Source of the DNA: Selaginella tamariscina
Lineage: Eukaryota; Streptophyta; Lycopodiopsida; Selaginellales; Selaginellaceae
DNA: 64,000 bases
Assembly (NCBI GenBank): GCA_003024785.1
Contig: PUQB01000599.1
Location: forward strand, 87,515-151,514
Direction: 5' to 3'
Shown here one piece after another: positions 1 to 64,000 of this stretch. The notes beneath the pieces are model-generated. The model worked only from the letters and a program-made list of their open reading frames with translations, did no database searches and was not told the DNA's origin. Position 1 is the stretch's first letter; each line of letters begins with the position of its first letter. The position numbers were made by a program, and so were the translations under genes.

Positions 1-793
1 CTGTGCAAGCATCATGTGTGTTTGAACTTATTTTCCATGCACAAGGACCTGATTATATTAATGACATGATGTTAAATAGTATGTAAAATATCTAAATAAA
101 GATATATATGTGCACGTATACGTACGTGTGTATGCTTAAGTAAAGATTGATCGCACCAAATTTTTGACGAGTAAGACAAAGAGCAAGCTGCCACACCTTC
201 TAGATATTTCTATAATTTAATGGTTTAAATTATAAAAGCACAAAAGTTTATTTATGATTCAAGGACTAACATTGCAGCTCTTAACAAGGTATGAAAACCA
301 TCCTAAATGAATGAGATTAATTTGATAAATTATATAGGAAATTATATTTTAAATGTGACAATTTTGATATACATTTCATGTTTTATCACTTACTACACAC
401 ACACACACACACACACACCACACACATATATATATATATATATATAAAGATAAGAGTACTCTTATTTGCCTCCTAAGTTTATTTTGTTACACCCTTTCTT
501 GCTTGTATATATTAAATTTCAATTCTAAACATACCATATACACATGCATATATCCATACAGATTTACATGTACTCTTATAGGGTGATTCTTAACAAATTT
601 TCTTTTGTTACATCATCTAGTACTTGTATATATTTACGTACATATAATATATACACAGATACATGTAAGTAGCATACACATATATATACGTGAACATTTA
701 AGTGAGTATTTATTATTTATAAATTTCTAGTATGTCATTCCTCTCAAAATCTATGTACAAACTAATTACATGTCTGAAATCCATTTATCATAA
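1..793. other. AT-rich 3' flank without genes; CA/TA microsatellite
   Basis: No coding potential was recognised. A (CA)n run followed by a (TA)n run occupies about 394-446. The stretch lies downstream of the minus-strand diterpene synthase and should hold its 3' UTR and polyadenylation region, but no unambiguous polyadenylation signal was picked out in the AT-rich background. Confidence 0.6.
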
Positions 794-3700
794 TTAATTT
801 ACTACAGATTGTGCAAGTAAAGCTACTTTTTCAGGATCTTTGTTGCTAATTCTAAAAATATCCCTGTCCTTGTAAGTAAACCATGTCATGCGAACTAGTT
901 CAAAGTTGTACCGGCGGATGACAGGTGGTAACTCATTGTCTCTCTTTAAGTATTCTTGTACCAACTCTTTCCAGGATTCCTCTACAATGCTTTTGATCTT
1001 TTCTACCGCTTCATCTTCAGAGATGGTGGGATGATCTCTCATATAACAGGAAATACTGGAGAGCGTTTCCCCTTTTGGCGTTCAATCTTCAAAGAGAGAT
1101 GCAGTGTCATAAATGGTAATTTAGTTTTGTAATGTACAAGGCATACCTTAAAAGTTTGAAGGTCGTTCACCAGTTTGGATATTATACAGTTTAGCTCCAA
1201 ACTCCTGCTTGTTTTAACTTGGTTTATCGTGCTTTTGGACAACTCTTCTCCACAGCACAACATACATCCCAGTACGAGGTTGGCAGCACCACTACTTATT
1301 TTTGCATTTTGCATGTATTCTTCAAAACCAGGGCTATAATCGTTAAACTTCCATGTTGCATCCACTAACTCTGATTCAATCAGGGAAAGGAACTGCATAC
1401 AAGTAGAACTGTTAGGGAGAGTTCACATATTAAATCTTAAACACTAGAATATTAACCTCTTCTCGAAGGTGATTCAATATGTCTTTGGACGTTGCTGGAT
1501 GAAACTGTGCTGCTTGAGTTGCCATGTCGTTAAGGGTCGTTTGAAGAGCGTTGAAAGCAACTATAAAGTCTTTGGAAGTTAGACTTGATGCGTTCCATCT
1601 GAAACATGATAAAGCAGTGGGTTTATGAATTGCTAATGAGAGATGCTAAGCACCATACCTTTTTATGGCTGTTACAAAGCTTGAGATCTCTTGGAGGTTT
1701 GTAGAATTATCAATAAGATCATCGATTACCGTGTTCAATGTTGCGTATTTAGTAAAAAAGAGTCTCAAATTGTAAAACTTCTCCTCAAACATAGTGGACG
1801 AGATAACGAAATAGATATATGGAATCATATCCTTGTTGTCTGAAGACCTTGTAGACTGTAGACTTTGAAATCCACAGTCTCTCCACCATCTGAAGCATTA
1901 ACCAATAAATAAACATAAAAATGTACCAACAAAATTACAGACCTTGATAGTTGTTTGAGCTCTAACTCTTTATAACCTTCATATCTCTCTAAGGTTTCCT
2001 TTGCAAGGTCTTTCAGCGCCTTGTTATTAACGCAGTAAAGCCTACAAAAAGAGAAAGTTATATACTATAGTACACACAGCATTCATACATCGCCTTTACC
2101 TGTACACAGTCTTTGCAATCCACGGGTCATTCTCACCATATTTCTCAATGTAGGATTTCATATAGCGTTTTGGAAGGCACGTATACCATGGATTTTCCAG
2201 TTCATACTTGACCTGAAAATAAAAATGTGAATAATTCTGAAAAGTATATATATATATATATATATATACATAGTAAACATGTATACCTCTCCCAATAGAT
2301 CCTTCTTGATTGCCCATTTATCCTTGTATGTTCCATTAAGAGCTTGATTAAGAAAATTGCTGGAATACTCTCTCGCTTTCATCAGAATAGATTCATTTGG
2401 AAATGCTACTTGAGTTGCCCGAAACAGATTCAACATTTCAGAAATACCATGCGAGGTCTCTCCCGGAAAACAAAAGAATTTTCCGTTCCGAACAAAGTTA
2501 TTAAACACATCTGAAACAAAATTTACACTTAATGATAATTAGAGCTAAATTAAATCAAGTTAATGAAGTAATAAACCTGAAGACACGTCGTAGCCATGGA
2601 TACGTAACAGTCTGAAAGCCATTGCTGTATCGTCCACGTCTCGCACGTTGCTGTCTCTTCCCCATCCAATACCTTTCTTTGTCCAACACCTAAACGGGAA
2701 TTATTAGAGTCGTAACAACACTTAAGGTACCAATTTCTCTTACTTGTATACATAGTCTAAAATTGCAGTGATTTCCTCTTTGAAGAAGCAGTCAATTCCA
2801 AGACGTTCAATGGTGTCCAAGACCCATAAACGTTCAAATAAGTCTACTGGATAATGACATGGAACTGAAAATGAGAAACTTGTTAGCAAGGAGTACATTT
2901 ATCGGCGTAGATTTTGGTTTACCAGCGTTATCATAAGCTTGCATAGCTTTCCTTAAAAATCTCAAGCATGACTCATTTTTAGTGTGTAAATAAACACATG
3001 CGGTGGAAGAAGGCGAGCTTAGGAATGAACCATCTACTTGCTGAACTTGCATGATCTTCTCCCAGTCAATATATTCTTGTAGACCTTCCAAGGAGTATAA
3101 AAGAGTGGTTGGAACAGAATAAACCATCTCAATAGGAATCCTGAAAGGGAAAAATAAATACAAACAATATAAGTATGATATTGACAAATATACCTCTCTA
3201 GTTTCAGTTTCCTGGATTCCTGAATCGTTTTGATAAACGGAAGATTGTATGGAATATCAAGTTGCTGCTGTCTTGCTTCCTCTAGCATCGAGGGGAAAAC
3301 CACTTCAAAGCCAGCCAATAAATCTCCGCTGACGTCTTTTAAGGCTTTCATGTTGGTGCTCAGAAACGCCAAACCTGTACAAATAGTAAGTTTGAGTAAA
3401 TTAAAACAAAGAAAAACGAAAGGAAATAATTACCTTGCTTAATGCTGTCGTGACCAGTATTCCACTGCTTTAACGCAACTAAACACGAGAGTGTGTTTAA
3501 CACCCTATCTTGCAGATTGAAATAAATGTCACCCAAGAGCCATCTGGATATTGATTTGTGATGATCCAGTCAAGTGCCTGGGGAAACTCGGGTTGAGAAG
3601 GTGAGTGTGAGGAAGGTATTCTTGCCACCCAAGCAGTATCATAAGGAGAGAGACTTAGATTTCCATCTCCTAACGACTGCAACATTCTTCGTACCGTATC

Positions 3701-3952
3701 AACTAGGAAATCAAGCTGCTTTGCTTGTTGTAATTCTTTGGGTTTCCCAGTAGTTACAACCGATAAAACATTAGATGTGCATGCCACTGGTCGAACGAGT
3801 GGAGGGCTAAGCACTATGGGTTTGAAAGCTGCTTGCCTTGTGAATAATTTGATACTGGAAGGTGGCGATGGAAGTATACACTTGCAAAAAGACATGGGGA
3901 GCGATACATTCTTTTGATGGTGTGAGAGTGAGACGCTCATTGAAAGACTCAT
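794..3952 (-). CDS. Bifunctional-type class II/class I diterpene synthase, 12 exons
   Basis: Labdane-type diterpene synthase. By family knowledge, class II activity cyclises geranylgeranyl diphosphate to a copalyl-type diphosphate and class I activity ionises that product, in plastids. Exons on the minus strand: 3952-3434, 3374-3194, 3140-2923, 2864-2744, 2689-2577, 2510-2287, 2212-2100, 2041-1943, 1889-1659, 1598-1457, 1392-1147, 1086-794, all GT-AG with introns of 53-74 nt. The Ser-rich N-terminus resembles a plastid transit peptide; SPYDTAW is at about residues 102-108, class II DVDD at about 364-367, class I DDLID at about 586-590, and the NSE/DTE-type NDLQTFKIE at about 730-738. Ordinary angiosperm CPS or KS enzymes keep only one of the two catalytic motifs. 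Two single-base losses, in G runs of exon 1 (near 3536) and exon 12 (near 1070), break the frame. Restoring both gives exactly 834 codons, so they may be assembly errors. Product specificity cannot be read from sequence. Confidence 0.9.
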
Positions 3953-3998
3953 TTTCTGTTGGTGAATAGATAAGTCTGCTATTGATTCTCACAGGTTT

Positions 3999-4006
3999 TA
4001 TTTATA
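3999..4006 (-). promoter_or_regulatory. TATA box of the diterpene synthase
   Basis: TATAAATA on the minus strand, inside GGACTATAAATA, about 47 bp upstream of the ATG at 3952. The same 12-base context precedes the divergent P450, which supports both as core promoters. Assigned from sequence and spacing only. Confidence 0.6.
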
Positions 4007-4672
4007 GTCCCATAAAATCCACGCTCCCGAATTTGAATTCAATAAAGTCGTTTAAGAACGTTGGTTGCAAACTTGACTAACTAGCTGATTTTCTAGGAGT
4101 TTATGTCGTTATTTTCTATCAGTCTTTTCCACACGATATTTAATGTAAATGTCGTTACACTGTACGTATGCTTACGTTTAAGTTAATTCATAATTATTTT
4201 CGTGGGACAGATAATTATTTAACTGATAATGACATACACCATGTTAATTAATTTTTATCAATTAAAAACTGTTTGTTATAGTGTAACATAAGCAATTCCA
4301 CAATTGGTATTTCATTAAAAAGATATTTTAAATTTTAAAAATTTAAAATTTAAATTAATATTCTAATGATTTTTTTGGCGGGATTCGAGCGAGCCGGCGA
4401 AACCGGTGGGGGTAGTGCTCTTCGCGTCGGGAAAGGCTGCCCAAACAAGCCCCCGGCCGCGACTGATGGTCCCTATGGACAAGTTCACTTACTTTTTATT
4501 ATTAATTAATTAATTATTATTATTATTATTAATAAGCCGGACTGAAATTTTGTCCTCAAATGATAGACCAAAAAACCTAAATGACTGGAGATTGTTTGTT
4601 CTGTTTAAACCAGTATTCCATAACAATAAAAAAGAATAGCGAACGGTTGTTGTAAGAAAGATCTATTCGGAC
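4007..4672. promoter_or_regulatory. Divergent intergenic promoter region
   Basis: About 670 bp separate the two outward-facing TATA boxes of the diterpene synthase (minus) and the P450 (plus). The DNA is AT-rich apart from a compact GC-rich block at about 4377-4485. A shared bidirectional control region is inferred from the arrangement; no specific factor site is claimed. Confidence 0.45.
4377..4485. other. GC-rich island of unknown origin
   Basis: A sharply bounded GC-rich block of roughly 110 bp (it contains GAGCCGGCGAAACCGG and CCCCCGGCCGCGAC) sits in otherwise AT-rich intergenic DNA, followed by an ATT-rich simple repeat at about 4497-4531. It is not an open reading frame and matches no RNA gene I can recognise. 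It could be a fragment of a structured RNA, a short transposon piece, or a CpG-rich regulatory block. Confidence 0.35.
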
Positions 4673-4680
4673 TATAAATA
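4673..4680 (+). promoter_or_regulatory. TATA box of the P450 gene
   Basis: TATAAATA preceded by GGAC, identical in context to the box of the divergent diterpene synthase. It lies only 37 bp before the chosen ATG at 4717, which implies a 5' UTR of about 10 nt if transcription starts at the usual distance. Confidence 0.6.
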
Positions 4681-4716
4681 GGTGGTTTTGTGAGGCTATG
4701 GAATTACGTTACAAAC

Positions 4717-6297
4717 ATGGCAATTCTACATGTTTATTTGTTTTATAGTTTTCTTGGATTGTTAGCTTGCTTTTACATATGGTCTAGAAAGAAGAACAAT
4801 CTTAAGTTGCCGCCGGGCCCAAGAGGTTTGCCATTGATTGGTCATTTCCACTTGCTTGGTGAGTTGCCACATCATTCGCTCCATCAGCTTGCCAAGAAAT
4901 ATGGTCCAATCATGTCACTGCGTTTTGGAATGATCCCACACATAATTGTGTCCAGCAGCGAATTGGCTAAGGAGATTCTCAAGACTAACGATGCAGTTTT
5001 TGCTTCGAGGCCACTCAAAGCTACAACTAAGTACGTTCTCTACGATGGCAAGGAGATGGCATTTGCACCATATGGCGAGCACTGGAGGAGCATGCGGAAG
5101 CTGTCTACTACCGAGCTCTTTACTGTGAGAAGAATAAATTCCTTCAACCCAATACTCAAGGATGAGCTGCGGCAGCTTATGTGTCAATTCATAGAGGCTT
5201 CCAAATCCGACCAACTCATTAACATTAGGCATGCACTCAAAGACTATGGTTTCAATGTCATCACCCGTATTTTGATGAGGAAGTCTTACTTCGGTCCCAA
5301 GGCCAACGAAAGTGGAGAAGAAGCACGCGACTTTCTTGATATTGTGGATGATCTTATGAGGATTGGAGGGACTGTTTGCATAAGTGATTATTTCCCCAGT
5401 CTTGGCTGGCTTGACTGGAACATACCCAAGGTGAGAAGACTCGGCCAGAAAGTAGATAAGTTCATGCGCAGAGCACTTGAAGACCACCGAAAAGATAAAG
5501 GCTCTCCAGATCGAATTCCAGACTTCCTAGACATCCTTGAAGCTCATCTTGGAACTGGCAAGGAAGCAGATGAGACAATCAAAGCCATGTTGGTGGTAAG
5601 CATCATAATGCATATACAAACCGAATTCATGTATTTGTAAGTGTGAATTAATAGTTTTTGTTGCTAGGATTTGCTGCTTGGTGGGACGGAAACGTCGGCA
5701 TCAACACTGGAGTGGACGTTAGCCGAGCTTCTTCACCATCCCACACGTAATTCTCAAGGCTCAGGAGGAGCTCGACAAGGTAGTAGGACGAGACCGTATG
5801 GTGGAAGAATCGGATTTTCCAAATCTGGTTTATGTGGAGGCAATTATGAAAGAAGCTTTTAGACTTCACCCATTCTAACGCTCTTGCTTCCCCATGCTGC
5901 CGTAAAGGATGTGAAAGTGGCAGGTTATGACATTCCCAAGGGTTCCACTGTCCTTGTCAATGCATTTGCCATTGGGATAGATCCAGAGACATGGGTGAAT
6001 CCCACAAAGTTTGATCCGGAGAGGTTCATAAACAGCGAAGTGAATGTTTTTGGCCGAGACTTTGAGTTACTTCCATTCGGCTCGGGAAGGCGAATTTGTG
6101 TCGGACTTCCACTGGGGTTAAAGGCGGTTCAATTTGGCCTGTGCAATCTGTTGCATGCCTTCCACTGGAGCTGTGACGTCGACAAGGACAGTCTCAAGGA
6201 AGCCTTTGGTCTTGTCAACTTTAAGGCGCAGGCTTTACAAGTCAAGGTCAAGCCACGTTTGACAGTTGACGCTCTGAATACTTTGACTCAGATGTGA
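4717..6297 (+). CDS. CYP71-clan cytochrome P450 (two exons, two compensating frameshifts)
   Basis: Membrane-anchored A-type plant P450, expected to hydroxylate a small hydrophobic substrate at the ER. Exons 4717-5595 and 5668-6297 flank a 72-nt GT-AG phase-0 intron; total coding length is 1509 nt (502 aa), normal for the family. An N-terminal hydrophobic anchor (about residues 3-22) precedes PPGP at 32-35. The I-helix GGTETS lies just after the intron, ExxR reads EAFR, and PERF is followed by the heme loop [11 protein letters not shown] with Cys near 437. The ATG at 4717 was chosen because the MAIL hydrophobic anchor starts there. Exon 2 has an extra base near 5745 and a missing base near 5877; the two cancel, and ExxR lies in the shifted part. 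Either a recent pseudogene or assembly indels. Head-to-head with the diterpene synthase, it is a plausible diterpenoid oxidase; subfamily not assigned. Confidence 0.88.
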
Positions 6298-6394
6298 GGA
6301 TGTAACTCAGCGTTTTCTACAGAGCACGTGTTGTAATATGCTTCATTCTTGAAAAACGGCTTTTATTCTTATTTTCATTACTTTTTTATTAATT

Positions 6395-6630
6395 AAATAT
6401 GTAGAGGGTTAATTTTAACTGTCAATATACTTTAATAATAGTGTTAAATAATATAATTTTATGCTAATTTAGTCCGAATTTCGGACTAACTTATTTTTAA
6501 ATATGTAGAGACTAAGTTAACATAAAATTATATTATTTAACACTATTATTAAATAATATAATTTTCGGACTAAATTAACATAATATTATATAATTTTCGG
6601 ACTAAGTTAACATAAAATTATATATGTATT
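6395..6630. repeat. AT-rich foldback (MITE-like) repeat
   Basis: Just downstream of the P450, a left arm at about 6431-6479 and a right arm at about 6509-6553 are near-perfect reverse complements. The arms include GTTAAATAATATAATTTTAT and its complement and meet around TAGTCCGAATTTCGGACTA. Parts of the right arm are then repeated to about 6625. No coding capacity. Looks like a small non-autonomous foldback element; family unknown. Confidence 0.5.
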
Positions 6631-7405
6631 TGTTAATATGACTATGAGTTTACAATAAAGACATGTGAATTTGTAAAGACTTAACTATTAATTATCATAA
6701 ATTAGTATCACTAATGCTGTATAGGTTTTTCTTTGTTATATATCCCTAATATTATATATTAATTCTTATAATTTATTTATATGATTCAATATAACTACTA
6801 CAGTAGTTATTACTCTTACAATTTGTATTTATATTTGAAACTTGTATTTAGATTACATTATTGAACTTTTAATCTTTACTATTCAATATATAATAAGCCT
6901 TCATTAAAAAATCCCATATATATATATATATATAAGAACATCAAATTACAAGATATTTTTATGTGCAAGTACTTATATGTTTATGTAAAGTGAACTAGTC
7001 CCATAATTTTTTTTATACCCAATAAAGTTGCATGTTTTGGAAATACTTTAAAATAATCGAGTCCAAGATCCGGGTTTGGAAGCCATCTATTTTTGAAAAT
7101 AAATAATAAATTCTTAGAATAAAATACTACCATATGGCTTGGTTAAATTTTTAATAGTTGTATATGAAATATGTATATATTTAGCGCATGATTACACCAT
7201 GCTTGTGCAATGGGAGCGTATACACAAAGAAGCCGACGTGTTGTTAAATGGTAAGAGCTGTCAAGTCGTTGTTATACACAGAAACAAATATTTATAAGAG
7301 CAAAATATTTATCTGAGCATGAAAATGGATTATAAATATTTTACGGAGTGATAAAACCTAAATGCTAACCACGTCCTTAGGTTTAACTAAATACAATCAG
7401 TTCAT
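6631..7405. other. AT-rich spacer, no gene seen
   Basis: AT-rich DNA with a short TA run near 6917-6933. I see no coding sequence, RNA gene or clear element. Confidence 0.5.
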
Positions 7406-9240
7406 TTGTCTCTGTAGAATGAGGATCTCTGCGTCTTCAGTGTGGGAGCCCTCTGAGAGCTGTCCACTAAAGCAATCTTCAAGATTGTTTGTGTTCATCT
7501 GCTGCAACAAAACCTTCCAACATATGTACTATATCGACATTGAAGGTCTTTTCGCTGGCTCATCTTGTATGCAGCTCACTGCAATCTGGACACCGTCTCT
7601 ACCTGCTCCATAATGGCCTGGTCATATTCAAACTGTTTCTTTATATGAACATCAACCATATCATCCAGCAGCTTCTCTCCCTTCTCAACTTTCTGTGTTG
7701 CCCAAGAAGCCAAGCTCCATTTGCTGGATTCAGCACGTCTAAAGTCTAAGCACTTTTCTCCACTTACAAGCTCAAGCAACACAACACCATAGCTGTATAC
7801 ATCTACCTTCTCGGTGATCTCATATTGTAGCCATTCTGGTGCCAGGTAACCTCGAGTCCCTCTCATTGTGGTGAAGACGGAAACTCTCATCTCGGGACAT
7901 TAGAGTGGACATCCCAAAGTCACACACTTTGGCATTGAAATGTTCGTCTAGCAATATGTTCTTGAGGCTTCACATCTAGGTGAATTATTCGTTCCTCGCA
8001 TTCTTCATGTAGATACGCAAGGGCACGAGCTGTTCCAGTAGCAATTTGGAGCCTTGATCTCCACTCAAGGAATCGCTTTTCATCACCTTCTTTAAAGAGC
8101 CATTTGTCCAAAGAACATTAGGAACATGGTCGTAAATCAAGAGCCTGTGATCACCTTCAGCACAGTAGCACGCAGATGAACCAGGTTGAAATGGTGAATG
8201 CTTCCAACCGTCATTACCTCCGCTACAAACTCCTTGTGCCCTTGCTTGCTGCTCTGTAGACGCTTCACTGCAACTCTACTGTTGTCTGGCAGGACTCCAA
8301 AGAAGACTGAACCAAATCCTCCTCACCCAACAGTGTTTTTAAAGTTTCTTGTTATTGAAATCAGCTCTTTATACGAAAATGTCCGTGTTGCGTGTAGTGA
8401 CTGCAAGTTGCAATTCTGAATAGATATCCTTTTGTGCAGAATCCACAAACTGACGCCGGCGAGCAACAGAAGAAGAGCTATACTGCCTCCAACTGTACCA
8501 CCTACTAATGATTTTGAATTAGTGTTTAATTAACGTTAGGATTAGTATTAACTCACCTATAATTGCAGCCCCCACGCTTCTCCCTGTGGAACAGAATCAG
8601 AATGCCTCACTCTATCCAATGAAATGATACACTTACCATTTTTGATGCAAACGAAATCGTTTGTTGAACCAGTGTATCCACAAGTTCCATTTCTAAGGTC
8701 ACATTCCGCACACTGTTGTTTCCGATCAGACTTTACAATCCATGGCACGTACGCATAGCTATAATACGCCCCTGTTATCTTTTTCTGATGAATTCCCACC
8801 TTCCACGTGTAGTTATAGCACTTAAATCCATCGGTATTCTTTATCCAGACCTGTCTATTGTATAAGCATGCTCCGAGTTGAAACTCAGGAAAATCTGCCA
8901 CCGCAGATTATGCCTCGATAGAATTCACTTTGTAGGCACTGCCATTGAGTGCCATATCGCAGCCCTCGTAGCTAGAGTAAGTCATAGAATAAGAGGTATT
9001 GATGTGTATTTCCTCATTTACATAGTCGATACCAAAAACTAGAGCTTTCAGACCTGAAGGACCTTCATAAGGCAGATTGAGTATACCATTCTCACACTGA
9101 AGCTTGTGCCATGGATCCCCACAACCGTCGTCTATTCCAAATGGGAACCTTATAGACATATTTCCGCACGTATTCCTGCAACTGTGAGCACTACAAGCAG
9201 TCAGGAGACCAACCAGAATGAGCTTCCAAACGATTTCCAT
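7406..9240 (-). pseudogene. Wall-associated/LRK10-type receptor-like kinase, broken
   Basis: Reads on the minus strand from 9240. It shows a hydrophobic signal peptide (MEIVWKLILVGLLTACSAHS), a Cys-rich galacturonan-binding WAK-type ectodomain (9180-8908), a second Cys-rich segment ending C-x2-C-x5-CG (8901-8640), a transmembrane stretch near 8430-8510, then a kinase domain. Kinase landmarks are a glycine loop ending GGFGSV (near 8310), AVKRL, HLDVKPQN in place of HRD (seen in some non-RD receptor kinases), DFG, and [12 protein letters not shown] (near 7860). It is disrupted: a TGA replaces a codon inside the glycine loop, frames shift around 8901-8908, 7935 and 7885, and the C-terminal CIQDEPAKRPSM sits in another frame. 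In life it would be a plasma-membrane cell-wall-sensing receptor. The nonsense codon in the glycine loop argues for true decay, not only assembly error. Confidence 0.75.
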
Positions 9241-10784
9241 ATGGTGAATTAGAAATGTCTGTTGTAAAATCTGAAAGCTCAGTAATCATACACCCCAATA
9301 AAACAACCCACCTTAAAGTCCAAGCGAAATGTCAACAATCGTCATTTGTCCTTTTACGTGGAAGCGTCGATGTAGAAGCTTTTAGAAATTACAACTCATC
9401 CAAATTCCTAGATCTATCGTATTCAAACTTACAGCGCAAGAAATACAGACAACATAAGGACGTAATGGTCTTATATACGTATACATTTGAATATCATTTC
9501 ATATGCAATTATATATGCACTATAATTGTAAGGTTTGTAAGTATCAATTTTATAAATTATTAAATTATAAATTAAAATAATAAAATGTTGAATAGGTATA
9601 ATTATGCCAAATGTGTATAAATTAATGTAGGGTGTAATACATATACATAAAATAATTGTTCATCTTGTAGTTCTAAACTAACTGGCAAAATTAATATATT
9701 AATTTTGTTATAACTCTTCATAATGATTTTACTACTTACAATTCGTATTATTAAATGATGATAGCTAATATATATTCTTTACAAAAAAACATTTATATGT
9801 ACGTAAATATGTGTTTTTCAATATCTCGATACATGTAGATATATTTATTTGTTTTTTCTCTTAATTCATTAATATGTATTAGTATCTCTGTCAACATATT
9901 CATTTAATATAAAAAACACGTGGTTTAATAGAATATTCTTTAAAATCCTTAAAAGATTTTTTAATAATAACATGAAATATTACATATACATTATTATATA
10001 TTATTCTTTGTTTAAATTCTTAAATATGTTTAATGAATATTCAACATTTTTTTTTTCTTTACAGAAAAAAAAGAATGAAGAAAACAATTTGTGCTTATTA
10101 AGCATTTCTTTAACTTGTTCATTATTTTATTATGGCACTTTAGCAAACACTCTTTAAGTGTCTTAAACAAAGATTTTATATTTTTATACTTATAGTGGAT
10201 CCTAAATCTCATACTAGATATATTACACAACCTTTCACATAGACATAAAATATTTTTGAGTTATAATTATTTTTTCAAGTTTGTCATTTTTAATTATTTC
10301 AATTTGACTTTACCATGCTTACGTAAAGAGACGTAATGTTTATTTTTTTTAAATATAATTCACTATCTATTAAGAATACTGAAGATAAATCCATAAAATT
10401 GTAAGCTCTATTTTCCAGCCACCCATAACCATGACTTAGACTTACACAAGGTTAGGTGGCCCCAATTAATACTCATGTTTTCCCTCTAGTCTAGTATGAC
10501 TAATCATCTTAATTAAATTAAATGTTTTTAACACTATTTATCATGGGGGTTATATTTACTTTTGGGTGGACTATTTCTCATGGGGAGTTATATTTATTTT
10601 TAAGTGGATATCTTATATTAACCATGTTAATTCACTTTTAACACTAGTGCGTTATGTTCAATTGGCAGTATAAAGATATTTAATTAAGTTATTGATATAG
10701 TTGTTAACTTATGTAAATGAGGGATATAAGAATAAAGGCTTAATAAGTTGAAAGGGTTAAAAATTATTCTTGATCTAGTTGAGA

Positions 10785-10842
<58 letters not shown>

Positions 10843-12232
10843 TATTATATGGTTATAGAAGAACTTTTAAAAGAAATACATTAAAAGTAAGAAAGTGAGT
10901 TGGCACTAATTTATATTTTCAAAGGATTTATATATAGCTAAATTTCAAGTTCATATTTTATTTTATGTATTGAGAATTACTTATATTATAATTAGATTTT
11001 TTTAAATTTCATTCATGCGTTCTTATATTTATAATGACTTACTCTCATTACTGTTTCTCATTCTTTTAAGTACCTTAATTAAAACTTTTCATATGATAAT
11101 TCTTTCCTTTTTAATTTTATTTACATATTTTAAAACTTCTGACATAATGGTTCAATTTGTTTTTTATTTCACTTGCATATTCACTATGAATTACTCATAT
11201 TAATTTCACTTTTCTCAAATGTAATAATTAAAACTCATCCTTAATCCAAACTTGAGTTTCTCCAACTACTAAAGGATAAGTATATTTCATTATATTTTTA
11301 CATGTTATTAAAACCTTCCATTTTATTTTCATTTAATTTAAAATTAATTTAAGCTCATTTAAAATTTATTATTTTTAAGCTAGTCTTTTTATATTCTTAT
11401 ATATTGACTTAGCTTTGGGGTGTGTTTCATACACAATTTATTTTAACATAGGATTTGTACATTCTTATATTTATATATGTTCCTTATCTTTTTTCTTTGC
11501 TTATTTGGATTATGATCCCAATCTAAGGTGTTTTTTTTTTTTTTTTTTTCTTTTCAAATTATGCTTAGGTCTTCTTGGGTTAGGCATTAATCAATGAACT
11601 CATTATCCATTATAGGTGTTTAATAATTAAGAGACCCTGGATTGATTAATGAAGGGCCATTTAATAGGGACTTTTTAATTGAAGTTAAAATAAAAAATAA
11701 TAAAAATTGAAGACCTTGATGGAGTAATGTGATCAATTAAATTTTAAATATAAAACTAAATTAATTCTTTTGAAACTTAGAAGATGATCTGGAATTTAAA
11801 GGAAACTTTATTAAGATATGCAATGGTGGAGAAAAATTAAAGTGAGTTAAAGCAATGTGACCAATTGAATATAAAATAGAACTAAGTCTTTTGAAACTCA
11901 TTTTTAATTTTATGTTTATTTTACTAACCACTTGAAAAAAGAAGTAATTACTTGTTAAAACTCTTGTTCTATATGTGATTATTTTTTTCTAACATCTAAA
12001 TGCACAATACAACTTATTACTTAATCTTTTTGTCCTTTTTTTATGATTTTTTTGGTCGGTGATCAATTGTTCCTATCTTAGATGTTTTCTTTAATCTCTA
12101 GTGCACTTTATGTATAGGTTTGTTATCAAGAAAATTATTAATTTATATAAATAATAAAAAACTCTTTATTTTACTGTAGTTCTCCTTCTCAAAATTAACA
12201 TAACAACCAATAATTTAATCAAGTTATAAAAG
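9241..12232. other. AT-rich intergenic region, no gene seen
   Basis: About 3 kb of AT-rich sequence with a long (TA)n run at about 10789-10840 and a T run near 11529-11549. Reading frames here are short and low in complexity. No gene, RNA or defined element was recognised. The last four bases (12233-12236, ATAA) are the left target duplication of the large transposon. Confidence 0.55.
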
Positions 12233-12236
12233 ATAA

Positions 12237-12262
12237 ATGCAAGTTGTAACTAAAATGGGCAT
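12237..12262 (+). repeat. Left terminal inverted repeat of copy X
   Basis: Starts ATGCAAGTTGTAACTAAAAT and continues TGGGCAT. It pairs with 39948-39972 apart from two substitutions and one missing base in the right arm. It directly abuts the duplication ATAA at 12233-12236. Confidence 0.85.
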
Positions 12263-12701
12263 GGCTATAGTCCCATTTCCTAATAATTAGCAATTTTAAC
12301 TATTTAATTAGCATTTTCTAATATTAAAGGAATATTCTTTAGAATATATGTTTGAAAATAGAATATTTTTAGAACTTTAATAAATTATAACATTCATTGA
12401 ACAAAAATTAATACATTATAAGAAAGTATTAAATTATATAATATATTGCCTAATATAACAATTAAGGAAGAGCATAAGAGGTATTAATATTGATGTTGTT
12501 ATTAAAATATTAATATTTAAATATAACATTATTAATTAAAAATTTGTAGTAGTAATAATATATATAATATACAAATCCTATAATAATATAGCATATCGTT
12601 TTTAAATTTATATAGTTAAGTAAACAATTTGGTACTATTATTAAAGAGTTTATAATAATATAAATATTAAATATATGATATTTTATAATTTTGTAATTGC
12701 T

Positions 12702-14177
12702 TTAAGTTTCAGAAAACATACATTCCCTTGCAGTTTTGTTAATCGTGACTTTATCAACGTTAACGAATGGATTTAACATTAATAAAACATGTTGGGTCTT
12801 TTTGATTGGGAGACCATGTTTTCTCTAGGCATCCATTATATCTTTCGCTCTTCTTCTCGTGTCGCCTTTTTTGTGGTTTGAACCATGCAACTTTAACAAT
12901 ATTATTTTTTGTGATTACTTTAGATGTGTCGATAATTTGACCCATCCAAATAAACTGATTATATGACGCATCTGGAGTAATGAGAATCATCATTAATTTT
13001 TGAAAATCCTAGCAACAATCAAAGTATACTTTAGGTTTTTGGTTCCTTTGTCCAACAAAGTGTGGGGTTTGCACTTCCACATCACTACTGGCTTCTATGT
13101 CGTCTGTGCTCAGTGATGTCATTTTAATCTCCTCTCGCCACCTTGTTTTAGGCCAAAAAGGGTGTTGCAATTCTGTACTTGTGACAATAGGCCCTTTTAA
13201 CTCTCGAACAACAGTCTTTCAATAGTCAACCACATGCTTATATAGTACTGAGTAACCAGTTGCCTTATCAGAATTCTTGGGCATCGATTTTTGAACCCAT
13301 GCCACATATTTTTGATGCCATCAATAATAACCTCTTGTTCCTTGAGCTGGGCACTCAATAGAATAGGGTCTGATTGTCCTTCTAGGAGAAGTGGCTTTCC
13401 ATTCTCCCTTTTGAAGAGTATTAACCCTCTTTCGGTAACCATTCCTGCTCTGATGGCTGTAACTTGTATTGTATATCTTTTATATACTCCTTGAGAAATT
13501 TTTTGAAGTCTAGTACCTCAATCACAAGCAAAGCACAACTTTTTTTGGAGATGCAGTTTTCAAAAAGATTCATCATATGCGATTCATCATAACCTTGCTG
13601 AAGAACACATCAATATCTTCATGAGTGTGACCAACCATAAGAAAACTGAGTGTGATTGTCTCAAACACACCTTTGGCAACAAGCATTGACAAGTATGCTA
13701 GCACATATCTAGAAAATAAAAGTAAGTATGAGTTTGAAAAACCCTTAAGTAAAATGATTTACTTATTTTTGTTCTCACCTGCACAATTATCCATCTGTAA
13801 AAGCAAATGACAAGGAAGTTTATTTAATGTTGAGGACACATGTACACTATTTGAGCTAGATCCCTCTAATGAACCTGAACTCTCAACAGGGCCATTTGTT
13901 TTTTGTGCAAGCTGCTGACAATGCCTTTCATATTCCCAAGTAGCCTCAAGTGCAGACGTGTTCATGAGAGCATTATGTAAAGGTTGAAGGTGTTGTTTCT
14001 TCACTTTGAGATCACTGATAGGATGTGTCTGTGAGTGGGCTTCAAGGTTTCTGAAACAACACTCAATAGTAAAATTGGAGTCGCTAGACCAATGTGGAAG
14101 TGAAAAGTGTCCATATGACTCACAACCGTGTTCATGTGTTAGCACACCTGTTAATGAAATTGGAAGTTTCATGACAT
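12702..14177 (-). pseudogene. Copy X transposase gene, 3' half (DUF7869-like DDE)
   Basis: Minus-strand C-terminal half of the transposase, cut off at 14177 by the inner copy. The protein-level match to the inner copy runs to the same stop (TAA at 12702-12704, after a segment ending ECMFSE). It keeps QMDNCAGENKNK near 13790 and a segment matching LFKRENGKPLLLEGQSDP near 13400. Compared with copy Y it has lost stretches, including part of the region after the GHTHEDID motif, and has several frame breaks. The 5' half resumes at 27916. Confidence 0.85.
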
Positions 14178-14202
14178 ATGCATTTTGTAATTAAATGGGC
14201 AT
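14178..14202 (+). repeat. Left terminal inverted repeat of copy Y
   Basis: ATGCATTTTGTAATTAAATG then GGCAT; homologous to 12237-12262 with three substitutions and one missing base. The shared similarity with copy X continues inward (GGCTATAGTCCCATTTCC). Confidence 0.85.
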
Positions 14203-14672
14203 GGCTATAGTCCCATTTCCTAATAATTAGCAATTTTAGCTATTTAATTAGCATTTTCTAATATTAAAGGAATATTTTTAGAATATATATTTAAAAACAG
14301 AATATTCTATTTTGTAATCGACCCTTTAATAAATTATAGCATTCATTGAACAAAAATAATAACATTATAAAAGTAAAAGGTATTAAATTATATAATATAT
14401 TAAGCCTAATATAACAATTAAGGAAGAGCATAAAGGTACATTATATAAATATTGATGTTGTTATTAAAATATTAATATTTAAATATAACATTATTAATTA
14501 AAAATTTGTAGTAGTAATAATATATATATATAATAAAACCTATAATAATATAGTCAATCTTCCATATCGTTTTTAAATTTATATAGTTAAGTAACAATTT
14601 GGTACTATTATTAAAGAGTTTATAATAATTATGAATATTAAATATATGATATTTTATAATTTTGTAATTGCT

Positions 14673-17600
14673 TTAAGCTTCAGAAAACATACATTCCCTT
14701 GCAGTTTTGTTAATCGTGACTTTATCAACGCTTCTTGACATCCACCCATATCGAATGGATTTAACATTTATAAAACATGCTGGGTCTTTTTTATTGGGAG
14801 ACCATGTTTTCTCTAGGCATCCATTATATCTTTCGCTCTCCTTCTCGTGTCGCCTTTTTTGTGGTTTAACCATGCAACCTTAACATACTATTTTCGTGAT
14901 TACTTCAGGTGTGTCGATAATTTGACCCATCCAAATAGGCTGATTATATGACATCTGGAGTAATGAGAACCATCATTAGTTTTTGAAGATCCTTGCAGCA
15001 ATCAAAGTATGCTTTAGGTTTTTGGTTCCTTTGTCCAACAAAGTGTGGGGTTTGCACTTCCACATCACTACTGGCTTCTATGTCGTCTGTGCTCAGTGAT
15101 GTCATTTCAATCTCCTCTCGCCACCTTGTTTTAGGCCAAAAGGGTGTTGCAATTCTGTACTTGTGACAGTAGGCCCTTCCAACTCTCGAACAACAGTCTC
15201 CCAATAGTCAACCACATGCTTATATAGTTCTGAGTAACCAGTTGCCTTATCAGAATTCTTTGGCATCGATTTTTGAACCCATGCCACATATTTTTTGAGC
15301 CATCAATAATAACCTCTTGTTCCTTGAGCTGGGCACTCAATGGAATAGGGTCTGGTTGTCCTTCTGGGAGAAGTGGCTTTCCATCCTCTCCACTTTTGAA
15401 GAGCATTAAGCCCCTTTCGGTAACCACTCCTGCTCTGATGGCCGTAACTTGTACTGCATAATAGGTATACCATCTCGTATGGAGAAAAAGAATTGTAGCG
15501 GCACAAGGTGACCAACTAAAGAATCACTCCCTTCTTTTATATACTCCTTGAGAAATTTTTTGAAGTCTGGCACCTCAGTCACAAGCAAAGCACAACTTTT
15601 TTTGGAGATGCAATTTTCAAAAAGATTCATCATATGCGGTAAGGTAAGTGCACTTGTCCTTTTTGTAGAGTTGGAGACCTTGCTGAAGAACGCATCAATA
15701 TCTTCATGAGTGTGACCAACCATAAGGAAACTGAGCGTGATTGTTTCAAACACACCTTTGGCAACAAGCATTGACAAGTATGCTAGCACATATCTAGAAA
15801 ATAAAAGTAAGTATGAGCTTGAGAAACCCTTAAGTAAAATGATTTACCTATTTTTGTTCTCGCCTGCACAATTATCCATCTGTAAAAGCAAATGACGAGG
15901 AAGCTTATTTGATGTTGAGGACACATGTACACTATTTGAGCTAGATCCCTCCACTGAACCAAACTCTCAACAGGGCCATCTGTTTTTTGTGCAGGTGTTG
16001 ACAATGCCTCTCATATTCCCAAGTAGCCTCAAGTGCAGACGTGTTCATGAGAGCATTATGTAAAGGTTGAAGGTGTTGTTTCTTCACTTTGAGATCACTG
16101 ATAGGACTTGTCTGTGAGTGGGCTTCAAGGTTTCTGAAACACATGGCTAACGACCCAATAGTGAAATTGGAGTCGCTAGACCAATGTGGAAGTGAAAAGT
16201 GTCCATATGACTCACAACCGTGTCCATGTGTTAGCACACCTGTCAATGAAATCGGAAGTTTCATGACATTTCCAAGGCACTTTGGTGTTGCAAAGAGCTT
16301 TGGAATGCTGGTCTTTGAATGATCCATCTTGTCATGGATCAAGCACAGGTACTCTGATGGGCGTGACACAGAAAGCATGCGGTGTGCATAGTACTGAGAC
16401 CGGCAAGTTTGTTGTGCAATCATGTGGGCCTCCATCTTCTTTTGAATGGGTGATCTCCACCAAGGTTTTTGCACAAGCCTCTGCAGCCTTCAATGATGTA
16501 CAAGTGTCACACTTGAAAAGCTAAGTGTTTTGCAATCTCCACATCCTTAAAATGAGTATTCCATATGTTGTTGAAGGTACCAGTGCAGATTGCTTGGAGC
16601 CCCATCAAACTGAGGCACTTGTTCACATGTTCACACTTCAATTGAGTGTAGATTGAAGGCAAAACCTTGAGATTTTCCCTGACCCCTGCATTTGTGGTTC
16701 GGCATTTGTGCATCCTGTCTGCATTTGCTTCCACAAAAGCCTTGAGTATCTCTATGGCTGCCATGATGTGAGAGCGGGTTTTGACCAAGCGAGTGTTCCC
16801 ATGAACTGAGGTTCGCGCTCCATCTAGCCACTCATCCCTCCGACGGTAGAACGTGGTCTTTGGGATCCCGTATATACTGTACCAAGCTTTGAAGCAGATG
16901 GCCACCTTATTAAATACCATGGATGTACTCTGATAACCTGTGTCCGAGGCCATTCCATCAATACACCCAGTTAGTGCAGCATATACAAACTCATGCCTTT
17001 GCTTTTGGGTGAGCATACGAAAGACATGTCTACATTGGGTAATTTCATTCCGGTCTGCCATCTGACAACACTTCTTCTTGCAACAGTCAATCGTGGAAAT
17101 GCTCGTAACACTTTCGGAAGATGTAGGATCCATCTTTACCCTCTTGCTGAAACTTGCAGGGGAAGATCTACAACCCATGAATCGCCTTTTTCTTACAATA
17201 GGACCAATGCAAGGAACCTCTTCAAATATGAGTTGTTCTTCCGGGTTGTTATTATTGAAATCCAACCCAGAATATGTTGAACCATCTTGCCGTCTTAATT
17301 CAGATGTTCACCTCACGAGGGATCCAGGATACAATGTGCCATTAGGTGAAACCTCTGTCACAACTACACCCACGAAGTCGGACCCTAGTTTCTCTTCTGA
17401 CACTGCTTCCATTGGATTTATAGCTGTGATGATGCCTCTTCCGACTTCAATCTCACGAAGAAAGAGAATCACCTCATCCATCACAGCAGGCAAGCCATCA
17501 TCTGGTAAACTCGTGCTACTATTTGTTTGTGACTCTGCATATTCTGTGTCAGCCTTGACTTCATCCAAATTCCACAATACAGGAGAACCCTCCTCAAATT

Positions 17601-17769
17601 CCATTCCCAGAACCTCAACATGCTTGTAAATGGTGTTCACCCATACGTACACACAAGATCCTTGGGCAATATTGTGACATGATGCATTATTATCTCGAAC
17701 TTCCACAGTTCCAGTGCCAACTATCTCGTTGTTCCGAAGAAGACATACTTTATCTCCAGTATTAAACAT
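14673..17769 (-). CDS. Copy Y DDE transposase, DUF7869-like
   Basis: Predicted transposase of the element. The chosen start is the ATG at 17769, just after a 3' splice site (cut before 17775); the stop is at 14673-14675. One clear intron spans 15847-15794 (54 nt). The N-terminal 150 residues (17769-17308) begin with a compact GDKVCLLRNNEIVGTG segment of unknown fold. A basic, Cys-rich stretch and a WYSIYGIPKTTFYRRRDEWL helix-turn-helix-like segment follow. The catalytic core shows three acidic landmarks: LIHDKMDHSKT (near 16330), LLQMDNCAGENKNR (near 15880) and VGHTHEDIDAFFS (near 15700). These are the pattern I recall for DUF7869 proteins, read as an RNase H-like DDE/D fold. Frame breaks occur near 17310, 16520, 15960 and 15300-15180, so this copy does not encode a continuous protein as assembled. 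Family assignment is from memory of motifs, not a search. Confidence 0.75.
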
Positions 17770-17775
17770 ATTGTC

Positions 17776-18553
17776 CTGCACATAAATAATTGTATTATTT
17801 ATGATATCTGTTTATGCAATATTTCTAAGAAATCTGAATTACGGTTACTTAATAATATGCATATGCAATAATACATAATTATGTTTAGAGATAATATCTC
17901 ATGTTTGATTAATACAACTGATGGGCGGGATTAATCCCGCCCATCCCTCCGACGAGGAACGGTCGGCGGGATTAATCCCGCCGACTCAACCCCTTCGGAG
18001 AGAGTCGGCGGGATTAATCCCGCCCACAATTCTTACGACGGGGAATGGGTGGCGGGATTAAACCCGCACATAACTCTCTCCAAAACTATGATTTCAAAGA
18101 GATCTCGGGATAAATCCTGTCCCCAAATCCTTAAAACAGGGAAGTGGTGGCGAGATTAATCCCGCCACCCCTTCCCTGCCTCCTAAAATGGTTGGCGGGA
18201 TTAATCCCGCCGACAACTCTTTCTAATAAATTCTGGTAACTCTTCATCAGTTGAGAAGGTTATCGGCGGGATTAATCCCGCCACTCTTTTTCAGTGGCGG
18301 AGAAGCATTGCCCGAGATGGTGGCGGGATTAATCCCGCCACCTCTTCGAAGAGGCGAAAAAGAAATGGCCGGATTAATCCCGCCGCCCGGTTAACCTAGA
18401 ATATTAAGTTAAAAGGATATTTAAACGGGATAAATCCCTAACGGAATATATTATAATCCTAATGCATTCCTAAACCCCTAAATTGTAATTTTAAGAGAGA
18501 ATGTAAGAGAGTGAATCTTTATAAGTATTTTTAAATTTGTTTATAATACTTAC
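17776..18553 (-). other. Putative 5' leader intron of the copy Y transposase
   Basis: On the minus strand a strong donor (CAA then GTAAGTATT at 18553) and an acceptor (TTATGTGCAG ending at 17776) bracket this stretch, just before the transposase ATG at 17769. Both sites are conserved in copy X (30583 and about 29420). Palindrome array 1 lies wholly inside. The leader exon upstream (about 18554-18600, containing AAGGCGCCGTGCTTTCC) is one of the best conserved non-coding parts of the two copies. Splicing is inferred, not shown. Confidence 0.5.
17920..18440. repeat. Palindrome array 1 of copy Y (~10 units)
   Basis: About ten copies of an 18-bp perfect palindrome, GGCGGGATTAATCCCGCC, spaced roughly 40-60 bp apart. 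Outer arm bases vary yet stay self-complementary: GATGGGCGGG...CCCGCCCATC, GTCGGCGGG...CCCGCCGAC and GGTGGCGGG...CCCGCCACC. Spacers also hold small self-complementary pieces such as CCTCTTCGAAGAGG. The array is GC- and CpG-rich inside AT-rich DNA. The last units are decayed (AACGGGATAAATCCC at about 18425). Confidence 0.9.
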
Positions 18554-18599
18554 TTGTAAACAGCACTGAAGGCGCCGTGCTTTCCTATAAAGAATAGCA

Positions 18600-21040
18600 C
18601 CCAATTTAATCTCGCTCCTGAGATGATCACTATGAAGAAAAAAGAAGATCTAAAGAGTGAAAAATACAGAAATGAAGAAACCCTTGCCGGAGAAAGAACC
18701 AGATCTGAATTTGAGTGGGAAATTAAATGCATTTTCAAATTTACATGTCAGACCGACAATACATATGTCAGAAATTCAAATTTTTTAAAAAAAAGAAAAT
18801 AAAATTTAAGATGAGTTGACACAAATATCCGACACTCTGACATATATACTCTCCAGTTCCAATGAGTATTTTAAAATTGCATTTAATGTTATTCAAGTGA
18901 TTCAAGCTGTTTAATATTACGAAATTTTAGACTATATTCTACATTCTTAGTATTCAAGTATATTTATATTATATATATATAAATATATACTTATACAATA
19001 AATAAATTGATATATTTATGTATCATTAAAAATATATTCATAGTCTGTTTATTATTATTATTTTCTTAATTACTCGAGTATTTAGTTTTCATTTCCTAGT
19101 ATCAATGGGATATTCTTTATATTTTATTAATATTTGAAGAATATTCTAATATTAAACCTGATTATCATAATTAAATTAGTCTTGTTCTTAATTATTGCAG
19201 TAATTATTCTACATTTGTATATATTAATGGGATTTTCTCAATTAATTTGTTATTATTTCAAGAATATTCATGTGTTAAACCTTATTATCAATATTAAATT
19301 AATATATATTATTAAAACTATATATGACTATATATTAGATAAAATGATGTATTATTATGTATAATTTAAAATATGTTCATAGTGTGTATATTAATATCAT
19401 TTCCTTAATTACTTGAGTAATTAATCTTCTTTATATTAATGGGATATTCTTTATTATTTTCTTATTATTCCAAGAATATTCCAATATTAAACATGATTAT
19501 GATAATTAATTTAGTTAATTATTTGAGTACTTAATTTACATTTGTATATATTAATGGGATTTTCTCAATTAATTTCTTATTATTTCAAGAATATTTCAAT
19601 GTTAAACCTTTTTATCAATATTAAATTAATATATATTATTAAAACTATATATGGCTATATATTAGATAAAATCATATATTATTATGTATAATTTAAAATA
19701 TGTTCATAGTGTGTTTATTAATATTATTTTCTTAATTATTCGATGTTTGTTTTGCACACATATATAAACACAATCATAAATTTACACACGCATTACAAGA
19801 ACTTACAAAAACACATATGCACACACATGCACAACCCTAAACCAAACTGAAGAAATATGTTGCTTCTTTATTGAAAATCATGTTCAACGCATGTATGATA
19901 TATGTACTCAATCTGTGTGTATGTAACACATTGAATTTACATGTGTAATATTTATATTAAGCTTGTTGGGAGCAAACCCTAAACCCTAAAGTGTATACAT
20001 GTGTGTACAAAAATAATTTTTCAACACTCTCTCTTCACACCATGCATGATCCATCCTAAACCCTAAACCCTAAACCCTAATATGTAACACAATGAATTTA
20101 CTCATGTAATATGTATGTATGTCTGTGTGTATACACGTGTGTATGTATATATGTGTACTCTGTATGTATATATGTGTACTTTCTCTCTTCTCTCATACAT
20201 ACACACCATGCATGATCCATGTTAATATGTACTGTCTCTCTTCTCTCAAACATACACACCATGCATGATCTATAATATGTACTCGGTCTCTCTAATATTA
20301 TGTACTAATATGTATGTATGTCTGTGTGTATAATACACATGCATGATCCATAATATGTACTGTCTCTCTTCTCATATACTATGTATGTATATCTGTGTAT
20401 AATATGTGTAAGTATATATGTGTACTAATATATGCAATGTGTACAAAAATAATTTTTCAACACTCTCTCTTCTCTCATACATACACACCATGCATGATCC
20501 ATCCTAAATCCAAAACCCTAAACCCTAAACCCTAAACCCATGTAATATGTATGTATGTCTGTGTGTATACACGTGTGTATGTATATATGTGTATTAATAT
20601 ATGCAATGTGTATGAATTTAATACTTTAACACTCTCTCTCTTTCTCATGCATACACACCATGCATGATCCATGTTAATATGTACTGTCTTCTTCTCTCAA
20701 ACATACACAATATGATCCATAATATGTACTCTGTCTCTCTAATATTATGTACTAATATGTATGTATGTCTATGTGTATAAAACTATGTGTGTATGTATGT
20801 ATTGATACACATGAAACTTTAACACTCTCATGGACACACACATGTTAAATCCCTGCATGATTTATATTTTTGGGGTGTATGTGATACACCCACGCACACG
20901 CACGCGCTAATAATATAATGAAAGAATATTCGTTTAGGGCGAATCTATATTTTATTCTTTTTAGGGTTTAAGTATATTCTCAGAAATTTCTATTAGGGTT
21001 AATATATATATTTAATTCCTTTAGGGTTTAGGTATATTCT
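18600..21040. other. Copy Y non-coding core between divergent units
   Basis: No convincing gene. About 19020-19745 is very AT-rich and contains a tandem duplication with a period of about 320 bp, marked by ATATTAATGGGATTTTCTCA near 19225 and again near 19550. About 19780-20860 is a minisatellite built on pieces such as CATACACACCATGCATGATC and TGTATGTATGTCTGTGTGTA. Runs of two to four CCCTAAA telomere-type repeats occur near 19976, 20052 and 20515. Near 20935-21048 TTAGGGTTT motifs precede the presumed leader exon of the ParB-like gene, in the position of telo-boxes in plant promoters. The region probably holds both divergent promoters. Confidence 0.6.
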
Positions 21041-21089
21041 TAGGGTTTCAAGAGGCGGCGGCTGTGCACACAGGTGAGATCTGTGTGTG

Positions 21090-21384
21090 TGTGTGTGTGT
21101 GTATATGTATGTATGTATATGTATAGGAGTGTGCGTATAATTTTATTTATTGATCTATCTCTCGCACACACACGCACACTCCTGTGTATATATATGTGTG
21201 TGTGGGTGTGTGTTTGTTTATCTGTATGATTTTATTTGTTTCGCTCACACACGCATACACACGATATACATATACACATATATATATATACCTATATACA
21301 TATATACATACATATATTATGTGTACCAGTATCTATAAATTTTTTTTATTGATCTATCTCTCCCACACACACGCACACTGCTTT

Positions 21385-21415
<31 letters not shown>

Positions 21416-21884
21416 CAATGCATATTAAAAATAGTATACAACACTAGTTTATATATATGCTTATATATTCACGACTCTCTCTCTTCTCTATGGGTTATAT
21501 ATCTATATACACTATATATATGTGTGTGTTTATCTGTATAATTTTATTTATTTATTAGTTTTATCTTTCGCACACACGCACCCACTCCTGTGTATATATA
21601 TGTTGTGTGTGTGTTTGTTTATCTGTATGATTTTATTTGTTTCGCTCACACATACACACGATATACATATACACATATATATACCTATGTACATATATAC
21701 AACATATATTATGTGTACCAGTATTGTATAATTTTATTTTATTTATTTATCTCTTGCACACACACGTACACTCCTATACATACATACATACATACATTAT
21801 ATATATATATATATATACATATATATGTGTGTGTTTTTATCTGTATATTTTTTTATTTATTAATTTTATCTTCGCAACACTAAG
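21090..21884. repeat. ~200-bp minisatellite with CA/TG and TA tracts, copy Y
   Basis: Three to four imperfect units with starts near 21141, 21341, 21545 and 21740. Each contains a TTTTATTTATT stretch, a TCTCTCGCACACACACGC tract, ATATACATATACACATATAT and TTATGTGTACCAGTAT. Reading frames through it are low-complexity artefacts. Confidence 0.7.
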
Positions 21885-22770
21885 CCCTCGAGCGGTGGAT
21901 TAATCCCGCTCTAGGACAAACCGAAGAGCGGCGAGATTAATCCCGCCGCCACCATGCCCTGCGCGGAATGCGGCAGGATTTATCTCGGCAATGGCCTGTG
22001 TGAAGGCCCTAATGGGCGGGATTAATCCGCCGGATTCCGCGCAGGGCATTTACAGGGGATGGGCAGGATTAATCCTGCCGCTCATCCGAAGTGCCTGCAT
22101 GAAAGATCATGCATGGAAGGCTAACCAAAGAGCTGCATAACATGTCCTGCACGTAAGGCGGCGGGATTAATCCCCGCGCCCAGGGAATTCACGCAGGACA
22201 TGAACGGCGGGATTAATCCCGCCCCACGCTCATGCCCTTCGCGGAGGGCGGCGGGATTAATCCGCCGCTCAGCACTTCCGCAGGATATAAGCGGCGGGAT
22301 TAATCCCCCCCACCCATCCCTGTTCAAAATGCCGCGGGATTAATCCCGCGCCAATATATATGTGTGAGCGCATATTTACGAGAGGGCGGCGGGATTAATC
22401 TCTCCGAACCTTCTATGCCCGGTGGCAGGATTAATCCCGCCACTTCTTTTTTTCTCCATTGGTTTTGAATCAATCTCGATTAACTCTGTCTGAGACGGAG
22501 AAGGTTTACAAAATACCAATGGAGGGAACTGAGAAGGGTGGTGGGATTAATTTCACCATGCCTCCTAAAAGAGTGGGCGGGATTAATCCCGCCGCCTTTC
22601 TGGAGCCCCTGAAGGGGTGTGAGAATAAATCCTGCCCAATTCTCTCTGAGAACGAGAAAGGTGGCGGGATTAATCCGCATACCCATTCAGGCCTCCAGAA
22701 AGGTGGCGAGATTATCCCGCCCATTTTTTAGGAGGATAAAATGTGGCGAGATAAATCCCACGCACCTTCC
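21885..22770. repeat. Palindrome array 2 of copy Y (~18 units)
   Basis: About eighteen units of the same GGCGGGATTAATCCCGCC palindrome, more diverged than in array 1. Many units keep matched arm changes (for example GGGCAGGATTAATCCTGCC), others have lost symmetry. It lies about 0.4 kb upstream of the first coding exon of the ParB-like gene. Spacers here include CATGCCCTGCGCGGAAT-type GC-rich pieces that differ from those of array 1. Confidence 0.9.
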
Positions 22771-23135
22771 ATGTGAATATATATGTTTATGACTATATAT
22801 AAGTTGCATATCTCATTTTGTTTACTTTTATCATCTTATCATAATATTTTTGCTTATCATAATATTTTGAGTAAAAGCCAGTAAACCATGTATAACTGTC
22901 CAAAGCTCACATTTGTGGTGGTTCTAAAACCAAATGTTATCAGTTTTTTGCACTATCACAAATGTTACTTCGGCAGTTAATCCTGTCCACTTCTCTTAGG
23001 TGTATGTGATTTATCAGTGTATTATTTTTGTATATTCGGGTTTAAAAAGTGTTTGTGCGTTTTATATAAATTGTATTCATATGTATTATTTTGCAGAAGG
23101 ACGATTTAATCAAATAAGGAGATTCAGTGATTAGT

Positions 23136-26100
23136 ATGGAGTCGTCGTCAAATTCAGGGTAAGAATTAAAATAAAATCTGTTATCTCGGATATGTGCTTG
23201 AAGAATTAAATACTGTTGTATACAGATGTGGAATTGAGGTGACATTGAAGACGAGAGCAGGAGAAGAGATGGGCAGGGGGATTCTGGAATCAACTTGGCC
23301 ATATTTTAAGATAAATGGGAAGCGCATTGGAGCAACCATGGTTGCTGTCAAATTAACCTCTGTCACATCTCATGGACAAGCAAAACAATGGAAAGTAGAT
23401 TCGCTAGTCAAGCACCCGAAAGCAAGCTGCGAACCCAGATTGGACGATTCTCGACAGATATGCCTTGTTCCATCCAATGTCACGTTCTCGGATCCAGAGG
23501 TCGCCAGTTACAACAATAATCTCGGGTGGTGTTGTCGACTTGTGGATAATGATGTTCACGTGTTCACTAATGATGTTGACCGTGGAGTTCTTCTTCAGCT
23601 CAACGAAAGCCATCTATGGAGGGGATCCAATTAGATGTCTACTTCGAAGATCTTCAGACTCATCGAGTAGGTGTATTTTCAGCAGAGATTGCTTCACAAT
23701 ATAGAACATCCACAAGTGGAGCAATCGTCCCTCTTCACATTGAAGAAGAACACACGATCATAAGGGAGATTGAGAGGGTGGCTCGGTCTCAGGTTCTTAC
23801 AGATCATTCAATTTGCTTAGGAAGCTCGGGAGCTGGAAGAGTGTGCCGAGAACACAGAACAGCTGCAGTCGGGGATCACACATGTTGATTCGGATCGCAA
23901 AAGAAAATCATCAATCGTTTTTCAGCTGCACCTGTGGCATCTCATGCTGCAATAAGTCACAAGGAAATGATGTTGGATGAAAAGATTTATCCTTGTAGGG
24001 TTAAATATTGCAGCGTCAACCCAAACTTCAATTACAGGCCACTCAACCAGGAACGTGTAGCTGAGCTCATGGAGAAGATGAAGGACGACAATTCTTATAC
24101 CGTTCCACATAATGCTGTTTTGTGTCCATACTAAAGAAGGAAGGGCGCTGACAAAGTCTGGATCACAACCAGAACAACTCATGAAGATTCAGACGGAGAA
24201 TAGAAAATCTATCAAGTACTACATCATTAGTGGCCAGCACACAATAACGGCAGCCCAACGACTTCTCGATGAACACAAAAAGGAACGATGGCAACAAAAC
24301 TTTCCGAGCATACCCGTGAGAAGCTGACAAAAAGATCGGCGTTTTTAGCTAAGCCGAATCTCACAATCGAGCAGTACCATAAGTTATCGGCGGAATGGGA
24401 CGCTGCCAGACACCAACCACTACACAAAAAATGGGAGAAGTTTAAACACACGCGATCCGTGTGGGAATCTCTTGAGCGACCACAAAGAGCTGCAGGAAAT
24501 ACACAATCTGCGAACCGGGTAAGCAAATTGTCTGGGCGGGATTTATCTCGCCGGTATATTAATCTGTCTTTTTCTCAGAGAGTTGAAGAAATTGCAGCAG
24601 TTGATTTTGCCCAGGTGGGCGGGAAGGAAACATCCTTTCTGATGATGTTGATTTCTTGCCCCGAAGATAGGATCTTTGCCAAATGGTTGGGGATTATGGA
24701 ATCCTTTTCAAAAGGAACACTGAAGAAGAAGCAGACAAGTGAAGGGGAGCCCTCAGAAAAGTCTGCAAAGAAACCCAGTAAGACGCCGAAGGCTAAGTCT
24801 GTTCAATCTACAAAGGATGTAGACAACGATTTCAAGCTCACATGGTTGAAGCCTTTAAATGGAACAACGATGGAGGAGATGGAAGTCTTGGCTGATTTGG
24901 TGATCGATGGCAAACTACAAATTAATAACAGCAGCCCAACCTCTCCTTTTCATCTCAAGGCAATGGAGTTGAAGACGGTCAGGCATTTCAAGGAGTGGTT
25001 GGGAATACACTGCCACAAACTGGGTTGGACCTCGACTCAACATATGAAGAGGTCAGCAAATATTTGCATGTGACGAACGATGATATGCTTGTCGAATGGG
25101 TGAACCAATCGGAAGATCTAGGCAAGAATCTATTGCACGCCAACGCCAAAAAGGAGAACATTGGGATGACGCCTTCTCTTATGGCAGTCCTTCAGCAGCG
25201 GAGAACCGAATTGAACCTTATAAAGGAGGATGCTACGAATCACGACAAGCCCACAGATGTTTGTTGTTAGATTCGGAGACTTTATGGGGTAACATCACTG
25301 CTTGTAGGAAACCGTTTCAATTGTTCGTGATGGATCGGCGGGTGTCAAAAAATCTTTCGACAGATAGGGCACTAGAGGATCTGGTGGAGAAACTTAGCCG
25401 TGCAAGCATATACATAGAAGGTATTTATTATTGAATTCATGCTTGCGCTCTTCACTGATACCTACTTTTTCAGGTATTTATTTCTTGATTCTTGCTCATG
25501 TCACCGATACTTTTGCCTTCGCCTTCGCCAAGAAGAATAGACATCGTTGGACAGGATTTTATATGAACGATGCTAATCCCAAGTGCATTGATACGTTGTT
25601 CACTTGGTTGTTAGGAATGCGCCAAACAATTTCAAGCTTCCAAATGACTGGCCAGGCATCTGTTTGCACTCCAACGGCCCTGAACCTCCATCCGATACAC
25701 CGATAGGTGAGAGTGACGTATTCGGCAATGTACGTTATCCAAACATTACAAGTCAAGCGGCACGGAGCATCGTCAACTTGATCAGGGGTCCTCACAGTGA
25801 TGCGTGGGTTTTTGACTACTGCACTAGGGGGTCCGTCTTGAAGGAGTGTTACCTTCGGCATACATGTGTGTTTGCCGTTGAAAAGGATAAGACCATGGTT
25901 GAGGACCTGAACAAGTGGATAGATAGGTTCAACTGAGTACCCCAACGAATCCATAAAGGAGTATTTGAGAAAGTTCCCTCCAGAAGTGCGATAGCTCTGA
26001 AGAATCTGGTTCGGAGTCTGAGGACGAACTTCAATCAGATATTAGACCGGAAGTTATCTCGAGGAGTACAGAACATTCACACTCCAGGACCCATGGAAAC

Positions 26101-26206
26101 ATCAAAAATGCAGAAGATCTTGAACCATCTCACAAGCGGCTTAGACCTTCTTCTTCTCACTCAGAAGGTAATAGCGAAGAAAATTGTTAATGAATTGTTA
26201 GAGTGA
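23136..26206 (+). CDS. Copy Y ParB/sulfiredoxin-like plus DNA-methyltransferase-like protein
   Basis: Begins MESSSNSG at 23136, with a GT-AG intron at 23159-23224, others at about 24519-24578 and 25422-25473, and stop TGA at 26204-26206. The first third (CGIEVTLKTRAGEEMGRG onward) is unknown and ends in a basic DRKRKSS stretch. A ParB-like domain follows: VNPNFNYRPLNQERVAELM, then YYIISGQHTITAAQRLL (near 24010-24270), matching the R-x-L and G-x-H/R-R-x-x-A-A pattern of ParB/Srx folds. A Lys-rich linker (about 24730-24820) leads to a methyltransferase-like region: QLFVMDRRV sits where motif IV (DPPY) is expected, and AWVFDYCTRGSVL...FAVEKD (near 25800-25890) resembles motifs I and II, in beta-class order. 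The altered motif IV makes catalysis doubtful. The C-terminus is acidic and Ser-rich with a KRLRP nuclear-signal-like stretch. Frame breaks near 23630, 23920, 24130, 24320, 25040-25190 and 25620. Domain calls rest on motifs only. Confidence 0.65.
24534..24554. repeat. Single decayed palindrome in an intron of the copy Y ParB-like gene
   Basis: GGGCGGGATTTATCTCGCC within the intron 24519-24578; a diverged copy of the array unit. The same unit occurs at 36589-36609 in copy X, so it predates the split of the two copies. Confidence 0.7.
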
Positions 26207-26309
26207 CGAATAGTTGTAAATGAGTGTAACATAAGGCATTTTTGTATATTTCGTTTATATTTGTACAGAAAATAAATTCTCAAGGATTAATGAAGCTTTT
26301 AGTTCAAAC

Positions 26310-27626
26310 ATGGGTCACACATTAACAAGGTAAATAATATACCTTGATAATTTTAAGGTCAGCTAATTATCATTTTGCAGATGTAATGAAATTGAGAACA
26401 TGGATTTTCAGCATTGCCATGAGGTAAGAGAGGGGTTTGGCGACAATTTCTTGTGCCACATGTCAGAATGACAGAGTTCATGCAGGAAATGGATAATAAT
26501 GCAGCTCAAAACATCGTTACCATGGGGCCACTTCAGTTTTTCATCATTTTTTTTGGCTTCAGTTCCGAAATCAATTTCTTCAGCGCATGCAATATCTGAA
26601 TCTTGTAAGGATGATGTACAATTAAATGATGAAGGGATAGGCAACGATAGTGGCAACAATAAATGTGAAAGGGAGCAAACAAGTGATTTGCAAAGCATTC
26701 AAGAGGCAACACACCCATGTTACTCATGGCCATATTGTGTTGTTGGATGTCAATGGTGTTCTGCTTCATCGACAAAGGCCCGAGGATAGAAAAAAGAAAT
26801 CAAACAAGGAGATTTCATTCCTTGTCATGGTAAATTTCGATATGATATTATTTTTCGTCCAGGGTTGGATCGTCTCTTTCAAAAGCTTAAGGAGATGGGT
26901 GCGCTTGTGGGGATTTGGTCATGCATGCAGATTCATAACTTAACACCGCTGTTGAATTTACTTAAGAAACATTGTAGTGTTGCAGAAGAGGTGATTCGTA
27001 AAGATTGGATTTTTGACCAGCGAATATGTTATAAACCTCTCGAATTTCACAATATAAGAAAGGAAAGCAAGCCATACTTCTTCAAGAATGAAAGAATAAT
27101 TGGGACTCATGGGGAGATCAGTCGCTTAAGGATAATGAAGAACGCACATATCTTAGTAGTAGACGACTCTCCTCAGAAGGCTATGCTCAACCAAAACATT
27201 GCTTGTATTCATCCAATCACTTTCGATCCATATTCTGATACCATATCATGGATGAGCTAGTGAACTACTTGGATACGTGCCTCAGAAAGAAGAATCTCGA
27301 AAATTTTTGTGAGCAGTATCCACCGTATCATACATTTCCTGAAGCTTTTCTTTCTCGTGATATTGAATTTTATAAAATGAAGGATAGCAACCGGGCGCTT
27401 TATAATATTATTCTTAAGGAACGTCAGTTTTTAGATGAGCCTTTATGCAGACCTTCTTATCACATCTTATGTATTAACAAGGATGGCAACTCCCAATTGC
27501 ATTCGTGAGAGTGTTAAGTGGTGGCAACAACATCAAGATATTGACCAAAATGATTTGATTAATCCGGAGAGTGATGATTTAGACAAAATGAAGATTTCTT
27601 GTATGGTTAGAAGAAAGTATTTATAA
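26310..27626 (+). CDS. Copy Y FCP1/NIF-type HAD phosphatase-like protein
   Basis: Possible start MGHTLTR at 26310 with GT-AG introns at about 26331-26380 and 26422-26480; stop at 27624-27626. The core matches the plant FCP1-homology (NLI-interacting factor) HAD family: LLDVNGVLLHR (motif I; the second Asp of DxD is Asn, as I recall for many plant members), RPGLDRLFQKLKEMG, GIWSCM (motif II Ser), SKPYFFKNE, and LVVDDSPQKAMLNQN (motif IV DD). The C-terminal 120 residues (EFYKMKDSNRALYNII to RRKYL) are unrecognised. By family it would dephosphorylate a phosphoprotein, with RNA polymerase II CTD the classic substrate, but activity is not assured. Frame breaks near 26710, 26790-26870, 27030 and 27245. 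It lies about 100 bp after the ParB-like gene on the same strand. Likely captured from a plant host gene. Confidence 0.7.
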
Positions 27627-27885
27627 AAAATTAACATGTTGATAAGAAAATGATTTCATTTGTAATTATGTTTGATAGTATTTCTTTTATTGTAAACTAT
27701 TTTTAGAATAATATGAATATTCTAAGATATTTTAGGAATATTCCTTACTAAGTAAGGTTATTGAAGGATTAATTTTTAATTAATTAATATTTAAGGCTTA
27801 ATTACATATTAATTAAATGATTAATTAATAATTAAAACTTAAGTATTAATTAGTAATTTATTTTATATTCCCATTTTCACGTATC
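27627..27885. other. Right subterminal region of copy Y
   Basis: AT-rich DNA between the HAD-like gene and the right terminal repeat. ATATTCTAAGATATTTTAGG (27717 on) echoes in inverted form the AAAGGAATATTCTTTAGAAT of the left subterminal DNA of copy X, so inverted similarity extends irregularly beyond the terminal repeat. Confidence 0.5.
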
Positions 27886-27911
27886 ATGCCCACTTTAGTT
27901 ACAACGTGCAT
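27886..27911 (-). repeat. Right terminal inverted repeat of copy Y
   Basis: ATGCCCACTTTAGTTACAAC followed by GTGCAT; reverse complement of the left ends with a few substitutions. The duplication ACAT follows at 27912-27915, and copy X's transposase gene then resumes. Confidence 0.85.
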
Positions 27912-27915
27912 ACAT

Positions 27916-29413
27916 TTCCAAGGCACTTTGGTGTTGCAACGAGCTTTGGAATGCTGGTCTTTGAATGATCCATCTTGTCATGGATCAAGCACAGGTACTC
28001 TGATGGGCGTGACACAGAAAAATGCAGCTTGCATAGTACTGAGACCGGCAAGTTTGTTGTGCAATCATGTGGGCCTCCATCTTCTTTTGAATGGCAGTGA
28101 TCTCCACCAAGGTTTTTGCACAAGCTTCTGCAGCCTTTAATGATGTACAAGTGTCACACTTGGAAAAGCTAGAGTGTTTTGCAATCTGCACATCCTTAAA
28201 ATGAATATTCCATATGTTATTGAATGTACCATTGCAGATTGCTTGCAGCCCCATCAAGCTAAGGCACTTATTCACATGTTCACACAGCTTCAATTGAGTG
28301 TAGATCGAAGGCAAAACCTTGAGATTTTCCTTGACCCTTGCATTTGTGGTTCGGCATTTGTGAGGCATCCTGTCTGCATTTGCTTCCACAAAAGCCTTGA
28401 GTATCTCTATGGCTGCCATAATGTGAGAGCGGGTTTTAACCAAGCGAGTGTTCCCATGTATTGAGGTTCGCGCTCCATCTAGCCACTCATCCCTCCGACG
28501 GTAAAACGTGGTCTTTGGGATCCCGTATATACTATACCAAGCTTTGAAGCAGATGGCCACCTTATTAAACCATGGATGTACTCTAATAACCTGTGTCCGA
28601 GATCATTCCATCAATACACCCCATATACAAACTCATGCCTTTGCTTTTGGGTGAGCATATGAAAGACATATCTACATTGGGTAATTTCATTCTGGTCTGG
28701 CATCTGACAACACTTCTTTCTTGCAGCAATCAATCGTGGAAATGCTCGTAACACTTTTGGAAGATGTAAGATCCATCTTCACCCTCTTGCTAAAACTTGC
28801 AATGGAAGATCTACAACCCATGAATCGCCTTTTTCTTACAATAAGACCAATGCAAGGAACCTCTTCAAATATGAGTTGTTCTTCCGGGTTGTTATTATTG
28901 AAATCCAACCCAGAATATGTTGAACCATCTTGCCGTCTTAATTCAGATGTTCGCCACCTCATGAGGAATCCAGGATGCAATGTGCCATTAGGTGAAACCT
29001 CTGTCACAACTACACCCACGAAGTCGGACCCTAGTTTCTCCTCTGACACTGTTTCCATTGGATTTATAGATGTGATGATGCCTCTTCCGACTTCAATCTC
29101 ACGAAGAAAGAGAATCACCTCATCCATCACAGCAGGCAAGCCATCATCTGGTAAACTCGTGCTACTATTTGTTTGTGACTCTGCATATTCTGTGTCAGCC
29201 TTGACTTCATCCAAATTCCACAATACAGGAGAACCCTCCTCAAATTCCATTCCCAGAACCTTAACATGCTTGAAATGGTGTTTACCCATACGTACATATA
29301 AGATCCTTGGTAATATTATGACATGATGCATTATCATTTCGAACTTCCACAGTTCCAATGCTAACTATCTCGTTGTTCCGAAGAAGACATACTTTATCTC
29401 CAGTATTATACAT
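27916..29413 (-). pseudogene. Copy X transposase gene, 5' half
   Basis: N-terminal half of the outer copy's transposase, with an initiator ATG (MYNTGDK) at 29413 just after a conserved acceptor. It keeps the regions that match copy Y (VLWNLDEVKADTEYAESQTN near 29200; SIYGIPKTTFYRRRDEWLDG near 28500; MDHSKTSIPKLVATPKCLG near 27950). It breaks off at the ACAT target at 27912-27915. Frame interruptions near 28560-28690 and 29290-29330 differ from those of copy Y. Confidence 0.85.
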
Positions 29414-29562
29414 ATTGTCCTGCACATAAATAATTGTGTGATTTATGATATCTGTTTATGCAATATTTCTAAGAAATCAGAACTGCGGTTGCTTAATAAA
29501 ATGCATGTGCAATAATACATAATTATGTATAGAGATAATATCTCATGCTTTATTAATACAAT

Positions 29563-30472
29563 TGATGGGCGGGATTAATCCCGCCCACGACTCCCTCCGA
29601 CGAGGAATGATGGGCGGCATTAATCCCGCTGCCGACTGTACCCCTTTGGAGTGAGCCAGCGGGATTAATCCCGCCGACGAAGCTACCCTTTCGGAGAGAG
29701 TCGGCGAAAAATCCTGCCGTTGATTCCCTCCCACGAGGAAGACCGAGGGCGGAATTAATCCTGCCATGGACTCCCTCCGATGAGGAAGAAGCGGTGGATT
29801 AATCCCGCCCTCGGATCTTCCTCGTCGGAGAGGCGGTGAGATTAATCCTGCCGTGGACTCCCTCCAATGAGGAAGTATCCACGGATTAATCCCGCCGCCG
29901 GATCTTCCTCGTCGAAGAGAGGCAGCGGATTAATCCCGCCGCAAATCCCTCCGACAAGGAAGAGGGGGCAGGATTAATCCTGCCCACAACTCTGACGATG
30001 GGGAATAGGCGGTTGGATTAATCCCGCCCACAACTCTGACAACAGGGAATAGGCGGCGGGATTAATCCCGTTCACAACTCTTTCCGAAGATATGATTTCA
30101 AAGAGATCTCGGGATGAATCATGCTCACAAATATTTAAAACAGGGAAGTGGTGGCGAGATTAATCCCGCCACCCCTTCTCTGCCTCCTAAAATGGTTGGC
30201 GAGTTAATCCCGTCGACAACTCTTTTTAATAAATTCAAGTAACTTTTTATCAGTTAAGAGAGTTATTGACAGGATTAATCCCGCCACTCTTTTTAAAAGG
30301 TGGAGAAGCATTGTCCGAACTAATTCTGCCATAACTATCAAAGAGATGGTGGCGGGATTAATCCCGCTACCTCTTCGAAGAGACAAAAAAAAATGGCCGG
30401 ATTAATTCCGGAGCCCCGGCTAACCGAGAATATTAAATTAGAAGTATATTTAAACGGGATAAATCCCTAACA
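29563..30472. repeat. Palindrome array 1 of copy X (~19 units)
   Basis: Same unit and flanks as 17920-18440 but almost twice as long, with about nineteen units. The extra block has a period of roughly 50 bp with spacers like GACTCCCTCCGATGAGGAAG, absent from copy Y. Several units show symmetric arm changes (GGGGCAGGATTAATCCTGCCC). Confidence 0.9.
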
Positions 30473-30584
30473 AAATATATTGTAATCCTAATGCATTCCT
30501 AAATCCCTTAATTCTAAAATTTAAGAGAGAATGTAAGAAAGTGAATCTTTATAAATATATCTAAATTTGTTTATAATACTTACT

Positions 30585-31007
30585 TGTAAACAGCACTGAA
30601 GGCGCCGTGCTTTCCTATAAATAATAGCGCACCCAATTTATGTCGCTCTTAAGCTGATCACTAACAAGAAAAAAGAAAATCTGAAAAGTAAAAAATAAAG
30701 AAATAAAAAAACCCTTGCCGGGGAAAGAACCAGATCTGAATTTGAGTAGGAAATTAAATGCATTTTCAAATTTACATGTCAGACCGACAATACTTATGTC
30801 AGAAATTCGAAATTTTTTGAAAATAATAGAAAAGAAAATTTAAGATGAGTTGAAACAAATAATTAACAATTTGACATATATACTCTCCAATTCCAATGAA
30901 TGTTTTAAAATTGCATTTAATGTTATTCAAGTGATTCAAGCTGTTTAATATTATGAAATTTTTGTAATTATTCTACATTCTTAATATCAAGTATATATTA
31001 TTAAGTT

Positions 31008-31064
<57 letters not shown>

Positions 31065-33070
31065 TAATACAATAAATAAATTGATATATTATTATGTATC
31101 ATTTAAAATATATTCATAGTTTGTTTATTATTATTATTTTCTTAATTACTTGAGTAATTAATTTACATTTCCTACTATTAATGGGATATTCTTTATTATT
31201 TTCTTAATATTCAAAGAATATTCCAATATAAACCTGATTATCATAATTAAATTAGTCTTATTCTTAATTATCTCAGCAATTATTCTACATTTGTATATAT
31301 TAATGGGATTTTCTCAATTAATTTGTTATTATTTCAAGAATATTCCTATGTTAAACCTTATTATCAATATAAATTAATATATATTATTAAAACTATATAT
31401 GACTATATATTAAATAAAATGATGTATTATTATGTATAATTTAAAATATGTTCATAGTGTGTATATTAATATCATTTTCTTAATTACTTGAGTAATTAAT
31501 CTTCTTATATCAATGCGATATTCTTTATTATTTTCTTATTATTTCAAAAATATTTCAATATTAAACATGATTATCATAATAATTTAGTTAATTATTCAGT
31601 AATTGATCTACATTTGTATATATTAATGGGATTTTCTCAATTAATTTCTTTATTTCAAGAATATTCTAATGTTAAACCTTATTATCAATATTAAATTAAT
31701 ATATATTATTAAAACTATATATGGCTATATATTAAATAAATCATATATTATTATGTATAATTTAAAATATGTTCATAGTGTGTTTATAATATTATTTTCT
31801 TAATTATTCGATGTTTGTTTTGCACACATATATAAACACAATCATAAATTTATATATACACGTGCATACACATTAGAAGCACTTACAGAGACACATATGC
31901 ACACACATGCACATTGTCCTAAACCAAACTTGAGAAATTATATGTTGCTTATTTATTGAAAAACATTATGTTCAACGCATGTATGATTTATATATACTCA
32001 GTCTGTGTGTATGTAACACATTGAATTTACACATGTAATATATATGTATGTCTGTGTATACAAGTGTGTATGTATATATGTGTACTAATATATGCAATGT
32101 GTACGATTTTCATTTGTTAACACTCTCTCTCTTCCTCATACATACACAGTGTCACAATGCATAATCCCTTCTCTCATACATACACACCATGCATGATCAC
32201 GATCCATAATATGTAGCTTGTCTCTTCTCTCATACATACACACCATGCATGATCCATAAATGGCTACTGTTATAATATTAATATGTAGAATGTATATCTG
32301 TGTATAATATGTGTATGTATATGTGTACTAATATATGCAATGCGTACAAAATTAATTTTTTAACACTCACTCCTCTCATACATACACACCATGCATGATC
32401 CATCCTAACCCTAAACCCTAAACCTATGTAACACATTGAATTTACACATGTAATATGTATGTATGTCTGTGTGTATACACGTGTGTATGTATATGTGTGT
32501 TATTAATATAAATAATGTGTATGAATTTAATTTGTTAACACTCTTTCTCTTCTCTCATACATACACACCATGTATGATCCATATTAATATGTACTGTCTC
32601 TCTTCTCTCAAACATACACACTATGCATGATCCATAATATGTATTGTCCCTCTTCTCTTAAACATACACACCATGCATGATCTATAATATATACTCTGTC
32701 TCTCTAATATTAATATGTATTAATATGTATGTATGTCTGTGTATAATACTATGTGTGTATATATGTATCGTTGCACGTGAAACTTTAACACTCTCATGGA
32801 CACACACATGTTAAACCCCTGGATGATTTTATTCTTGGGTGTATGTGATACACCCACACACACGCACACGCTGATAATATAATGAAAGAATATTTGTTTA
32901 GGGCGAATCTATAGTTTATTCTTTTTAAGGTTTAAGTATATTCTTAGAAAGAATATTCAATTAGGGTTAATATATATTCTATTCCTTTTAGGGTTTAGGT
33001 ATATTCCTAGGGTTTCAAAAGTAAGGCGGCGGAGGCGACAACTTGAGATCAAATCTCTCTCTCATACACA
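30585..33070. other. Copy X non-coding core
   Basis: Counterpart of 18600-21073: conserved transposase leader exon near 30584-30640 (GGCGCCGTGCTTTCCTATAA), AT-rich tandem duplication at about 31080-31800, a (TA)n run at about 31012-31052, minisatellite with CCATGCATGATC units at about 31850-32800, a short CCCTAAA run near 32406, and TTAGGGTTT motifs at about 32960-33015 before the leader exon that ends at 33071. No gene seen. Confidence 0.6.
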
Positions 33071-33099
33071 GGTGAGATCTCTCTATCTCTCTCTCACAC

Positions 33100-33213
33100 A
33101 CACACTCTTGAGTTATTTATTTATTTTTTTATTCACATATATATTTATATGTGTGTGTATCTTAATAATATAATTTAGATCTCTATCTCTCGCACACACA
33201 CGCACACTCGTAT

Positions 33214-33285
<72 letters not shown>

Positions 33286-33406
33286 TTGTGTTTATGTATC
33301 TGTATAATTTTATTAATTTATTAACTTTATCTCTTGCACACGCACGCACACTCCTGTTTATCTGTATGATTTTATTTGTTTCACTCACACATGCATACTC
33401 ACGATA

Positions 33407-33437
<31 letters not shown>

Positions 33438-33535
33438 ATACCTATATACATATAATATACATACATATATTATGTGTACCAGTATCTGTATAATTCTATT
33501 TATTTATCTATTTCTCGTACACACACGCACACTCC

Positions 33536-33580
<45 letters not shown>

Positions 33581-33955
33581 GTGTGTGTGTGTATCTGTAT
33601 GATTTTATTTGTTTCACACACACATACACACGATATACATATACACACATATATATATATATACCTATGTACATATATACATACATATATTATGTGTACC
33701 AGTATCTGTATAATTTTATTTATTTATCTATCTCTCGCACACACACGCACACTCCTGTATATACATATACATATACACATATATGTGTGTGTGTGTGTGT
33801 ATCTATATAATTTAATTTATTTAGCACACACATACGATATACATATACATATACATATGTGTGTGTGTATCAGTATAATTTTATTTATTTGTCTATCTCT
33901 AGCACACACACGCACTCTCCTACACACACATATACATATGGATATATATGTGTGT
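33100..33955. repeat. CA/TG/TA minisatellite, copy X
   Basis: Four to five imperfect units of about 170-215 bp, marked by TTTATCTATCTCTCGCACAC starts near 33180, 33500 and 33720. Includes long (CA)n runs at about 33217-33252 and 33541-33578. Homologous to 21090-21884. Confidence 0.7.
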
Positions 33956-33956
33956 G

Positions 33957-34862
33957 TAGCAGCGGGATTAATCCCACCGTTATATGGTTAGACCCTCGGC
34001 GGCGGGATTAATCCCACTGCCCTTCAAGCAGGCTATTCAGTTAGCCTCATGAGCGGCGGGATTAATCCTGCCGCCCATGAAGCTAACCAAAGAGCGGCGG
34101 GATTAATCCCGCCGGCCATGGCTGTGTGCTAGGGCCTAGGCGGCGGATTAATCCCGCCTACGCATGCCCTGCGCGGAATCGGGCGGGATTTATCCCGCCG
34201 CCATTGGCCTGCCTGAAGGGCCTAGGCGGCGGGATTAATCCCGCGATTTCGCACAGGGCATTGGCGTTCGGCGGGATTAATCCCGCCGCCATGGCTGAGT
34301 GTGGGCCTGGCGCGGATTAATCTCCGCGTACGCATGCCCTGCGCGGAATCGGGCGGGATTATCCCGCCGCCAGGCCTGCCTGAAGGCCTAGGCGGCGGGA
34401 TTAATCCCGCCCGATTCGCAGGGAATTGGCGTCCGGCGGGATTAATCCCGCCGCATAGGGACCGAGTGAAGGCCCTGGGCGCGGGATTAATCCCGCCGAG
34501 CCTTCAATGCCTGTTGGAGGAATGAATCCCGCCACCCTTCCTTTTTCTCCATTGGTGAGTCGGACCAATCCCAAACGTTTCTGTCTGAGACGTAGAAGGT
34601 TTACAACATACCAATGGAGAGAACTGGGAAGGGTGGGAAATTCATTTAACCATCCCTTACATGGTGGGCGAGATTAATCCCGCCCCTTTCTGGAGTCACT
34701 GAAGGGGTGTGAAAATAAATCCTGCCCAGTTCTCTCTGAGACCGAGAAGGGTGGCAAGATTAATTCCGCACTCCCGTTCAAGGCCTCCAGAAAGGTGGCG
34801 AGATTAATCCCGCCCACTCTTTCAGGAGGCATTGAATGAAAGATTAATCCCGCCGCACCTTC
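33957..34862. repeat. Palindrome array 2 of copy X (~20 units)
   Basis: About twenty palindromic units in 0.9 kb. A higher-order duplication of several units is visible around 34137-34260 and 34310-34450 (CGCATGCCCTGCGCGGAATC repeated). Units such as CGGCGGGATTAATCCCGCCG are perfect. Confidence 0.9.
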
Positions 34863-34970
34863 CATGTGAATATATATGTGTATTAGTATATATAAGTTGC
34901 ATATCTCATTTTATTTACTTTTATCATCTTATCATAATATTTCGAGTAAAAGCTAGGAATCTATGTAAAA

Positions 34971-35053
34971 CTGTCCAGAGCTCACATTTGTGGTGGTTCT
35001 AAAACGAAATGTTATCTTTCTTTTGCACTAGCACAAATGTGAGCTTTGGACAG
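34971..35053. repeat. 22-bp inverted repeat (hairpin) downstream of array 2, copy X
   Basis: Arms 34971-34992 (CTGTCCAGAGCTCACATTTG...) and 35032-35053 (CACAAATGTGAGCTTTGGAC...) are reverse complements with one mismatch around a loop of about 40 nt. In copy Y the left arm is intact (about 22897) and the right arm has decayed. Confidence 0.7.
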
Positions 35054-35196
35054 TTAATTACGTCTACTTCTCTCTGTGTATTATTTTTGTATATTCGGGT
35101 TTATACAAGTGTGTGTGCGTTTTTATATGATTTGTATTCATAGTGTATTATTTTGCAGAAGGACGATTTGATAAACAAGGAGATCGAGTCATTAGT

Positions 35197-38100
35197 ATGG
35201 AGTCGTCGTCAAATTCTGGGTAAGAATTAAAATAAAATCTGTTATACTCGGATACTTGAACTAATCATTTTTGTATTCAGATGTGGAATTGAGGTGACAT
35301 TAAAGACAAGAGCAGGAGAAGAGATGGGCAGGGGGATTCTGGAATCAACTTGGCCATATTTAAATAAATGGGAAGCGCATTGGACAACCATGGTTGCTGT
35401 CAAATTAACCTCTGTCACATCGCATGGACAAGCAAAACAATGGAAAGTGGGTTGCTAGTCAAGCATCCGAAAGCATGCTGTGAACCCAGATTGACGATGC
35501 TCGACACATATGCCTTGTTCCATCCAATGTCACGTTCTCGGATCCAGAGGTCGCCAGTTACAACATTAATTTCGGGTGGTTTTGTCGACTTGTGGATAAT
35601 GACGTTCACGTGTTCACTAATGATGTTGACCTTGGAGTTCTTCTTCAACTCAACGAAAGCCCATCTATGGAGGGGATCCATCTGGATGTCTACTTCGAAG
35701 ATCTTCAGACTCATCGAGTAGGTGTATTGTCAGGAGATATTGCTTCACAATACAGAAAATCAGCAAGTGGAGCAATCGTTCCCTCTTCACATTGAAGAAG
35801 AACACAGCGACATCATAAGGAGATTGAGAGGGTGGCTGGTCTCAGGTTCTTTACAGATCACGTTCAATTTGCTTAGAATTTGGGAGCTGGAAGAGTGTGC
35901 CGAGAACATTAGAACAGCTCAATCGGGGATCACACATGTTGATTCGGATCGTAAAAGAAAATCATCGTCGTTTTGTCAGCTGCACCTGTGGCATCATGCT
36001 GCAATAAGCCACAAGGAAATGATGTTGGATGATAGATTTACTTGTAGGGTTAATATTGCAGCGTCAACCCAAACTTCAATTACAGGCCACTCAACCAGGA
36101 ACGTGTAGCTGAGCTCATGGAGAAGATGAAGGACGACAATTCTTACACCGTTCCACATAATGCTGTTTTGTGTCCATACTACGAGAGAAAAAAGGCGCTG
36201 ACAAAGTGTGGATCACAACACCAGAACAAATCAGGAAGATTCAGACGGAGAATAAAAATCATTCAAGTACTACATCATTAGTGGCCAGCACACAATAACG
36301 GCAGCCCAACGACTTCTCGACGAACACAACAAAGGAACGATGGCAACAAAACTTTCCGAGCATACCCGTGAGAAGCTGAAAAGATCGGCGTTTTTAGCTA
36401 AGCCGAATCTCACAATCGAGCAGTACCATAAGTTATCGGCGGAATGGGACGCTGCGACACCAACCACTACAACAGCAAAATATGGGAGAAGTTAAACACA
36501 CGCGAGCCGTGTGGGAATCTCTTCAGCGACCACAAAGAGCTACCGCAGGGAATACACAATCTGCGGATACCGGGTAAGCAAATTGTTTGGGCGGGATTTA
36601 TCTCGCCGGTATATTAATCTGTCTTTTTTCCTCAGAGAGTTGAAGAAATTGTAGCAGTTGATTTTGCCCAGGTGGGCGGGAAGGAAACATCCTTTCTGAT
36701 GATGTTGATTTCTTGTCCCGAGATAGGATCTTTGCCAAATGGTTGGGGATTATGGAATCCTTTTCAAAAGGAACACTGAAGAAGAAGCAGACAAGTGAAG
36801 GGGAGCCCTCAGAAAGTCTGCAAAGAAACCCAGTAAGACGCCGAAGGCTAAGTCTGTTCAATCTACAAAGGATGTAGACAACGATTTCAAGCTCACATGG
36901 TTGAAGCCTTTAAATGGAACAACGATGGAGGAGATGGAAGTCTTGGCTGATTTGGTGATGATGGCAAACTACAAATTAACAACAGCAGCCCAACCTCTCC
37001 TTTTCATCTCAAGGCAATGGAGTTGAAGACGGTCAGGCATTTCAAGGAGTGGTTGGGAATACACTGCCACAAACTGGGTTGGACCTCGCTTCAACATATG
37101 AAGAGGTCAGCAAATATTTGCATGTGACAAACGATGATATGCTTGTCGAATGGGTGAACCAATCGGAAGATCTGGGCAAGAATCTATTGCACGCCAACAA
37201 AAAGGAGAACATTGGATGACGCCTTCTCTTATGGCAGTCCTTCAGCAGCGGAGAACCGAATTGAACCTTATAAAGGAGGATGCTACGAATCACGACAAGC
37301 CCTACAGATGTTTGTTGTTGGATTCGGAGACTTTATGGGGTACATCACTGCTTGTAGGAAACCGTTTCAATTGTTCGTGATGGATCGGCGGGTGTCAAAA
37401 AATCTTCGACAGGACACTAGAGGATTGGTGGAGAAACTTAGCCGTGCAAGCATATACAAAGAAGGTATTTATTATTGAATTCATGCTTGCACTCTTGACT
37501 GATATCTATTTTCAGGTATTTATTTCTTGATTCTTGCTCATGTCACCGATACTTTGCCTTCGCCTTTGCCAAGAGAATAAACATCGTTGGACAGGATTTT
37601 ATATGAACGATGCTAATCCAAGTGCATTGATCGGTTGTTCACTTGGTTGTTAGGAATGCGCCAAACAATTTCAAACTTCCAAATGACTGGCCAGGCATCT
37701 GTTTGCACTCCAACGGCCCTGAACCTCCATCCGATACACCGATAGGTAGAGTGACGTATTCGGCAATGTACGTTATCCAAACATTACAAGTCAAGCGGCA
37801 CGGAGCATCGTCAACTTGATCAGGGGTCCTCACAGTGATGCGTGGGTTTTTGACTACTGCACTAGGGGGTCCGTCTTGAAGGAGTGTTACCTTCGGCATA
37901 CATGTGTGTTTGCCGTTGAAAAGGATAAGACCATGGTTGAGGACCTGAACAAGTGGATAGAGAGGTCTCAACTGAGTACCCCAACGAATCCATAAAGGAG
38001 TATTTGAGAAAGTTCCCTCCAGATAAGTGCGATAGCTCTGAAGGTGAATCTGGTTCAATCGGAGTCTGGACGAACTTCAATCAGATATTAGACCGGAAGT

Positions 38101-38257
38101 TATCTCGAGGAGTACAGAACATTCGCACACTCCAGGACCCATGGAAACATCAATAGAAGATGCAGAAGATCTTGAACCATCTCACAAGCGGCTTAGACCT
38201 TCTTCGCCTCACTCAGAAGGTAATAGCGAAGAAGAATTGTTAATGAATTTAGAGTGA
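35197..38257 (+). CDS. Copy X ParB/sulfiredoxin-like plus DNA-methyltransferase-like protein
   Basis: Same layout as 23136-26206: short first exon MESSSNSG (35197), intron to about 35280, ParB-like block (VNPNFNYRPLNQERVAELM at the protein level near 36060-36120; CCGR-type start replaced by ISGQHTITAAQRL near 36280), Lys-rich linker (about 36775-36850), QLFVMDRRV near 37375, methyltransferase motif I-like FDYCTRGSVL near 37850, acidic tail with KRLRPSSPHSEG, stop at 38255-38257. The motif IV substitution (DRRV for DPPY) is shared by both copies, so it predates their split. Frame breaks occur in places mostly different from copy Y. Confidence 0.65.
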
Positions 38258-38359
38258 CGAATAGTTGTAAATGAGTGTAACATAAGGCATTTTTGTATAT
38301 TTCTTTATATTTGTACAGAAAATAAATTCTCAAGGATTAATGAAGCTTTTAGTTCAAAC

Positions 38360-39685
38360 ATGGGTCACACATTAACAAGGTAAATAATATACCTTGATAA
38401 TTTTAAGGTCAGCTAATTATCATTTTGCAGATGTAATGAAAATTGAGAACATGGATTTTCAGCATTGCATGAGGTAAGAGAGGGGTTTGGCGACAATTTC
38501 TTGTGCCACATGTCAGAATGACAGAGTTCATGCAGGAAATGGATAATAATGCAGCTCAAAACATCGTTACCATGGGGGCCACTTCAGTTTTTCATCATCA
38601 TTTTTATTGGCTTCAGTTCCGAAATCAATTTCTTCAGCGCATGCAATATCTGAATCTTGTAAGGATGATGTACAATTAAATGATGAAGGGATAGGCAACG
38701 AGATAGTGGCAACGGATAAATGTGAAAGGGAGCAAACAAGTGATTTGCAAAGTATTCAAGAGGCAACGCTATCTCATGTTACTCATGGCCATATTGTGTT
38801 GTTGGATGTCAATGGTGTTCTGCTTCATCGACAAAGGCCCGAGGATAGGAAAAAAGAAATCAAACAAGGAGATTTCATTCCTTGTCATGGTAAATTTCGA
38901 TATGATATTATTTTTCGTCCAGGGTTGGATCGTCTCTTTCAAAAGCTTAAGGAGATGGGTGCGCTTGTGGGGATTTGGTCATGCATGCAGATTCATAACT
39001 TAACACCGCTGTTGAATTTACTTAAGAAACATTGTAGTGTTGCAGAAGAGGTGATTCGTAAAGATTGGATTTTTGACCAGCGAATGTTATAAACCTCTCG
39101 AATTTCACAATATAAAAAGGAAAGCAAGCCATACTTCTTCAAGAATGAAAGAATAATTGGGACTCATGGGGAGATCAGTCGCTTAAGGATAATGAAGAAT
39201 GCACAGATGTTAGTAGTAGACGACTCTCCTCAGAAGGCTATGCTCAACCAAAACATTGCTTGTATTCATCCAATCACTTTCGATCCATATTCTGATACCG
39301 ATATCATGGATGAGCTAGTGAACTACTTGGATACGTGCCTCAGAAAGAAGAATCTCGAAAATTTTTGTGAGCAGTATCCACCGTATCATACATTTCCTGA
39401 AGCTTTTCTTTCTCGTGATTTGAATTTTATAAAATGAAGGATAGCAACCGGGCGCTTTATAATATTATTCTTAAGGAACGTCAGTTTTTAGATGAGCCTT
39501 TATGCAGACCTTCTCTTATCACATCTTATGTATTAACAAGGATGGCAACTCCCAATTGCATTCGTGAGAGTGTTAAGTGGTGGCAACAACATCAAGATAT
39601 TGACCAAAATGATTTGATTAATCCGGAGAGTGATGATTTAGACAAAATGAAGATTTCTTTGTATGATAGAAGAAAGTATTTATAA
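38360..39685 (+). CDS. Copy X FCP1/NIF-type HAD phosphatase-like protein
   Basis: Better preserved than the copy Y version. One uninterrupted frame (38607-39092) carries LLDVNGVLLHR, RPGLDRLFQKLKEMG and GIWSCM; after a break near 39085 a second carries LVVDDSPQKAMLNQN and the NYLDTCLRKKNLENFCEQY tail; after another near 39420 the frame runs to the stop at 39683-39685. The first exons (MGHTLTR, then a segment starting CNE) match those of copy Y. Same family caveats apply. Confidence 0.7.
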
Positions 39686-39947
39686 AAAATTAACATGTTG
39701 ATAAGAAAATGATTTCATTTGTAATTATGTTTGATAGTATTTCTTCATTATTGTAAACTATTTTTAGAATAATATGAATATTCTAAGATATTTTAGGAAT
39801 ATTCCTTACTAAGTAAGGTTATTGAAGGATTAATTAATTAATTAATTAATATTTAAGGCTTAATTACATATTAATTAAATGATTAATTAATAATTAAAAC
39901 TTAAGTATTAATTAGTAATTTATTTTATATTCCCATTTTCACGTATC

Positions 39948-39972
39948 ATGCCCACTTTAGTACAACATGCAT
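39948..39972 (-). repeat. Right terminal inverted repeat of copy X
   Basis: ATGCCCACTTTAGTACAACA then TGCAT, complementary to 12237-12262. The duplication ATAA follows at 39973-39976. Confidence 0.85.
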
Positions 39973-39976
39973 ATAA

Positions 39977-41080
39977 CTGTCAAATTCAAAATATGTGACT
40001 TTTTGTTTCACTACTCTTCTCCTCATTGAATATGATCTCTTTGGTTCAATCAAAATTTTAAACTTCTTCTTACTTTTATCCATCTCAAATTTTAAAATAA
40101 ATGATATTAAAATTATATATAAAATTTAATATAATTATTATAATATTAGTTTGAATATAAATACGTTTGAGGGACCACTCAAGCTATCACAATTTTCACT
40201 TGACATGGATGAAGATTATTCATTACCATTCATAAAAGTAAAAAATCCTTATAAATAATTGATTAGCTCTTTTTCATTTTGATTAAAAGAAGGAAATAAT
40301 ATTATTACGCTTCATATTGAAGGGGTTCAATTCATTATCAAATATTGTTAAAAATAAAAAGTATGTAGATTCTTAAGAGTGAACCATTAAGTTAAGGGTC
40401 ATATAACCCTACCCCTAAAAAAGAAACATGTGCTAAGAAAGTTGGATAGTATATTTAAGTCAATAAAACAAGAATGTCATTAATATAAATAATAACAAAT
40501 TTATTTAAATACTTCTTAAAAATTTAATGAAAAATTATTGTTAGAGTGTTGCACAATTCGAAGAGCATCACGAGGAATTTATAAAATTATATTGTGTTTG
40601 AGTATTTGACATACAGTCTTATGAAATATTTTTTATTTAGTAATACTCTAAGTTATTCAGAAGAAGTATTAGGCCTTTCTCAACTAATTGAATAAATCAT
40701 TAATTCAAGATAATGAGTATTAATTCTTCATGGTCATTTTGTTTTATTAATTTTATATACATTCTTCAACCTTCTTAGCACATGTTATTTTTTTAGGGGT
40801 AAGGTTGTATGACCATTTAAATTAAAATTAAAGAGTTAAGGTTGGTCCACTAATTCTTAAGAATCCACATACTCCTAATTCCTAATAAGTAAAAGTATGA
40901 TTGCATGAATAACATCTCACGAAGATGAAAATTAAGATCAATTTAATTATCATAATAGAAAGGATGGACCTTAATATTTTAAATGTGTCCATGATCAAGA
41001 TATCAATTTCATTCTTAAAATGAAAATAAAGATAGGTCAAATGGACCTATTAAAAAAACTCAAATTTGAGTAGATGAAGG
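39977..41080. other. AT-rich spacer with an inverted repeat
   Basis: No gene seen. A segment at about 40355-40450 (containing ACCCTACCCCTAAAAAAG) is the approximate reverse complement of 40768-40885 (containing TTTTTTTAGGGGTAAGGTTG). A related direct copy occurs at about 42335-42440. They may be ends of an old element or members of a dispersed repeat. Confidence 0.5.
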
Positions 41081-41089
41081 GATAATAAG

Positions 41090-42255
41090 TTGAATCAAGA
41101 AAAAGGGCCTCAATGCTTTTGTTGTGATGCATATGATCATAAACAATGCAATTTTATTATAATACATATGGTCATATAACAAAAAGCGAAGGTGAAGCAA
41201 AACAAAGTAAAACATTGGCTTGATTATGTGTTGTACAAACTAAAGTGCAACTTACAGAAGAACTCCACTCCCTCTTATACTTCAATGGGAATACGTAGGC
41301 AAAAAAAGTCCAATTCATATTAAATACTAGTGCATTTTATAACTTTATTTTTGTAAGTCTAATGTAAACATTAAGGGTCCATCTGACCATTATAAAAAAA
41401 GAAATGGAAGTGATTTTTGCCCAAGGAAACCAAAATATCACGATGCTCTTTTTAAAAAAATTAATAAATAACAAAGGAAAATAAATTTCATTATGATTGC
41501 CATTAAGGAATTTGATATCATGGTTTTATAAATATGTAGTGATTGTGATAGGAGTTGGTTCTACCTTAATTGTGACTTTAATAAATCAAAATGGTATGGA
41601 GGTGAAACTACTCTTAAGACCATAATAATAAAAAGTTAGAGTGTATTAAATCATTTAAAAAATAATTAAAAAAGAGAAAATACTTGATAACTTAAAAAGT
41701 GTAAGAAGAACACATTTTATAAAGTTCAAAGGGATAAATTGGTCTCATAAAGAGGGTGCTTGAGGAATTCTAAAATGTGAGACTAAATAAGTTACTTAAT
41801 AGTCTTCCTGAAAAATGTGAAGTATGTAATTGAGTTAATTCATACTTTTGAATACTTCTTATTGATTAATCAGACCAAACTTAAGAAGTTTAAAGAAATA
41901 ATTATTAGATTTAATAAATAAAATATATTTTGGTCTACTTTTAATATTTTTATAAAGAAAAAAGACATCTCCATATGCATGCATTAAACAAAATGATTAT
42001 AAAAAATTGATACATCTTATCCTAATTTAATAGATGATTGTTTGATCAATTGAAAAAATCCCTATATTTATCTCAAATAAACTTGAGATCAATGTATTAT
42101 TAAGTGTAGATGGCAAAAGAAGATATCTAGATATTCACAAAACTATGTATTAAACATTATATGGTTTATATAAATTTATCATGATGCCCTTTGAGTTGTG
42201 AAATGCTCTAACAACATTCTTTAACATGATGAATTAAAAGGTTTTCAAAGATATT
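41090..42255 (+). mobile_element. Old Ty3/gypsy fossil, heavily AT-shifted
   Basis: Faint gag zinc-knuckle-like sequence near 41110-41160 and a reverse-transcriptase block near 42110-42250 with recognisable spacing to gypsy elements. Broken many times and strongly AT-biased, as expected for old methylated DNA that has lost cytosines. No LTRs were identified. Much older than the three other gypsy elements here. Confidence 0.5.
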
Positions 42256-43876
42256 TGAATGTATATTTGTTATTGTTTACATTTATAACGTTCTTGTTTA
42301 TTAACTTATATATACTCATATACTCTTTTCAACATTTTAAACCATGTTCCCTTTTTAAGAGTAGGGTTACATTACCCGTTAATCTAAGTCAAGGGGTTAG
42401 GATTAGTCCGCAAATCCCTAAGAATCCACACACTTTCAATTCCTAACAAAAATATATAAATTTCATATATTAAATAAGCAGGTTAATTTAATTCTCATTT
42501 GACGAGATTTTACCCTATATGAGTTATATTTATTAATTTTTATAACTAAAGTAATAAGAAGGCTTATCATTAAAATTAGAAAAGGGAAGTGATAATAGAA
42601 CTTTTGAATATGTAAATAATTTTTTATTATCTTAATGAAAGAGTATGGGTCATAATTATATGTTTTATTGCTTAAGATAGTAAGAAAGAATATTATGATG
42701 ACTAAAGAAAGGATGTGATATTAACAATTCTTGAATTTGTACATAAAACATTCACATACAAGAGTGATGATTCATGATAGTAAGTTCATAAATAAGAACA
42801 TCCACATCCAAAAAGGGTGGTCATTGTCCATAACATGCCAAAGGAAGAAATGTGATAATATTAACATTGAGTTTATGGATGAGTATATACATATCTTAAA
42901 AGGTGTGAGTGTCATATTTTTTATTAAATGGGTTAAAAAAAATATGTATTACCTTATATAAATGTACATCAACTTTTTCATAAATAATTGATTAATATTT
43001 ATTTATTTTATTTAAAAGGAGAGAAATAATACTTTTACATGAATTTGAGTACTTTTAAAACTAAGAATATACTAATGTTATTATAGTGAATATGAAATGC
43101 CTAATGGACTACTTAAACTTGAGAACTTAAATTAGTGATTATGCTACAATAACAAAGAATATGTTTCACGAATCATTTGAACTTGAATGATCTTAATAAT
43201 AATGAATATTGATGTTGCTACAGTAAAAAAACACATGCTTCATGAGCTAAGTGGTTCAAGAATGAAAATATATTAATGTTATTATAGTAAATATGTATAT
43301 ATATATTTCACAAATCATTGAAACTCAAGTGATCTTAAAATGATAAATATATTAATGCTAAGAGAGTAAAAATAAAAAAATGTTTCACAAACCATTTGAG
43401 TGGTTCTAAAATAGAAATATACTAATGTTGTTATAGTATAAATAAATAAATTTATATTTTATATTTGGATTAAATTAAGTATAAATTAATATATAAGTTA
43501 GGTTTTTATATGTACAAAATAGGATATCAACAAGCATATATTATTTGTTTTTCACGACTTGTTAATTTTCAGCACACTCTCTTATATAAGATGTAAACAA
43601 TATAATCAAAAAGAAAATTTTAAAATGTAAAGATATTTAAAAAATTGTAAGTGAATATTCTATCTTTAATAAATTCTTCTTCTTTCTAAGTTAAAATATT
43701 CTTTAAGAAGAAAGATGCACTAAACATTCATGAAATATACTTCATAATTTTAAAGAATATTATTATTTCCTCGAGAATATACTGACCAGGTAGAGTTCAC
43801 GACCTTAAAAATGAAAACATTCATACGTATTTATGCTTGTTTAGATAAAGCTAAAATTTTGCCTTAGCAATTAATC
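42256..43876. other. AT-rich spacer, no gene seen
   Basis: AT-rich sequence with repeated short phrases (for example ATACTAATGTTATTATAGT near 43068 and again near 43268 and 43420), suggesting an old tandem duplication of about 150-200 bp. No gene or RNA recognised. Confidence 0.5.
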
Positions 43877-43881
43877 TTAGT

Positions 43882-44088
43882 TGTGAGAACCCCGAGACAC
43901 AACACAGTAAATATACGAAAAGACAGAAAACTCCGATATCCTTTGTATTCAAGGTCAGGGTTTATATATACAAAGGAAAAGGTATATTCTAACTATATTT
44001 GGACTATCCTATCAAGGATTTAGCCAGACATAAATATCTCTAGTAACTTCTAGTAACTTCTAGAATATACCATGGTAATTACCTTACA
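43882..44088 (-). repeat. LTR of element 1 (3' LTR)
   Basis: About 207 bp, TGTGAGAACC...ACCTTACA on the plus strand; near-identical partner at 48364-48570. Confidence 0.9.
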
Positions 44089-47000
44089 TTATCCCCCCTC
44101 GTAAGAAAAACTTCTTCAGTCGTAAAAACGTGAGCAACCAAAGGTGCTTCTCGAGACTCAACATCTTGCACATGGTAAACTTGAGGGCTGACAATTGACA
44201 AGATTATAAGGATCGAGCCATTTTCGCAAGAAACCTGGAGTGAGTCCTTTTTGATGAAGTTCCAGAAAATGTACAAAAACAAGGTCACCAATAGCAAACT
44301 GAGGAGATGGCCGATGACGAGAATTATAATCCTGTTGTTGTTGAACTTGTGCCCGACCTAAATGTTCTGCTGAGGTAACATGCAGTAAAGGAAGAGCTCG
44401 ATCTAAGTAAGTCGCCCAATATGGAGCTTCAGCATAGTTAGGTTGTGAGAAGCCAAACCAACTTCTGGAGGCATTCGAGGGTCTCGCCCATACAATGCTT
44501 TGAATGGAGACATGCCAATGGAACTTTGAATGCCAGTGTTGTATGCAAATTCTAAGTATCGCAAATACCAATCCCAATCATTCTGAGTAGGATTTACATA
44601 CTTAGAAATCATACCTTTAAAAGTCCGATTCAAACGCTCGACTAATCCATCTGTTTGTGGATGAAAAGGAGATGTGAAAGATTGTTGAATTCCCATCCGT
44701 GAAGTCAAAACCTTCAAAACTTCAGCAATAAAGGCAGGTTCATTATCTGATAAAATCCGTTCTAGACATGAATGGCGCAAATTACCCGAGTGAGTAGAAA
44801 ATCAGCAACATTATGGGCCGTGGCATCTGGTAAAGCTCCAACCTCCACCCAACGTGTCAAAAAATCTGTTAAAACCACAACATATCGGTTGCCTGTAGCT
44901 GAAGGTGGAAAAGGACCAATTAAATCCCATGCAACAAGTTCGAATGGCCGTTCCACCTGTATATACTCTAAAGCACCAGTTGATCGTGAGGAGTTCCGAG
45001 TCTGACACAATGAACAACTTCGTACGTACTGGATCACATCTTGTCGCATATTCGGCCAGTAAAAAACGTTGTAAGCTGTCCAAAGTTCTTCGATAACCAA
45101 AATGTCCGCCAGAAAGTGGTGAATCATGATATGCTGCAAGATACCTAGGAACAAAAAGTAGTTGGAATTGCCAAACGTAGTGAAGTTGTAACATCTGTGC
45201 CAATAAAATAAACCACACCATCATGTATGCGAAATTGTGCCACAAATGAAGAAAAACGAGAGTTGGATGGTTGAGAAGGATTGGTTAGTGCCAAACGAAT
45301 AGGTTGAATCTAAGCATTTGTTTCCTGAGCCATTGAGACCTCTGCAAGAGATGGAATTGTAAGATCCAATTGATTGGCCATAACTGCACAAGGAGCCCTA
45401 GAAAGAGCATCAGCATCCACCATACTATCCCGGGACGATGTTTGACCTCAAAGTCATACATTTGGAGCCGAAGTGCCCATCTGGCAGATCGTCCAAGCAA
45501 CTTCTTATTCTTCAATAAGGCAGAAATAGCTGCATGATCACACTCCAAAAGTGTATGAGATCCATGGAGATATACATGAAGACGCTCAAAAGCCCACACT
45601 ACAGCTAAGCACTCACAATAGTTGTTTTCAGGGCCGTGCAATGCCCTACTCACATATGCAATGGGATGTCGAATGGACTCATCACATACCTCAGTCCTGC
45701 ATTAGGACTCCACCAATACCTACGGAAGAAGCATCCGTTCGTAATAAAAGGACGAGAAAAATCCGATAATGAAGCACCGGAGGGGACGTCAAATACTTTC
45801 GTAGCTTACAAAAAGAATCTTCACAATCGTCAGTCCACACAAAAGGAACATCCTCATGCAACAAAGCTCCCAAAGGAGCATTGACATTAGCCAAAATGAG
45901 GTATAAAACGTCCTAAATATGTGACCTTACCAAGAAATCGTCGTAAAGACCGTACATCTGTTGGACGAGGAAATTTCGCCACAGCCTCCACCTTGGATGG
46001 ATCCACATGTAACCCCTCACGAGAAACCGTGTACCCCAAATACGTAGTTTCAACTGTGCCAAAAACACACTTGGGCTTCTTCAACTTGAGCCCATACTCT
46101 GTAAACGATCAAACACACGAGCTACTTTCTTGAGATGGTCTTCCAAGATCCCTGAATATGAACCAGAATGTCATCCAAGTACTTTGCAACTGTCTCCAGA
46201 AACTCATCATTAAAAACTTCATCCATCATGCGCTGAAATGTGGCAGGAGCAGATACTAAACCAAAAGGCATAACAAGGAACTCATATAAACCAAAAGGAG
46301 TTCGGAATGCTGTTTTGGGAATGTCTTCGGGAGCCATAGGAATTTGCCAATAACCTGAAGCAAGATCCAATTTAGTAAACCAACGACTCTTACCCAATTG
46401 ATCTAACAAATCCTGTGTGTTCGGCAAGGGATAGCTATCTGGTTCTGTAACAGCATTGACGGGACGGTAATCCACCGTGAACCGCTTAGATCCATCAGGT
46501 TTATCCACCAAATGGGGCTCTGATGCCCATGGACTGAAAGAACGGCGAGCCAGCTTCTTCTCCAGCAACTCTGACACACATTTTCGTATAATGGCCAATT
46601 CTTTTGGAGATCGCCTTCGAACAGCAGCTTTAGAAGGTAAAGCGTCCCCTGTTCGAATGTGGTGTTGTGTTCGAACCTTAGCAGTGGGGGTGATATCTGT
46701 AGAGAAAAGATCTGAATATTTCTTCAATAATTGTTGTACCTGAAACTCTCGCTGAGAAGAAGTTGGTTCAGTTGCCACATGTACATTTCCAGAGTTCCTT
46801 GACACTGAGGACACCATTGCTGAAACATCTAGCTCATGCATGATGGCACTTGACAAAATTGCTCCACATCGCTTGAGAGGGAGTTTATCCAAAAGAAAAG
46901 GTGAATGACCTGGAAGTATTAACCGTCGAGGCCCAAATTGGCAACTTGCCTTACATGCATCCAACCAAGTACACCCAAGAATAATATCAAAAATCTGGTG

Positions 47001-48363
47001 TGAGAATACATGGAGTTGCAACTCGTCTGCATAAGTCCCAAACTGCAAAGGTACTTGAGCAAGTGTAGACGAAGCAGCTCGAGTACATCCATCGCCATAC
47101 AACACATGTAAAGCTTCCTTGCTTGGCACCGTTGTCAAAGCACAACGTGTAACCACATTAGCAGAAATCGAAGAAATACTAGAACCTGTATCAATAAGAA
47201 TAGTTACAGGGGTACCATGTATGAAACCTTGTAGTGTAAATGGAGATAACCCTTTATGAGGAGTTCGCGAAGCTTGAGGTGAAAAAGAAAGAAAAGATGA
47301 AGGACTAGGAGATGAAGGAAAAGTGTTAGGTGCCTTCGTACCCAACACACCTACTCGTTTCCCGCCTCCACAGGAGCAACATCCACAACAGCAACCGGTT
47401 GATTCTGACCTGGACGCCAACCTGGATATGGTGGTCGCCAATCGGGAAACCGCCGACAATGTTGGTAAGTGTGACCAAGTACACCACAAGCCCAACAAGA
47501 CAATCGTCGTCGTCCTTGTCCTTGACCACGACCAGCACCGACCAGCACCATTAATGCGAGCAGCTTCTACCTCCATAGGCACAGGACCAGCAGGCATTGA
47601 AAGTTGGAGGAGTGATGGCCTCTGGAATGGGTAATTGTACTCTTGGAGCCGCTTCAAAACGTTGTGCACGAGTGAAAGCCTCTTCCAAAGTGACAGGTCC
47701 CAGTGCCCGAACATAACCAACAAGATCCGGTCGAAGAGCAGGCCATAACATTCCTAATTTGCTACGCTCGGACATGGTGGGATCCGCCCGCATCAAGAGA
47801 TCACGAAACTTTATAGCAAACTGCATGACAGATTCATTTGGTGCTTGCTTCAAACTATGAAGTTGTTGAAACGCATCGTCAGAATCTTCTGCTTTCCCAA
47901 AAGCCAATTTAAATTCCGCTTGAAGGGTGAACCAATATTGCTCATCTGTGAGTAAACCTGTTGGTGGTGGACGACTATTATACCATTGGAGAGCAACATC
48001 TAAAAGACAAGTTGGAAACTCGCGAAGGCAATGTGTAGCTGTCCACCCATGATATGTGGCAATATTGATGAAATGAGCCAACCAATGGTGAACATCTGCA
48101 CCCGGCGCACCTCGAAAAGGTTGAGGTCGTACACGTGGGTTTGATTGAGGAGTAGGAGCTAGAACTGGAACTTGCAAGTGTTGAAGGAGCTGTTCATGCT
48201 GGTGTGTGATGCGAATTAGTTGTTCCAAAAGTTGTTGCTCCATAAGAATCGTATGAAAGGAAACAAAGAAACAAAGAAAAGAAAAAAAAGGAAAGATTGA
48301 AAAGAATAAAAGAAAAAAGATCAAAAGAAACTTCTCTCACAAATTGCCCGACTTCTCCACCAG

Positions 48364-48570
48364 TGTGAGAACCCCGAGACACAACACAGTAAATATACGA
48401 AAAGACAGAAAACTCAGATATCCTTTGTATTCAAGGTCAGGTTTATATATACAAAGGAAAAGGTATATTCTAGCTATATTTGGACTATCCTATCAAGGAT
48501 TTAGCCAGACCATAAATATCTCTAGTAACTTCTAGAAACTTCTAGAATATACCATGGTAATTACCTTACA
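48364..48570 (-). repeat. LTR of element 1 (5' LTR)
   Basis: About 207 bp, near-identical to 43882-44088. The inner flank on the minus strand starts CTGGTGGAGAAGTCGGG, a candidate primer-binding site shared in form with element 2. Confidence 0.9.
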
Positions 48571-48574
48571 TAGT

Positions 48575-49057
48575 ATAAATATTATTGGTTATTCTTTCTT
48601 TATTTTACTGAATCCAATATTAAATCTGAACCCAAGTATATTTAATATACTTTTAATACATTCGACATATACTAATAATATGTATCAAAGAATATTTATC
48701 ATACATTTCTTATTTACATTGTTATATTCTCTAGAAAGATATATATATAGACAGGTATATTAAATTAACTTAATTACAAGAAATTTCTCCAGGACATTCG
48801 GGAAAGCTGCCTTTTTTGACGGATTCAGGTCGTCGACTGAAAAAACAGTTTGGAAAGTCCTAAATGACTTGAAACTTTCATTCCATTTATTAGACTTTAT
48901 TAAGTGACTCAAAAGTCCAATTTATAACACAAGATCTACACGTTTCATAGTTTTCTTGGATTATTAACTTGATTTTTTTTAAGATCAACAAAGCTATAAA
49001 GCTATAAACTCAATAATTTAATCAAAACAAACATAATATATACCAGTGAACACATTA
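48575..49057. other. AT-rich 3' flank of the dehydrogenase gene
   Basis: About 480 bp between element 1 and the stop codon of the short-chain dehydrogenase. No gene seen; expected to hold that gene's 3' UTR. Confidence 0.5.
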
Positions 49058-50355
49058 TCAAGGATGAGCTTTAACAAAGTTGTCGCTAAACTCCCACAAT
49101 TGTTTCGCCAGCTTCTCATCCTTGGCAAGTGGAGCACAGTCTTCTTCTATATTGCAGTCCACCAAATACTTCCCGGTAACACCTTTCAAGGACGGATGCA
49201 CAGCAGCGTAAACAGTGGTTGCAGCACCCTGAATCCATAAACCATAGCTTATATATAAGAATAACAGCCAAATAACAACTGTACCTGAGGAATCGACTTC
49301 AGAAATGGTCTTCCTAACAAAGCAACCACATCTGTACAGACATAGCTTGTAACAACATCAATGTATTCTATTAATCTGAATCTTACCCATCATAGATTTA
49401 TTAAACTCTCGTGTAAATTTGGTGTGGATTGAGCCTGGATGCAGGGAGTTGACAGTCACATTCGCATTCTTTTCCTGTGAGAAACAATATATACACATTA
49501 CATTACATATCAAGGTTTGAGTATAAAACCTGTAGACGTCTTGAGAGCTCGTTCGCATGGAGTATATTGGCCAGCTTTGATCTACCGTAACCTTTTGCCC
49601 AAGTGAAGCTGTTCCAGATGTTAATACTTCTTAACAAACAGCTACTTTCTCACCTGTCCTTGTCGTTAAGTTTCTCGAAGTTAATTCCATCCTTGACCCA
49701 TTTATGAGCAACTGAAGAAACAATTACAATTCTACCTTCGGTTCCGGTCTCTTGTGCAGTTTTTATCATAATATCTAACAGAAGCTCAACTAGCAAGAAA
49801 TGACCTGTAGAAGTATATAAGTTATTTACAATAAACAAGTGATAGTAAAATTACCCATGTGGTTTGTTGCGAAGTCCAGCTCCAAGCCCTCAGGTGATAA
49901 AGCAACAGTGCTTCTTCCGAGACCAGCGTTGTTTCTACATAGGAAATTGTAAAAATGAATTATATATATATATACACACTTACACGAGGATGTGTAAGGG
50001 AAGATTTAGTGCTCTGAATTCAGCAGCAAATTTCCTGACCGAAGCGAGAGAGCTCAAGTCAAGTTCTCCAACAGTCACAGTTGCATGTGGGAACTGGCTC
50101 TTGATATCAGATCGCACACGCTCTGCGTCGCTTATTTCTTGCTGGAACAACAACATGTGCACCTTGTTTTGCTAAAACACGGGCAGTTTCAAACCCAATT
50201 CCAGAAGTAGCTCCTAATAAGCAAAACACAATAAGATATATATATTATACATAGATTATGGAATTACCAGTGACAATTGCAACATAGGAATTAAGAGAAA
50301 CGCCTTGAGCAACATCTTCAGCTGTGAGAGGAGGAACCGAATCCGCTTGAGCCAT
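49058..50355 (-). CDS. Short-chain dehydrogenase/reductase, TIC32/retinol-dehydrogenase-like
   Basis: Eight exons on the minus strand: 50355-50268, 50213-49984, 49934-49855, 49804-49654, 49608-49530, 49474-49387, 49331-49285, 49228-49058, all GT-AG with introns of 45-56 nt. It encodes about 310 aa, usual for the family. NAD(P)-dependent oxidoreductase with a Rossmann fold: TGATSGIG at about residues 29-36, NNAG at about 107-110, catalytic Ser near 163 (VSSVAH), YGRSK (Tyr ~190, Lys ~194). The HPG segment followed by a conserved C-terminal block (GAATTVYAAVHPSLKGVTG) resembles plant TIC32/WWOX-like enzymes. One extra base near 50135 in exon 2 breaks the frame (coding sum 934 nt, one over a multiple of three); it lies in an A-rich spot and may be an assembly error. 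Substrate unknown; no transit peptide is obvious. Confidence 0.88.
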
Positions 50356-50423
50356 GCCTTCCGGTGATATAATTAAGAAAACCCATCGTTAAAAGATACA
50401 CAATACAATTGAGAATGCAGAGA

Positions 50424-50456
<33 letters not shown>

Positions 50457-50524
50457 ATGGGTCTAGCTTTGACTGCTCACGCGGAGAAGAAGCTTACATA
50501 ACGAAGAGACCAGGAAATTAGGTT
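50356..50524. promoter_or_regulatory. Short promoter of the dehydrogenase, cut by an LTR element
   Basis: Only about 170 bp, including a TA-rich run (50427-50457), separate the dehydrogenase ATG from the 5' LTR of element 2. The original upstream sequence now lies beyond 55459. LTR sequences could therefore influence this gene; inference from position. Confidence 0.4.
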
Positions 50525-50729
50525 TGTAAGATACCTAATATACAGTAACGTACCGTAGATACGCATGTGTATATACGCACATGCGTAGTGACACATGGGT
50601 GGTGATCTGGCCCCATGTGTCAGCGCCACGTGTCGCATGTGTGCCACGTGGCAGGAGACCTCCTGTATATAAGCAGGGTTTTTTGTAAACTAAGATATCA
50701 GATTTTCATTTAATATATCTGCTCTTTCA
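50525..50729 (+). repeat. 5' LTR of element 2
   Basis: About 205 bp, TGTAAGATACC...GCTCTTTCA. TATATAAG near 50676 is a likely TATA box. Contains repeated CACATG/CACGTG-type E-box and G-box motifs (GCGCCACGTGTC, GTGCCACGTGGC) that could bind plant bZIP/bHLH factors. Confidence 0.9.
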
Positions 50730-53700
50730 TTGGTGGAGAAGTTGGGTATTCCTTTCTTCCGCATTTTCTTTTCTTTTTCTTGTTTCCATGACAATGAACA
50801 TGGAGACGGCTTTTAGCATTATTGCTACTGCTATTGATGCACAAACTAAGTTGTTGGAGCGTTCGTTGAGGGTCCGTCCTCCTCTTCCCCGTCTGAGCCT
50901 CATGCCGGGGGATCTGCTTCTAGTACTCCTTCATCTTCTTCACAGGCCACAAATCCGAGGGTTCGACCCCGATCTTTTTGTGGTGATCCGGGAGATGATG
51001 TATACCACTGGTTTGATCATTTCCAAGTCATTGTTCGTTACCATGGTTGGGATGAGGCCCGTGCTCTCAGAGAATTCCCTACATGTTTGGAAGGCCCTGC
51101 GCTCAAGTGGTATAATGGATTGGCTGCGGAGATTCAAGCCAATAGTAATCGGTTAACGGAATGCCTCAAACGTACGTTTGGCAAAGTTGAGGATTCAGAT
51201 GATGCTTTCCAACAACTGCATGCGATACGACAACATCCTGGTGAGTCTGTTATGCGGTTCAGTATTAGGTTCGGGGATTTAGTTCGGCGTGCATATCCTA
51301 ACATGCCTGAGCCTATTAAGCTCGGTATGTTATGGCCAACTATGCGACCCGAACTTGTTCGATTCGTTCGGGCTCTTCGTCCTACCACATTGGAGGAAGC
51401 TTTTGCACTAGCTCAACGTTTTGAGTTGGTGCCTGGTGAGGGCCGTGTTCCCCTTGGGTTACCTGCTCCTCTTGTTCAGCGTGCTGATCCAATGGAGGTT
51501 GATGCTGCTGCATATGTGCCCGCACGACAAGCCTTTCGTGGTCGACCTCGGGGCCCACCCCGGACCACCTCCACGAAATCGTCCTGCACCTGCTCCAGTC
51601 CTGCCCGTGGTGGTCAAAATCCACGGATTCGTGACAGGAGGAATCGGAACAATGCAGGTCAACCCAATCAAGTTCTGCTGGGCCTGTTGGGCACCTGGAC
51701 ATACTTGGCGGGCATGCGATGTGTATCCTGATTGGCGTCCACCACATCCAGGCTGGCGACCATATGTTCCGGATGGTGTACCTGTGGCGGCCATTATGTC
51801 TGATGATGAGCTTCCAGATGATGACGCTTCTCTTGCGGGTGGATCTGTTGCGGAAAACCAGTAATCGTACGGGCGACGGAGGGATCCCGTGCGATGGAAA
51901 CTCCACCTCCATGTTTTTTCGCTATGCATATCAAGGGTTGCAAGTTCCACCAAATCATCCAGTTTTCACATTTTCTGCACGAGTGAATGATGTTTCAGTC
52001 ACAGTACTTGTGGATACAGGATCTAGTATGTCTTCCATAACTACTTCTCTGGCGCATCGGTGCTCATTACCCTTGAGACGAGCAGATAAGGTCTTGCACA
52101 TTTTATATGGTAATGGGCAGTCTCGTGCAGTATCACAGTACACCACTTCGACTACACTGGTTATGGGTGCCAACTGTAAGTTTCCCTCTGGGTCTCTTAG
52201 GGTTGTCCCTTCCCAGGTCTTTGACATCATTCTGGGATGTGATTGGTTAAAGCAGTCGAAAGGTACATGTGATTTTTCACTCTCTCCTCCTGTATTACGC
52301 TTGGAGTCTGTGTCTTTGCAGTCTGTTCCTTTACGTCCAGAGAAGTTTGTTGCTGTTTGTATCACGCATACAGCTCCTTTGATTCCGGTCTTGGGTGGTG
52401 TTCATCTCAACAGGTTCAAATGCCGGATCCGTCACCTGAGTGTCGAGCACACTGCATCGAACAACTTAAGAAACAGTATGCAAGTTTGTTCAAATTTGAT
52501 CTGTCCCAAGGTGCACGTGTGAAGACTCGACACTGTATACCCACCGGCAATGCAAAGCCTTTCAAAGTCCCGGTTCGACGCAGGTCACCAAAGGAGTTAT
52601 CAGCCATGCGAACAGCTGTTACTGATATGATTGGTAAACGAGTGTGTCGTCCGTCACGGAGTCCATGGGCATGTGAACCTCATTTGGTTCCCAAGCCTGA
52701 TGGATCTCTCCGATTTTGTGTGGATTACCGACCTCTTAACGATGTTACCATCAAAGATGTCTATCCACTTCCGAACTCTGCCGATCTATTAGATCGTTTG
52801 GGTCAGAGTCGATGGTTTACTAAGTTGGATTTGGCATCAGGATATTGGCAGGTTCCTATGGCTGAGGAGGATATTCCAAAAACGGCCTTCCGGACACCAT
52901 TTGGTCTTTACGAGTTTTTGGTATGCCTTTTGGATTGACTTCAGCTCCTGCCACCTTTCAACGCATGATGGATGAGCTTCTTTCCGATATGCCTGATATC
53001 ACTGCCGATTTTATCGACGATGTGCTCATTCATGGGTCTGGTTCTTGGGAGGATCACATTCGTGATGTACGGCGCGTTCTTGATCGATTTCGAGAAGTTG
53101 GCCTGAAGTTGAAACTTGAAAAGTGTGTGTTTGGTTCGACCGACACCACTTACTTGGGTTACCGTATATCTCGAGAGGGTTTACAGGTGGATCCAATGAA
53201 GTTGCGAGCTGTTCGAGAGTTCCCTCGTCCCCGTACAGTACAGGAAGTCCACGTTTCTTGGGCACGGTGCAGTACTTGGGTCGATTCATCGATCATCTCA
53301 CTGATCGAACTGCCCCTCTTCGGGAGTTAGTTCGTCCACAGGTATCTTTCAGGTGGACTCGCAGGTGTCAGCAGGCATTTGACCAGTTAAAAGAGTTCCT
53401 GACAACTCCACCATTGCTTCAATACCCAGATTTTACTCGTCCGTTCATTTTACGAGTAGATGCCTCAGATGTTGGTATTGGTGGTGTATTGATGCAAACT
53501 GATGCTGTGGATTCTTCAATTCGACACCCGGTGGCTTACATTAGTCGAGTACTCACGCCGGCTGAGCGGAATTATTCCACTACTGAAAAAGAATGCCTTG
53601 CTGCTGTTTGGGGTTTTGAACGACTTCATGCCTACTTACATGGGAGTGAAACACTTTTGGAGTGTGATCATGCTGCTGTCACTTCCTTATTAAAACGGAA

Positions 53701-55253
53701 GAATTTAGTGGGTCGCGTAGCCAGATGGGCATTACGTCTCCAGGTATATAACTTTAAGGTGGTGCACAGGCCTGGGCGAACAATGGTGGATGCGGATGCA
53801 CTTTCTCGAGCACCCCTCTCCGATTCCACTTTGCCTGCTCATGCAGTAGCTGCAGCATTCGGTTTGATACAAGCCCCTCAGGTATTCGATGCCGACTTAC
53901 CATCCTTGGAACAGTGGCAGGATGCTCAAAAACATGAACCATGGACGAGGCAATTACGCGATGCGTTTGCAATTCCGTCTTCCGAACCTCGGTTTCGACA
54001 ATATCATGCTCAGTTTCGACTTCAGGATGGTTTATTGTATTTTATTGGGACAAATCCAGAGGACAGATGGCGTTTGGCTGTACCCTCTACATATGTTCCA
54101 CACCTTCTTCGAGCATATCATGATTCACCTATTGTTGGAGGTCATCTTGGTCACCAACGAGTGTTGGAGAAGCTGCGCGATCATTTTATTGGCCAGCATG
54201 CGTGGTGATGTGATCAGGTATATTCAAAGTTGTCCCACTTGTCAAACTCGGAATTCCTCTACGACTCGGGCCATGGGGTGTTGGAATCCATCAATGTCTC
54301 TCGCCCTTTTGAGTTAATTGCAGTGGATTTAATGGGACCTTTTCCACGTTCTTCTCAAGGTAACCAGTACATCATTGTTGTATCGATTATTTAACTCGAT
54401 GGGTGGAGGTTGGTGCTCTTCCGGATGCAACTGCCATGTCAACAGCTTTGTTTCTGTTCGATAATGTGGTTTTGCAGCATTCTTGTCCAGAGCGGATGTT
54501 ATCAGACAATGGCCCCGCTTTCATTGCAGAGGTATTCCGAGTGTTGTGTGAGAGGTTAGGGGTAAAACATTCATTTGCCTCTCCGTATCATCCACAAACT
54601 GATGGTTTGGTGGAGCGATTGAATCGGACCTTCAAGGGTATGATCTCGAAGTATGTGAACTTCAATCACACGGACTGGGATTGGTATTTGCGATGTTTGA
54701 GATTTGCTTATGTAACAGGCATTCAGAGTTCGATTGGTATCTCTCCATTCAAGGCATTGTATGGATATGATCCTAAGTTGCCTAGTGAATTGGGGTTATC
54801 ATCGAATCTGCCACGTGCCGAGGATGCAAAGATGTGGGCTCGACATTTGGATGCTGTTTTGCCTCTTCTGCGTGCAGAGTCTGCTGAACATCTTGGTCGA
54901 GCTCAAATGCGGCAGCAATCTTCTTACAATGCACGACATCAAATTCCACCAGATTTTGCTGACGGTGACTTAGTCCTGGTACGTTTTCCCAAGCTGACTG
55001 CACCTGGGCTTGCAACTGGTTTATTACACAAGTGGCTTGGTCCCTACCGAGTACTCCGAAAGGTTGGTCCTCAGGTATATCAAGTAAAGTTGGTGGGATC
55101 TCATGAGGTTGAGATAGTTCACGTGGTTCGAATGAAACGGTTTGTCGTTCGAGACTCGTTGAGTACATTTGGTCATACCTTAGATGGCCCAGCTCACACG
55201 GATCCAGGACCATCAGATCCATCACCATCTACACAACCGCAGAGGGAGGATAG

Positions 55254-55459
55254 TGTAAGATACCTAATATACAGTAACGTACCGTAGATACGCATGTGTA
55301 TATACGCACATGCGTAGTGACACATGGGTGGTGATCTGGCCCCCATGTGTCAGCGCCACGTGTCACATGTGTGCCACGTGGCAGGAGACCTCCTGTATAT
55401 AAGCAGGGTTTTGTGTAAACTAAGATATCAGATTTTCATTTAATATATCTGCTCTTTCA
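55254..55459 (+). repeat. 3' LTR of element 2
   Basis: About 206 bp, near-identical to 50525-50729, with the same TATATAAG and G-box motifs. Confidence 0.9.
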
Positions 55460-55679
55460 GGTTATTATTAAATAATTAGATTAAATTAAACATTATTAAA
55501 TTATAAAATGTTAATGTAATAACTATTTAGTAAAACCAGAAAAGATATTATGTGTTTAAAAAGCTACATATCGACACGCGCAGACACACACACACACACA
55601 CACCACCACCATCCTCTAAACACCCACATTTTGCATACATGAGAGCCTTTACAATCACCTCATCTCGATCAAAATCCAT

Positions 55680-56760
55680 TTGAAACCACATCCGCATGTG
55701 TTCCCAAGCTCAGTGAAAGTCGCCACCACAGTTGCATATGCCATCTGGATTTTACCCCTGTAGAACACATCGTCCGGTATAAGTCTGCTGTTTCATGTAG
55801 ATGCCCAATACGGGCATATGCCATCATTAGAGAGTTCCAAGCTGTAACTTGCTTCAACCCATATAACTTAAACTCCCCACACTTCGCATAGAGATTAAGC
55901 AGTGAGTTCTGCACTACATGGTCCATGTGTGCAAGTCCAGACTTCTCAAGTCGAGAGTGTACACTCTTCCCTTCATGCAGATCTTCCAAGCTCGCATCTG
56001 GTTCAGTATCCATTTCTCTATAGAGTTCCAGGACCTTTCTGAAATGCCCGTTTTCGGCACATTGCATTCCATGAGATAACGTTCCACGTCCATCGCTTCT
56101 TGCAATCTGCCACCTTTTGAATACATTAGTCCTGTGTGTGTGTGGAAGTATACACATGTATACCAATGCATACACGTACCCTTTGAGTACATAGGCCGTG
56201 CTTACTCCAGCGTGTATTTCAAGGCCAAGTTGGATAACACGTTCATGAAGAGATCTATATATAATGGACTTGAACAAGCTGCAATGATGCTGCAAAATGT
56301 ATACGTGTCTGATGCCCTCCAAATCCATCTCATGGAGCAGATGCCCAGAGTGTTCTTGTTGGGATCTCATCAAAGACTTTCTTAGCCTCAGTTATGCTTC
56401 CACAGTCTGCGTACATCTTAATCATTGCAGTGTAAAACTTAGTGTCCGGATCCGTAACACGTATGTTCATCTCTACATGAAATAGACAAGTCACATTATC
56501 TATGTGGCATGCACAAACAGGCCAATCCACATAAGTAAAACTGTGGAACAAACACACCTGCAAGCACACATACGCTTGGAAACTCACCTGCGTGGACCAA
56601 CTTAGCTTCTGCAAGAGAACCAAGTTACATAAAATGCTCACTCATCTGGGACAATGGATTTATCCATCTTGTGGTAAAGATTGACCGCTCGTTGGGGATG
56701 CCCATTCCGGGCATATGCAGAGATCATGATAGAATAAGAGTAAGAGTTCTTACATGGGAT
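55680..56760 (-). pseudogene. Pentatricopeptide-repeat protein remnant
   Basis: Minus-strand pieces in several frames match PPR repeats of the PLS type: YSIMISAYARNGHPQRAVNL (near 56720), TKFYTAMIKMYADCGSITEA followed by KKVFDEIP (near 56400), HSRLEKSGLAHMDHVVQNSL plus LNLYAKCG (near 55900), and KQVTAWNSLMMAYARIGHLH (near 55830). Intact relatives bind organellar RNA for editing or processing. Here frames shift repeatedly and a GT-rich, non-PPR insertion lies at about 56130-56180. No start or C-terminal E/DYW domain was found. Clearly a broken fragment. Confidence 0.7.
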
Positions 56761-56966
56761 CGTTTCAAATACTGAGATTGCATTTCAAGACTTTCGCATC
56801 TACCGTACAACAGATTGCAAACCTCACTTGCCTGTGTTCAGGCACTTTGTGTGCTTGCAAAAGAGATGCTTGTATACCTCTATGCCGGCCGCCTGGGGCA
56901 TTCAGGCAAACCTACACTGCATTTCTATATTTCTATTCTTGTTTAGCAAGATGATTTATGTGAATT

Positions 56967-57037
56967 GCACTGCTGGTCTAGTGGTAGAATAGTTCCCTGC
57001 CACGGAACAGACCCGGGTTCGATTCCCGGGCAGTGCA
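56967..57037 (+). tRNA. tRNA-Gly (GCC)
   Basis: 71-nt cloverleaf without intron. Acceptor GCACTGC pairs with GCAGTGC (57030-57036), discriminator A at 57037. The D arm contains GGTCTAGTGGTAGAAT. Anticodon arm GTTCC-CTGCCAC-GGAAC has anticodon GCC at 56999-57001. T arm CCGGGTTCGATTCCCGG. The more usual anticodon stem I recall is GTACC/GGTAC, so the middle pair here appears changed on both sides and stays paired, which favours a functional gene. A TGTT run does not follow closely; terminator not assigned. Confidence 0.95.
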
Positions 57038-57049
57038 TGTTAATATCTA

Positions 57050-57302
57050 GTGTATGTTTAGCAGACACCAAGATAAGATCATTGCATATATTATAGATAG
57101 CCAGGTTGTGAAACATTTGAACATGCCAGTGCGCACCACACACACACACACACACACACATATGTATATATATATATATATATATATGTGTATGTTTAGC
57201 AGACACCAAGATAAGATCATTGCATATATTATAGATAGCCAGGTTGTGAAACATTTGAACATGCCAGTGCGCACACACACACAACACACACACACACATA
57301 TG

Positions 57303-57334
<32 letters not shown>

Positions 57335-57341
57335 GTGTGTG

Positions 57342-57378
<37 letters not shown>

Positions 57379-57380
57379 TA
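57050..57380. repeat. Tandem duplication and CA/TA/TG microsatellites after the tRNA
   Basis: A ~138-bp unit starting GTGTATGTTTAGCAGACACC at 57050 is repeated at 57188. Each unit ends in (CA)n and (TA)n tracts, and long TA and TG runs follow to about 57375. Near-identity of the units suggests a recent slippage or unequal exchange event. Confidence 0.85.
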
Positions 57381-57595
57381 CGTATCATGTGAGCAAGATT
57401 ATTTGTTTAAGTAATTAGTTTTCTTTTCTACTAACATTTCGTTTATATTCAACATATATAATAAAAAATGCATACTGTTAAGGAGTCTGTATTCGTTTCT
57501 ACACACACACACGCACGCACGCACGCACACAGACAGGTGCATATGGTGTTTGCTAATGGCAAACATTTTTGGTTTTCCTCGTCTTATTCAGTATG

Positions 57596-57628
<33 letters not shown>

Positions 57629-57845
57629 GACAGTTTAGTCAATCCATTTGTATGGATTATTAAACTTGAATATATTCGTGTAAGCTGTACTATCGAAATT
57701 TACCAGTTTGCCCCCCTCGTTTTTCCAAACTAAGAATTAACCATTCGTTAGCGTATGCGTGTGTATATTGTTGTCTGTGTGCGTGTATGTGTTCTAAACA
57801 ACAGCTTAAGCGCGTTCAATAAATGCATACCTCCATCTCTTATTT

Positions 57846-58330
57846 ATGTCATCAAGGATTTCGTTGAATCCTCCTTATGCTCATCTTCATCAACCAACAA
57901 GCACTCTCCTGACTCCACTTCACGGTTCTGAACAATATTGCATGACATTATTAATGGTTATTCTACTTGAACACTTATGTATATATGTGTATCAATTCCC
58001 ATTAGAAAGGACTTAGTGTATAGATGTGTATGATATCTCTCTATACAATTACATGTAATTAAATAAACACGTACTCTTTAAGTTTACCTCTTCAAGATCG
58101 AGTTTGTAAGCATTGAAATGTTCCTCGAGTCCCTGTCCAACTTCGAATCAGCACCTCGAGCTCTGTTTTACCTGTTAAAATTCAAGTATATTAGACAGAT
58201 GCCATAAAACTGATATACCATGGCATTATATATAATTAACGAAAATCAAACCTGGAATAATCATCAATGGCAGCGTGAAGTTAGAAGGTAAGTTCAAGCT
58301 CAGGGGACACTTGCAGAACACGCTCCTCTT
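57846..58330 (-). pseudogene. Unidentified host gene fragment
   Basis: Three exon-like minus-strand pieces joined by GT-AG-like sites: about 58330-58254 (contains LPSNFTLPLMIIPG), about 58172-58088 (GKTELEVL, then in a shifted frame VGQGLEEHFNAYKLDLEE), and about 57930-57846 (NREVESGECLLVDEDEHKED). A single extra base near 58148 would explain the shift. I do not recognise the protein. Upstream exons are not visible, so it is probably partial. Confidence 0.35.
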
Positions 58331-61230
58331 AAAACATATATAATAAATAAAATTATATTCTTTTTTTTTTTCTTAATTGTTATATAATTGACATACACTA
58401 AAAAGCCATTCACAAATGCATTTAAATAAAAAATATGTTAATTCAAAAATGCATTAGCCCTAAACAGTTTTACATTTTAATTACTTTTGACATACTCGTA
58501 TAGGTCTGCATGTTCGTTACAGAACAGTAGATGCATGCATCAATCTTCTGGTACTCTAGGGTAGAACTATGCTTCAATTCATTATAGTTTGACAGCATAT
58601 TCTTTATTAACTTATGATTTTAAAGATCTTATTTGTGTCCTATAAAATTTGCATTATACTAATAACTAGTAAAATTAAGGTGATATATATATATATATAT
58701 ATATACTTTAGAAGTATGTCCATCACATTATTTGAAATTCCTGCAAACGCTTGAAGGTTCAAAGAAGCACATAGACAAGAGATAATATAACAAGTCCATT
58801 AATTCAGCAGTACCATTAATGTTTAAAATCCATAAGTAAATTGGGTGCTGTAATCAATGGTACCTTAAAGGGTATATGTAAAATAAATATTAAAAAAGAA
58901 AATTTACATATTTTAAAAATAATAATATAATTCTATTTTGATGTTCAAATTTTACTGTTAAAACTGTTTCTATTAAAAATTAAATTATTATTACAAAACA
59001 ATAACTCATAAGAATATAATGTTAAAATGAAAATGAAGATACCATGCAAACATACTTGCGGATTCCATGCTTGCTGAGGTAATTTATAGGTTCTTAATAT
59101 TTAAATATATATACACGCATTTTTGCATTTAACAGGTTTTACATATATACATTAACATACACATGTACATGTATATGGAATAACTAAACTTTATTAAACA
59201 AGGCTAGAGGTTTCTTTTGTTAAGACTAACAATAACGGATGAATTTAGTAGAGAAACAGCTGAGATAAAAGTGCTGATTGAGGGACACTGCGGAACTTAT
59301 TCAGATGCTAAACTCGAAGCCAGCTATCACAGGTACTTATGTGACATGTATGTGCGTGCGCGTGTATATATATGGTATTGTTTTGCTGCAGCACGACATT
59401 GCAAAATACCACTTGTAGAGCTTCTGACACTAATTGGAGGATATCCCGTGGGAGAATAAACACTCTCATGACGATTTTGCATCAGGTTTACTCTATAAAT
59501 AACGTGAATACGTTCGTATACACAAACTTCTTGTAAAAGTGTATACTTCATTAATCTCTCTCTCTCTCTCTCTCTCGCACACGCACGCACGCACGCACAA
59601 GTTGGTTTGAACATACAAATTCAAGAAGAGAGCTTATTGATTTTGATTGGAAACAGTACATCTTACTCTTAACAAGCCATAGTAGTATTTATCACTAATG
59701 GCGTGGGTTACCCCCGTTGATGGTCTTTAATTGGGACAGGTCGCTGATACTCGTTCATCAGTTTCCTTTGGATTGTACCATACTCAATACTCTTTTTTTC
59801 TTCCAGCCATTCCAATGTGTGTTTGAATTTAAATTCATTTCTGATTACTGCATATAAAACTATATTAGACATTTTCAACTCTCTCTCTATATAAATAAAT
59901 GGTACCTATGTGAACGCTCCAAAGTAGGAGTAAGAGAATTAGAATAGACGATCTCATTTCAGTCCCTCTTGCAAGTATGAACTTGTGGTACATCCTTAAG
60001 TAGTAGCAATTGCCGTGTCAATTGACTAAGTATTGGTGTAGTAGACACGTTTGTCGTCTGGTCAAAAATAGCATCTTATTGTTTATAATAAAAAAATAAT
60101 CTAATTTATCAATAAAAAATACATTAGAAAAACTAAAAAGGTTTACTAAAGTGCCTTTGAGATTGTCTGTATAATTTTAATAATTATGAAATTCCTTTAA
60201 GATCGTAATTTAAGGTATCTAGTCAACAAAAGATAATTACCATTAACGTTTTTATACATAAAAATTTACCTTTTATATAAAAATACACATTTATATAAAA
60301 GACCATTCTTGTTCAACGTTATGGCATTAAGCAATTGTTTCTTAGTGCTCCGTCTTAATTTGACAAACGCATCCTTAATTTGACTAACTCATACGTCATT
60401 TTATTTTACTGAGAATAATAATTAAAAAAAACAAAGGTATTTTAGTATTATCAAATTACAGGGACAATTTTATAAAATATTCAAAATTCTAAAGGCATTT
60501 TAATAACTTTCCTAAAAATTAATTAGTTTATTTGGATAAACATCCTAAAAATTAAATTATTAAAAACGAGTTCCCAACTATTTCATTCGTCCCTAATCTT
60601 ACACTGAATGCAGTATAATTTTATAATTCAGAAAGTAAGATAATACAAACAAAAGCATTGCTTAATGGCATTTTAATATCTTTAGCAAGGTTAGTTTGTA
60701 TAATGGGCTTTTTTAATTTCAATATTATTTAGGAAGGATTAACATGTGCTACTGTCATTAGATAGAAAGGAAAATCAAAATTAAATGTGAATTTTTTACG
60801 AATTAAAATGTAAACTTCTTTAGGATTATGCATTTTTAAATTAATATATTTTCTTTAATATTTTTAATTTAATTAATCACTCTAATGTAAAATCATAGTG
60901 GTAATTATTATTATAACATAAATTTTTTTAATTTACCAGAGGTTAAATAATCACCTGCTAGTGGAAAGTGGACATTATTTAAATGTATATGTGAATGAGT
61001 TTTAGTGCATATTAATTAAAAAAATTATACTTATTAAACCATTGAAACCCTTTAAAATTAAGGGAAATATTAATTTCCCTTTGTGTGAGCTCGGAATATA
61101 GAAATGTGTATATATCCATTAGTTCAAAAACCCTAACTTATATACAAGAGCGAGTGATCCAGATTGAATCTAATCCGACGGTTATCAAAATCCACTATGG
61201 CTAATAATAGTATGTGCACATGCAGCCTCC
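58331..61230. other. AT-rich intergenic region, no clear gene
   Basis: About 2.9 kb of AT-rich DNA with a (TA)n run near 58685-58706 and a (CT)n plus (CACG)n tract near 59555-59600. A plus-strand reading frame at 59217-59459 (VLIEGHCGTYSDAKLEASYH) could be spurious or a single exon; nothing supports it beyond its length. Confidence 0.45.
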
Positions 61231-61234
61231 TGGG

Positions 61235-64000
61235 TGTAAGTTGGTTAGGGTTCTCTTGTAGACGGGCCCGGATCTGGAGGAACATCAAGAGGAGGCACTA
61301 GTGGATCTGTAGGCAGCACAACTTGTTCCGTTGTACAAAATGCTTCAATCGTTGTACATGTACAATCTCCGGAGGATCGGGTTGAATGTCATGCCGAACC
61401 TCATAAACCTATGGCCCTACTTGCCGTAGCACTCGATACAGTCCTTTCCACTGAGGAAGGAGACTCTTAACTAAACCACGTACCGTAAGCTTGGGAAAAC
61501 GAACCAACCCAGTTCATCAACCTTGTACTCCGCAGGAGGACGATGATGCGAGTTGTAGTGTTGTTGTTGTCCTACTTGTTGTGGCCCAAGTGTTCTGCTG
61601 ACTCCGCACGAACCAATGGAAGAATGCTCGTCAGATATCGATTCCACGACCTAGCATCAGTAGCTCGCGGTAACCGAGAAGGCAAACCCAACTCTGTTGG
61701 CAACACCGGGTTCATGACCATGCAAGAGCTTATATGGGGAAAGTACCAATGAAACTTTGAACTCTAGTGACATAAGCATATCGGAGAGACGGTAGATAAC
61801 CATTCCAATCTGAATGTTGAAAGTTTACATACTTGGTGATCATCCCTTTGAAGGTTCTGACGAGCCGTTCCCAAACCGTCTGTCTAAGGATGATAAGCAC
61901 TTGTGAAAGTGTGGCGTATCCTAGTCGAGATGTCAAACATGAAATGCCTCAGCCATAAAGGCAGGACCATTATCCGAGAGTTCGTTCCGGACAAGAATGC
62001 TAAAACACGACCCGATTCAGGAGAAACTGACCAACAGCAGAAGCAGTCGCACTAGCAAGAGCACCAACTTCTACCCAACGAGTTAGGTAATCAGAAGCGA
62101 TAATAACGTACTCGTTGCCAGCAATTGACTGCGGAAAAGGTCCCATCAAATCAAATGCCACCAATTCAAAACGGATAAGAAACTGCAATTGACTCCAACC
62201 CTCCTTCCGACGCAACACGGGGGAGTATTGCGAGCTTGGCACCACACAACAACTACGCACATACCGAATCACATCTCCTCGCAACTCCGGCCAATAGAAA
62301 GACCTGCGCAGCTTCTCCATCACCCGACGATATCCCATGTGCCCACCAAGAATAAGAGAGTCATGGTAAGCATGGAGGAAGCGTGAAACGAAGATTGAAG
62401 GCAACCAAACCGCAAAGGATCATCTGGATCAGTCCCCACAAAATAGAGAAGGTCATCCTGAAGGCGATACTGCAAATGTAAATGCCTAAAAGGCAAGTCA
62501 TCAGCAAGTGATGCAGGATTTTCAAACTCATCACGAAGCCTTCGAATCCACGGCTCAACCTTTTGAGCTTCCAATCTCATCCAAAGACGGCAAATCTAAC
62601 TCTGCATTCTGTAGACACTAAATGTCAAGCACAACAACTGCTGATGGTACGGAATCTTCGTCCAAAAAGTCTACTAAAGCTGGAACAACTGGTTCCTCTG
62701 GGGCAACAGAAGAAGAGAAGGTGGAAAGAGGAGCCCGAGAAAGAGCATCAGCATCAGCCATGGAACTTCCTGGGTGATGAACAACTTTCAAAGTCGTAAA
62801 TTTGAAGTTTCAAGGCCCACCGAGCAGTACGCCCAATCAAATTCTTCCGCTTCAACAATGAAGTGACTGCTGCATGATCGCCTTCCAACAATGTTCGCGA
62901 ACCATGCAAGTAGGCATGGAGCTTCTCAAAACCCCAAACTGCTGCTAGACACTCCTTTTCTGTCGTGGAGTAATTCACCTCTGCTAGCTGCAATGTACAG
63001 TTGATGTACGCAATGGGATGTCATTGGCTAGGAACACTCGCCTGCATCAATACGTCCCCGAGGCCGATGTCAGAAGCATCTACAGCAAGATGAAAGGACG
63101 GGTGTAATTTGGTATGCCAAAACTAGGAGTCGTCAACAACCTTTGAGATCTGCAAAATGCCTACTTGCAATCCTTCGACCAAACAAAAGAAGTCATTGAC
63201 GATTTCAACAAACGCGCAACGGTGCAGTACGATCTAAAAGATGATTCACAAAATGACCCAGATATTGTACCTTGCCAAGAAAGCGTTGCACATCATTCAC
63301 ACACTTTGGCGTAGGGAACTTCAAAACTACAACTAGTTTGTCAGGATCGACTTGCAAACCTTCACTGAAATGCGATAACCCAGATAAGTGGTGTCCTTTG
63401 ATCCAAACACACACTTAGATGGTTTCCAGCTTCAAAACCAACTTCCCGCAGCCGATCCAAAACCTTACGTACATCACCAATATGCTCCTCCCACTTCCAT
63501 CCGAATGGATCAAACATCATCGATGAAATCGGCAGTCACCTCCGCATGCCGTAAAGAACCTAGTCCATCATACGTTGGAAAGTTGCTGGAGCATTGCTCT
63601 CAAACCGAAAGGCATCACCAAAACTCATACATGCCAAATGGTGTCCGAAAAGCAGTCTTGGGAATGTCCATCAGCCATCGGAACTTGCCAATACCCAATG
63701 CGAGATTTAACTTGGTGAACCAACGGTTCCACCCAGTCGATCCAAAAGGTCTGCAGTATGAGGAAGTGGATACACATTTGAGTGGTACCTCTTTTAATGG
63801 GCGATAGTCAATGCAGAATCGAACGCTCCCATCAGGCTTCGTCACAAGGTGGAGGTTGCACGCCCAAGGACCTAAATTCCGGATAACACCCTTCTTCAAC
63901 ATTTCTTTGACATTCGCTCGTAAGATCTTGAGCTCTTTTGGTGACCGACGCCGAGCAGGTACCTTGATTGACCTAGCATCTCCAGTTGGAAATAGGGTGG
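61235..64000 (-). mobile_element. Ty3/gypsy LTR retrotransposon 3 (partial, broken)
   Basis: Minus-strand pol of a gypsy element related to element 2: integrase at about 61740-62400, RNase H at about 62750-63000, reverse transcriptase from about 63200 to the window edge. The 5' part lies beyond 64000. The 3' end of the coding region is near 61250; the LTR beyond it could not be delimited because no second copy is in view. More interrupted than element 2 (roughly ten breaks), so probably older. Confidence 0.85.

Follow-up and report, generated by a model that had tools for sequence, protein, structure and literature searches.

A nested pair of transposons, proposed to be Sola-like

We propose that the window, by which we mean the whole 64,000-nucleotide stretch of DNA analysed here, contains two large members of a high-copy family of Sola-like cut-and-paste DNA transposons from a land plant, with a DUF7869 protein as its putative transposase; we give this reading a probability of about two in three. 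One copy is inserted in the other, and the architecture of the pair is as follows.

12237-39972: outer element, ~14.0 kb without its insert, interrupted by the inner copy (read directly)
12233..12236, unstranded: left target-site duplication of the outer element, ATAA (read directly)
39973..39976, unstranded: right target-site duplication of the outer element, ATAA (read directly)
12237..14177, plus strand: left part of the outer element, holding the region of DUF7869 exon 2 and a portion of exon 1, split by the inner copy
27912..39972, plus strand: right part of the outer element
12237-12263: left terminal repeat of the outer element
39947-39972: right terminal repeat of the outer element
14178..27911, plus strand: inner element, 13,734 bp
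14178-14203 and 27885-27911: terminal repeats of the inner element
14174..14177, unstranded: left target-site duplication of the inner element, ACAT
27912..27915, unstranded: right target-site duplication of the inner element, ACAT
16266..16269, unstranded: intact ACAT target within the candidate transposase exon of the inner copy itself

From coordinates read directly, the outer element spans 27,736 bp in total, or 13,998 bp after subtraction of 13,738 bp, and the inner element lies in its candidate transposase gene. The uninterrupted target sequence GACATTTCC, with ACAT at 16266-16269, is present in the inner copy, and among 57 other loci scanned, 38 likewise keep this 27-bp empty site intact. 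The two copies are ~92% identical over 11.4 kb, in six blocks selected from a self-comparison, and identity is lower, roughly 75–90%, in the repeat-rich blocks outside that alignment. The preliminary description of this DNA had suggested that a plant DNA transposon had jumped into another copy of itself and that the empty site survives, and the exact junctions, the termini repeated genome-wide, the duplications and the intact target bear this out. Moreover, its coordinates were exact, the ATAA and ACAT pairs flank the two copies as it described, direct reading confirmed the uninterrupted target in the inner copy's candidate transposase gene, the copy sizes given as ~14.0 and 13.7 kb were measured at 13,998 and 13,734 bp, and the ~26-bp inverted ends starting ATGCA proved to be 26–27 bp. 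A land-plant host is supported by genes in the window: a cytochrome P450, a PPR protein and a diterpene synthase-like exon.

Ends and target-site duplications across the genome

The inverted ends read ATGCA...TGCAT over 26–27 bp. With up to 2 mismatches allowed, the terminal pattern has 4,266 matches in the 300.7-Mb genome, and the same pattern written backwards, as a control, has 0. When left and right ends were tabulated as 16 pairs, the 4-bp duplications were perfect in 11 and absent in 5, and in mismatched pairings used as a control the 4-mers agreed in 10/240; agreement over 2, 3, 5 and 6 bp was found in 1/16, 0/16, 0/16 and 0/16 end pairs, respectively. The expectation that the ends and their flanking 4-mers would recur across the genome holds for the end matches and for 11 pairs, and fails for the 5 of 16 pairs without a matching 4-mer. 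The duplication sites are AT-rich with an A-T-A-T trend. The 16 pairs exclude C68 and C84, in which left and right ends do not belong to one element (the right end of C84 is a 246-bp derivative), C458, whose left end was not located, C25, for which no left end was found in L023, C1:182274, C1:2054336 and C2:162011, whose right end was not found within 17 kb, and C1:2087177, which has a decayed right end; also observed outside the 16 were C1:2368660 (TTTA/TTTA) and C1:912565 (ATAA/ATAA, with a flank identical to that of C1:931173).

Among ten places read over 17 kb, both ends were found in six, all six with a perfect 4-bp duplication, and only five of these are independent because two share their flank; the right end was unusable in the other four. 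Termini-only derivatives of 239–247 bp also exist (34 of 40 scored matches to one short derivative fall in that range), and three short derivatives carry 4-bp duplications. Many dispersed copies have inverted repeats at both ends and a duplication of fixed 4-bp length (11/16 pairs), as is characteristic of cut-and-paste transposons with terminal inverted repeats, and more than 4,000 recognisable ends of one Sola-like land-plant family lie in a single genome.

The DUF7869 gene as candidate transposase

The element carries two divergent gene blocks, with DUF7869 on one strand and a NIF/HAD-type phosphatase and a functionally unassigned gene on the other. The features of the DUF7869 gene in the inner copy are listed below.

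14600..17811 (left limit approximate), minus strand: DUF7869 gene, frame-broken, PF25273 match
16507-17811 and 15941-16489, minus strand: exon 1 pieces
15794-15847, minus strand: predicted GT-AG intron, 54 bp
Leftwards from 15793, minus strand: exon 2 pieces
16310..16336, minus strand: candidate first catalytic motif HDKMDHSKT
15847..15882, minus strand: candidate second catalytic motif QMDNCAGENKNR
15682..15717, minus strand: candidate third catalytic motif GHTHEDIDAFFS

PF25273 (DUF7869) matches the piece 15406-15843 with E = 1.2e-27, and a second search gave a DUF7869 match with E 1e-26; longer open equivalents are found at L052:4315-6291:+ and L042:6287-7462:+. In 29 of the best 30 loci the element's left end lies ~1.3 kb from the DUF7869 match. 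By eye, the three acidic motifs resemble an RNase H-type DDE/D triad, and in the third, HTHEDID, E or D are both candidates for the third acidic residue. We infer that DUF7869 may act as a DDE/D transposase with an RNase H fold, whose catalytic acidic residues would lie in HDKMD, MDN and HTHED. Against the PDB, one DUF7869 piece had no relatives even at E 10, and the other had one chance match (E 0.55). A test for selection on the coding sequence gave equivocal results: among retained pairs pN/pS was 0.14 and 0.28, but counting distinct codon variants raised it to 0.50 and 0.95; pairs more than 6% apart were dropped (10/55 and 26/55), and each stretch was open in 11/30 loci. Because the two counting methods disagree, this test is given little weight. 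Linking this domain, to which no function is assigned, with a mobile element whose ends and 4-bp scar are defined makes DUF7869 testable as a transposase.

Palindrome arrays upstream of both gene blocks

The 18-bp palindrome GGCGGGATTAATCCCGCC occurs in arrays upstream of both gene blocks, with units mostly 40–46 bp apart, a feature newly reported in this analysis.

17924..18384, unstranded: array A, inner copy (GGCGGGATTAATCCCGCC and variants), ~0.1 kb upstream of the DUF7869 open frame
21893..22680, unstranded: array B, inner copy, ~0.45 kb upstream of where the plus-strand gene presumably starts
29568..30368, unstranded: array A, outer copy
33961..34814, unstranded: array B, outer copy

The genome contains 27,128 exact copies of the palindrome. 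Both window copies contain its core, as do 9 of the 10 fully read places; the exception is a 245-bp derivative. When sites are anchored on the left half, the right half is conserved at 82–99%, compared with 28–65% for flanking bases. The arrays are probably binding sites for a dimeric regulator, and they provide a concrete example, open to testing, of a transposon that brings with it candidate protein-binding sites in thousands of identical copies.

Genes of the plus strand

23136..26205 (limits approximate, start codon guessed), plus strand: gene with no assigned function, frame-broken
26716..27627 (limits approximate), plus strand: NIF/HAD-type phosphatase gene, PF03031 E = 3.3e-7

No family match over the cut-off was obtained for the first gene. 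PF03031 reaches E 5.1e-12 in a longer phosphatase copy, L041:5504-6571:- (46.2 bits, above the family cut-off of 21.8). The stretch that we take to be the catalytic DxD reads DVN, and phosphatase activity is therefore uncertain.

An accessory gene of ParB-like and methyltransferase type had been suggested by eye from short motifs and from an Ectocarpus paper, and was dropped. For the two pieces, the best Pfam matches were sub-threshold (E 0.087 and 0.12), NCBIfam and PHROGs gave none, and the best PDB matches had E 0.55 and 0.3; tblastn of the ParB-like piece found none in plasmids and chance-level matches in phages (E 2–10), as did the methyltransferase-like piece in phages, and PF02195 had 0 matches genome-wide and 0 first-look candidates. 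PF01555 matched in 150 of 150 scored genome places; where compared, by eye, these do not coincide with the listed DUF7869 loci, and because the coordinates differ they look like another repeat family. One plus-strand piece resembled a designed repeat protein in the PDB (39 residues, E 1e-4, with no single stretch passing alone); this similarity was taken as chance.

Proposed mechanism

The DUF7869 protein would bind the element ends, excise the element and join it to the target across a 4-bp stagger, whose gap repair would leave the target-site duplication. Both gene blocks are probably controlled by a dimeric protein, encoded either by the element or by the host, that binds the palindrome arrays, and the phosphatase may be a passenger or a helper.

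Classification and alternative readings

The preliminary description suggested that no well-known plant superfamily fits, and this suggestion is weakened, as Sola was missing from its list and shares published traits with the element. In the parts of the sources drawn on here, Sola elements have 4-bp duplications, a DDD transposase, terminal repeats of 11–1124 bp and lengths mostly of 2–9 kb with some over 15 kb, and are found in the moss Physcomitrella and in bacteria (PMC10741241); tabulated hosts also include Capsicum (PMC9033089), and one review, as excerpted, calls them uncommon in flowering plants. The term Sola has 0 occurrences in a Physcomitrium transposon paper (PMC7466625) and in a Pohlia genome paper (PMC9247546). 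The 4-bp duplication, the 26–27-bp repeats and the 13.7- and 14.0-kb copies all match, and we name the family Sola-like only, because the likeness rests on published traits and not on sequence homology.

It is possible, if rather unlikely, that DUF7869 elements form a separate eukaryotic DDE/D superfamily that shares its 4-bp duplication with Sola by chance. Pfam assigns DUF7869 no function, a literature search for that name found nothing, and neither PF25273 nor an InterPro number was found in any paper, the sole match in that search being to Sola1-1 (PMC12477816). Moreover, no relatives were found in viral contigs, prokaryote contigs or plasmids by single-sequence or close-relative-pattern searches, nor by one profile, PF25273, in 14 control genomes, although Sola is reported from bacteria (PMC10741241). 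However, these negative results come from searches with a single sequence, with patterns suited to close relatives or, on few genomes, with one profile, and the size, the AT-rich 4-bp duplications and the DDD-like triad fit the Sola traits as excerpted. A further-reaching version, which we consider doubtful, would make DUF7869 its own DDE/D superfamily, place the divergent genes under an element-encoded dimeric protein acting at the 18-bp palindrome arrays, and have the family sow most of ~27,000 identical sites over the 300-Mb genome.

CACTA/EnSpm elements are also large, with several genes and repeat arrays, and have CACTA ends and 3-bp duplications. A divergent member of that group would account for the size, the divergent genes, the arrays and two sub-threshold Transposase_23 matches of the N-terminal part (16 bits at E 0.011 and 14.2 bits at E 0.039, below the cut-off of 21). 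Nevertheless, the present ends are ATGCA and not CACTA, 3-bp agreement is absent from all 16 end pairs, and the catalytic region matches DUF7869; given the ends and the 4-bp duplications, this reading is disfavoured and very improbable. That the nesting arose through misassembly or segmental duplication, with no insertion, is scarcely credible: the reading frames of the copies are broken by many indels, two of the places read contain 2,500 masked or withheld bases and identical-flank places occur (C1:912565 and C1:931173; L019 and L020), but base-exact 4-bp duplications at the inner and outer junctions are not expected from an artefact, and the empty 27-mer is intact at the other loci noted above.

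Comparison with known systems

As a Sola-like transposon with a putative DUF7869 transposase, the element is closest in description to Sola1 of Physcomitrella, with 4-bp duplications and variable ends in common, a DDD-type transposase that the candidate acidic motifs may match, and with some Sola longer than 15 kb (PMC10741241, PMC9033089). In the portions consulted, plant Sola descriptions make no mention of DUF7869, a phosphatase or palindrome arrays. Sola1-1_Ec32 of Ectocarpus (21.5 kb) is likewise giant and carries its accessory gene and its transposase on opposite strands; according to the excerpted account, the accessory product combines ParB-like with DNA methyltransferase domains (PMC12477816), neither of which was found in the present plus-strand pieces by family and sequence searches. 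Sola2-Fanzor of Dictyostelium fasciculatum and Polysphondylium pallidum, as far as the excerpt describes it, also combines AT-rich 4-bp duplications and short terminal repeats with a passenger gene, which is Fanzor1 in that case (PMC3627910) and a phosphatase in the present element.

A transposon inserted into a copy of itself

The junctions of both elements were read directly in the sequence, and they place the two copies as follows.

12237-39972, outer element, flanked by ATAA (12233-12236) and ATAA (39973-39976)
14178-27911, inner element, flanked by ACAT (14174-14177) and ACAT (27912-27915)

The preliminary description had reported a transposon inserted into another copy of itself, with ATAA twice around the outer and ACAT twice around the inner copy, sizes of about 14.0 and 13.7 kb, inverted ends of ~26 bp and a preserved empty site, and this observation of a nested element is confirmed. 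The inner copy measures 13,734 bp and the outer copy 13,998 bp after subtraction of the insert and one duplication, the terminal repeats are 26–27 bp long, and the 27-base uninterrupted target is whole in the inner copy. Among the 57 other loci scanned, 38 also have it whole, and many of the remaining ones do not extend to that part of the element. Self-comparison of six chosen blocks (11.4 kb) showed the two copies to be colinear and ~92% identical. The outer copy's DUF7869 gene is broken because the inner copy sits in its exon 1, with the first candidate catalytic motif on one side of the insertion point and the second on the other.

Copies and target-site duplications in the host genome

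We searched the host genome, in which the window lies (300.7 Mb, 1,391 contigs). The terminal pattern with at most two mismatches gave 2,191 forward and 2,075 reverse matches genome-wide, and the same pattern read backwards, as a control, gave none. The 323-bp left end and the right end used as queries returned 1,712 and 1,366 first-look candidates, respectively, 40 being scored for each. At ten places, drawn from the first eleven of 100 listed, 17 kb was read, the one skipped being the partner end of another. Six have both ends, and in all six the 4-bp duplication is perfect; the flank is the same in two of these. A usable right end was absent in the other four.

Tabulation of the flanking 4-mers after a genome search with the ends, proposed in the preliminary description, spoke for a 4-bp duplication in 11 of 16 end pairs and against it in five, which had no 4-bp match (C29, C7, C1:796446, C94 and C21). 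Mismatched pairings as a control gave a 4-bp match in 10 of 240, and among the 16 end pairs a 2-bp match occurred once and matches of 3, 5 or 6 bp not at all. Target sites tended towards A, T, A, T (54, 62, 50 and 60% of 52 distinct flanks).

Derivatives consisting only of the ends, 239–247 bp long, made up 34 of 40 scored matches, and three short derivatives were flanked by duplications of TTAA, ACCA and ATAT. This ~240-bp family keeps terminal sequences only (e.g. C125:494566-494804 and C89:8887-9132). A second self-nested arrangement of the same element, rearranged and with a partial inverted terminus, is present near C2:162011. Identical flanks were seen for the copies at C1:912565 and C1:931173, and likewise for two fetched loci (L019 and L020), which suggests segmental duplication or unmerged haplotypes.

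Genes of the element

The minus-strand gene matched PF25273 (DUF7869; E 1.2e-27). The reading frames of the window's own gene copies are broken; other copies keep the DUF7869 gene open over 659 and 392 codons, stretches lying around a predicted GT-AG intron of 54 bp, and the 392-codon one begins with intron sequence. Its protein contains the acidic motifs HDKMD, MDN and HTHED, the last two separated by ~38 residues (counted by hand), and their order, read by eye, resembles an RNase H-type triad. Of the 30 top-ranked loci retrieved with the DUF7869 profile, 29 have an element left end ~1.3 kb from the match, which ties this protein to the element ends. One plus-strand gene matched no family over a cut-off in the family searches, and the other is a NIF/HAD-type phosphatase (PF03031, E 5.1e-12 in a longer copy). 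Runs of CCTAAAC units resembling plant telomere repeats occur in the element's central region (20055-20080 and 20503-20539).

Palindrome arrays

The gene blocks diverge, and the space that separates them holds two GGCGGGATTAATCCCGCC arrays.

DUF7869 side, palindrome array ~0.1 kb upstream of the open frame
plus-strand gene side, palindrome array ~0.45 kb upstream of the presumed gene start

Counts of the core GGATTAATCC are 18 for the inner copy, 20 for the outer copy and zero for the remainder of the window. Nine of the ten fully read places contain it 7 to 53 times; the other place is a 245-bp derivative. Genome-wide, the exact 18-mer palindrome has 27,128 occurrences. When sites were anchored on the left half (142 sites, nine copies), the right half was 82–99% conserved, compared with 28–65% for the bases on either side, and 94 of 127 spacings below 100 bp were 40–46 bp (mode 45). 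Tandem Repeats Finder did not report the inner copy's two arrays. Conserved palindromes amid diverged spacers suggest candidate sites for a dimeric protein, from the element or the host. Some listed arrays fall where no element copy is known, and at C1:2054336 arrays adjoin only 560 bp of element, so related families may share them.

Neighbouring features

The window also holds a PPR match and the following features; the PPR match, the P450 and the diterpene synthase-like exon point to a land plant as the host.

3497-3988, minus, diterpene synthase-like N-terminal exon (PDB match, E 1.1e-15; no Pfam match)
4678-5640 and 5863-6297, plus, cytochrome P450, adjoining this exon
43882-48571, LTR retrotransposon, reverse transcriptase and protease matches
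50525-55459, LTR retrotransposon, reverse transcriptase match
56966-57038, tRNA-Gly (gcc) gene

The region 2834-6297 may be a cluster of diterpenoid genes comparable to the momilactone cluster known from the moss Calohypnum. The direct repeats bounding the two retrotransposons are 209 and 206 bp long with 97.6 and 98.5% identity, respectively, and by our reading both are Gypsy-like. Elsewhere in the genome, a PF01555 N6/N4 DNA methyltransferase scored over the cut-off at all 150 places scored from 739 candidates (e.g. C565:331665-331829), apparently another high-copy family.

Proposed mechanism and classification

The ends, the 4-bp duplications, the copies, the short derivatives and the self-insertion are observed. 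In the proposed mechanism the DUF7869 protein would act on the ends as transposase, and joining with a 4-bp stagger would be followed by gap repair. More tentatively, the arrays might control both genes, and the phosphatase could be a passenger or helper.

The first interpretation of the element is partly supported, in that a plant DNA transposon stands, and the suggestion that no familiar plant superfamily matches is weakened by the fit of Sola traits. That DUF7869 elements form their own superfamily, with self-controlled palindrome arrays, we consider unlikely, and CACTA is disfavoured by the element's ends and duplication length. A plant transposon review describes Sola elements as having a DDD transposase, 4-bp duplications, repeats of 11–1124 bp and sizes mostly of 2–9 kb, some exceeding 15 kb, and as present in Physcomitrella and seemingly uncommon in flowering plants (PMC10741241). 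Another lists Physcomitrella Sola1, which is found in Capsicum too (PMC9033089), and a third paper describes an Ectocarpus Sola1 of 21.5 kb with an accessory gene on the opposite strand (PMC12477816). By description the element agrees with these Sola traits, and we file it as Sola-like on that basis, not as a proven member.
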